DNA of 37,406 nt from an uncultured Opitutia bacterium (GTDB lineage Bacteria; Verrucomicrobiota; Verrucomicrobiia; Opitutales; Opitutaceae), in contig CAITWF010000020.1 in the NCBI GenBank assembly GCA_903896015.1, forward strand, positions 1 to 37,406, written 5' to 3'. The translations under genes were made by a program, and so were the position numbers. Below, in pieces: positions 1 to 37,406 of this stretch (the first letter of the stretch is position 1; each line of letters starts with the position of its first letter). The notes beneath the pieces are model-generated. The model saw nothing but the letters and a program-made list of their open reading frames with translations. It was not told the origin of the DNA and searched no databases.

Positions 1-2
1 GC

Positions 3-20
3 GGCGCTGTTGCAAAAATC
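3..20 (+). repeat. IS5/IS903-type outer terminal inverted repeat
   Basis: GGCGCTGTTGCAAAAATC resembles the terminal repeats of IS903-like IS5 elements, which commonly begin GGCTTTGTTGCA. The decayed transposase reads toward it and ends at it, as is usual for the 3' end of such elements. A similar repeat in inverted orientation closes the window at 37386-37404 (13 of 18 positions match). Confidence 0.5.
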
Positions 21-1006
21 GTAACGCGTCCCGAAAGCCCGCCGTATGAGGCAAGCAGAACGGTAGCCGGGGTAGGCCAACGGTTGAGGAGATGGGCGCG
101 AAGCAACGCTTCATGCTGCTGATTGGGTTGCAAGCGAGAGCGGAGCCGCTGACCGAAAGCGGATTTAAGGCGGTGCAGGGCAGACTCGGCAAGAGAGCGG
201 CGATGATAGCCGACGGCGATTTTTCAATCCGGACGTCCCAGGAACCTCGTCTCTTCGATGGTGCGATTGCGCTCGCGCCAGTCGCGGCCGGGATGAAGCA
301 CGGCACGTTTGCCGGGCGGCGCGATCAACTTTGCGCGGTGTCGTCGGGCCGCGGCATAGCACATCCGGCGGTCGTAAGCGCCGTCACCGATGACGATCGT
401 GCCGGGTTGCGGCCGAGCGACGTCCAGCACGTCGCCGAGCACCTGGCAGTCGCGTTTCCGGCAGGACGTGACGACGGCAGCAACCACGAGCGAAGTCGTC
501 GGATCAACGCCAAGACGCGCCAAGATGGATTTTGCGGTAGGTCCGGCGCTGGAGGCCAGGGACGGTGGTCAGCCAGGTGCCGGGGCGGCGGATCTGCAGT
601 CCGGTGGAATCGACCACGATGCAACCGCCAGACTTGGGCCACGGCGGCAACGCGATGCCCAACCGCCGGCGGCAGAGCGTAGACGGGTCCGGCACAGGCA
701 ATGTCCGCAGTCCCGCCAAATCGAGTACGGAGCGCAAGCAAGCCCAGGGTCTGACTCAAGCGGCAGCCGATACACCTGCTGGAGCAGAAGCCCGAGCATG
801 ATGACCGCCTCCGGATACACGCGGGGTCGCCCGCGCTCGCCAGAGGCGAGCGGCAGGCTCCACTTCTGTTCGAGGTCGGAACCGAGATAAACCGAGAGGC
901 TGCCGCTCTGGCGCAGAGCGAGATGGTATGCCTTCCACTGAGGAACGTGCTTGTCAGAGCAGAGACGAGAAGCAGTGTGCCTACGCACACGTGAGGACCG
1001 CCACAC
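3..1006 (-). pseudogene. IS5-family (IS903-like) transposase, frameshifted remnant
   Basis: The translated fragments together follow the IS903-group DDE transposase. The N-terminal part (1006 to about 740) has the family pattern YHLALRQSGSL followed by RGRPRVYPEAVI. The middle (about 737-530) lies in another frame and carries the first catalytic Asp in CIVVDSTGL. The next part (523-224) returns to the first frame with the second Asp in VIGDGAYDRR. An in-frame TGA at 224-226 replaces the expected Trp before KIAVGYHRRSLAESAL, which holds the catalytic Glu. Two compensating frameshifts plus this stop mean no full transposase can be made. The upstream end of the element is not visible; the prophage inserted just upstream, so the IS may have been cut or already decayed. 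Confidence 0.8.
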
Positions 1007-1035
1007 CTAAAGTCGAGGCCGAACCCGAAGCGGCG

Positions 1036-1040
1036 GCGTT
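1036..1040. repeat. Target-site duplication, left copy (GCGTT)
   Basis: GCGTT directly abuts the left phage end and recurs at 35991-35995 directly after the right end. Mu-type transposition duplicates 5 bp of target. The final T at 1040 could belong to the phage (giving a TG end) or to the duplication, so the duplication is 4 or 5 bp. Confidence 0.65.
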
Positions 1041-1063
1041 GATGCGAGGAGTTAGGTTTGGGA
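1040..1063 (+). repeat. Prophage left terminal repeat (attL end, site L1)
   Basis: This is the outermost left-end sequence of the phage, beginning TGATGCGAGG and containing TTAGGTTTGGGA. It pairs as an inverted repeat with 35967-35990 (19/24 identical). In Mu-like phages such terminal sites are bound by the transposase. A related site sharing the core GTTTGGTAA lies inward at about 1148-1160 in the same orientation. Confidence 0.75.
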
Positions 1064-1227
1064 ACCCCTGAAAAAGGCTGAATCCCGCCGAAATACCCTG
1101 ATCTACGAGGGAAAATCAGCCGCCCTGGATGAATCCGCGACGGCCGGGCAGTTTGGTAAGAAAATCACGGTCAGATCGCCGATTGGAGACCGTTTTTGCA
1201 ATTTTCTAGGGCAGTCTAAGGGCCGGT
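1064..1227. other. Prophage left end, non-coding, probable transposase-binding sites
   Basis: No gene is seen between the left terminus and the stop of the last early gene. A second GTTTGGTAA site lies at about 1148-1160 and matches the right-end site at 35943-35958. Around 1214-1231 there is a near-palindrome, TCTAA then TTTAGA, overlapping the stop codon of the last early gene. It could be a terminator or another protein-binding site. Confidence 0.5.
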
Positions 1228-1875
1228 TTAGAGCCCATTAAAGAGCGGTAAATTCCTATCCTGACTCTTCTCTTCCCGCCGCCGCCTCGCCGCCGCCTCG
1301 CGCAAGCTCTCAGCCTTTGCCGCACCCACCTCATCCGCGCGTTGTGCGAGCAATTCGGTGAGGCTCGGCAAATCGGAAGCGCGCTTCCGATTTGACCCAA
1401 GCCCAAGAGCGCCCACGACGGCCGCGAAGGACTGCGCGCCCACGTCCGCGCCCGTAGTCCGCGCGTGCGCTTGGATTTCCTCTGCATGAGCGCCGACATA
1501 CTTGCTTACCGAGGCCCGGAAATACGGCCAGAAATCCCGCACTGCGCCTGCCCGTTGGGCCTTGCCGATAGGCTCCAGCATCGCCCGCACATGCACCGCC
1601 AACGCCTTGCCGTCGAGTAGCCAGCCGCGGCCCCGAAGTTGGCGAGATAGCCGCGTGATTTCGTTGGCGCACTGATGGAGGAGCCGCGCCTTCGCCGCCC
1701 CATCGGGCGGCCAGACCAGGGAGCGCTCAAGAACAGTCCGCAGCCAAGAGTCCCAGGCTTGGACTCGCTCCACGCGGTCGACGCCGGCCGTCTCGCGCAG
1801 ATAGCATTCCTCGGCCTCTTGCTCCGCATGGTCGCGAGCCTCGCGCTCCTCGAGCCTTGCACCCAAGACGTTCAC
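1228..1875 (-). CDS. Hypothetical early protein, last gene of the leftward operon
   Basis: The 215-residue product is not recognised. The GTG start at 1875 overlaps the stop of the upstream gene (GTGA), which indicates translational coupling. The protein is highly charged. Its N-terminal third is rich in Glu and Arg (likely helical or coiled coil), the middle has a Trp-rich segment (VRDFWPYFRASVSKYVG), and the C-terminus is strongly basic (AARRRREEK) before a short hydrophobic tail NLPLFNGL. Its place beside the left phage end, after a GemA-like gene, would suit a regulator or DNA-binding accessory factor, but that is position only. Its stop lies about 190 bp from the phage terminus. Confidence 0.7.
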   Translation of the reverse strand: MNVLGARLEEREARDHAEQEAEECYLRETAGVDRVERVQAWDSWLRTVLERSLVWPPDGAAKARLLHQCANEITRLSRQLRGRGWLLDGKALAVHVRAMLEPIGKAQRAGAVRDFWPYFRASVSKYVGAHAEEIQAHARTTGADVGAQSFAAVVGALGLGSNRKRASDLPSLTELLAQRADEVGAAKAESLREAAARRRREEKSQDRNLPLFNGL

Positions 1876-2270
1876 AAGAACGCCTCCTGCACCGCACCCG
1901 CTTCCACGGCCGGCGCCTGCCGCCGGTAGCGCCGCGTCCGATAAGCGATCAACCGGTGTGTCATCAGTTTGATTTGCGAGACCGTCGCGTCCTCACACGC
2001 ATCGAGAATCTCGGTCGTCGCCAGCTCCCACAATACGTAGCCGGGAGAGCCTGGCCAGCTGACTATCTGCGGCACGGCCTGCTCGGCGATCACCCGCATC
2101 CTCCGCTTAAATGCCCGCGCATCTTTGACCCCGAGTGCCGCGCCGATTTCCAGCGCCGTCATGATCATTTTCTTTTCAGCCAGCACCTTCACAACGGCCG
2201 CGATCATCTCGTGGTTTACTTTCGGCGCGCGGCCCTTTGGGGCGCGCTTAAAATCGGTGATCGCCTTCAT
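1872..2270 (-). CDS. Putative winged-helix DNA-binding protein
   Basis: The 132-residue product has a basic N-terminus (FKRAPKGRAPKVNHEMI) and then a region that looks like a helix-turn-helix: VVKVLAEKKMIMTALEIGAALG followed by VKDARAFKRRMRVIAEQ. The segment SWPGSPGYVLWE would be the wing. The start at 2270 sits two bases after the stop of the GemA-like gene. In Mu the gene after gemA is mor, the activator of middle transcription. This protein does not resemble Mor or C in sequence, but its place makes it a candidate for the late-gene activator. The family assignment is inference. Confidence 0.7.
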   Translation of the reverse strand: MKAITDFKRAPKGRAPKVNHEMIAAVVKVLAEKKMIMTALEIGAALGVKDARAFKRRMRVIAEQAVPQIVSWPGSPGYVLWELATTEILDACEDATVSQIKLMTHRLIAYRTRRYRRQAPAVEAGAVQEAFL

Positions 2271-2272
2271 TT

Positions 2273-2722
2273 TTAGAAGGGGTTCACCGGCACGCCGAGC
2301 TGCTCGGCGCGGCGCTCCAGCAGGCCGGCCAGTTGCTGCAACTCGCACTCGCTCAGTCCCGCATACGTGCGGCCGCCAAACCAGTGGCGAAAATAGCGCT
2401 CCACGCCGCCGCCCTCTCCGATAATTTTGCAGGCCTTCGCGATCTCCTCGATGCGTGCCCGCACGGCGGAAATCCGTTTCTCGGGCGACTCCTGCAGCTC
2501 AAACTGCGCATCGAAATTACCCGGCTCCGCCTCAGACAGAAACGCCGCGAGCATCGCGTCGAGCTCGGCATTGCGCATCTTCTTCGACGAGCACGCGCGC
2601 CCGATCGTCCTCTGCTTGAGTAACTCGAGCGCCGCCTCGTCGCACGGCCGGCCAGCGGCCCGCCGCGCCGCTTCCCACTTGCGCCGGTTGACATGGTATT
2701 TTACGAGCTGCGCGGAGTTCAT
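2273..2722 (-). CDS. GemA-like regulatory protein (Mu gp16 family, DUF1018-like)
   Basis: The 149-residue product has the layout of GemA-type proteins: a short basic N-terminus, then a helical segment (RRKWEAARRAAGRPCDEAAL), then a conserved-looking turn in which SSKKMRNAELDAMLAAFL stands where GemA proteins have a Ser-Lys/Asp-Ala-Glu-Leu stretch. The C-terminal half continues with RARIEEIAKACKIIGEGGG and a Cys-containing segment YAGLSECELQQLAGLLERR. GemA modulates host functions during Mu development. The position near the end of the early operon agrees with Mu gene order. Similarity is read by eye, so the name is provisional. Confidence 0.5.
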   Translation of the reverse strand: MNSAQLVKYHVNRRKWEAARRAAGRPCDEAALELLKQRTIGRACSSKKMRNAELDAMLAAFLSEAEPGNFDAQFELQESPEKRISAVRARIEEIAKACKIIGEGGGVERYFRHWFGGRTYAGLSECELQQLAGLLERRAEQLGVPVNPF

Positions 2723-2781
2723 GGGTTGCCTACTTTGTGGCGACTCGTGATGTGCAATCGGGCGTCATTCGCGGCTTCGTT

Positions 2782-2946
2782 CTAGCGGGCTTTGATGGCC
2801 ACGACTACGGCGATGGCGGTGAGTGCGAGTGCCCAAGCCGCCGGAGGCACCCAATCAAAGATGCGCTCGACGAAATTGCAGACTGCTGTGAGCGCGCAGG
2901 CCCCGACCATAGCGCCGAGGATAAAAATAATGATGAATGGTAGCAT
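2782..2946 (-). CDS. Small two-helix membrane protein
   Basis: This 54-residue frame starts at ATG 2946 and stops with TAG at 2782-2784. It begins MLPFIIIFILGAMVGACA, a clear first membrane segment, followed by a short charged loop (NFVERIFDWV) and a second segment (AAWALALTAIAVVVAI), ending in KAR. It fills the otherwise empty stretch between the GemA-like gene and 3018. Size and topology would suit a small holin-like or superinfection-related membrane protein, but function is unknown. The 71 bp upstream (2947-3017) hold no gene, and contain GGTTTAGGC at 2965-2973. Confidence 0.6.
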   Translation of the reverse strand: MLPFIIIFILGAMVGACALTAVCNFVERIFDWVPPAAWALALTAIAVVVAIKAR

Positions 2947-3017
2947 GGTCGTCCTATCGTGGAGGGTTTAGGCGGTCGTATTCTGGAAGCTCGGTTTGCA
3001 CGGTGTTCGTTCGGTGG

Positions 3018-3209
3018 TTAAACGTGCTCGTCCACCCACTGAGATTCGTAGGCGTCGATCACTTTCTTGGCGTCTTTGAGTTGGCGGGCCAGTGAGTCGC
3101 GTTGCTGTTCAAACATGGCGCAGCCCGCGACGAGTTGGGCCTCGCGATTAGCGGGCTCCATGTTCGCGATCTTCTTCACAATCGAATCGGTCTGAGGGTT
3201 TCGGCTCAT
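3018..3209 (-). CDS. Small hypothetical early protein
   Basis: The 63-residue product starts MSRNPQTDSIVKK and ends YESQWVDEHV. The middle, from about residue 17 to 55, is a heptad-like helix (EAQLVAGCAMFEQQRDSLAR) that looks like a short coiled coil. It resembles the neighbouring product of 3231-3563 in its opening (M-x-x-P-x-T-D) and in having a central helical part, so the two may be related by duplication. No known family is recognised. Confidence 0.6.
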   Translation of the reverse strand: MSRNPQTDSIVKKIANMEPANREAQLVAGCAMFEQQRDSLARQLKDAKKVIDAYESQWVDEHV

Positions 3210-3230
3210 GGCGTTTTCGTTCGCTAAGTT

Positions 3231-3563
3231 TCAGTGTTGGGCCGGTTTCAATTCCGATTGAAAATCCTCGCGGGCTGAAAGCGCGTCGGTGGCTCGCTTT
3301 CCTTCGTCATTCAGCACTTCGGGCTTCCGTGAATAATTCACGCTCCCGCTCCAAGCGTAAGCATCCGGCGAGGCGTAAAATTTCAGCGCATCGGCCAAGC
3401 CGTTGCGTTCTTTTTCTATTGCCGCAGCTCCCTCAAGCATGGCCCCGGCATCGCTTCGGACTTGGGAAACCTCACGCTCTAATTGCCGTGCCCAATCAAG
3501 GCAGGATTCAATCGTCAGCGGCGCGTAGTTTTGCGCGAATCGGTCTGTGCGTGGAGTGTTCAT
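3231..3563 (-). CDS. Hypothetical early protein with N-terminal coiled coil
   Basis: The 110-residue product starts [17 protein letters not shown] helix follows (ESCLDWARQLEREVSQVRSD) and then a further helical part ending near residue 65. The opening pattern (PRTD, Cys, ARQLERE) is common in small phage proteins of unknown role. The ATG at 3563 overlaps the stop of the HNH-like gene (ATGA), so translation is coupled. No catalytic motif is visible. Confidence 0.65.
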   Translation of the reverse strand: MNTPRTDRFAQNYAPLTIESCLDWARQLEREVSQVRSDAGAMLEGAAAIEKERNGLADALKFYASPDAYAWSGSVNYSRKPEVLNDEGKRATDALSAREDFQSELKPAQH

Positions 3564-4216
3564 TCGTTCAGGGTGTAGCCAGCGCGCGCTGCCTTTTGCC
3601 GCGCCTTCACGATCGCCATGATTTCGCGCTTCGGTGCAGCCCGCAGGTTGGCGAGCGCGCAGTTCCGACGACTGCCATCTTCAAACAAAATATTCCAACC
3701 TGCCGGCAGCGGCCCGTGCGCGCGCTCCCAGATTACGCGGTGCAGATGCGCGCGCGGCTTTTTCGTGCTCCGCAGATAACCGTCGCGATCGGGGGTGTAT
3801 TCGCGGCCCTCGTGCATGAACTTTGCGTGCAGGTGAAGATGCCGTGGCCGTAGCGCAAAGCCCCGCAGCTTAAACACGCTATAAAGCGACTGACGCGTGC
3901 CGCCATAAATGGCTGCGACCTCCGATAGGCTTTTGCCGGTCCGGTAGTCGGCATACATCGCCTGCGCGATGTGATCGGGCATTCCATAATAACCCCACGC
4001 GCCGATTCGTCCGAGCTTATCGCGTCGCGCAGCGCGCGTTGATTTAGCCAGGGACCGCCGCACCTGTTCCGGCGAAAGTGGTGCAGCAGCCGCCGCCATT
4101 TTTCGCACCTGGTCAGGCGTAAGCTTCAATCGCGAGAGCGCACCTGGCTCGGCTGTGCGACCTTCCATGCGCTCCAAAAAGCGCACCGCGCTGCTGGCGA
4201 GATCGGCGGCGATCAT
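3560..4216 (-). CDS. HNH-like protein with helix-turn-helix, nuclease motif degenerate
   Basis: The start at ATG 4216 is chosen because it overlaps the upstream stop (ATGA); an in-frame ATG at 4255 would extend far into the upstream gene. The 218-residue product has a helix-turn-helix-like region at about residues 86-118 ([20 protein letters not shown]). At about 141-191 it has an HNH_3-like domain: [18 protein letters not shown] then [13 protein letters not shown]. In active HNH homing nucleases this spacing carries a second His (HHxDGN) where this protein has ILFEDG. The first His and the Asn/NL frame remain. It is therefore either a dead homing nuclease or a DNA-binding derivative kept for another use. 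Confidence 0.65.
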
Positions 4217-4512
4217 GGCGAATGTTTCGCCGGCGAAAACGGACGACGCTCCCATTGCTTGCAGGCCGGCGCCTGCGGATGGATATCAGTCTCATCGCTG
4301 TGGGTCCAAGCATGCGCCATCAGATCGCATTTTTTCGAGCGTTGCCCACGATGCACCACGACCGAGCAGTGCTTGCAGTTTCCGCAGCGCTTTCCCTTCG
4401 GGCCGCTTCCAGGCTTGTCGGCATACCCGACCTTACGCCGCCGCCGCTCCTTGCGGAGGGCGGCAGCCGCGGCGATGGGTTCGCCGAACAGATCGCGGCA
4501 GATTACGCTCAT
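4213..4512 (-). CDS. Small Cys-rich (probably zinc-binding) phage protein
   Basis: The 99-residue product has an N-terminal basic helix ([18 protein letters not shown]) followed by a cysteine/histidine cluster: [11 protein letters not shown], then [12 protein letters not shown], then APACKQWE. The three N-terminal Cys plus later Cys/His residues look like a metal site. Proteins with this CxxCxHC plus KC...CxxW pattern are common beside replication genes in phages, with no assigned role. The ATG at 4512 overlaps the stop of the DUF6745 gene. Confidence 0.7.
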
Positions 4513-5498
4513 GTCTGGATCGCGGGCTCGTAGTCGGTCTCAGCCTTGCCGAATGTCCATGCGACCGCCTGCTTCGCGGTCTTCATGTCGGGCGGCACGC
4601 GCAGGAAATAATCCTTAAACGTGCCGTCGGGCTCAGACGTCGAATTGACAACCTTAACCATGACGATCGGCTCATCACCCGGCAGCTCCTTGCGCAGCAG
4701 CACGCCGAAATCGTCGCGAGCGATTTCCTTCGCGCCACTCTCGATCAGGAAGCGGTTCTGGCCGAAGCACTCGACCATTACGCGACGAACCTCGGTGTTC
4801 GTCTCCTTTTCGATTTCCGCGACCGTGATTTTTTCCGGCTGCATCACGACATGCTCTGGCACGCGCACGCCGCGCCAGTGGTATTCGTCGAAGTCGAGCC
4901 ACGACCAGGACGGGCCATCGACGCAGTGCAGGCGACGGCGATCGTCGACGCGCACGCGCGAGGGAATGTCAGCGATCACGATTTCCTCGGCGAGAAACCA
5001 GAGCTGCCACGCTCCGGCCTCGAATGCCTCAAGCAGTGGGGACCACGCATGGAAAGTTTTCCCGTCGGCGCGCGCCAGCGCGCCGACCGCGGTTATGGAA
5101 ACCCATGGGAGTTCCCAGGCCGCAGCCCACGCAGCCCTCGCATCCCAGGCCGCAGCCCACGCAGCCCACGCAGCCCTCGCAGCCCACGCAGCCCTCGCAG
5201 CCCTCGCATCCCAGGCCGCAGCCCTCGCATCCCAGGCCGCAGCCCACGCAGCCCACGCAGCCCTCGCAGCCCACGCAGCCCTCGCAGCCCTCGCATCCCA
5301 CGCATCCCGGCCATATTTGATCATTTCTTTTTCAGAAGAAACGAATCGGATATTCACCGGGTGCTTGATCACGCGCTCCGCAAATTCGAGCACAGCCGCG
5401 CCGGCGCGCGAGCGGTCAACCTTTTGCTTGAGTTCACACGCGGTCGCGTGACGTTGCTGGAATTCCGCCAGCGTCGGCAGTTGGCTAGTCGGCGACAT
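4509..5498 (-). CDS. DUF6745-type protein with Ala/Trp-rich repeat insert
   Basis: The 329-residue product has three parts. Residues 1-65 are a normal helical N-terminus. Residues about 66-129 are almost only Ala, Trp, Arg and Asp in units such as [16 protein letters not shown]. Residues 130-329 follow the DUF6745 pattern: [61 protein letters not shown] and a final [21 protein letters not shown]6745 has no known biochemical activity. The start at 5498 overlaps the upstream gene by 14 bp. The repeat part would form a long amphipathic helix, and its DNA is a recent tandem duplication (see the repeat entry). Confidence 0.75.
5117..5312. repeat. Tandem repeat inside DUF6745 gene (9-bp units, 87-bp higher-order period)
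   Basis: The plus strand is built from units like CGCAGCCCA and CGCAGCCCT, with interspersed CGCATCCCAGGC. An 84-bp stretch at 5130-5213 recurs without mismatch at 5217-5300, an offset of 87 bp (29 codons), so the higher-order repeat keeps the reading frame. Because the unit is a multiple of 3, several other frames through the repeat also stay open. Confidence 0.9.
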
Positions 5499-5949
5499 TG
5501 CGAATTTCCTCCGGGCTGTATTCGCGCTGGCGAATGTTGCGGTATAAACCGGCGGGCACGGCCTGCGCCGTATGCTCGTCGTGTTTGAGCAACGCGAACT
5601 CGCCCTCGATCTCGGCGTACTCACCGCGCACCGTGATGTCGTCGGCGGCGAACTGCATCACGCCGAGCTTCGGGTGTTGCACGAGCACCTGGCCGCGCCA
5701 GGCGCGGAGGATTTTGAGGCGGCTTTTGATCTGGCGGCCGGCAACACGGACGAACTGGTCGCCATTTTCGGCCTGCAACAGATCGGTGCCGGGCTCGGAG
5801 ATCGCGTGAGCGTGGCCGGTGACTTCGCCATGGGCGAGAATCACGCGACCCTGCTCGCGGGCAATGGTGACTAACTTGGCGGGCAAAGAGCCGACGCGCT
5901 CGATCAGCACGTCGCCCTGACGGTAGTGTATGTTATTTTTGGTTTTCAT
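5485..5949 (-). CDS. Hypothetical protein with GEVTGHAH motif
   Basis: The 154-residue product begins [20 protein letters not shown] and contains [16 protein letters not shown] at about residues 37-52. This QGDVL...GEVTGHAH arrangement is widespread in small uncharacterised proteins of actinobacteria, proteobacteria and phages; it looks like a compact beta-rich fold. The two His in GHAH are the obvious candidates for metal or ligand binding. The ATG at 5949 overlaps the upstream stop (ATGA). No function is known. Confidence 0.7.
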
Positions 5950-6185
5950 CGGACAGATTGGATTTGGTTTAGTACTGCATCGCGCTCGGCGGCGCTCGTG
6001 AAAGCGATCCCATCGCCAGGCAACTGCAGCGGGCGAAAAATGCCGTCGCTGATCGACTGCACATCGATCGTGCAGGCCACGTCGCCCGCCTTCACGGCGT
6101 GGCCGTCGCGCTGCACGACTTCGCGGACCAGCGCGATCCACGCGGCGGGCACGCCGGCGGCCGTGATTGCGGGCTTCGCGATCAT
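5946..6185 (-). CDS. Small hypothetical early protein
   Basis: The 79-residue product starts MIAKPAITAAGVPAAWIALV and includes a Cys in VACTIDVQSISDG. It is coupled on both sides by ATGA overlaps: its ATG overlaps the stop of the upstream gene and its stop overlaps the start of the gene at 5949. It is not membrane-like overall. No family is recognised. Confidence 0.65.
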   Translation of the reverse strand: MIAKPAITAAGVPAAWIALVREVVQRDGHAVKAGDVACTIDVQSISDGIFRPLQLPGDGIAFTSAAERDAVLNQIQSVR

Positions 6186-6400
6186 TTCTTCGCGCCCGCG
6201 TCCGGCGCGACCACTAGGTCGACACCCTTCACCGACTTGAAATTGTAGGTGTCGGCGATCTTGAGCATCGTCGCACGGCGGAAGCGCAATTCCGTTTCGC
6301 TTGGGTGCTCGATCTGGCAGTTGGCTTCGTGGATGCGCACGAGCTGGGCGCGCTCCTGGAGTTCTTCTTTCGAGGCAGGGTTTTTCGTATCTGAGGGCAT
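6182..6400 (-). CDS. Small hypothetical early protein
   Basis: The 72-residue product starts MPSDTKNPASKEELQERAQL. A charged helix covers about residues 10-48, including QIEHPSETELRFRRATMLK, followed by a short hydrophobic end (GVDLVVAPDAGAKK). The ATG at 6400 is preceded by an A-rich stretch and not by a clear Shine-Dalgarno site. Function unknown. Confidence 0.6.
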   Translation of the reverse strand: MPSDTKNPASKEELQERAQLVRIHEANCQIEHPSETELRFRRATMLKIADTYNFKSVKGVDLVVAPDAGAKK

Positions 6401-6424
6401 GGTAGTTGTCGTTTAGGTTGTGGG

Positions 6425-6631
6425 TTAATCGTGACTGAAAATGGGGCTGAGAGCGGAGAAGGCGTCAGCCAGTGCCTTGAGGTGGGTCGATTTCTGGGCG
6501 TGCCAATCGCGCTGCGCACGCTGGAGCTTTACTTCCTCGTAAGAGAGGATTGGTGAATGCGCGCGATCATCACAGAGCACTGATTCGTGCCAGTGAAAGT
6601 CGGCCAGCTCGTGAAGTTCTTTGATCGTCAC
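6425..6631 (-). CDS. Small hypothetical early protein, His/Trp-rich helix
   Basis: The 68-residue product starts from GTG 6631 (TIKELHELADFHWHESVL) and continues with a charged helix (SYEEVKLQRAQRDWHAQKST). Four His and two Trp in so short a protein are unusual, but no metal motif is evident. It follows the upstream stop by three bases, consistent with one transcript. Confidence 0.55.
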   Translation of the reverse strand: MTIKELHELADFHWHESVLCDDRAHSPILSYEEVKLQRAQRDWHAQKSTHLKALADAFSALSPIFSHD

Positions 6632-6634
6632 GAC

Positions 6635-6790
6635 TCAATCCTCGCAGTCGGTGAGCGGGCCTTCGTAGGCCGCACCGAGTTTTTGCTTTTTGCGCAGCTC
6701 GGCGGCGTCTGCCGCGAGCGAGAGCACGATGAAGACGACGAGCGCACCCAGCGCGAGCGGCACGCGATAAATCAAGCGCCAGGAGATCAC
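6635..6790 (-). CDS. Very small membrane protein
   Basis: The GTG at 6790 overlaps the stop of the upstream membrane protein gene (GTGA) and gives 51 residues: ISWRLIYRVPLALGALVVFI followed by VLSLAADAAELRKKQ and an acidic tail (LTDCED). There is one membrane segment or uncleaved signal. A further upstream ATG in the same frame would overlap the neighbour by more than 60 bp and is less likely. Together with 6787-7098 it could form a two-protein membrane pair. Confidence 0.55.
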   Translation of the reverse strand: MISWRLIYRVPLALGALVVFIVLSLAADAAELRKKQKLGAAYEGPLTDCED

Positions 6791-7098
6791 GAGGCACCTC
6801 CGAAGAACAGCCAGGCGAAGAAACGCCCCAAGGCATAGAGCGCGATCGTGCAAAGCAGGAATTCAAAGGCCCGGCGGCGGAAGGTGGTCGGCCGGCGCCG
6901 GCGCGCGAGGAAGAGCCGCGGCGCCACCGCGTCGAGATCGATTTCCGGACGCGTGACGTTGAAGACCTGCTCGGCGACAATCATCGCCGCTGTCGTGCTA
7001 GTGGCGGCATGTGCTGTCACAGAGCCGCTGGTCGCTTCGAACCAATCGGCGCGCACGCGCGTGACGAGGATCGTGATCGTGTCGTTGTCGCGTTTCAC
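6787..7098 (-). CDS. Small protein with C-terminal membrane anchor
   Basis: The 103-residue product has a soluble N-terminal part (DNDTITILVTRVRADWFEAT, rich in Thr/Ala up to about residue 45), then a strongly basic stretch (LARRRRPTTFRRRAFEF) and a single C-terminal membrane helix (LLCTIALYALGRFFAWLFF). This is tail-anchor topology with the soluble domain in the cytoplasm. Start and stop both overlap neighbouring genes by four bases. No family recognised. Confidence 0.6.
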   Translation of the reverse strand: MKRDNDTITILVTRVRADWFEATSGSVTAHAATSTTAAMIVAEQVFNVTRPEIDLDAVAPRLFLARRRRPTTFRRRAFEFLLCTIALYALGRFFAWLFFGGAS

Positions 7099-7454
7099 GA
7101 TTTCCTCGCTTTCTTCCCCAGCGCTTCACGTGCGAGCAGGTCTGCCGCCAATAGGTCGTTTAGCGAATAATCGCCGCCGTGGCGTGCGGCGTTCTCGGTC
7201 GCGAACTTGATCGAGTGGCAGGCTGAAAGTGCGAGATTCGAGGTCTTGATCGCGGCGTCTCGCTCGTCGATCACGGAAATATTTCGGGTGATGGATTTGA
7301 CCGCGCGATCGCAGAGGCCTCGGATCTCATCCGTGCAGCCTGGGCACGCCTTGATGCGCATGAATTCGTCGCGCATTAGGTCGATCCGATCGATGAGTTT
7401 ACTGACGATCGACTTCGGGACCGAGACATTGATTCGGATCGCAGGAGCTTTCAC
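7095..7454 (-). CDS. Hypothetical early protein coupled to MuB-like gene
   Basis: The start is taken as GTG 7454, which overlaps the stop of the MuB-like gene (GTGA) and gives 119 residues; longer in-frame starts would lie inside that gene. The product has a KAPAIRINVSVPKSIVSKLI start, then a Cys pair (KACPGCTDEIRGLC) and a helical remainder. Position directly after the ATPase and its coupling suggest a role in replication or in host takeover, but nothing in the sequence proves it. Confidence 0.6.
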   Translation of the reverse strand: MKAPAIRINVSVPKSIVSKLIDRIDLMRDEFMRIKACPGCTDEIRGLCDRAVKSITRNISVIDERDAAIKTSNLALSACHSIKFATENAARHGGDYSLNDLLAADLLAREALGKKARKS

Positions 7455-8635
7455 GATGCACCGCCTTCCTCGTCGATACCCGTCGCCGGCGGCATGTAAC
7501 TGTGCGCCTCCTCGAGGTCCGCGAGCGTGATGCGGTCGCGCTTGTCGGCCCGCGCGAAGGTCTGCGCGAGCTGCAGCTTGTGGAAGACGATGCGGATTTT
7601 CCCATCCATCCGCGACCACTCGTGCAGATACTTCATCGCGCTATCGCTGGTGTTGAGCTTGAACGCGCGCGCGATGACGCGGAGATCTGACGACGGCGCA
7701 AACTTCGGCAGCTTGAGCATCGCATCGAGGCCGCCGAAGCGACCGACGAACTGTTCAAAGTAACCGCGGGCGCGGCCCGAGTTGAGCGTGTCCACGAAAT
7801 CCTCCGTGAAGCTGAGGATCAGCGTGCAGTCGGTGTCGTCTTGCAGCTCCAGCAGCCAGTTGAAGGCCGGCTGATTGCTGCCGGCGCCCGAGACGTAGAG
7901 GCGCTGCACGTTGTCGATGATGAGCGTGCGCGTCTCATTCACGTTGTCGCGGATCTCCGTCTCGCGCGTCGCGCTCGCGCCGGCCTTCCGGTTGCTGACG
8001 TTGTAGGCCGATGCGATCTTCCGCTGCAGCGTGCCGAGCTTGCCGTTCGACGGCGCCTCGAGGTGCTTGACCGCCGAGTGGTTGTTGAGCGCGGCGTAAA
8101 ACTTGAAGCTCTCGCTCTTCTGCGCGCCGGTGGGCCCGCAGATCGCCCCAAACTTGCAGACGGCCTCCAGCGCGCGGCGCGCCGTGATGAAGTCGGAGAT
8201 GCAGCGGTAGGTCGGCGTCTGCACGAAGGGCATCTTGCCCGTGCGCGCGGCGTTTTGCGCGTAGCGGCGGAGCGCCTCGATCATGTCGAGGAAACCCATC
8301 CAGGCTGCGCCCTGCGGCTTCCACTTCGTCGACTCCTGGCGGAAATAATATCCGCGAAGGATGTTGTAGAAGAACTCCTCGCTCTTGTCCCAGTCGGCCG
8401 AGAGCTTCGCGCAAATCGCGCGCAGCGTGAGCACGTTGCCATCACAGTGCTCGAGGAAGAAGCCCTGCAGCCAGTGCGTCTGCACGCGGATGGCGTCGGG
8501 ATAATGGTTCACAGCGGTCTCCAGCTCGCCCAGGCTCTTCTGGGTCTTGACGAGCGCGGGGCCGAAGTTGGCCGTCACGGCGATTTCGCTGTCGGCATTG
8601 CGCACAGCGATGGATTCTGATTTCGGTTCAATCAT
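7451..8635 (-). CDS. MuB-like AAA+ ATPase, transposition target selector
   Basis: The 394-residue product has an N-terminal HTH-like part (about 67-98, GNVLTLRAICAKLSADW) and an AAA+ core. The P-loop is GPTGAQKS at 167-174, Walker B is TLIIDN at 237-242, and a sensor-1-like strand LILSFTED follows at 272-279. In MuB, ATP-bound filaments on DNA deliver target DNA to MuA and stimulate strand transfer. The gene lies directly downstream of the MuA-like gene as in Mu. The P-loop is unusual: the Gly before the Lys is Gln, while Lys and Ser are kept. It is longer than Mu MuB (312 residues), mainly through the N-terminal extension. Confidence 0.75.
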   Translation of the reverse strand: MIEPKSESIAVRNADSEIAVTANFGPALVKTQKSLGELETAVNHYPDAIRVQTHWLQGFFLEHCDGNVLTLRAICAKLSADWDKSEEFFYNILRGYYFRQESTKWKPQGAAWMGFLDMIEALRRYAQNAARTGKMPFVQTPTYRCISDFITARRALEAVCKFGAICGPTGAQKSESFKFYAALNNHSAVKHLEAPSNGKLGTLQRKIASAYNVSNRKAGASATRETEIRDNVNETRTLIIDNVQRLYVSGAGSNQPAFNWLLELQDDTDCTLILSFTEDFVDTLNSGRARGYFEQFVGRFGGLDAMLKLPKFAPSSDLRVIARAFKLNTSDSAMKYLHEWSRMDGKIRIVFHKLQLAQTFARADKRDRITLADLEEAHSYMPPATGIDEEGGAS

Positions 8636-8706
8636 GGTTCGTGGTTCCTTCGTAGGTTTCGCGGACTTGTGAGGCCGTCGGGCGCGTCAACGCTCGGCGG
8701 CCAATT

Positions 8707-10797
8707 TTATTGCGGGAGAGAGTTTAGGGCGGCGTTGGCGAGCAGCTTCGCGCGGTCGCGCTGTTTCGAAATCGGCGCGGACTTTTCTTCGCTGGCTGGA
8801 GTGGCGCTCGTCGACTCGGCGATGCGCGGTGTCGACAGCACTCGGTCGTTGTGCGAGCGCAGGAGCGCTAGGCCGGTGTCGCGATCAGCGAGGTAACCAG
8901 CGAGTTGGTTGCGGTCTGCCACACGCGCGGCGCGCACGCGGCCGGCCTCGCGCTTGAGCGCCTCGGCGTCGTTGGCGGCGATCCGGTCCTGCCGCTGCAC
9001 GCGGCCGACGAGCCGGCCCTCGTCGCCCAGGACGAGCGCGCTCGCATCGGGCGCGAGCGCTGCCTGGAACTCGCGGCCCTCGTGCTCGGGCTCGAGCAGG
9101 GCATGGCCGCTCTCGCGGAAAGTGATCGGCTCGGCCGCCAGCTCCTTGCGATTGAGCGTGATCTTGCCGTTGCGCACGCGCACCGCGAAACGCGGTCCCT
9201 GAATCCAATCGAGCAGATCGGGATCGACCGGCTCCAGCGTCACGCCCGAAAGTTTCTTAACGAAGCGCTCGGCGGGCGATTCGAGGCGCGTGATGATCTC
9301 CGGCCGCGCGTCGGGATTCGCGAGGTGAAATTCGCCGAGCTTCGCCTCGGGCTGCCATGGCGAGCCCGCATCCGCCCGCCACTCCACGACGCGATCGAAG
9401 CCCTGCAGCTTGTGCCGCGTGCGGAAGCGCAGCAGGTGCAGCGCGCGGTTGATCGCATCGTGCGCGGCGTCGAAGCGCAGCAGCGGCGAGCGCAGCTCGG
9501 TGAGCACGCTCTCAATTCCCTGGGCACCGTCGATGAGCGCGAGCGCGTAATCTTCCATCTGCGCGAGCTCGCCGTGTTTTTCGTCGTAGCGTGGCCCCGT
9601 CGAGCCAGGCAGCGCGGCGAGACGCGTTTGTAGCGGCCGGAAAAATGCCTCCAGCGGCGCCTTGCCCCACGGGCAGCCGCCGCTTTCGGTAAAGCCGTTC
9701 GCCGTCATCCGTTCGCGGAAAATCGCGGTCTCCTCGAACTGCACGCGCTCGCCAAAGGCATCCTTGAACAGATCGCGATCCTCGCGGGTGAGCGCGGCCG
9801 CGGCGTTTTCGCAGACAAACGTAATCGGATAATCCTTCGGAAGCCCCCAGCGGCGAATCGTTTCAAGCGCGACGAGCAGCGTCATGTTGCGCGTGATGCC
9901 GTGGCGTTCGCCCGAGTCATCATTCTTCAAGGCGCGAGGCTTCGCGCAATTCGCGAGATCCACGCCGCTCGCGGCATCAAGGCCCAGCACGATCAGCGGA
10001 TAGACAATCTCGCCGGTCGCGCCAGCGAGGTGCAGACAACGGAAGTCAGGCCGCAAGTCGTCGAGAAACACGCGCTCGAGTGGAAGCAGCGGAGCCCGAT
10101 CCTTGAGCACCTGATCGGCGAGATGCGAATGCGCGGCGAGGTAGCCGTGCGCGAGCTGCTCCTTGTCGGCGATTCGCGCTGGAAGATTGCCGCGCAGATT
10201 GTCCAGGCTCCAGCCCTCGGGTAAATCGCCGGGGCGCACGAGCACGCGGTTCGGCAACGCGCGACTGCGCGCCGCATACCAGTCGGCCGCTATGCCGTAG
10301 CCAGGCACCGGCAGGCCAGCGAGCCAGATTTCCTTCACGAGCTTCTCGTGCGCGGCCGTGATCGCATCGCCGCGCCCGCGAAACTCCGCATAAACACCGC
10401 CCCAAAACAGGAGAAACTCCTGTGGCAACCCGCCCTTCGCGTTGCGGTAGGCGCGGCAGAGCGCGCGGAAATCGCGCGGCGGAAACTTCGCGCCGGTCTT
10501 CTTCCAGTCGCCGGGCTTGTGGCCGCCGTTGACCCAGAGCCGGAAGAGATCCTTGAGCGTCTTCGCCGAGAATCCCCACGAGAGATGCGCGCGCTTTTGC
10601 GCGGCGTAGCTCGCGCCCTCATCGATCGTCTTGGCGCGCGAAATCTCCCAAAAGATTTGCCCGAGCTCGCGCAGGCGCGCGCGCTCCCGCGCTTCCACGC
10701 CGCGCATGAAGTCGTCGTGATCGTGCGGCTGCGGCACGCGGAATTCGACCGGGATCAGTCCGCCGACGAATGATGCTGAGGTATCGGTGATGCTCAT
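8707..10797 (-). CDS. MuA-like DDE transposase
   Basis: The 696-residue product (start ATG 10797, overlapping the upstream stop) has MuA layout: an N-terminal DNA-binding region to about 220, an RNase H-like core, then a beta-barrel-like part and a helical C-terminus. The first catalytic Asp is in ERVFLDDLRPDF (D247 likely). The third acid is in WGKAPLEAFFRPLQ (E383), matching the MuA pattern around E392. The second acid position, expected as Asp, reads ITFVCENAAAAL with E330. Spacing (83 and 53 residues) is close to MuA. It would cut and join phage ends for integration and replicative transposition. Length compares with 663 in Mu. The 71 bp before the MuB-like gene hold nothing obvious. Confidence 0.85.
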   Translation of the reverse strand: MSITDTSASFVGGLIPVEFRVPQPHDHDDFMRGVEARERARLRELGQIFWEISRAKTIDEGASYAAQKRAHLSWGFSAKTLKDLFRLWVNGGHKPGDWKKTGAKFPPRDFRALCRAYRNAKGGLPQEFLLFWGGVYAEFRGRGDAITAAHEKLVKEIWLAGLPVPGYGIAADWYAARSRALPNRVLVRPGDLPEGWSLDNLRGNLPARIADKEQLAHGYLAAHSHLADQVLKDRAPLLPLERVFLDDLRPDFRCLHLAGATGEIVYPLIVLGLDAASGVDLANCAKPRALKNDDSGERHGITRNMTLLVALETIRRWGLPKDYPITFVCENAAAALTREDRDLFKDAFGERVQFEETAIFRERMTANGFTESGGCPWGKAPLEAFFRPLQTRLAALPGSTGPRYDEKHGELAQMEDYALALIDGAQGIESVLTELRSPLLRFDAAHDAINRALHLLRFRTRHKLQGFDRVVEWRADAGSPWQPEAKLGEFHLANPDARPEIITRLESPAERFVKKLSGVTLEPVDPDLLDWIQGPRFAVRVRNGKITLNRKELAAEPITFRESGHALLEPEHEGREFQAALAPDASALVLGDEGRLVGRVQRQDRIAANDAEALKREAGRVRAARVADRNQLAGYLADRDTGLALLRSHNDRVLSTPRIAESTSATPASEEKSAPISKQRDRAKLLANAALNSLPQ

Positions 10798-11594
10798 CCT
10801 TTGATCTCCTTGGCCTTGGCCTTCGCATGTTTCATTTGCGCTTCGAGCTCGCTGGCGGCGCGCTCCCAAAAATCGCGGTCCGTTTTTTCCACGAACACCG
10901 GATCGGCAAACAGCGTCTTGATCTGGGTGAGCGGCAGTTCGAGGTCGCGCCAGAGATCGAGTTCGCCCTGGCTGCCGCCACTGTCGGCGCTCACCGTGGA
11001 GCGCGGCCGAGGCTCGGTTGCGTCCTTGGCCTCGGCGGTGTCGCTCGCGCTCTCGGCGCGGCGGAAATCCTGGAGCATTCGGCGCAGCGAGCGGCCACCC
11101 ACGAAGGCTTCGATCCGTTCGGTGATGGCGCGGGCGCGCGTGCTGGGCAGCGCGAGTGCGAGCACCTCGTCTGCCTCGACGGCGGGCGCGGTGAGCGCGG
11201 CGTCGCGGCCATCGCCGGCGAAGGCGCCCTGCTCGAGATCCGCTATGAAGTGCTGCGCCAGAAACGCATAGTCGCGCAGTGAACGTGCGAAGTTGTCGCG
11301 CTCGGCGGGTGTCAAATCGGCAGCACGCTGCCGATTCGGATGGAGCGCGGTCCACACCTCGGCGCAGAACGGCTGCCACTCGCCATGCTTGAGCGTGAGT
11401 CGCTTCGCTAGGATGAAGATGCCTGTGCGCACGGCTGAGCCCTGAAACGTCGCGCGCTGCTCCTCGGTCGCGCGCACGACCTCGGCAATCTGGGCACCGG
11501 TGAGCTTCTCGCCTGCGCTCCTGAGCCGCGTCAGGGCTTTTTTTCCGGGCTCGCCGGCGATAACTAAAGTGGAATCTGAATCAGTCTTAGGCAT
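10794..11594 (-). CDS. DUF3102-like early protein upstream of transposase
   Basis: The 266-residue product has a central pattern SAVRTGIFILAKRLTLKHGEWQ split around residues 53-75, like DUF3102-type proteins (helix, AK.L.HGEW). The N-terminal part holds a helix (KLTGAQIAEVVRATEEQ). The middle is Ala-rich and acidic, and the C-terminus is charged (SELEAQMKHAKAKAKEIKG). Its stop overlaps the transposase start (ATGA). DUF3102 proteins occur beside ParB-like and phage replication genes without known activity. It might bind DNA or the transposase, but this is inference from position. Confidence 0.6.
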   Translation of the reverse strand: MPKTDSDSTLVIAGEPGKKALTRLRSAGEKLTGAQIAEVVRATEEQRATFQGSAVRTGIFILAKRLTLKHGEWQPFCAEVWTALHPNRQRAADLTPAERDNFARSLRDYAFLAQHFIADLEQGAFAGDGRDAALTAPAVEADEVLALALPSTRARAITERIEAFVGGRSLRRMLQDFRRAESASDTAEAKDATEPRPRSTVSADSGGSQGELDLWRDLELPLTQIKTLFADPVFVEKTDRDFWERAASELEAQMKHAKAKAKEIKG

Positions 11595-11597
11595 GGG

Positions 11598-11852
11598 TTA
11601 GGAGGCGTTCTGCGGCAGGTAGCGGAGATTCTCGGTGGCATCGGCCGCGAGCTGCTTGCGGACGCGAGCGAGCGCGAGGCGCGCGCGGAACCGCATGAAG
11701 AAGCGCAGCTGCCGGCGCAGCGCCTGCGGTGCGCGGGCTTTCACGGCCATCTGCCAAGCGTCTTGGTAGGCGCAGGCAACAAGCAGCTGCTCGTGCGCGT
11801 AGCCGGAAAAGAAATCCAGCGTCTTGATTTTCGGTGTCGGCGATAGGTTCAT
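11598..11852 (-). CDS. Small basic hypothetical protein
   Basis: The 84-residue product begins MNLSPTPKIKTLDFFSGYAH and then has a long basic amphipathic helix (RAPQALRRQLRFFMRFRARL and LALARVRKQLAADA). It is strongly positive, so nucleic-acid binding is plausible. The ATG at 11852 lies about 50 bp after the upstream stop. No family is recognised. Confidence 0.55.
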   Translation of the reverse strand: MNLSPTPKIKTLDFFSGYAHEQLLVACAYQDAWQMAVKARAPQALRRQLRFFMRFRARLALARVRKQLAADATENLRYLPQNAS

Positions 11853-11902
11853 GGTTTGGGGGTGAAAAAGTTTCCGGCGCGATGGAATGACTACCGTGTT
11901 GG

Positions 11903-12175
11903 TTATCCGCGTGAGCCGGCTGCGACTAATGCGTCGCCCTGCGGCTGTTGTGACTTCGTGGCGGTCGCGCCGGAAAGAGGGCTGCGTGTGGCAGGCGTGC
12001 CGCAGGACACCGTAGCTATGGCGAGGAGCTGCTGGGCCTCGTAGAGCTGGCACCAGGTCTTGCTCGGCATTGTATCGCGATGCGCCTCGCGCACGGCGGC
12101 GAGCGCGGCCGCGATCGCATCGAGCTTCGTGGGCAGCGGTGCGTGCCCGATCCTTATTTCGAGACCGGCGCTCAT
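11903..12175 (-). CDS. Small hypothetical early protein
   Basis: The 90-residue product starts MSAGLEIRIGHAPLPTKLDA, followed by a helical segment (IAAALAAVREAHRDTM, then QLYEAQQLLAIATV). The last 35 residues are low-complexity (TPATRSPLSGATATKSQQPQ). Start overlaps the stop of the upstream HTH gene (ATGA). Function unknown. Confidence 0.55.
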   Translation of the reverse strand: MSAGLEIRIGHAPLPTKLDAIAAALAAVREAHRDTMPSKTWCQLYEAQQLLAIATVSCGTPATRSPLSGATATKSQQPQGDALVAAGSRG

Positions 12176-12549
12176 CGCGTGCCTTTTTTCGCGGCGAGGT
12201 CGCGTGCGGCCTCGGCGATGCGGAGCAGCTCAACGCCACTGAACTCGCGCAGGATGGAGAGCGCGGCGTCGAGCTTCGTCTCGGCATCGTAGCGCGCGCT
12301 TTTCACGAGCAACTCAATCACGAAAAGCCGAGGCACCCGGATCGAGTCGCGTTTGCCAGCGCCGCCGTTGTAGGCGTGAAACTTTTCCGACGCCTTGAAC
12401 TCGTCCTCGATGAACGTCTCGCCCATGCCGGTCGCGGCCGCGATCTCGCGGATGCGCAGCATCGGCTTCTGCGGAACGATCCAGTCGAAATTCAGCGTCG
12501 CCTTCTCGGCGGCATGGCGCACTGGCGCCGGCAATGTCGCGGCGCTCAT
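12172..12549 (-). CDS. Helix-turn-helix early protein
   Basis: Start ATG 12549 is chosen because it overlaps the stop of the 41-residue upstream gene (ATGA); an in-frame ATG at 12570 would add seven residues. The 125-residue product has a likely HTH at about 28-50 (MLRIREIAAATGMGETFIED), followed by FKASEKFHAYNGGAGKRDSI, which could contact DNA as a wing. The C-terminal half is helical (ETKLDAALSILREFSGVELL). It resembles phage excisionase or MerR-type small regulators in layout. It may act on the early operon or at the phage ends. Confidence 0.6.
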   Translation of the reverse strand: MSAATLPAPVRHAAEKATLNFDWIVPQKPMLRIREIAAATGMGETFIEDEFKASEKFHAYNGGAGKRDSIRVPRLFVIELLVKSARYDAETKLDAALSILREFSGVELLRIAEAARDLAAKKGTR

Positions 12550-12671
12550 CGCGCGCCTTTCCGGTCGCATGAATAATGCAACCTGATTTTTACATCAGGG
12601 ATTCCCGGATGCCAAAAAAGGGCACGACAAGACGCCGCGATCATGTGGCTGCGAAAGAGTGAGTGCATCAT
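12546..12671 (-). CDS. 41-residue coupled small gene
   Basis: This frame (MMHSLFRSHMIAASCRALFW then HPGIPDVKIRLHYSCDRKGA) starts at ATG 12671, which overlaps the stop of the gene at 12668-12880, and its stop overlaps the ATG at 12549. Both junctions are ATGA, the same coupling used throughout this operon, and otherwise the stretch would be the largest gap in the block. This is the main evidence that it is real. It has two Cys and a basic C-terminus. Function unknown. Confidence 0.5.
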   Translation of the reverse strand: MMHSLFRSHMIAASCRALFWHPGIPDVKIRLHYSCDRKGAR

Positions 12672-12880
12672 AGCGCCCTCCTTTTGAAATCCAGGACGAG
12701 CTGTCGGTGCGCGCGGTCGATCACTTCGAGATCACTAGCCATGCGCTCAAGTTCGCGCGCGAGCTTCACGTCGCCCACGATGCCGGCCAGCGCCCGCTTC
12801 AACCGGGCGCGTTTGGCGAGCGGCTCGGCGTCAAGCCGGTCGATCACGAAGGCGTAAAGTTCGAGCGTGGGGCTAGACAT
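12668..12880 (-). CDS. Small hypothetical early protein
   Basis: The 70-residue product starts MSSPTLELYAFVIDRLDAEP and is mostly charged helix (LAKRARLKRALAGIVGDVKL, then ARELERMASDLEVIDRAHRQ). It overlaps the Ner-like gene by eight bases and is the second gene of the early operon. Size and charge would suit a small regulator or inhibitor. No family is recognised. Confidence 0.6.
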   Translation of the reverse strand: MSSPTLELYAFVIDRLDAEPLAKRARLKRALAGIVGDVKLARELERMASDLEVIDRAHRQLVLDFKRRAL

Positions 12881-13055
12881 TGGCGATCTTCTCCAGCACC
12901 CGCTGCGACGCCGGCCCCTTGCGTGAGCCGCGCACCGCGGCCTTCACGGTCGCATAGGGCACACGGTGCTTCTTGGCAAACGAGGTGAGTGTGTGGCCCG
13001 CGACGAGCAGTTTGGCGCGGAGGACGCGGGCTTTGGGACTTGACGGGAGTCGCAT
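12873..13055 (-). CDS. Ner/Cro-like small HTH regulator, first early gene
   Basis: The 60-residue product has a basic N-terminus (MRLPSSPKARVLRAKLLVAG) and an HTH-like core (TLTSFAKKHRVPYATVKAAV) followed by RGSRKGPASQRVLEKIANV. The size, the single HTH and the first place in the early operon match Ner of Mu and Cro of lambda-like phages. Those proteins repress early and repressor promoters to favour lytic growth. It is divergent from the repressor gene across a region of about 60 bp. The name is by analogy in layout and size. Confidence 0.65.
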   Translation of the reverse strand: MRLPSSPKARVLRAKLLVAGHTLTSFAKKHRVPYATVKAAVRGSRKGPASQRVLEKIANV

Positions 13056-13128
13056 TTCGTTGGAGGGTGTAGCCTCTAGGACACAAATAAAATCGGAGTC
13101 CGCAAGAAAAAAATTGAGTGGTGCTCAA
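13056..13128. promoter_or_regulatory. Divergent early/repressor control region with palindrome
   Basis: The only gap between the leftward early operon and the rightward repressor gene is this AT-richer stretch. It contains the palindrome TTGAG-TGGTG-CTCAA at 13114-13128 in an A-rich context, a likely operator for the repressor or the Ner-like protein. The leftward strand has a T-rich run and TTATTTGTG before the early genes, but no convincing sigma-70 boxes can be named. The palindrome overlaps the preferred repressor start codon, which would allow autoregulation. Confidence 0.5.
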
Positions 13129-13638
13129 AAAAATTTCGGTGCCCGGCTGCGGGCGATGATCGAGGGCAAGGGTCTCTCGATAGCGGCATTCGCACGCTCC
13201 TACGGAATCACGCAGTCACAGCTCTTCAATTGGCTGAAATCCGACAAGCCGCCGCCGATCAAACACTGGGTGCCGCTATCCGATTATTTCGGAGTGCCTG
13301 AATCTTATTTGGTGAGCGGCATCCTGGAGCCCGAGATAGGTCTCGTGGCGGAAGGGCTGGACGACTACGCGAAAGAAGCCGAGCGCGACGCCGCCGCGCT
13401 CATCCACGAAATCAGCGACGGCCACGCGAGACTCATGCGGGCCGCCGGGCACGACCTCGGCCGCCTCGGCTGGATCAAGGTCCAGCAGGCGCAGCACCTT
13501 TCCATTCCGACCTCTTGGCTTAATTCGGCTTCCTCGCTGGTATCACGGATCGATGAGGCGGAAGCCATCGTTAAAAAGCATCATGCCGCTGCAACTCTTG
13601 CCGCTCGATCCCTCCGAAAGGCAGAAACTCCACGCTAG
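13114..13638 (+). CDS. CI-like phage repressor (HTH)
   Basis: The product has an N-terminal HTH: NFGARLRAMIEGKGLSIAAF then ARSYGITQSQLFNWLKSDKP, followed by VPLSDYFGVPESYLVSG, as in XRE-type repressors. The C-terminal part is helical (EAERDAAALIHEISDGHARL), possibly for multimerisation; no LexA-like peptidase motif is seen, so SOS cleavage is not predicted. The start is uncertain. TTG 13114 gives 174 residues and keeps helix 1. The ATG at 12973 would run antisense across the Ner-like gene, and ATG 13156 would cut the HTH. Likely role: keeps the prophage silent by binding the nearby palindrome. Confidence 0.7.
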   Translation: MSGAQKNFGARLRAMIEGKGLSIAAFARSYGITQSQLFNWLKSDKPPPIKHWVPLSDYFGVPESYLVSGILEPEIGLVAEGLDDYAKEAERDAAALIHEISDGHARLMRAAGHDLGRLGWIKVQQAQHLSIPTSWLNSASSLVSRIDEAEAIVKKHHAAATLAARSLRKAETPR

Positions 13639-13969
13639 CAAAACCGTAATCTTCGATCATGCCGGAAATCTTCTCTGGCGTTCCCCCGCGTGGGCCGACA
13701 CCCGCGACGATCGCCATCTCCTCGGTCACGCCTACCTCGAATTCATTTTTGAGGCGGATCAGGCTCCGCTGCTCGCCTGGTTTCTCGATCCTGCCGCCGG
13801 GCCGATCGTCTTTCGCGCCATCGCACCGGAAACGGGTCGCGCGGTGCGTGTCAGCTATGCCAAGGTCGCCTGCGGGATTTATTGGATCGTCGTCGGCGAA
13901 GTCACGCTGCTGAGCGACGACGAGACCCGCGCCGAGTTTCCAAACCTGCCCTGTAATTTTGGACTATGA
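13583..13969 (+). CDS. PAS-like sensor-domain protein next to repressor
   Basis: The 128-residue product reads like a single PAS fold: KTVIFDHAGNLLWRSPAWAD, then LLGHAYLEFIFEADQAPLLA, GPIVFRAIAPETG and IYWIVVGEVTLL. That is the PAS order of strand, W/G-rich helix region, PIxFR strand and YW strand. No output domain is attached. It overlaps the repressor gene by 56 bp and the next gene by four. A plausible role is ligand, redox or stress sensing that adjusts the repressor, but this is inference. Assignment to PAS is by pattern only. Confidence 0.55.
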   Translation: MPLQLLPLDPSERQKLHASKTVIFDHAGNLLWRSPAWADTRDDRHLLGHAYLEFIFEADQAPLLAWFLDPAAGPIVFRAIAPETGRAVRVSYAKVACGIYWIVVGEVTLLSDDETRAEFPNLPCNFGL

Positions 13970-14514
13970 AAACACTCATGCTCTTTATCGCACTCACGGC
14001 CGCCGCTCTCGCGCGCGCCGCGGAGCCGGAGCCAAAAACCGATGAGCAGATCAATCGCGAGGCAGCGATCGCCGTCGCGAAAGCTGTCGCGCTGCGCAAA
14101 ATGCAAGCCGAACAATCTGCGTCGGCTAAAATCGAATCAAAGCGCGTTTTCGATGCCGCGATCGATGCCATGGTGACAATATTTCAAGTTGTGCCGAGCC
14201 AAGGCATACTCGCGAAACCAATCCTCGCCCAGCGTGGGCCCCCTCATCTCGTGCGCATATCACATCACGAAATGGTCCAGGGCACCGGGCTCGATTCGCA
14301 TAAGCAAGTGGCGCACGATTGGGTGGAGGTGCGGGAGGAGCGCGAGCGTGTTTCGCTCGACGAACTGATTTGGATCGCGATGCCGACGGAAGGATTGATC
14401 GATGATCGTCAGGCGATGGTAACGATCTGGCCGGCCGATCCGTATCACTATTCCACTGCGGTCGGTGCTGGAAAAACCGTTTCCGGATTCACCACTATCG
14501 CTCCGAAGAAGTAG
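13966..14514 (+). CDS. Exported hypothetical protein in immunity unit
   Basis: The 182-residue product starts with a Sec-type signal peptide (MKTLMLFIALTAAALARAAE, cleavage after ALARA likely). A charged helical part follows (ETDEQINREAAI-like region, residues 25-55) and then a beta-rich C-terminal half with HLVRISHHEMVQGTGLDSHK and VTIWPADPYHYS. The ATG overlaps the PAS-like gene stop (ATGA). It ends just before a predicted terminator, so it would be expressed with the repressor in the lysogen, perhaps as an envelope-located superinfection or fitness factor. No family is recognised. Confidence 0.6.
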   Translation: MKTLMLFIALTAAALARAAEPEPKTDEQINREAAIAVAKAVALRKMQAEQSASAKIESKRVFDAAIDAMVTIFQVVPSQGILAKPILAQRGPPHLVRISHHEMVQGTGLDSHKQVAHDWVEVREERERVSLDELIWIAMPTEGLIDDRQAMVTIWPADPYHYSTAVGAGKTVSGFTTIAPKK

Positions 14515-14561
14515 CTTTTTCCCCGGTCGCGCGGCGAAAATAACCGCCGTCTTTCCCGCCA

Positions 14562-14595
14562 TTCCCGCCGTCACTTAGCCGCGGGAAATCTTTTT
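14562..14595 (+). terminator. Predicted intrinsic terminator after immunity unit
   Basis: TTCCCGC (14562-14568) pairs perfectly with GCGGGAA (14581-14587) across a 12-base loop and is followed by ATC and five T (14591-14595). It lies 48 bp after the stop of the exported protein gene and before the late gene at 14616. It would separate repressor transcription from late transcription. Confidence 0.5.
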
Positions 14596-14615
14596 CGTTA
14601 CCGTGTGGGCGTTAC

Positions 14616-14912
14616 ATGCGCCCCGACGAAAAACCTCAAGCCGCAATCGCGAAAAAAGTTTCCGCGCTGCCTTGCTGCGAACTGCTCGGCTTTCACGGGC
14701 TGATCCTTGCCGGCTCGTTCGTCACCGCCAAGGTCACGACCAGCGGCGGCGGCGCCGCACACACGCACGGTATCCGCGGTTCGCGGAAGATGTGGCGTGA
14801 ATTTGCCGAGCGCATCCTCGCCGCTGATCGCGCTGCCGGCGAAGTTGAGAGCCAGCATGCCCGTGCCGTGCGTGGCGCGCCGCTCCTCAAACCGAAAGGC
14901 GCGATCGCATGA
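14616..14912 (+). CDS. Hypothetical protein, first late gene
   Basis: The 98-residue product begins MRPDEKPQAAIAKKVSALPC and has a hydrophobic stretch (CCELLGFHGLILAGSFVTAK) then a Gly-rich segment (TTSGGGAAHTHGIRGSRKMW) and a charged helix. Membrane insertion is possible but not convincing. It opens the rightward late operon and overlaps the next gene by four bases. Function unknown. Confidence 0.55.
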   Translation: MRPDEKPQAAIAKKVSALPCCELLGFHGLILAGSFVTAKVTTSGGGAAHTHGIRGSRKMWREFAERILAADRAAGEVESQHARAVRGAPLLKPKGAIA

Positions 14913-15172
14913 ACGCGAGCATCGCAGGCTTTCTTTCCGACGGGAAAAAATCCAGTCACACGAGGCTGCTCGTGATGCTTTGCGTGCCCGCGTTGGTGCT
15001 CATCCCGCTTCTTGTCGCCGCCTGGCAGGCGATCACTCAGGGCGTGGCGATGAAGATCGATGCGACGGTTCCGCTCTATATCGGAACGGCTAACGGCATT
15101 ATTCTCGGCTACGCGGTCCACAACAAGCGCGAGGAGACAAAGTCCTCGCTCGCAGCCGGAGGCCAGTCGTGA
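14909..15172 (+). CDS. Probable holin-like membrane protein
   Basis: The 87-residue product has two predicted membrane helices, RLLVMLCVPALVLIPLLVAA and VPLYIGTANGIILGYAV, joined by a short loop, with a charged C-terminus (HNKREETKSS). Size and topology fit a class II holin. It is the first of a run of membrane and coiled-coil genes placed before the terminase genes, where several Mu-like siphoviruses keep their lysis cassette. The next gene starts at a GTG overlapping its stop. Confidence 0.55.
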   Translation: MNASIAGFLSDGKKSSHTRLLVMLCVPALVLIPLLVAAWQAITQGVAMKIDATVPLYIGTANGIILGYAVHNKREETKSSLAAGGQS

Positions 15173-15657
15173 GCCTCGATCTCGGCTCTATTCTTGGCGG
15201 GGTGCTCACCGGCGGTGCCGGCGGTCTGCTCGGCGTGATCGGCAATGTCGCCAACACCTGGCTGTCGATGAAACAGCAGAAGCAGCAAAACGATTACAAC
15301 CTCGCGCTCATCCCGCTGCAACTGAACGCCGACATTGAACGCACCAAGGCCGAGGTTGCAAAGGTGCAGGAAGCCGGCTCCGCCGCGGCGTTCACAGCAT
15401 CGCAAGCCGCCGATACTGCAACCGGCAAAGAATCGCCCTGGGTGCTAAACATCAAGGCGCTCGTGCGCCCAGCCTGCCTCGTGATTCTATCACTTGCGGT
15501 CGTCGCACTCTACACGGCGGGCGAGCTGACGGTCGATATGAAATCCTACGTCATTCAAAACGTGGTGACAGATTTCTCGATGGCGGTCGCGTGGTATTTC
15601 GGCGCACGCGCCACAGCCCTGGTGATGCAGGGATTCAAGTCGAAAGCCGGAAGCTGA
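15169..15657 (+). CDS. 3TM-type holin-like membrane protein
   Basis: The 162-residue product starts from GTG 15169. It has a Gly-rich N-terminus (ILGGVLTGGAGGLLGVIGNV), a charged middle with helix (NADIERTKAEVAKVQEAG) and two C-terminal membrane segments: ALVRPACLVILSLAVVALYT and AVAWYFGARATALVM. The RP...WYFGAR pattern is like the 3TM holin family (GTA_holin_3TM, Pfam PF11351). Such proteins permeabilise the inner membrane at the end of infection. It is adjacent to a second holin-like gene; one may be an antiholin. Confidence 0.6.
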   Translation: MSLDLGSILGGVLTGGAGGLLGVIGNVANTWLSMKQQKQQNDYNLALIPLQLNADIERTKAEVAKVQEAGSAAAFTASQAADTATGKESPWVLNIKALVRPACLVILSLAVVALYTAGELTVDMKSYVIQNVVTDFSMAVAWYFGARATALVMQGFKSKAGS

Positions 15658-15665
15658 TTTTTCCC

Positions 15666-15899
15666 ATGAACAAAATCGAACTCTTTATCCTCGCGTTCGG
15701 GCTCGGCTTCGCGGCCGGCGCTTTCGTGCTCGGCTGGCTCTGCACTTCGTTTTTCCACGACAAACTGGAGCAACTTGAAACCTCGCTGCACACGCGTTTC
15801 GCGGCTCTCGAGACAGCTGTCAGTGCGCATTTCAAGCGCAGCGCTCCGGCGCCGGCCACGACGCCGGTCGCACCCGCCACGCCGGCTGACGCGAAATAA
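15666..15899 (+). CDS. Small membrane-anchored coiled-coil protein (possible spanin)
   Basis: The 77-residue product has an N-terminal membrane helix (KIELFILAFGLGFAAGAFVL and GWL) followed by a coiled coil (HDKLEQLETSLHTRFAALET) and a Pro/Ala-rich tail (SAPAPATTPVAPATPADAK). N-in, C-out anchoring with a periplasmic coil resembles i-spanins, although no lipoprotein partner was found. The position in the holin-like cluster supports a lysis role. Not proven. Confidence 0.5.
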   Translation: MNKIELFILAFGLGFAAGAFVLGWLCTSFFHDKLEQLETSLHTRFAALETAVSAHFKRSAPAPATTPVAPATPADAK

Positions 15900-15914
15900 T
15901 CTCCCGCGACCGCC

Positions 15915-16340
15915 ATGCTCATCCCATTTGCCCAGGAGAACGCGCCCGCCTTCACGTCGGGCCAGCTCGCCGCGTTTCTCGGCATCGCGTTTTTTATCCT
16001 CGGCCTGATCGTGCTTGCGCGAAAAGTCTTCGGCCACGAGCCGGCGTTACACAAGGAATACGCCGCGAAGACCGAGCACGAGAAGCTCGAGCACAAGGTC
16101 GAGATCAACGAGGCGAAGAACACGAGCGCCCGCAAGGGTATCTACGGCACGCTCGACGAGCATGCGGCCGAAATCGCCCGGCTCAAGGAAGCAGCTGAGC
16201 GCACCAAGCACCTCGAGGCCAAGATCGACGCCAATACCGCCCTCACGGCCGAGACGCGGGGCGAAGTGAAACAGATCAACCAGAACGTCGAGCGGATTCA
16301 AAATTCGATCACGTCGTTTCTCACCCGCGCCAATAAATGA
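15915..16340 (+). CDS. Membrane-anchored coiled-coil protein
   Basis: The 141-residue product has a membrane helix at about 17-36 (QLAAFLGIAFFILGLIVLAR), then a long charged coiled coil to the end, including EKLEHKVEINEAKN and IARLKEAAERTKHLEAKIDA and VKQINQNVERIQNSITSFL. It resembles in layout the DUF2730-type proteins that precede terminase genes in Mu-like phages. It overlaps the next gene by four bases. Spanin-like or DUF2730-like are the two options. Confidence 0.55.
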   Translation: MLIPFAQENAPAFTSGQLAAFLGIAFFILGLIVLARKVFGHEPALHKEYAAKTEHEKLEHKVEINEAKNTSARKGIYGTLDEHAAEIARLKEAAERTKHLEAKIDANTALTAETRGEVKQINQNVERIQNSITSFLTRANK

Positions 16341-16594
16341 CGGCCGACGAAAAATCCCGCATTCACATCGCGGTGCTCCAGGCGCTGCGCGCCATCGGCG
16401 CGACCGGCCTCAGTGAGTCCGGCCTCGCGAACTCCGCGCGTCTCGCCGGCTTCACGCTCACCGTGCCCGAGCTCGCCGTCGAGCTGCGCACGCTCGGCGA
16501 TCAAAACCTGATCGCCGCCTTCACCCCGCTCGGTGGCCGGCGCTGGCGCATTACCGCGCTCGGCGAATCTCAGCTCGCCGAAGCCGGCCTTTAA
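16337..16594 (+). CDS. Winged-helix-like small protein
   Basis: The 85-residue product reads as a winged-helix domain: RIHIAVLQALRAIGATGLSE (helix 1), SGLANSARLAGFTLTVPELA (helices 2-3), then LRTLGDQNLIAAFTPLGGRR and WRITALGESQLAEAGL (wing and last helix). Proteins of this kind occur just upstream of the terminase genes in Mu-like phages. It could bind DNA during late regulation or packaging. The family is not named with certainty. Confidence 0.6.
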   Translation: MTADEKSRIHIAVLQALRAIGATGLSESGLANSARLAGFTLTVPELAVELRTLGDQNLIAAFTPLGGRRWRITALGESQLAEAGL

Positions 16595-16596
16595 TC

Positions 16597-17007
16597 GTGA
16601 GCGAACCCGCCGCCAGCCGCGACGCCTTCAAACTCTTTCTCGTGTTCGCTCTTATCGCCGCACTCTTCCTCGCCGTGCTCGGCATCCTTGCCTGGAACTC
16701 GCGTTTCATGGTGATGAGCCTGCCTGAGCGCGCGCCCGTGAAGCCGGCCGCTCCGGCCGCGCCCGAAAAAGCGCTTTCGAATAATTCCCGGACTCGCGTC
16801 CAGGAGGCCAACGTAAGACGCCGCGCCCACGACGATTCAGGCGTGAGCGGCGCAGTCGCGAGCCGTTTCGAACTTTCGCCGATTGGTAACCGGCGAGTTG
16901 GTGTAGGCATTAGCGTAGATTACGCGGTTGGTGTGAACAGCCGCACGGGCTGGGTGGTTCCAGTCCGTGCGGCCCTGCCGCTGTTGCGACGGGAGGCGCG
17001 CGCCTGA
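16597..17007 (+). CDS. Membrane-anchored hypothetical protein
   Basis: The 136-residue product starts from GTG 16597 and has a membrane helix at about 13-33 (LFLVFALIAALFLAVLGILA). After a Pro/Ala-rich linker (VKPAAPAAPEKALS) comes a polar domain with Gly/Val repeats (RRVGVGISVDYAVGVNSRTG, then WVVPVRAALPLL), probably periplasmic beta structure. It ends one base into the small terminase start (TGATG). It may belong with the lysis cluster. Confidence 0.55.
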   Translation: MSEPAASRDAFKLFLVFALIAALFLAVLGILAWNSRFMVMSLPERAPVKPAAPAAPEKALSNNSRTRVQEANVRRRAHDDSGVSGAVASRFELSPIGNRRVGVGISVDYAVGVNSRTGWVVPVRAALPLLRREARA

Positions 17008-17636
17008 TGGCCGGGAAAATCCAAGGCGCGTTTAACGACGAGCAATTCGAGGCGTTTTGCCGCGAACTGCAGGAGCTGCCGGCGAAGTCGCGCACGCTCG
17101 AGGGCATCGCCAAGCTTTTCGAGGAGCGCACCGGCCTCAAGGCCTCGGTGATGGCCGCAAAGAGTTTCGTCGACGGCCCATTTGCCCGGCATCTGGAGAA
17201 ACTGAATCGCGGCCGCGAGACGCGCGAGGCGCTCGTGAGTGCTGCCGGTGCCGGCGTTCATCCGCTCGATGCGATCGAGGAAGCGACCGTGCTGGAGCTA
17301 CAGGACCACCTCACCAATGCCGAGGGCGGCGCGATCGATGTGAACTTTCTTTCGAGCCAACTCGTAAAGCTGCGCACGTCGATTTCGATGCGCGAAGAAT
17401 CGAAGCGCAAGGAGCGCGACCTCGAGCGCAAGATCAGCGAGTCCGAAAAGAAACTCGCGCTCGCTGATCAGCAGATGAAATTGCGCGACGAGCAGATCGC
17501 GAAGCTGCAGGACCAGGCGAACGAGCGTGCCGAGAAAAACGCGAAGGCGAAGGCCGCGCTCGAGACGGCGAAGAAGAAGGGCGGCCTCACCAGGGAGTCG
17601 CTCGCGAAAATCGAGGAGGCTGCGAAGCTGCTATGA
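17007..17636 (+). CDS. Probable small terminase (DUF3486/Mu gp27-like)
   Basis: The 209-residue product lies directly upstream of the large terminase and overlaps it (ATGA). Its N-terminal part has a HTH-like layout (LPAKSRTLEGIAKLFEERTG then VMAAKSFVDGPFARHLEKL), followed by a helical middle (HPLDAIEEATVLELQDHLTN) as in DUF3486 proteins. The C-terminal 100 residues form a long charged coiled coil (RDLERKISESEKKLALADQQ) ending in a basic tail. Small terminases bind phage DNA and present it to the motor. The assignment rests on position and layout. Confidence 0.6.
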   Translation: MAGKIQGAFNDEQFEAFCRELQELPAKSRTLEGIAKLFEERTGLKASVMAAKSFVDGPFARHLEKLNRGRETREALVSAAGAGVHPLDAIEEATVLELQDHLTNAEGGAIDVNFLSSQLVKLRTSISMREESKRKERDLERKISESEKKLALADQQMKLRDEQIAKLQDQANERAEKNAKAKAALETAKKKGGLTRESLAKIEEAAKLL

Positions 17637-19024
17637 GCAAGCGCCCGAACTACGTCTCCGGCTCCTTCGGCGGAAAGTGCAAAAACTTTCCCGCGAAAGA
17701 CACGCTGCTGCTGCCCTACCAGTCGAAGTGGGTGAAAGACGATTCACGGCTCAAGGTGATGGAGAAGGCGCGGCAGATCGGGATGTCCTGGTCGAGCAGC
17801 TATCGCATCGTCACGAAGAAATCCCTGGCCGATGCGGCGCTCGATGCGTGGATCTCGTCGCGCGACGATCTGCAGGCGCGGCTCTTCCTCGAGGATTGCA
17901 AGAAGTTCGCCGCCATCGTGCAGGCCGGCGCCGAGGACCTCGGTGAAAAGGTGATCGATGACAAGGGCCACACGGCCTATGTGCTCCAGTTTGCGAACGG
18001 GCTGCGCGCGCATTCGATGTCGTCGAATCCTGACGCGCAGGCCGGCAAGCGCGGTGATCGCCTGCTCGACGAATTCGCGCTGCATCCTGATCCGCGCAAA
18101 CTTTGGTCAATTGCTTACCCCGGCATCACCTGGGGCGGTTCGCTCGAGGCCATCAGCACGCACCGCGGTTCCGCGAACTTCTTTAACGAGCTCGTCCAGG
18201 AGGCGAAGCACAAGGGCAACCCGAAGAATGTTTCGCTGCACACCGTCACGCTGCAGACGGCGCTCGATGAGGGCTTCCTCTACAAGCTGCAGTGCAAGCT
18301 GCCGGCCGGCGACGTGCGCCTCGGCATGGATGAGGCCGAGTATTTTAATTTCATCAAGGCTGGCTGCGCCGACGAGGAATCGTTTCAGCAGGAGTTCATG
18401 TGCCAGCCGGCCGACGACAACTCGGCCTTCCTGAGCTACGATCTGATCGCGAGCTGCGAATATCGCGGCGAGGATAACTGGAAGACCGATCTGGCGGATG
18501 CGAAGGGCCAGCTCTTCCTCGGCGTCGACGTGGGCCGCGAGCATGACTTGACGGTCATCTGGGTCGTCGAGCGGCTGGGTGATGTCGCCTTCACGCGGCG
18601 CATCGTGGAAATGTCGAAGCAGACCTTTGATGCCCAGGAGAGCGAACTCTACGCGCTCCTTCGCCTGCCGCAGGTCCGTCGCTGCTGCATCGACCAAACC
18701 GGCATCGGCCGCCAGTTCGCCGAGCGGGCGCAGCAGCGCTTCGGCACCTACAAAGTCGAGCCCGTCAACTTCACCGGCCCGGTCAAGGAAGAGCTGGCCT
18801 ATCCGCTCCGTGCCGCGTTTGAGGATAAGACCGTCCGCATCCCCAATAGCGCCGCCATCCGGGCGGACCTGCGCGCCATCAAGAAGGAAACGACTGCCGC
18901 CGGAAACATCCGCTTTACCGCCGATCGCGGCAAGAACGGCCACAGCGACCGCTTCTGGGCGCTCGCCCTGGCATTGCATGCGGGCAAGCCCGCTGGCGTC
19001 GCCTTTTCCGCCACCGTCATCTGA
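17633..19024 (+). CDS. Large terminase (Mu gp28-like ATPase-nuclease)
   Basis: The 463-residue product has the two-part terminase structure. The N-terminal ATPase has a Walker A-like KARQIGMSWSSS at 45-56, as in Mu gp28-type proteins, and Walker B RLLDEFA at 143-149. The C-terminal RNase H-like nuclease begins FLGVDVGREHDLTVIWV at 295-311 (D299, D305) and ends with HSDRFWALALAL near residue 440, giving the third acid. It powers DNA packaging and cuts phage DNA out of the host chromosome; Mu-type packaging carries along host DNA. Length fits the family. It is the clearest packaging gene in the window. Confidence 0.85.
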   Translation: MSKRPNYVSGSFGGKCKNFPAKDTLLLPYQSKWVKDDSRLKVMEKARQIGMSWSSSYRIVTKKSLADAALDAWISSRDDLQARLFLEDCKKFAAIVQAGAEDLGEKVIDDKGHTAYVLQFANGLRAHSMSSNPDAQAGKRGDRLLDEFALHPDPRKLWSIAYPGITWGGSLEAISTHRGSANFFNELVQEAKHKGNPKNVSLHTVTLQTALDEGFLYKLQCKLPAGDVRLGMDEAEYFNFIKAGCADEESFQQEFMCQPADDNSAFLSYDLIASCEYRGEDNWKTDLADAKGQLFLGVDVGREHDLTVIWVVERLGDVAFTRRIVEMSKQTFDAQESELYALLRLPQVRRCCIDQTGIGRQFAERAQQRFGTYKVEPVNFTGPVKEELAYPLRAAFEDKTVRIPNSAAIRADLRAIKKETTAAGNIRFTADRGKNGHSDRFWALALALHAGKPAGVAFSATVI

Positions 19025-19163
19025 TGCACCTGCACCCGCTCAATCCTTTCGATTTTACGGCCCGATCCGGCGCGAAGGGGTATCTAGACCCCTTTGGCGC
19101 GTTAAATCGCGCCCTGGTTGAGCCTAAACCCGGCCTAAACCAAGCCGGCAAAGGGGGCGCCCG
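19025..19163. other. Central non-coding region with hairpins and CTAAACC repeats
   Basis: This 139-bp gap is the longest non-coding stretch in the late operon. It contains a hairpin AAGGGG-TATCTAGA-CCCCTT (about 19075-19094), a perfect GGCGCG-TTAAAT-CGCGCC (19096-19113) and two direct GCCTAAACC copies 11 bp apart (19122-19130 and 19133-19141). TAGACCC followed by TTTGGCGCGTT (19085-19103) resembles 35865-35884 at the end of the late operon. It lies within about 0.6 kb of the midpoint of the prophage. It may be a terminator/promoter or a central site like the Mu gyrase site. Confidence 0.5.
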
Positions 19164-21416
19164 ATGAATTTGAGCGACTTCATCCCTCCCGCCTTTGCCC
19201 GAGGCTTCGCCGCCGCCCGGACCGTCGCCAAGTCCGCCTTCGCCGCCGCGTTCATCCGCGGCGAGGATGCCGAGAGCCCGCTCTTCGGCGCCGGCAAGAT
19301 GCTTTTCCCCTATGCCCAGTCCACCTGGGTCAATCGGGCAATCCGGCTCAAGGTCGATGAAATCTCGCGCGTGCCGCTCAAATTCTACGACGGCGAGACC
19401 GAGTTTACGGACCGTGCGTTTCTCGACTGGTGGCAGGCGCCGTTCGTCACGGCGGCCGGCGCCCCGATGCCGCTCATCGAGGTGCGCAAGCAGCTCGCGA
19501 GCTGGCCGGACCTGGGCGGCGAATTCTTCATTCTCCTGGGCGATGACTGGCTGGCGCCGTTTGCCTCGCGTCGCTGGCAGTCGCTTTCCCGCCCAATCGT
19601 GGCCCGGCCTGAGCGGATGCGGCACGTCGTGCAGCAGGGAAAAATCATCGGATGGGTCTTTACCGATGCCGGCAACCAGCAGCACGCGCTGCTGCCCGAG
19701 CAGGTGATTCACTCGCCGGAGTGGCATCCCTATGATGACTTCCGCGGCCTCGCGGCCGTGAAGGTGGTCTTCAACGCCGCCGAGGCCGACTACCTTGCCG
19801 GGCTCTACGTCCGCAATCTGATGCGGAATAATGGCGACCAGGGCGTGTTTGTCATCGCGAAGGGCGGCATGCCGAGCGACGACCAGCGCGAGCAGATCGT
19901 CGCGTCGCTGCGAGAGAAGCGCGCAAAAGCACTACGCGGAGAATTCGCTCCGATTTTCCTGACGGGCGACATTTCGGTTGAGGATCCGAAGGCCGAGGCG
20001 ACGGACAAAGATTTCAACGGCGGTCGCATTCTCAACCGCGAGGAGATTTTCAGCGGGCTTGGTGTGCCGCCTTCAATGAGCCAGGTGAAGGCCAGTTATT
20101 CGCTCGGCGCTGACAGCGACCGCTTCACACTCGTCACCGGCTCGAGCATGCCGCTTTCGGCGAAAGTCGATGCCGCACTGTCTCGCGTAGCTGCGCTGAT
20201 GACGGGCCGCGCGATCGTTGCCGAGGCCGACTGGGATGATCATCCCGTTATCCAGGTCGTGCGCCGTGAGCGCGTCGACACAGCGCTCAAGCTCTGGGGC
20301 GTGGGCATGCCGATGCAGCAGGCCAATGCCTATCTTGATCTCGGCATGAAGCCTTTCGCTGGCTGGGATCAAGGTTATCTGCCGTTCAGCGTTGCGGCCA
20401 TTGCGCCCGAGACCAGCGCGCCCGTAGTGGCGGATCCCGCCATTGATCCGGAATTCGACGAGGACCGCGCCGACGAGGATGACGCGATGAAATCGCTGCG
20501 TATGCTTGTCCTCGCGCGGGCGAAGCAGCGTCAGCTCGCTTGCAAGCGCATCGAGGCAGAGACGAAACGGGTCGAGGCCGGATTCAGCGGTTTCCAGTGC
20601 GGCTGCGGGTTGGAAGCCATCAACGATATTGAGCAGCGCTCCGACCGGCCGCCGGCCGAGCTCGCGCATTGGCGCACGCTGATGACGCAGCGCCGCGGCA
20701 CGGTGAAGAAATTCCAGAGTGCGATCGGTCGCGTGCTGATGGGTGCCCGCGTCGACGTGCTGAAAAAGATCGAGACATTTCACAAGACTGCAAAGAGCGC
20801 CGAGCAGAAGTCCGGCGCGGCTGCGCATCTGCTGTTCGATCTGACTTCGTTCGCCTTCGATTTCGATCGGGCGATGAAGAACCAGCAGAAGGACGGTTTG
20901 CAGACGGCCGGTCAGCAGCTCTTCGACGAGTTGAAGCGCGATGAGGTATTCAGCTACCCGCCCGCTGAGGTGATTGCCTACTTGCATAAGCGCGAAAACA
21001 AACTGACCGGCGTTCCGCAGGAGGTATTCGATCGGGTGAAGGCCGCGCTCGAGGAAGGCCTGCAGAAGGGTGACACCCAGGCGCAGCTCGCCGGCCGCGT
21101 GAAGGCTGTCTTCAACGACATCACCGACGGACAGGCCGTCACGATCGCGCACACCGAGACGAGCGCCGTCTATGGCGCCGGCCGGCATCAGGCGATGCAG
21201 CAGGCCGGCGTGCAATGGAAGCAATGGCTCACGAGCGGCAACGCCAACGTGCGCGCCGCCCACGCCGAGGCCAACGGCCAGACCGTGGCGATCGATGAAG
21301 CCTTCGTCGTCGACGGCGAGGAGCTCGACTATCCGGGCGATGCTGCCGGCAGCGCGGGCAATGTGATCAACTGCCACTGCGTGAGCATCGCCGTGGCGAG
21401 CGGCCCGAAGGAATAA
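19164..21416 (+). CDS. Portal protein fused to MuF head-morphogenesis domain
   Basis: The 750-residue product is a fusion. Residues about 1-420 resemble HK97-type portals: STWVNRAIRLKVDEISRVPL, GKIIGWVFTDAGNQQHALLP, VIHSPEWHPYDDFRGLAAVK and RILNREEIFSGLGVPPSM. The dodecameric portal is the DNA gate of the head. Residues about 560-750 are MuF-like (Mu gp30 family), with GQAVTIAHTETSAVYGAGR, WLTSGNANVRAAHAEANGQT and the Cys pair in NVINCHCVSI. A linker with Cys residues (FQCGCG) joins them. In Mu these are separate genes, and Mu's portal is of another family. About 12 portal-linked copies of the MuF domain would sit inside the head. Confidence 0.8.
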   Translation: MNLSDFIPPAFARGFAAARTVAKSAFAAAFIRGEDAESPLFGAGKMLFPYAQSTWVNRAIRLKVDEISRVPLKFYDGETEFTDRAFLDWWQAPFVTAAGAPMPLIEVRKQLASWPDLGGEFFILLGDDWLAPFASRRWQSLSRPIVARPERMRHVVQQGKIIGWVFTDAGNQQHALLPEQVIHSPEWHPYDDFRGLAAVKVVFNAAEADYLAGLYVRNLMRNNGDQGVFVIAKGGMPSDDQREQIVASLREKRAKALRGEFAPIFLTGDISVEDPKAEATDKDFNGGRILNREEIFSGLGVPPSMSQVKASYSLGADSDRFTLVTGSSMPLSAKVDAALSRVAALMTGRAIVAEADWDDHPVIQVVRRERVDTALKLWGVGMPMQQANAYLDLGMKPFAGWDQGYLPFSVAAIAPETSAPVVADPAIDPEFDEDRADEDDAMKSLRMLVLARAKQRQLACKRIEAETKRVEAGFSGFQCGCGLEAINDIEQRSDRPPAELAHWRTLMTQRRGTVKKFQSAIGRVLMGARVDVLKKIETFHKTAKSAEQKSGAAAHLLFDLTSFAFDFDRAMKNQQKDGLQTAGQQLFDELKRDEVFSYPPAEVIAYLHKRENKLTGVPQEVFDRVKAALEEGLQKGDTQAQLAGRVKAVFNDITDGQAVTIAHTETSAVYGAGRHQAMQQAGVQWKQWLTSGNANVRAAHAEANGQTVAIDEAFVVDGEELDYPGDAAGSAGNVINCHCVSIAVASGPKE

Positions 21417-21420
21417 TTTT

Positions 21421-22167
21421 ATGAGCACTCAACTTTCCGCCCTCTTGAAATCCGTCGGCCTTTCCGGTCCCAAGCGCCGTGAGATCATTGTCGAGCCCAA
21501 GGTGCTCGATGCGGCGAAGGGGATTATCCGCTTCACCGCAAGCGACGAGACGCTCGACTGCTACAACGAGATCGTGCGAGTCAACGGCTGGCAGTTTTCT
21601 TTCTTCGAGAAGAATGCGCCGTTCGTAAATTCGCACGACTACTCCGACATCTGCAATCTGCTCGGCCAATGCATCGGCTGGTCGATCGAGGGTGGCGAGC
21701 TCGTCGAAGATGTGCAGTTTGCGCTCACACCGACGGGCCAGACGCTCGCCGACTGGGCCTTCGCGATGTATCGCGACAAGTTCCTCCGCGCTTGCTCCGT
21801 CGGCTTCGTGCCGCTCGGCGCGGTCTCGAAATGGGACACCGACAAGACGGCCTTCCTCGGTCAATGTGATGCGCTCAAGCTCGACGAGGCCACGCGTGCG
21901 AAGGTCGCCTGCATCTACACGAAGCAGGAGCAGATTGAACTCTCCGGCTGCGTGATCGGCGCCAATCCGAACGCCCTGGCTAAATCGCTCGGCGCCGTGG
22001 CCGCGGCCTACAAGGCCGGCACGCTCACCGAAGAGAACGTCGTTAAATTTTCCGCCCTGATCGCGAACACGAAAAACGCAGCGCCGGCCGCAGACTCCGC
22101 GGACGCCGGCGCCGCTTCCCCGCGGACGAAGCTCGCAGTCCTGGCGGCGATCCAAAGTCAGCTCTGA
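21421..22167 (+). CDS. HK97-type prohead protease (S78 family)
   Basis: The 248-residue product has the S78 signature. The strand GIIRFTASDETLDCYNEIV leads to APFVNSHDYSDICNLLGQ with His72, and FLRACSVGFVPLGAVSKW provides the likely nucleophile Ser126. KQEQIELSGCVIGANPNALA closes the fold with the conserved E-L-S pattern. The C-terminal 60 residues are Ala/Thr-rich and probably serve as a scaffold-like or processed tail. The protease trims the N-terminal delta domain of the capsid protein during head maturation. It lies directly between portal and capsid genes, the usual order in HK97-like phages. Confidence 0.85.
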   Translation: MSTQLSALLKSVGLSGPKRREIIVEPKVLDAAKGIIRFTASDETLDCYNEIVRVNGWQFSFFEKNAPFVNSHDYSDICNLLGQCIGWSIEGGELVEDVQFALTPTGQTLADWAFAMYRDKFLRACSVGFVPLGAVSKWDTDKTAFLGQCDALKLDEATRAKVACIYTKQEQIELSGCVIGANPNALAKSLGAVAAAYKAGTLTEENVVKFSALIANTKNAAPAADSADAGAASPRTKLAVLAAIQSQL

Positions 22168-22174
22168 ACAGTCC

Positions 22175-23536
22175 ATGAAACTCTTCCTTAAGAAAATCTC
22201 CCTCGTGCTGCAGTATCTCGCTGCCGTCACTTTCGCCACCGCGCACAATCTGCTGCGCCTCGGCGGTCTCAACACCGTTCCGCTCCAGTTCGCCGTGGTC
22301 GAAACTGTCGACGAGCAAATTCTCAAATCGCTTGGCGGCCTCAATGAGCGCCTCAAGCAGCTCGACGCGCTCGACACCGCGATCAAGAAAAACGCCGCCG
22401 ACTATGATCAGGTCACGAAGGTGATCGACGCGGTTAAGCTCGAGCTCGACACGTTCCGCAAACAGCAGCTCGGCCTCAAGCAGCGCCATGTCGCCCGTCA
22501 TGGCGAAGAGCTCTCGCCGGATGCGGCCGCGTTTCTCGGCGGCATCGCGCTCGCGGCCGGCATCAAGCAGGAACGGTTCTCCGGCAAGTCGCTCGATATG
22601 GCGGAGGTCGAGGTGAAAAACCTCCTCGGCGTCCATCACAAGGCCGCGCTCACAGCGTCCGACATTCCGCTCCCGACGCAATATAGCGGCGATGTGGTGG
22701 AGCTGGTCTATCAATACGGTGCCGGCCGCCGGCTCGCGACCGTCTTCCCGATGGGCGCGCTCACCGTCAAGCTCCCGAAGCTGACGACCGACACGACCTT
22801 CGGCCTCATCGCACAGTCTGGCAGCGTCACGGAAAAATCGCCGCAGATCGGCTTCGTGACGTTCACGGCGGAAAAGTTCGGCGGCCTGATCCGTCTGCCG
22901 CAGGAAATTGACGAGGACTCCATCGTCGCGATGGGTCAGTTCCTCGGCCGTTACACCGCGCGCAATATTGCGCGCGTCGAGGACGTGCAGGTCTTCACCA
23001 GCACCGGTGCGGACTCAGGGATCAACGGCGCCGGTGCCGGCCTCATAGCCGCGGCGACGACCGACTCCTGCACCTACTCGCTTAGCGGCTCGACCACGGG
23101 CGGCAAGACGGCGATCAGCCAGGCGACCCTCGCCGACTTCCGCGTTCTGCGCGCGCAGGTGCCGCTGGTACTCAACCAGGCGAAGTACTATCTGCACCCG
23201 ACGTTTGAGCAGCTGCTCGTCAGCTTCAACACCTCGGCGACGGTGCAGCCCTATCAGCGGAAGACGGCCACCTCGCCGGCCACGCTCGACGGCTATCCGA
23301 TCGAGTGGGTCAACGTCATGCCCGTCTACACCACAACGGCGACCGTGAGCACCGGCTATGTGCTCTTCGGCGACGCGACCTATCAATATCTCGGCCTGCG
23401 CAACGGCATCCGGTTCGACACGAGCCGCGAGGCTGCGTTCACGACCGATGAAATCCTTGTGCGCGCGCTGGAGCGCCTGACGGTCGGCCTCATGGCCTCG
23501 AAGGCTGTCGCCGTCCTCCTCACCGACGCGAGCTAA
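22175..23536 (+). CDS. HK97-fold major capsid protein
   Basis: The 453-residue product has the standard arrangement: a helical delta domain (NERLKQLDALDTAIKKNAAD, VIDAVKLELDTFRKQQLGLK) at about 50-105, then the HK97 core with LPTQYSGDVVELVYQYGAGR, SVTEKSPQIGFVTFTAEKFG and LIRLPQEIDEDS, and a C-terminal A domain ending VRALERLTVGLMASKAVAVL. Cleavage after the delta domain is expected near residues 110-165. An odd hydrophobic leader (MKLFLKKISLVLQYLAAVTF) precedes the delta domain. An in-frame GTG at 22295 would remove it. Capsid genes of this kind are usually followed by a terminator, as here. Confidence 0.85.
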   Translation: MKLFLKKISLVLQYLAAVTFATAHNLLRLGGLNTVPLQFAVVETVDEQILKSLGGLNERLKQLDALDTAIKKNAADYDQVTKVIDAVKLELDTFRKQQLGLKQRHVARHGEELSPDAAAFLGGIALAAGIKQERFSGKSLDMAEVEVKNLLGVHHKAALTASDIPLPTQYSGDVVELVYQYGAGRRLATVFPMGALTVKLPKLTTDTTFGLIAQSGSVTEKSPQIGFVTFTAEKFGGLIRLPQEIDEDSIVAMGQFLGRYTARNIARVEDVQVFTSTGADSGINGAGAGLIAAATTDSCTYSLSGSTTGGKTAISQATLADFRVLRAQVPLVLNQAKYYLHPTFEQLLVSFNTSATVQPYQRKTATSPATLDGYPIEWVNVMPVYTTTATVSTGYVLFGDATYQYLGLRNGIRFDTSREAAFTTDEILVRALERLTVGLMASKAVAVLLTDAS

Positions 23537-23557
23537 GCGACCAGGAGTTTTCTTCGA

Positions 23558-23586
23558 GCTCTGCGGCGCGGGCCGCAGGGCTTTTT
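23558..23586 (+). terminator. Intrinsic terminator after capsid gene
   Basis: GCTCTGCGGC (23558-23567) pairs with GCCGCAGGGC (23572-23581) around a four-base loop and is followed by five T. This is a strong terminator directly after the capsid stop. It may partly limit transcription of downstream genes so that capsid protein is made in excess. Confidence 0.85.
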
Positions 23587-23599
23587 AGAAACCTTCAAA

Positions 23600-23650
23600 A
23601 TGATCTCTAAACCTACCACGCGAAAGCCGCCCGTCATCGTCACAAAATAA
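23600..23650 (+). CDS. Possible 16-residue leader ORF before connector gene
   Basis: ATG 23600 opens a short frame MISKPTTRKPPVIVTK ending at TAA 23650, one base before the ATG of the connector gene (TAAAATG). The peptide is basic and Pro-rich. It could be a leader for coupled translation or a chance frame. Evidence is only the tight spacing. Confidence 0.25.
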   Translation: MISKPTTRKPPVIVTK

Positions 23651-23651
23651 A

Positions 23652-24764
23652 ATGAACGCCGGCCTGGGCACACTCACTGATCTCAAGACGCAGCTCCTCA
23701 ACGAGGCGCTGCGCAGCGCGACCACGTATGATGCCGCGCTGCTTGCCCTGGGCAAAGGCGTCGCGACGCGCTTCGATCAATACTGCAACCGGAAAGTCGC
23801 CCGGCTCGTCGGCGCGCAATACGTCACCAACGCCGATCGCACGAAGGTGATTCTCGATCGCTATCCCGTCGAAGTGATTTCGCAGATCGAGATTCGCGAT
23901 TCGCTCGACCAGGGCTGGGTCGATCAGGGCGCGGTCAACAACGTGCTCTTCAATCTCCGCGAGGAAGTAGGCCTCTGCGAATTCGCGGGCTACCTGGGTG
24001 GCAGCTACTCGCGCATCCGTATCACCTACACCGGCGGCTTCTGGTTCGCGACTGATGACGCCGTAACGATCAAGAGCGGCGCACTCGCGCTCACCGCCGG
24101 CGCCACGATCGCGCGCGTGGCCTTCGATGCCGCGTTCACCATTGCGCCGCAGGTCTTCGCCGCGCTGCTCGCGCCCGACGGTGGCACGATCGTTTCCATC
24201 CTTCCGGCCACGCCCACGGCCGCGGGCTTCGATGTGCGCTTTGCCGCGCCGTTGCCAGCGAGCGGCTACACGCTCTCGTGGATCGCTTTCATGGGCGTCA
24301 GTGACGTCCTGCAGCAGGCCTCCGCCTCCGTCGCGACGAATGCCGAATCGCTCACGATCACGTATCCCACGGCCTTCGCGGCTGCGCCAGCCGTGCTCTG
24401 CAATCTCGTCGCGCCCGACGGCGGGACGATCATCTCCGCGCAGCCAAGCGCGGTGACAACGACGGGCTTCAAGGCCGAGTTCGCCGCGCCCGTGCCGGCC
24501 GGCTATACGCTTTCCTGGTGCGCTTATGCGCAGGGCGCGATCAGCTCGCTCACGCTGCCGAGCGGCGCGACCGCGCTGCCCGACGATCTGAAGTTCGCCT
24601 GGCTGACACAGTGCGAGGCCGCCTGGCAGCTGCGCGACAAGCTCGGCCTCTCGCTCGCCGAAGGCGCGGAGAGCCGTCGCACGCTCACGCTCGGCCAGCT
24701 CCAGCTCGTGCCCGAGGTCGAGGCCATCCTCAAGAACCACATCCGCTACGCCATCGCCTCGTGA
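23652..24764 (+). CDS. Head-tail connector with two inserted beta-sandwich repeats
   Basis: The 370-residue product has an adaptor framework. The N-terminal part (1-130) has helices and IRITYTGGFWFATDDAV; the C-terminal part (300-370) has LPDDLKFAWLTQCEAAWQLR and LQLVPEVEAILKNHIRY, as in HK97 gp6-like connectors. Between them are two tandem copies of a domain of about 65 residues: FTIAPQVFAALLAPDGGTIV with SGYTLSWIAF at about 157-213, and FAAAPAVLCNLVAPDGGTII with AGYTLSWCAY at about 235-292. Such FxxAPxV...PDGGTI...GYTLSW repeats resemble lectin-like domains of tail fibres. The insertion would decorate the head-tail joint. Confidence 0.7.
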   Translation: MNAGLGTLTDLKTQLLNEALRSATTYDAALLALGKGVATRFDQYCNRKVARLVGAQYVTNADRTKVILDRYPVEVISQIEIRDSLDQGWVDQGAVNNVLFNLREEVGLCEFAGYLGGSYSRIRITYTGGFWFATDDAVTIKSGALALTAGATIARVAFDAAFTIAPQVFAALLAPDGGTIVSILPATPTAAGFDVRFAAPLPASGYTLSWIAFMGVSDVLQQASASVATNAESLTITYPTAFAAAPAVLCNLVAPDGGTIISAQPSAVTTTGFKAEFAAPVPAGYTLSWCAYAQGAISSLTLPSGATALPDDLKFAWLTQCEAAWQLRDKLGLSLAEGAESRRTLTLGQLQLVPEVEAILKNHIRYAIAS

Positions 24765-25336
24765 ACCTCACGCTCTCCAGCAACGCCGCCGCCATCCGCG
24801 CGCAACTCACGGCCTTCCCGCCGGAGATGCTTGCGCGCATCGCCAAGGCGATCGACCTGCAGAACGAGCTTTCGATCGGCGTGATTCAAAAGACGCGGCT
24901 CTCACGCCGCGGGCCCGACACGCTCGGCGTCCGCACCAATCGGCTCCGTTCCTCCATTTCCCGCGCGCCAGCGACGGTGCTGCCCAATGGCTCCGGCGTC
25001 GTCTCCGCGATCGGCAGCAACGTGAAATATGCCGGCGCCCACGAATATGGTTTTGCCGGCACGGTCGAGGTCCGCGCGCACACGCGCCGCCGCGTCATCA
25101 CGCACACCACGAGCGTCGCCGCCACCTTCAATCCACTCTCCGGAAAAATCGACAAGGCGAAGAAGACGAAGCGCCGTGTCGATACTGGCGAGACGATCCA
25201 GGTGCGCGCGCACGGGATGAAGATGCGGATCCCGCAGCGCGCCTATATCCGCACCGTGCTTGCGCAACGGGCTGGCGAGTATTCGACGGCCGTCAGCGAG
25301 GCGATCGTCGCCGCTTGGAAGGGAGGCCGCGCATGA
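24761..25336 (+). CDS. HK97 gp10-like tail completion protein
   Basis: The 191-residue product starts at GTG 24761, overlapping the connector stop. It has the gp10-like pattern: an N-terminal helix (EMLARIAKAIDLQNELSIGV), then SRRGPDTLGVRTNRLRSSIS, VKYAGAHEYGFAGTVEVRAH and a C-terminal RIPQRAYIRTVLAQRAGEYS. The segment YAGAHEYG and RAYI near the end are the usual landmarks. A central basic, Lys-rich insert (KIDKAKKTKRRVDTG) lengthens it. It would sit between connector and tail terminator at the neck. Confidence 0.7.
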   Translation: MNLTLSSNAAAIRAQLTAFPPEMLARIAKAIDLQNELSIGVIQKTRLSRRGPDTLGVRTNRLRSSISRAPATVLPNGSGVVSAIGSNVKYAGAHEYGFAGTVEVRAHTRRRVITHTTSVAATFNPLSGKIDKAKKTKRRVDTGETIQVRAHGMKMRIPQRAYIRTVLAQRAGEYSTAVSEAIVAAWKGGRA

Positions 25337-26082
25337 GCCCGCTCGAACGCATGATGCTCGATATGCTCGGCCGCGCCGACGCCGATCCGTATTTCGATGA
25401 CATCGGTCTTTTCATCTTGCGACCGCGCTACAGCGAGAGCGGCCAGTCGGATGATCAGCAGAGCTTCGCCGTCATTCAGACGCGCATCGATCAGCTCATC
25501 GCCGGCGAATCGCGCAAGAGCGGTCACTATGGCGCGGCCGTCACGTTTCTCATGCCCGAGGGCGACACGACGAAGCCCAATCCGAGCGGTCCGCAAATGG
25601 AATTCGTCTTCACCGCGCGCATCCAGGAGATGCCGATCATCAACTTCGGGCCCAACGGCACCCGCAAGAGCGCCGAAGAGATCGCGCTCTACATCGTGCA
25701 GCTCTTTCATCTGGCGATGTTCAACGGCGGCAACTCGCTTTACGCCGATGTCGCCACGCTGACGCCGAGCACCGACTACGCGCCGAAGGTCACCTACGAC
25801 GTGCGCTTCCGGATGCAGGGCAACCTCCGCGCCCCCGTGAAATGCGCGATGGCGATTATCACGCCCAATTCGGGCGCCTCGCCGCAGACCGTAACGCTGA
25901 CGAGCGCGACCGGCGGCGCCGCGATCTACTACACGATCGACGGCTCCTATCCCTCGTCGCGCGGCAAGACCGCGCAGCTCTACAGCGGCCCGATCACGGT
26001 CGCATTCGCCTGCACGCTGCGCGCGGCCGCCGAGCTCGCCGGCTCCCAGCAGAGCAGCGTTTCCCAGGGCATCTACACCTGA
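25333..26082 (+). CDS. Tail terminator-like protein with C-terminal CHB_HEX_C-like domain
   Basis: The 249-residue product's first 175 residues have terminator-like layout (IDQLIAGESRKSGHYGAAVT, EFVFTARIQEMPIINFGPNG, then EIALYIVQLFHLAMFNGG). Residues about 176-249 form a separate domain: ITPNSGASPQTVTLTSATGG, AIYYTIDGSYPSS, AQLYSGPITVAFACTLRAAA. The YYTIDGSxPS...LYSGPI pattern is that of the CHB_HEX_C (chitobiase/hexosaminidase C-terminal) Ig-like domain. Such domains often occur on phage structural proteins and may bind sugars. Start overlaps the upstream stop (ATGA). Confidence 0.65.
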   Translation: MSPLERMMLDMLGRADADPYFDDIGLFILRPRYSESGQSDDQQSFAVIQTRIDQLIAGESRKSGHYGAAVTFLMPEGDTTKPNPSGPQMEFVFTARIQEMPIINFGPNGTRKSAEEIALYIVQLFHLAMFNGGNSLYADVATLTPSTDYAPKVTYDVRFRMQGNLRAPVKCAMAIITPNSGASPQTVTLTSATGGAAIYYTIDGSYPSSRGKTAQLYSGPITVAFACTLRAAAELAGSQQSSVSQGIYT

Positions 26083-26102
26083 ACTTTCAACCCGATTAAA
26101 AC

Positions 26103-27026
26103 ATGAGCGCTCCACAAATTATCGCCGGCCCGGCCGTCATTCAGTTCAACGGCAATTCCTACTACACGGAAAACGACATCGCCCTCAACGACAACCCCGA
26201 GACGTTCAAGGTCGTGAGCTCGATTGCGGGCACGATCGACGAGCGGCTCATCGCCAATGCGATTGAGATCAACTTCAAGCCCGTCGGCGCGCTTGATGTC
26301 GTCGCAAAATATCTGCCCTACGCCGTCACGCAGATCGGCTCGCTCCTGATCAACCAGGCCTCGCCGAAGGCCGTCACGATCTGGGGCGCTGATGGCATCA
26401 AGACCGTCTGGGCGAATGGCTTCATTTCGAAGCTGCCCGCCTTCACGCTCGCCGCGACGAAGACCGCGATCGAGCCGATGGCGATCATGTGTTTCGGCGA
26501 CCCAACGAAGACGCTCGTCGACGCGGCCGCGTGGAACACGATCACCTCGGCCGCGCTCGCCGACACCACCTTTGACGAGACGAAGATCGTGACGCCGCAA
26601 TACCTCGCCACCTGGGGTGCGATCACCGGATTCGTTGCCGTCGAGAGCGAGGATGGCTTCACCTTCGAAGTCGCGATGGGCCTCGCGATGAAGAAGGTCG
26701 CGAACTGGGGGAATGTGAACGCCATGCTCACCGACCTCACGGTCAGCGCGCGTTTCAAGCCCGTGGGCCCCACGGAGGCTAACCTCTGGGCCGCGCGCAA
26801 TCTCCAAGGCTCGGGCGCGGTGAAGCCCGGCATGTCACTCAGCACGAGCAATGATCTCGTGATCAGCGCCTCGCCCTACACCTTCACGATGCCGAAGGCC
26901 GGCATCATGCGCAATACAACGCAATACGGCCTCACGCCGCTGCGCCACGGCGAGCTCGCCTTCGTTAATCGCAAGACGTGGACCGGCGGTTCGATTAACG
27001 CGCTCTTCACGGTGGCGTTCAGCTGA
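26103..27026 (+). CDS. Probable major tail tube protein
   Basis: The 307-residue product starts MSAPQIIAGPAVIQFNGNSY and is mostly beta-structured (AIEINFKPVGALDVVAKYLP, ESEDGFTFEVAMGLAMKKVA, LTVSARFKPVGPTEANLWAA). It has no membrane segment or signal. It occupies the tube position between the terminator-like protein and the fibre genes. Tube proteins stack in hexameric rings around the tape measure. No sheath gene precedes it. The assignment is from position and fold pattern. Confidence 0.6.
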   Translation: MSAPQIIAGPAVIQFNGNSYYTENDIALNDNPETFKVVSSIAGTIDERLIANAIEINFKPVGALDVVAKYLPYAVTQIGSLLINQASPKAVTIWGADGIKTVWANGFISKLPAFTLAATKTAIEPMAIMCFGDPTKTLVDAAAWNTITSAALADTTFDETKIVTPQYLATWGAITGFVAVESEDGFTFEVAMGLAMKKVANWGNVNAMLTDLTVSARFKPVGPTEANLWAARNLQGSGAVKPGMSLSTSNDLVISASPYTFTMPKAGIMRNTTQYGLTPLRHGELAFVNRKTWTGGSINALFTVAFS

Positions 27027-27048
27027 TCGGCGTGCGCGGCCGCTCCCG

Positions 27049-27483
27049 ATGAAAATCGAAATCCTCGACGCGACCAGCCCTGGCACCGGCACGCCCTTCG
27101 TGCTGTTTGCCGGCGCGCTCGATTCGCCCGAGGATCCGCTCGAGGCCTCACACGAGGACACGATTCAAATTGCCCAGGGATTGCGCGCGACGGCCGTCAA
27201 GGTCTTCAACCGCACGAACACCGTCTTCACGCTCCCGCTGCAGCGGACGGTGGACTACGGCAGCATCAACGCCGCGGAGAAGGCCTTGATCGATTATCCT
27301 AGCTCCGTGCCACGTACCGGGATCTTCCGCTTCACGCCGGAAAACGCCGCGGGCGGTGGTGGCGACATCCGCTGGGGCGTCGACGGCACCGTCCATAAGT
27401 TTGTGCCGCGGCTCATCGGCTGCGCGATCATCTGGAAATTTCAAATCACCTGCGGACAGCTCACAGCGACTCAGCCTTATTAA
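27049..27483 (+). CDS. Hypothetical tail protein
   Basis: The 144-residue product is beta-rich: MKIEILDATSPGTGTPFVLF, then ATAVKVFNRTNTVFTLPLQR, TVDYGSINAAEKALIDYPSS and a Gly-rich GGGGDIRWGVDGTVHKF. It could be a second tube-related or tail chaperone position protein, though no programmed frameshift site was found. No family is recognised. Confidence 0.5.
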   Translation: MKIEILDATSPGTGTPFVLFAGALDSPEDPLEASHEDTIQIAQGLRATAVKVFNRTNTVFTLPLQRTVDYGSINAAEKALIDYPSSVPRTGIFRFTPENAAGGGGDIRWGVDGTVHKFVPRLIGCAIIWKFQITCGQLTATQPY

Positions 27484-27494
27484 ACCTCTCTTCG

Positions 27495-30074
27495 ATGAAA
27501 TCTAAGCTCACCTTAAGCCTGCTTTTATTCGCGACCTTCGCGGGCTTCCTCCGCGCTGATCAGGCGATCAAAAATCTCACGCTCACCGGCACGACGACCG
27601 ACAGCTCCACCTTCAATATTTCCGGCGCGCATACGTTTCTCTCCGGCGCCTCTGCCACCTTCGCGAGCGGCTCTACCCTCACCCTCAACGGCACGCTCGG
27701 CGGCTCGGGCACGTTTAATTTCGGCTCGGGCACCGTCACGCTCCCCGCCACCGTCACCGGCGGCACTACGAGTTTTCAGCCGCGCGATTCTGACCTCGAT
27801 GCGATCGCGGCGCTCAGCACGACAGGCATCCTGGTGCGCACCGGCAGCGGCACAGCGACGACGCGCACGATCACCGGCAACAACACCGGCGCGAACATTA
27901 CCGTCACGAGCGGCGACGGCGTGGCCGGCAATCCCACGCTCGAACTCGCCAACACCACCGTCACTGCCGGCACCTTCGGCAGCGCCACGGCGGTCGGCAC
28001 CGTCACCGTCGATGCGAAGGGCCGCATCACGAGCGCGAGCAACACGACGATCTCCTCGACCACGATCGCCGGCACGGCCGTCGCGCCCGGCGGCAGCATT
28101 TCTCAAGACACGATCACCGGACTGGCATCCACGGGGCTCGTGAAACGCACCGGAGCCAACACGCTCGCGATTGCGACGAGCGGCACGGATTACCTGCCGG
28201 GATGGTCTGGCCTCACCACGAACGGCCTGCTGCAAGCCACCGGAGCCACGACCGTCGCGAGCACCCTGACGCCCTCGGGACTGACCAGCCTTGGTGTGAA
28301 CAGCCTTACGAGTGCCTCCGGCCAAAACCTCACCCTCGGCACCGGCACCTTCGGCACGGCGCTGACCTTCACGAGCGCGACGGGCGCGGCGACGTTTGCG
28401 GCGAGCGCATCCTCGCCGATCTATAGCACAACTAGCCACACGACGACGGCGGGCGGCTACGTCATCGGCACCGACTGGCAACTCTACCGCACAGCGGCGG
28501 GCGGCGTGACGCTCGGATCGCTCGCGACCGGCAACGGCACCTACGTCATCAAGCTAGCCTCGGCCTCCACCTCCACGCCGACGATGGGGCTCGTCTTGGA
28601 CACCTCGGCGGCGGGCAATGCGAGCCTGCGCAATTGGGGCTTCTACACGAACAATACGAGCCTCGGCGATTTGCAGTTGCTCCAATCCACGAGCGTCAGC
28701 GCCGCGCCGAGTGCTGTCATCGCGACGTTCACTTCAGGCGGCGTGACCATTCCCGGCTCCATCCTCGGCTCCGGTGGCAGCGCGCCGACGAGCACGACGA
28801 GCGGCAGCAACATCTTCACGGCGGGCATCGCGACGAGCGGGCCGGCGTATCTCGCAAGTCTCAACGTCATCGGATCGACCGCTTTCTCCGACACGTGGAC
28901 GCTCACGCGCGCACAGGGCTACGCGACGATTGTTTCGAGCACGGGCACAAACCCGGCTTACCTCAATTTTAACAACACGGGAGGAAACAATTACTACATC
29001 GGAATCGACAGCAGCGCTGGCAGCACGCTGATCACTTCGGGAGGAGCCGCGTATGCGCTCGCGCTCGCCAGTGACACCGGCCGCTCTGTAATTCTGGCGC
29101 CGGGTCGAACCGCGCAAGTCACGGCGACGAGCACGGGCACGACAATCGCCGGCAACCTCACCGTCAGCGGCACGGGCACGAGCAGCTTCGCGGGCGCAGT
29201 GCAGCTCAACACCGCAAGCGGCACCGAGACCACGCTCACGCTCAATCAGTCCGGCGTCGCTTCGTGGGCGTTCCGTAACATCGCAACGACAGCAGAATTT
29301 CGATTGGCGACGGGCGGCAACGATTGGTTCAAGGTCGCGCAGTCAACAGGCAATACGAGTTTCACGAGCGCCACCTCCGGCACCTCCACGACCGCCGCCG
29401 CCATCCTCGGCAAGTCGATGGGGTTGACGGAGAATTTGTGGGTGGGGGGGACGGGGAACTTTGCCGGGGATGTAACCGTTAGCGCGGGAAATCTATGGGT
29501 GCAGAACAACGGCACGGTTGGTTCGCAGGCCAGTGGTTCTTCCTCGATCGCGTTCGGTGGAAGCTCAATGTTCTTTAAGTCGGGTTCTACCAACGTCGCG
29601 TCGATTCAGAGCGCCACTACTTTCTCGGTGTTATCCACCACCGAAGCCACCACCGGAGGCGCGGGCTCCCTGACCACGGCGGGCGGCATCTATGCGGCGA
29701 AGCAGATTATCGGTGCGACGGGTATCCTCTCGTTCTCGCCCACCGCAGGCATTGGCTACGCTACCGGCGCGGGGGGCGCAGTCACGCAGATCACCAGCCG
29801 CACGACTGGCGTCACGCTGAACAAAGTCTCGGGCGCTATCACCCTTGTTTCCGCTGCGGGCACCGCTTCGTGGCAGACGTTCACGGTTACTGATTCCGCT
29901 GTGGCAGCGACAGACACGATCTCGATCAACCAAAAATCCGGCACGGATAAATACATGATCCACGTCACAGCCGTGGCCGCCGGATCGTTCAACGTAACTT
30001 TCGCAACGACGGGCGGCACGACGACCGAGCAACCCGTTTTCCAGTTCAACGTGATCAAAGGCTCCAATTCCTAA
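27495..30074 (+). CDS. Tail fibre-like protein with N-terminal signal peptide
   Basis: The 859-residue product is a long Ser/Thr/Gly-rich repeat protein. It begins with a Sec signal (MKSKLTLSLLLFATFAGFLR, cleavage near AD). After residue 95 it has tail-fibre repeats: FQPRDSDLDAIAALSTTGIL, VTSGDGVAGNPTLELANTTV and GTVTVDAKGRITSASNTT. Near residue 720 STTEATTGGAGSLTTAGGIY is typical of trimeric fibre ends. The C-terminus (TDKYMIHVTAVAAGSFNVTF) forms a compact beta domain. Fibres normally bind host receptors. A secretory signal on such a protein is unusual (see findings). Confidence 0.7.
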   Translation: MKSKLTLSLLLFATFAGFLRADQAIKNLTLTGTTTDSSTFNISGAHTFLSGASATFASGSTLTLNGTLGGSGTFNFGSGTVTLPATVTGGTTSFQPRDSDLDAIAALSTTGILVRTGSGTATTRTITGNNTGANITVTSGDGVAGNPTLELANTTVTAGTFGSATAVGTVTVDAKGRITSASNTTISSTTIAGTAVAPGGSISQDTITGLASTGLVKRTGANTLAIATSGTDYLPGWSGLTTNGLLQATGATTVASTLTPSGLTSLGVNSLTSASGQNLTLGTGTFGTALTFTSATGAATFAASASSPIYSTTSHTTTAGGYVIGTDWQLYRTAAGGVTLGSLATGNGTYVIKLASASTSTPTMGLVLDTSAAGNASLRNWGFYTNNTSLGDLQLLQSTSVSAAPSAVIATFTSGGVTIPGSILGSGGSAPTSTTSGSNIFTAGIATSGPAYLASLNVIGSTAFSDTWTLTRAQGYATIVSSTGTNPAYLNFNNTGGNNYYIGIDSSAGSTLITSGGAAYALALASDTGRSVILAPGRTAQVTATSTGTTIAGNLTVSGTGTSSFAGAVQLNTASGTETTLTLNQSGVASWAFRNIATTAEFRLATGGNDWFKVAQSTGNTSFTSATSGTSTTAAAILGKSMGLTENLWVGGTGNFAGDVTVSAGNLWVQNNGTVGSQASGSSSIAFGGSSMFFKSGSTNVASIQSATTFSVLSTTEATTGGAGSLTTAGGIYAAKQIIGATGILSFSPTAGIGYATGAGGAVTQITSRTTGVTLNKVSGAITLVSAAGTASWQTFTVTDSAVAATDTISINQKSGTDKYMIHVTAVAAGSFNVTFATTGGTTTEQPVFQFNVIKGSNS

Positions 30075-30077
30075 TCC

Positions 30078-30413
30078 ATGAAAAAACTGATTGCACTCAT
30101 TCTCGCGGCGGCGCTTGCCGTGTCTGCTTTCGCTCAAACCGATCAGCGGACCGTGCTCGCGACGAGCACGACCAACGGCGTAACCAAGACGCTCTACGTT
30201 GGCCGCATCCAAGCCGATCCCGCGAAGGACGGATCGATCACGATCACGGTGTTTCCCGCCGTGGTGCTCAGCGACAGCGCCGGCAACGTCCTTAGCGAGC
30301 AGCTCGACACCGCGCACTCGTTCCCGCTCGTGATCGGCGCGCAGGTGAAGGCCACGCTCGCGCAACTCGTCCAGGGCGCCTACACGGCCGCGAATCCGCC
30401 GCCGGCAAACTAA
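30078..30413 (+). CDS. Small exported protein next to fibre gene
   Basis: The 111-residue product has a clear Sec signal (MKKLIALILAAALAVSAFAQ, cleavage after AFA likely). The mature part is beta-rich (TVLATSTTNGVTKTLYVGRI, SITITVFPAVVLSDSAGNVL) and ends in Pro/Asn. It starts four bases after the fibre stop. Two signal peptides in a row suggest that fibre and partner are exported together. Function unknown. Confidence 0.6.
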   Translation: MKKLIALILAAALAVSAFAQTDQRTVLATSTTNGVTKTLYVGRIQADPAKDGSITITVFPAVVLSDSAGNVLSEQLDTAHSFPLVIGAQVKATLAQLVQGAYTAANPPPAN

Positions 30414-30415
30414 TC

Positions 30416-30898
30416 ATGGGCTTCTTCAGCTCACTCTTCGGCACCTCCGCGCCCAAGGTCTACACTGGGCGCTTGCTCACGGCAGACCAGGTGCGTGCCG
30501 CGCTCGGCTGCCCTGCGCTCACGCTCGGCAAGACGCAATATGCCGAGATGACCGAGGAGGCCGCGATCTACCTCGCACAGCAGGCGCGCAATGCGCTCTT
30601 CCCGCTCATCGGCCACTGGCAACCGGATGCGAGCTGCACGCTCTACGGCGGAAAATTCAAGGTGCTCGCGAATGAGAAATTCGCCGAGCAGTCATTTCAG
30701 GATGCGATCTCCACGCAGCTCTGCGCCGCCGCCGCGGGCGATGTGTGGTTCACGCCGGACGGCTCCGCGACCGGCCACGCGATCGGCTTCGTCATCACGC
30801 CGAGCGGCGCGAAGTATGTCGACCCCCAAGCGCCCGATGCGCTGCGCCCGATGAGCGCTACCGAACTGGCGAGCCGGTATTTTCAAAATCTTCTGTGA
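30416..30898 (+). CDS. Hypothetical protein, papain-like fold suspected
   Basis: The 160-residue product starts MGFFSSLFGTSAPKVYTGRL. Its C-terminal half has GDVWFTPDGSATGHAIGFVI (H121) and TPSGAKYVDPQAPDAL (D137), like phage papain-like or MOA-related proteins in which His and Asp support a Cys. The usual Cys-bearing CDDFA motif is absent; the matching place reads KFAEQSFQDA. If the fold is right it is likely inactive, perhaps a binding protein at the tail tip. The start is three bases after the upstream stop. Confidence 0.5.
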   Translation: MGFFSSLFGTSAPKVYTGRLLTADQVRAALGCPALTLGKTQYAEMTEEAAIYLAQQARNALFPLIGHWQPDASCTLYGGKFKVLANEKFAEQSFQDAISTQLCAAAAGDVWFTPDGSATGHAIGFVITPSGAKYVDPQAPDALRPMSATELASRYFQNLL

Positions 30899-32403
30899 TG
30901 GACAGCCTGAAAATCCCGATCGCGTCGACCTTCGACGGCCAGGGCGCCGCGGCCGCTACCAAGGCCGTCGAGAACCTTGAGCTCGCGACCAAAAAAGCCG
31001 CGGCGACCACGCAGGAGCACGGCGAAAAATCGCAGCACGCCGGCGGCCTGATCGAGGAGCTTGGCTCCCGCTCGGGTCACACGCGTCACCTCGTCGAAGG
31101 CCTTGAGCAGGCCACGCGCGGCGGCACGAGCGGCATCCTTGGCCTCGCCCGCGCTGCCTTCGTCGCTGGCGAAGCCCTTAATCCTGCGACCCTCGCCCTC
31201 GGCGCCCTCATCGCCCTCGCCCCCGAAATCGTCGAGCACCTGGGCGGCTCCGAAAAGGAAATCGGAGAGGGTGGCAAAGAGGCGGCAAAAGGCCTGGAGG
31301 AGATGACGAAAGCCGGCGAATCCGCCGGAAAGGTAAAACTCGACGGGCTCATCGATCAGCTCAAGGAGGCCGACACGGCCGCGAAAAATCTCGCCGAAAA
31401 ACTCGACGCCACGCTCGACGCCGAAGCCCGCGTCGACAAGGCGCATGAGAAGCTCGAGCTGCTCCGCAACGACCGGAGCCCGATGCTCTCCGACGAGCAG
31501 AAGGCCCGCAACGAAGTCGCCATTCGCCAAAAATACGCCGATCGGGCGACCGCGCGCGAACGGGAAAAAATATCGGGTCAATATGGTCTCGCCGACGCCG
31601 AGGCCTCGGGCGCGACCTCGGCCGCCGAGCAGGCCGAGCACGATCGCGATGTGCAACGCTCCGTCGTAACCCGCGCTAAACGGCGCCAGCACGAGCAGGA
31701 GGAACTTTCGAAAGAGCTTCGCGCCCAGGAATCCGCGCTTATTCAGGGCGATGGCGACATCGGTCGCACTTTCGATCTCCGCGAGATGCTGGGTAAAATG
31801 GGGTCCGCCGAAACGCTCGCCCGTATCACCGCCGAGGCGGAGGGCCGACTCAAGCAGATGGAAGAGAGCGCTGAAAAACTCTCCCGAGAAGCCAAGGACA
31901 AACGCGCCAAGGCTAATCAGACGGCCACAATCGCCGGCATCCGATATAAAGGTCTTAACGACTCTGCTGATCTCGAGGCGCAGGGCAACGCCGCCGAGGG
32001 CCGCCCGAAGATCGAAGTCGGCGCCGACAAGGACAGCCGCACCCTCGGCCGCGTCATCGGCGATCGCGTGTCGTCGTTTTTCTATCCCTCCCGCGCACCC
32101 TTCGACGATCGCTTCTATCACGATTCGCTCCTCCGTGATCGCGATCGCGCGCACTACGATCAAGGTAGCGCCAGCTACGCGGCGCGCGGCAACGATTTTG
32201 CGCGCGCCAAGTCGAGCGCGATGGAGCTCTCCCAGCAGCTCGCCGGAGGCAAGGGCACGACTGATGACATGAAGCAGCTCGCCGATCTCCTCGCACAAAT
32301 CGGCACCTATCTAGGAAAAAACTCCGGCGACGTCTCGGCTCTACGCGCCGAAATCCGCACGCTCCGCGCCCAGCTCACCAACAGCGAGCGATCCAAGGGC
32401 TGA
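30898..32403 (+). CDS. Short tape measure-like protein
   Basis: Start ATG 30898 overlaps the upstream stop (TGATG). The 501-residue product has an N-terminal helical part (KAVENLELATKKAAATTQEH), a hydrophobic segment (GEALNPATLALGALIALAPE) and a long charged coiled coil (DKAHEKLELLRNDRSPMLSD and AEGRLKQMEESAEKLSREAK). The C-terminus has YPSRAPFDDRFYHDSLLRDR and a helix (VSALRAEIRTLRAQLTNSER). Tape measure proteins set tail length at about 0.15 nm per residue, which would give a tail near 75 nm. It is the only gene of this kind in the window. Confidence 0.6.
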   Translation: MDSLKIPIASTFDGQGAAAATKAVENLELATKKAAATTQEHGEKSQHAGGLIEELGSRSGHTRHLVEGLEQATRGGTSGILGLARAAFVAGEALNPATLALGALIALAPEIVEHLGGSEKEIGEGGKEAAKGLEEMTKAGESAGKVKLDGLIDQLKEADTAAKNLAEKLDATLDAEARVDKAHEKLELLRNDRSPMLSDEQKARNEVAIRQKYADRATAREREKISGQYGLADAEASGATSAAEQAEHDRDVQRSVVTRAKRRQHEQEELSKELRAQESALIQGDGDIGRTFDLREMLGKMGSAETLARITAEAEGRLKQMEESAEKLSREAKDKRAKANQTATIAGIRYKGLNDSADLEAQGNAAEGRPKIEVGADKDSRTLGRVIGDRVSSFFYPSRAPFDDRFYHDSLLRDRDRAHYDQGSASYAARGNDFARAKSSAMELSQQLAGGKGTTDDMKQLADLLAQIGTYLGKNSGDVSALRAEIRTLRAQLTNSERSKG

Positions 32404-32406
32404 GTC

Positions 32407-34224
32407 ATGTCCGTCATTACCTGGACCATCACCGGCGGCGCCTACACCGACGCGACGTTCGCGAGTCTTCGCTTGAGCGGCCTGCGCCGCGAGCTCGTGA
32501 GCCAGGCGGCCGATCGCGTGACGTTTGTGCAGGACGGCGCGGCCTTCGACAGCGCGCCGCTGTTTGCCTTCGGTTCGACGGTGACGATAAAGCGCGTAGT
32601 CGATGGCACACCGACGAAATGGTTTGTCGGCCGCGTAACGCGCACGCCTCGCATCGGCATGCCGCGCGGCGAATCCGTCGGTTATGAACTGTCTAGCCCT
32701 TGGTGGTATCTCGAAAATCTCGTTTTTCGGCAAAACTGGAAAGTCCCAGTCGACCCCACAAATCCCGCAACGGCCTTGAGCAACCAGCTCAGCGCGATGC
32801 TGATTCTCAACCTCAAGGAGGATGGCACTACGCTTACCTCGCTGCAGCAGATCACTGAGGTGATGAACTACGCGATCGCGTGTGGCGCTCCCATTGCGCT
32901 AGGCTCCGGATTTCCCGCGCTGAATTTGACTTGGGAGGAAATCAAGGCGCTGAGTTGCGCCGAAGTGATTCGTCGGCAAATGCGCTGGGCCCCGGATGCC
33001 TGTTTGTGGTGGGATTTCACGGCGAGCACGCCGACACTCAATTGCGCGCGCCGCAGCAGCGCATCGACAGTAAGCTATGCTGTCGACGGCACGCAGCCGG
33101 CTGTCAGCGAAGTAAAACTGACTGCGCTACCCGAACTGCAGGTGCCTGCCGTGGCGATCGATTATTGGGCGACTAACCAGCAAGATCAGACGAGCTGGAA
33201 TAGCATGTATCAGGATCTTTATCCGGGCGGCGCTAGTCTCGCTCAGTTTAACGTGCCGATCATGGCGGTTCAGCTCGGCGGCGCGGTAAGCACGCTGCAG
33301 CGGCAGCAGCTCAAGACCCGCGCAATCGACGCGACTAACGCCGCGTGGTGGAAGAAGCACTTGGTCTGGCTTAATGATTCCACGATCAGCAGTATTACGA
33401 TTACGAGCGGAGCGGTCGTGAAAGACGCCGACGGCTCCTCGATCGGAGCGTTTACGAATGAGATCATCGAGGGCGCGCTTCCGATCTGGAAAGTGAGCAC
33501 CGGCGCCAAGCTTCGCGCGACCGCGCTGATTAGCTATTCGATCGACAATGGCGCTGGCGCCAAGGCGGTGGTCGTTAAAAAAGCCGTCCATGCAATTATT
33601 CAGGGCACGTCGTTGAGCTCGCCGTCGGAAACGAGCCCAGCGACATTTTCGCAGATCGTGACACTCGTCGCCGCCGAGAGCGCGCCCAGCGGCCTGGCGC
33701 AGAGCCTCTATACCGGGCTCTCCGTGCTGCAATATGAAGGCTCCCTGCGCTTGACAGAGCAGGAGTGCTCATCGGCGGTGACTCCGGGTATGCTGCTCAA
33801 TCTCACCGGCGGTTTGTCAGACTGGACGACGATGAACGCGCAGATTCAGCGAGTGGAAGAAGACGTTGACCAGGGCACGACGATTTTGACAGTGGGGCCC
33901 GCTCAGCATCTCGGCCCGCAGGATTTGGTTGAGCTGCTCCGGCCGAATCGCACGCGCACGCCCACGGTGCTGAGTTCCACTCGCACGACCGGCGTCGCGC
34001 GAAGCAACGCTACCTCTGATGGCGCGCCCGCCAATGCCAACGATCACGCCAGCGGCGCCGCAGGACCTTATTCGAAGCTGATCTTCGCCGACGGCACCGG
34101 CCGGACGATTACGATCGATGCCAGCGCGCTGGGATCCGGCGAAGCAATGACCATTCAAACGCTGAGCGTTTGCGTGAGCGGGGTGACGAAATCCATGAAG
34201 GTAATCGGCACGACGCCATCCTGA
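32407..34224 (+). CDS. Tail hub/baseplate-type protein
   Basis: The 605-residue product has hub-like beta domains: VITWTITGGAYTDATFASLR, DRVTFVQDGAAFDSAPLFAF, then STVTIKRVVDG and WFVGRVTRTPRIGMPRGESV. Further on come VSEVKLTALPELQVPAVAID and MNAQIQRVEEDVDQGTTILT with VGPAQHLGPQDLVELLR. The order of a small beta-barrel domain with WFVGRV and a late TILTVGPAxHLG strand fits hub proteins of short-tailed siphoviruses (Mu gp44/T4 gp27-like in role). It follows the tape measure as expected. Confidence 0.6.
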   Translation: MSVITWTITGGAYTDATFASLRLSGLRRELVSQAADRVTFVQDGAAFDSAPLFAFGSTVTIKRVVDGTPTKWFVGRVTRTPRIGMPRGESVGYELSSPWWYLENLVFRQNWKVPVDPTNPATALSNQLSAMLILNLKEDGTTLTSLQQITEVMNYAIACGAPIALGSGFPALNLTWEEIKALSCAEVIRRQMRWAPDACLWWDFTASTPTLNCARRSSASTVSYAVDGTQPAVSEVKLTALPELQVPAVAIDYWATNQQDQTSWNSMYQDLYPGGASLAQFNVPIMAVQLGGAVSTLQRQQLKTRAIDATNAAWWKKHLVWLNDSTISSITITSGAVVKDADGSSIGAFTNEIIEGALPIWKVSTGAKLRATALISYSIDNGAGAKAVVVKKAVHAIIQGTSLSSPSETSPATFSQIVTLVAAESAPSGLAQSLYTGLSVLQYEGSLRLTEQECSSAVTPGMLLNLTGGLSDWTTMNAQIQRVEEDVDQGTTILTVGPAQHLGPQDLVELLRPNRTRTPTVLSSTRTTGVARSNATSDGAPANANDHASGAAGPYSKLIFADGTGRTITIDASALGSGEAMTIQTLSVCVSGVTKSMKVIGTTPS

Positions 34225-34227
34225 GCC

Positions 34228-35364
34228 GTGAGCATCGTCGTAATTAGCAGTAACTGTGGCTGCGGCTGCTCCGACTTTACAGACCCGTGCACCTGTCCCA
34301 CGCCGGTCGTCACTGGCGGATCAGCCAGCGGAACGAAGTGTTCGACGTTTGGAGGATTCAATATCAGCGCGACGAACTCTCCGACGAGCTACGGCGCGAG
34401 CGGGCTGCCGGCGGGATTGAGCGTGAATAGCAGCACGGGCCACATCACTGGCACCCCCACGGCCGCGGGCACATTTTACGCCACGATCAGCGCCTCGAAT
34501 TGCTGCGGCACCGGCTACGCCACGCTCACGCTCACCGTCGCGGACATCACCTGCCCGATGCCCACGCTGAAAATCGACATTATCACCGCCAGCAAGACGA
34601 AGTGCGGCTATGACGAATTCAGCGGCTATGTGAGCTCGCCGCCCAAAATCTACCTCACGAAGACCTTCGCGGGCGATGCCCGCCGCACTGAATACGCCCT
34701 TTCATCGTGCTTCACCTGCCACGATTTTGAGCGCTGGGTTTACTCGGGATCGAATTCCTACAGCCGGCCTAGTTGCACCGAAACAAAATCGGCCTCTGCC
34801 GCCCGCCACACCGAGACCAATCCCTCGACCAACGATTGCACCGACCACCTCGATTCGACCTATTCCGCTTTCGACGATATACTCACGGCCACAATTTCCG
34901 GCCTAAGCGTCGGCACCGCCTTCGGAGAAAGTTTCAGCGCGACCGAACATCGCCTGACGGGCATTTTCGTGAGCTGCGACACCGCCACGAATCAGCGCAC
35001 GTCGGGCACGGACATCACCTGCACCCTAAGCGCAGAATATACCACGACCACGCTCATCAGCGACGTGCAGGCCGCGTTGCCTGCCTCGTATCCCGGCACC
35101 TTTGCCGGCACGGGCACGAGCGTGGCCGTCACACAGCTCACGACCGATGAGCTGACCTACAGCGAGCAGCGCGGGAAATACAAATGGGTGCTGCCCTCAT
35201 TGACTGGAATCGGCAGCTATTCCTTCACCTGGAAGGAAGGCGGCGTCTCGAAATCCTATACCTGGAACGGCACCGACACCGAGACGGCGCTCTCGGCCGA
35301 AATCATCGCCGGGCTTAATGCCTCGGTTGATATCACCGATTTGGTCGTGACGTGCGGGTGCTGA
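34228..35364 (+). CDS. Cys-rich tail-tip protein with putative Ig (He_PIG) domain
   Basis: The GTG start at 34228 follows the hub stop by three bases. The 378-residue product opens with a dense Cys cluster (NCGCGCSDFTDPCTCPTP). At about 43-105 it has a putative Ig domain of He_PIG type: SYGASGLPAGLSVNSSTGHI then TGTPTAAGTFYATISASN. The rest has further Cys (SSCFTCHDFERWVYSG) and beta-rich repeats, ending VVTCGC. So many Cys suggests disulfides, which need an oxidising place such as the finished virion. Likely a surface tail-tip or adhesion protein. Confidence 0.55.
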   Translation: MSIVVISSNCGCGCSDFTDPCTCPTPVVTGGSASGTKCSTFGGFNISATNSPTSYGASGLPAGLSVNSSTGHITGTPTAAGTFYATISASNCCGTGYATLTLTVADITCPMPTLKIDIITASKTKCGYDEFSGYVSSPPKIYLTKTFAGDARRTEYALSSCFTCHDFERWVYSGSNSYSRPSCTETKSASAARHTETNPSTNDCTDHLDSTYSAFDDILTATISGLSVGTAFGESFSATEHRLTGIFVSCDTATNQRTSGTDITCTLSAEYTTTTLISDVQAALPASYPGTFAGTGTSVAVTQLTTDELTYSEQRGKYKWVLPSLTGIGSYSFTWKEGGVSKSYTWNGTDTETALSAEIIAGLNASVDITDLVVTCGC

Positions 35365-35366
35365 GC

Positions 35367-35867
35367 ATGGCCGAAGCGAAGAAAATGCCTGCCTTCATGG
35401 TGCAGATTCGCTCGGCGATCTGCGACCGCTGCGATGAGCGCTGCTCGGCCTTTCTGGCCGGTCAAATCGACCATGCTGACCCGGCGGCGGAATGCCCCCG
35501 TCAATGGCCCAGCCGCTGGCATCGCTATGGTCGCGCCGACGCCTCAATTCAGCGCGCCGACGCAACGCCGGCAGCCGCACCGATCGGCACCCAGGCAGCC
35601 CCGCGCAATAGCCGGCAGGTTAGCGTGCCAATCGCAGCCAAAGCCCACCACTTGGGCAGGGCTCTGATGCGCTGGGCAAAGGGTGGATTCGGTTTTGTCG
35701 ACTGGCGCACACGCCGACTTCGCCGGCAGGCCTGTGAGGCCTGCGAGGCATGGCGCCCAAAGGGTAATCTCGGCTTTGGTGAATGCACCGATCTGCGGTG
35801 CGGCTGCACAAAGCTTAAGCGCTGGCTACCGGGAGAGACTTGTCCGCGTGGAAAATGGCCTTCTTAG
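35367..35867 (+). CDS. Zinc-ribbon-like protein, last late gene
   Basis: Start ATG 35367 is two bases after the upstream stop. The 166-residue product has a Cys cluster at the N-terminus (RSAICDRCDERCSAFLAG) and a second at the C-terminus (RRQACEACEAWRPKGNLGFG, ECTDLRCGCTKLKRWLPGET, CPRGKWPS). The pattern CxxC with a later CxC and C is like small phage zinc-ribbon proteins at the end of tail operons. Residues 50-105 are low-complexity Ala/Pro/Arg. It is the last phage gene before the right end. Confidence 0.65.
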   Translation: MAEAKKMPAFMVQIRSAICDRCDERCSAFLAGQIDHADPAAECPRQWPSRWHRYGRADASIQRADATPAAAPIGTQAAPRNSRQVSVPIAAKAHHLGRALMRWAKGGFGFVDWRTRRLRRQACEACEAWRPKGNLGFGECTDLRCGCTKLKRWLPGETCPRGKWPS

Positions 35868-35871
35868 ACCC

Positions 35872-35891
35872 GGTTTAGCGCGTTCTAAGCC
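35872..35891 (+). terminator. Possible terminator-like inverted repeat at end of late operon
   Basis: GGTTTAG-CGCGTT-CTAAGCC begins five bases after the last late stop. It is a 7-bp stem with one G-T pair and a six-base loop, and no T-run follows. A second inverted repeat CGGATCG (35897-35903) and CGATCCG (35931-35937) lies downstream. They may terminate late transcription or bind a protein near the right end. Confidence 0.35.
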
Positions 35892-35966
35892 ATCCTCGGA
35901 TCGGGCTTAAAGGGTTGTTTTCCGACGGTTCGATCCGGCCGGATTTACCAAACCTCTCCCGTTTCA

Positions 35967-35990
35967 TCCCAAACCTACCTCGGCGCTACA
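35967..35990 (-). repeat. Prophage right terminal repeat (attR end, site R1)
   Basis: Read on the minus strand this begins TGTAGCGCCG and contains GTAGGTTTGGGA, so the plus strand ends in CTACA as expected for a Mu-type right end. A second inward site, GAGAGGTTTGGTAAAT on the minus strand, lies at 35943-35958. The right end thus carries at least two sites in the orientation opposite to those at the left end. Confidence 0.75.
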
Positions 35991-35995
35991 GCGTT
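35991..35995. repeat. Target-site duplication, right copy (GCGTT)
   Basis: This is the second copy of the five bases at 1036-1040, placed immediately after the phage right terminus. Joining the flanks at one copy would restore the pre-insertion host sequence, which runs from the IS5 remnant straight into the TnpB gene region. Confidence 0.65.
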
Positions 35996-36016
35996 GCCGC
36001 CGCAGACGCTGCGCAG

Positions 36017-37366
36017 GTGCGCAACGACGCCAATGCCCCACTGCTTTCGGCTCACCACTCCCGAACCAAACTGCCGGCAAAGATTGATCTGAAGAAAAAG
36101 CTGAAGCACTCACCATCTGCCATCGCCTTGGGCCGGGCGAAGCAGGTGCAATACGCCATCGACGATGCGGCCGCGATGTTCGCGTCCTACCGCAGCAACT
36201 TTTTCGACTGGGTGAAGAACCACTTCTCGCGTCCCGGTCGGCCGAAGCCGCCACGGTTTTATCGTCGCGGCCAGCGGACGAGACTGCGCTTCGACTACCA
36301 GGATTTTGATGTCATCGACCAAAGGCTTTACCTGCCGAGATCAGTCGGCTTCGGGGTCATCGCGTTGGTCGATCGCGCCGGTGAACCGCTCCTTGCACCG
36401 GGAGACCGGTTGGTGGAGGTGAGGGTCGAGCCCTGCCGTTCCCGCCAGTGGGTCCATGTGGATTTTGTCATCCGCCGAGCGGTCGTAAAACGTAATCCTG
36501 TCAAACGGGCCGGCACGCTCTTCGCGGACCTCGGCGTGGCGCGTTTGATCACGTGCTTGGACGACCAGAACCTACTGGCGTTCTTGGTCTGCGGCGGAGT
36601 CGCCAAAGCAATCTTGCAACGCGGCGCCAAGTTGCACGCGCAGTGGCGGAGTGAAGCGAAGCTCGGCCTGCGGCACGGCGAGCGCCGGGCTGGACAACTG
36701 GCGGCGCGCAGTGCCCGCCAGATGGAAGATTTGATGAAGAAGGTGGCGTTGCTGGTCGTGACGTATGCGCAGGTGCATCACCTCGTGCGGGTCGTCGTGG
36801 GGCGCAACGTCGACTGGAAGCAAAACGTGAGCATGGGGAAACGTCAGAACCAGCTGTTCACGTTCATCCCCCATGGGAAGTTGATTGAGGCCTTGCGCAC
36901 CAAGTGCGCCCGCGCCGGCCTTGAATTTATCGAGACCGAGGAGTCGTATACGTCGAAGACGGATCACCTCGCCCTGGAGGCGATGGGTCCGAAACCGGAA
37001 GGATACCGCTGGCTGGGATCAGGCACCTGCCGTGGGTGCTTTCGTTCCAACGTGGGGCTTGTCCTGCAGGCGGACGTCAATGGCTGCATCGGGCTTGGTC
37101 GAAAAGTCGGAGGCGAGGAGTGGCTGGCGGATTTACGCCAGAGACTCGGAGCCTCTCCGGGCACCAGGCTCGTGCCCCGGAAAGTCCAGGTGAATGGCGT
37201 CGGTCCGGAATCTAGCCCGGACTCCGGGACCAGGCATCCCCGCCTGCGCTCCCCCAGAACCTGGATGAGTACGCAAGTTGCGCTGGCTAAGGCCCGGCTC
37301 GTCCCGGACCTCCAGCCGGTCGCCCGCGCGACCCATCATCCCCAGGTCTTCCCCGTCGCGGCCTAA
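36017..37366 (+). CDS. TnpB-type RNA-guided nuclease, N-terminus incomplete
   Basis: The product matches TnpB (IS200/IS605, IS607 accessory nuclease): GRPKPPRFYRRGQRTRLRFD and the RuvC-like core. RuvC-I is TLFADLGVARLITC (D171 counted from GTG 36017) and RuvC-III is LQADVNGCIGLGRK (D353). In place of the usual RuvC-II IVxEDL there is VRVVVGRNVDWKQNV; the acids are in EFIETEESYTSKT (E306-E309). The zinc-finger region is reduced to GTCRGCFRS. The same frame continues upstream across the prophage end, so the true start is uncertain and GTG 36017 is a choice. The N-terminal domain looks shortened. It is host DNA, outside the phage. Confidence 0.7.
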   Translation: MRNDANAPLLSAHHSRTKLPAKIDLKKKLKHSPSAIALGRAKQVQYAIDDAAAMFASYRSNFFDWVKNHFSRPGRPKPPRFYRRGQRTRLRFDYQDFDVIDQRLYLPRSVGFGVIALVDRAGEPLLAPGDRLVEVRVEPCRSRQWVHVDFVIRRAVVKRNPVKRAGTLFADLGVARLITCLDDQNLLAFLVCGGVAKAILQRGAKLHAQWRSEAKLGLRHGERRAGQLAARSARQMEDLMKKVALLVVTYAQVHHLVRVVVGRNVDWKQNVSMGKRQNQLFTFIPHGKLIEALRTKCARAGLEFIETEESYTSKTDHLALEAMGPKPEGYRWLGSGTCRGCFRSNVGLVLQADVNGCIGLGRKVGGEEWLADLRQRLGASPGTRLVPRKVQVNGVGPESSPDSGTRHPRLRSPRTWMSTQVALAKARLVPDLQPVARATHHPQVFPVAA

Positions 37367-37372
37367 CCGCGG
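37150..37372 (+). ncRNA. Candidate omega RNA (reRNA) overlapping TnpB 3' end
   Basis: TnpB guide RNAs come from the 3' part of the gene and the element's right end. Here this stretch contains several hairpins: CCGGGCAC with GTGCCCCGG (37157-37180), GTCCGG with CCGGAC (37203-37222) and CGCGG-CCTAA-CCGCG (37357-37371). The encoded C-terminal tail after residue about 380 is Pro/Arg/Ser-rich and not domain-like, which fits sequence constrained as RNA. The element end and guide boundary cannot be fixed by eye. Confidence 0.35.
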
Positions 37373-37385
37373 CGGGCTTCTCCCT

Positions 37386-37404
37386 GGCTTAATGCAACAA
37401 AGCC
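37386..37404 (-). repeat. IS903-like terminal repeat at window edge
   Basis: The minus strand reads GGCTTTGTTGCATTAAGCC, the start expected for an IS903-group terminal repeat, facing inward. It mirrors the repeat at 3-20. No transposase of its own is visible beside it, so it may belong to an element continuing or truncated here, or it may mark an assembly edge within a repeated sequence. Confidence 0.45.
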
Positions 37405-37406
37405 GA

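Follow-up and report, generated by a model that had tools for sequence, protein, structure and literature searches.

The window analyzed here, 37,406 nt of DNA that make up one entire contig of an Opitutae-related (Verrucomicrobiota) MAG, contains a complete prophage at positions 1040-35990 that is very probably a Mu/B3-like transposable phage of Opitutae, combining a MuA-family transposase of an Asp-Glu-Glu type, a 4-bp stagger, a B3-type terminase and an HK97-type head. Since the window is a whole contig, assignment of the host leans on binning; a second contig of the same MAG carries sequences 69-77% identical to the flanks of the prophage, and the lineage is spread across Verrucomicrobiota. 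In the proposed cycle, the transposase would bind site arrays at either end of the prophage, the end repeats being its likely targets, and, with the help of the MuB-like ATPase, would attach the TG/CA termini to host DNA across a 4-bp stagger. Replication would presumably proceed through repeated transposition, the DNA presumably being packaged into the HK97-type head by the B3-type terminase; replicative transposition, headful packaging and an active phage are the probable picture.

Both prophage ends were found at the limits proposed in the initial annotation, with GCGT on either side (Table 1). A duplication of 4 bp fits the window and lengths of 5, 6, and 7 bp do not; a 5-bp duplication likewise found no fit in two relatives, G043 and G007. 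The TG-CA ends typical of Mu-type elements are present. Near the prophage ends in the window, a scan allowing one mismatch retained a single site on each side, and in three relatives left-end sites lie at 0, +85, and +126. Further degenerate copies of the site can be seen by eye at the left end.

Table 1. Features of the prophage and its ends (positions in the window)
Feature	Position	Strand	Details and basis
Complete prophage	1040..35990		34,951 bp, 5'-TG ... TACA-3'; end motif and duplication
Target duplication GCGT (4-bp), left copy	1036..1039		
Target duplication GCGT, right copy	35991..35994		
Left end	1040..1260	+	Predicted transposase-binding-like site TG-N13-GGTTTGG, at 1055
Right end	35945..35990	-	Two predicted transposase-binding-like sites, 35945 (scan) and 35968 (by eye); terminates TACA
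Conserved early protein, 215 aa	1228..1875	-	In 12/14 prophages including the window
Conserved early protein, 158 aa	1872..2348	-	Conservation among prophages
GemA-like protein	2273..2722	-	hhalign, family profile vs GemA, 83.5%, E 8e-6
HNH endonuclease	3560..4255	-	phrog_1891 E 1e-13
DUF6745 protein, probable cargo	4509..5624	-	PF20530 E 1e-51
MuB-like AAA+ ATPase, 394 aa	7451..8635	-	PF13401, PF09077, phrog_296
MuA-like transposase, 696 aa	8707..10797	-	Profile and predicted fold
Early protein adjoining transposase	10794..11594	-	39-44% in G025, G002, L002, L037 (nearest relatives)
HTH (Cro/CI type) repressor	12973..13638	+	PF01381, phrog_4
Probable small terminase (Mu gp27 position)	17007..17636	+	Position; 71% in L037
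Large terminase (TerL), B3 type	17633..19024	+	62% to B3
Portal fused to MuF-like head morphogenesis domain, one 750-aa ORF	19164..21416	+	PF04860, PF04233
Probable prohead protease	21421..22167	+	Weak phrog_617, phrog_80; 28.7% to phiKM1 protease
HK97-type major capsid protein	22175..23536	+	PF05065 E 3e-25
Head-tail adaptor with H-type lectin domain	23652..24764	+	phrog_442, PF09458
Tail completion/Neck1-like protein	24518..25336	+	phrog_26; true start probably further into ORF
Possible major tail protein	26103..27026	+	Position and composition only
Tape-measure-like protein, about 500 aa	30898..32403	+	Position and helix-rich composition
Tail-region protein common to relatives	32407..34224	+	30-32% in G136, G043, G050

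Of 37 stretches examined, 16, the window included, yielded an end pair that was accepted, each with a 4-bp duplication. Twelve of these prophages came from a strict search, in which none paired at 5 bp and seven were likewise without pairing at 6 and 7 bp; for the remaining four, 4 bp was the only length tried. Relaxed searching plus inspection supplied prophages G136 and G049, and a TACA-anchored search supplied G499 and G564. Pairs in G237, G035, G512, G043x, and G534 and other low-scoring pairs were rejected, one end lacking the full motif. Other stretches without a pair ran into the end of a contig, had ends that diverged, or carried distant transposases. One related genome, G607, holds near-identical copies at two sites (98.5-98.7% identity over the two longest aligned segments), and the alignment of these copies stops no more than one base away from the predicted ends. 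The uninterrupted site, with a single AAGG, occurs in G615; G614 and G606 have a homologous site carrying indels. The defined ends and the 4-bp duplications are thus supported by an empty site and by a two-copy genome. Pattern scans of IMG/VR with a single transposase and with the tail protein at 32407-34224 yielded no relative. Alignment A1 (16 rows) was too diverse for such scans. One Akkermansia phage, an integrase-bearing record without MuA/MuB annotation, matched that tail protein weakly.

Mu-type phages are near-random inserters. In the present family, the 3' end of a tRNA lies 11-35 nt away from nine of the 16 prophages with both ends defined: tRNA-Ser in G043, G007, G046, G040, G521, and G564, tRNA-Pro in one G607 copy (G607a), tRNA-Tyr in G049, and, beside the second copy (G607b), a tRNA-Ser-like 3' fragment uncalled by ARAGORN. 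The flanks of the 15 prophages other than the window's total 175,468 bases and contain 10 tRNAs, eight of which are the adjacent ones. There is about an even chance that the family targets the stretch immediately 3' of tRNA genes, perhaps terminator stem-loops, with the MuB-like ATPase or another early protein as the agent; the window copy, which lies inside a palindrome and not at a tRNA, would then occupy a site of the same sort. Consistent with this, the duplicated AAGG of G607a falls within a terminator-like stem following tRNA-Pro, and the insertion sites of the window, G007, G040, G050, and G123 are palindromic at p 0.002-0.02 (Fisher P 7e-5 over 12 sites). However, palindrome scores are ordinary at seven of the 12 sites (p 0.25-1.0), and seven of the 16 prophages, the window's among them, lie away from a recognized tRNA, one of these (G499) having a right flank of just 64 nt. 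The left flanks of three of the nearest relatives of the window are also free of tRNAs, and on a quick transposase tree the tRNA-side label is unclustered, requiring 5 changes as against 5.2 in shuffles. Moreover, no selector gene was identified: among the ORFs of 14 prophages, no family was shared by all eight tRNA-side members and missing from the others. A few small families of four to five members are confined to tRNA-side prophages (e.g., one found in G007, G040, G043, G046, and G521), and at least one of these families lies over a conserved gene in a different reading frame.

It is rather unlikely, by comparison, that insertion is near-random and that copies beside tRNAs are over-represented as selection keeps harmless insertions. 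Such a process would fit the lack of an orientation preference, the tRNA being on the left in four prophages and on the right in five. A hotspot of phage Ab30 is likewise described as free of orientation bias (PMC5977238), so unbiased orientation is equally compatible with a targeted mode. Against near-random insertion, intergenic space is far roomier than the 40 nt beside each tRNA, and at one tRNA per 50 kb the chance of at least eight of 16 is about 2e-21, a figure that ignores selection. The broader reading, to be held tentatively and with slightly less than even confidence, is that of a Verrucomicrobiota MuA-type family in which the second catalytic Asp has become Glu, the stagger is 4 bp, and many members are directed to a few dozen bases downstream of tRNAs or to terminator-like palindromes, in a manner resembling Tn7-like homing without a recognizable TniQ-type selector. 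No TniQ/TnsD was recognized among the scanned proteins of the window and G007.

The genes of the prophage form two divergent arms, with the early genes on the minus strand and the repressor and late genes on the plus strand from about 13 kb, an arrangement that the initial annotation had described and that recurs in the eight relatives in which TerL was located. Its assignments of MuB-like and GemA-like genes were borne out by hhalign, the former matching described MuB proteins at 99.9% and adjoining the transposase gene; in Pfam, the GemA-like protein matched only a weak, unrelated model (DUF3301, E 0.027). The 215-aa early protein has no Pfam match, and no match to a Mor/C activator was found among the three conserved left-end families compared. 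A Pfam scan of seven early proteins of G007 recovered Gam, AAA_22 with TniB (both in the MuB homologue), DUF3102, and HTH_17; the remaining matches were weak and sub-threshold, and three proteins had none. In the late arm, Pfam models matched the portal and the HK97-fold capsid. The S78 assignment of the protease fared less well: weak PHROG matches and one phage match at 29% favor a prohead protease, but no S78 Pfam model was matched at E≤1. For the probable small terminase, the Phage_Mu_Gp27 model was reached only at E 0.18. That no sheath gene was seen in the initial annotation agrees with Pfam and PHROG scans, in which no sheath family appeared and small ORFs were covered in part. The tape-measure-like protein would suit a short siphovirus tail, the phage being a putative siphovirus.

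The transposase matched no family in Pfam or PHROG and nothing in INPHARED, and tblastn against 50,697 phage records returned nothing at E≤0.01. Its relationship to MuA, proposed in the initial annotation, emerged from profile comparison: hhalign aligned it to described MuA proteins at 98.8% (E 6e-17), and a repeat with 48 sequences gave 99.3% and aligned E330 with D336 of MuA. An AlphaFold model of moderate quality (pLDDT 75.6, pTM 0.55) has a predicted MuA-like fold, with a Z of 18.3 to the Mu core over 260 residues and the Mu transpososome as the best Foldseek match (E 1.3e-11). In this model, strand 325-329 directly precedes E330, and E383 lies near the start of helix 380-393. The proposed catalytic residues, D246/D247, E330, and E383, are kept in all 51 usable rows of a 53-row alignment, in which two fragments were uncounted and a few rows closely duplicate others. 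(From another transposase alignment, seven rows duplicating A1 were removed beforehand.) The second catalytic position, D336 of MuA, is thus Glu in 51/51 rows and Asp in nine described phages; on these alignments, the family is proposed to be Asp-Glu-Glu where described Mu-type enzymes are Asp-Asp-Glu, with E330 presumably binding metal. That E330 is instead a non-metal-binding residue, another acidic residue serving in a canonical DDE site, is improbable. The predicted model carries neither metal nor DNA, and D251 and D274 are likewise acidic in most rows; however, D246, D247, E330, and E383 are the only fully invariant acidic residues, the next, D610 (49/51 rows), lies near the C-terminus, and two profile alignments set E330 on D336.

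The initial annotation suggested a distinct lineage with an unusual layout and head. The first part is supported by sequence comparisons: the transposase is unmatched in phage records, and blastp of 51 window ORFs against 74 proteins selected from B3, Aussie, Mwe-Yong1, and Lsp-JY19 returned only TerL, at 58-62%. In a quick tree with SH-aLRT support only, the TerL proteins of B3, Lsp-JY19, Mwe-Yong1, Aussie, and StopSmel form one clade with the window outside it, while Hankyphage, the sixth phage entered, falls far off. As for the second part, each trait is known separately, divergent arms in B3 and HK97-type heads in Aussie, StopSmel, and Mwe-Yong1; the unusual part is the transposase together with the insertion sites. 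Membership in a described genus such as Beetrevirus, suggested by a TerL 62% identical to that of B3 and by the shared divergent layout, is very improbable given the position of TerL outside the described clade, the restriction of blastp matches to TerL, the different head, the 4-bp rather than 6-bp duplication, and the lack of any megablast match of window 12000-24000 in phage records.

Comparisons of phage transposases to date have described Asp as conserved at the second position, and a large natural family with Glu there would allow a direct test of the two-metal mechanism through a swap of one carbon. If true, a strong preference for the sides of tRNAs in one branch would tie Mu to the Tn7-like elements that home, and would prompt the question of site selection by MuB-type ATPases. 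The exact ends also provide material for building tools for phages of a phylum in which genetic tools are scarce.

Among known systems, B3 (Beetrevirus) shares with the window leftward early genes, a rightward repressor and late genes, A and B transposition genes, the related TerL and, as described, TG-CA ends (PMC8705779). It differs in its Mu-type head, in which portal and gp30 are separate, in a transposase unmatched to the window's by blastp, in Asp at the second catalytic position, and in a target duplication that the same source gives as 6 bp (PMC8705779). The duplication in print for Mu is 5 bp, so the 4 bp of the window's family falls outside a 5- or 6-bp definition. Sinorhizobium phages Aussie and StopSmel and Microcystis phage Mwe-Yong1 resemble the window in MuA/MuB, a long portal (about 690-700 aa), a protease, a capsid protein of about 440 aa, and an HK97-type head beside a B3-type TerL (about 60%), the architecture being likened by annotation. 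All three have Asp at the second catalytic position; the early and late genes of Aussie and StopSmel run in one direction, and Aussie and Mwe-Yong1 show no blastp match beyond TerL and no close transposase. Hankyphage (Bacteroides phage p00) likewise has Asp at this position and another gene order. Porphyromonas members of a candidate Bacteroidota family with Hankyphage are reported to have 4-bp bounding repeats like those of the window, and their insertion is called non-specific (PMC10367356), unlike that of the tRNA-side relatives. Finally, Tn7-like transposons and CASTs possess TnsB and TnsC relatives of the transposition proteins, and some are described as homing at tRNA genes (PMC10293859); the window element differs from them in being a phage, of a family in which the orientation of insertion is unfixed.

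The interval 1040-35990, singled out in the initial annotation, coincides exactly with the prophage, which starts with TGATGCGAGGAGTTAGGTTTGG, finishes with CCCAAACC...CGGCGCTACA and has GCGT on either side. The window makes up an entire 37,406-base contig of a 4.96-Mb genome. Of the four named relatives of its transposase in genome_contigs, three come from Opitutae MAGs and the fourth from a Verrucomicrobia MAG. Both host flanks resemble mobile-element DNA, and sequences 69-77% identical to them occur near each other on another contig of this genome, C69. Judging from sequence features, the tail-operon proteins at 27495-30413 and 25315-26082 are possibly exported or located on the particle surface.

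Features of the prophage and its flanks
Feature	Position	Strand	Placement
Left host flank, transposase-like (by eye)	1-1039
Two more conserved small proteins		-	left prophage end
GemA-like protein		-	leftward early arm
HNH		-	leftward early arm
DUF6745 protein		-	leftward early arm
9-base repeats in a run within DUF6745 ORF	5112-5321
MuB-like ATPase	7451-8635	-	leftward early arm
Transposase	8707-10797	-	leftward early arm
HTH repressor	12973-13638	+
Probable small terminase		+
TerL		+
Portal-MuF fusion		+
Probable protease		+
Capsid, PF05065		+
Head-tail adaptor bearing lectin domain		+
H-type lectin domain inside adaptor	23652-24764
Connector and tail genes		+
Chitobiase C-terminal domain	25315-26082
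Signal-peptide-like starts on two late genes (by eye)	27495-30413
Right host flank, TnpB/IS605 OrfB	35991-37406

Pairs of ends with a 4-bp duplication were accepted in 16 of 37 stretches. In one search over 17 stretches, seven 4-bp pairings were found (the window, G043, G007, G046, G040, G050 and G123) against ~0.3 expected by chance, with none at 5, 6 or 7 bp and a single one at 3 bp (G136). The search that yielded G521, G607a, G607b, G517 and G368 tried 4 and 5 bp, while four of the 16 duplications (G136, G049, G499, G564) were sought at 4 bp only. The two copies in genome G607 are 98.5-98.7% identical in their two longest segments and less so elsewhere, and their alignment ends no more than one base from the predicted prophage ends. 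When 13 genomes were searched for empty sites, the joined flanks of G607a aligned across the junction in G615 at 89% with a single 1-base gap; the alignments in G614 (78%) and G606 (73%) were more gapped. The same search for G040 found no relative with both flanks aligning through. Left-end sites lie at 0, +85 and +126 in G043, G007 and G015, and two right-end sites, 21-22 bases apart, occur in G040, G043, G046 and G007. Mu has sites L1-L3 and R1-R2, a layout that these relatives resemble. In the window, a single site close to each end passed the same scan, and a second right site was recognized by eye.

Target duplications and neighboring tRNA genes of the 16 two-ended prophages (G, related genomes)
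Prophage	Duplication	tRNA	Distance (nt)
Window	GCGT	none
G043	CCTT	Ser	11
G007	TTGC	Ser	17
G046	AATC	Ser	23
G040	GGCA	Ser	16
G050	CCAA	none
G123	GTTC	none
G521	GCAG	Ser	17
G607a	AAGG	Pro	17
G607b	CTAG	Ser-like 3' fragment (by eye, no ARAGORN call)	14
G517	CCCC	none
G368	GGGG	none
G136	GAAT	none
G049	GCCG	Tyr	23
G499	GCGG	(right flank only 64 nt)
G564	CTAG	Ser	35

What is new is the enzyme and, for the relatives, the insertion sites. The window transposase matched no Pfam or PHROG family and, by tblastn, none of 50,697 phage records at E<=0.01; the single Pfam match at E<=0.1 in a 16-row transposase alignment was an Arc-like domain in one row. Profile comparison gave 98.8% with six described MuA proteins and, for a 48-sequence profile, 99.3% with nine. 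The Mu transpososome and TnsB were the top structural matches of the AlphaFold model (pLDDT 75.6), which aligned to the Mu core with Z 18.3 and rmsd 4.3 (260 residues), showing a predicted fold that is MuA-like. Profile alignment pairs D247, E330 and E383 with MuA D269, D336 and E392, and these residues, together with D246, are present in all 51 rows that cover the positions, out of 53 aligned rows with the window counted. Asp occupies the middle position in nine of nine described phages (Mu, D3112, B3, Aussie, StopSmel, Mwe-Yong1, Lsp-JY19, Hankyphage and martha). The window's transposase family would be an exception to an Asp described as conserved among the phage transposases compared so far, and an open-access literature search found no D-E-E transposase in print. 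Members of the transposase family turned up in 17 of 141 relatives, in 43 of 387 genomes sampled from the phylum and in 33 of 252 genomes of the family. A 246-aa ORF on the strand opposite the transposase (G180:C30:4174-4686, G209:C7:24935-25447, G344:C21:20498-21007) matches positions 35-202 of the transposase model. This ORF may encode a repressor that arose from the N-terminal part of the transposase, as the Mu repressor did.

In nine of the 16 two-ended prophages, a tRNA 3' end faces the phage from 11-35 nt away; six have no tRNA nearby. Two further prophages, for which a single end could be located, lie beside a tRNA-Ser (G546, 38 nt) and a tRNA-His (G128, ~14 nt, end inexact). Host flanks of the 15 prophages other than the window comprise 175,468 bases and 10 tRNAs, eight of them the prophage-adjacent ones. 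This tRNA-side bias, which does not agree with the transposase tree, is established for the family, not for the window copy. The window site is a strong palindrome, GCGGCGGC-GTT-GCCGCCGC (p 0.008); some other insertion sites are likewise strong palindromes, and the rest are not. Excerpts on phage Ab30 describe hotspots near BIME hairpins and, within those excerpts, do not refer to tRNA (PMC5977238). The bias is preferably read as a MuB-type or terminator-structure preference, with roughly equal chances of this being right or wrong.

The analysis shows defined ends flanked by a short duplication, a MuA-like predicted fold, a MuB partner and, in G607, two near-identical copies inserted at different sites. 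A transpososome would be assembled on the L and R sites, with the D-E-E residues presumably binding metal; transposition would be replicative, and host DNA may be packaged along with phage DNA. As a whole, the element is very probably a Mu/B3-like transposable prophage with a D-E-E MuA-family transposase, a 4-bp stagger and an HK97-type head; the four duplications sought at 4 bp only lower this confidence slightly.

TerL was found in eight of 16 transposase-bearing stretches compared with the window proteins, always on the strand opposite the transposase. Among 41 IMG/VR TerL relatives, the transposase was also detected in nine and a portal of the window type in 14, incomplete loci limiting both counts. 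In two of these contigs, L002 and L037, the transposase, TerL, portal, protease and capsid genes are all present and ordered as in the window. In IMG/VR contig L010, TerL (10001-11377) and a partial portal match (18067-18810) are separated by nearly 7 kb, whereas the gap in the window is <0.2 kb.

The initial observation proves genuine and its coordinates exact, and most of the novelty first claimed for it was already known. Divergent arms are present, yet they are not new, since the early region of B3 is inverted in the same way; likewise, Mu-style transposition genes joined to an HK97-type head are present in the window and were already represented by Aussie, StopSmel and Mwe-Yong1. The window TerL is 58-62% identical to those of these three phages, B3 and Lsp-JY19, and was the sole match when 51 window ORFs were compared with 74 proteins chosen from B3, Aussie, Mwe-Yong1 and Lsp-JY19 (E<=1e-3). 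The proposal of a distinct lineage is supported by a quick TerL tree, in which the five phages form one clade (SH-aLRT 97) with the window outside it, next to IMG_L002 (95), and Hankyphage is distant. The 4-bp duplication alone is not unique, because excerpts from a report on Porphyromonas transposable phages give the same length (PMC10367356); the duplications printed for Mu (5 bp) and B3 (6 bp), likewise taken from excerpts (PMC8705779), are longer than that of the window family.
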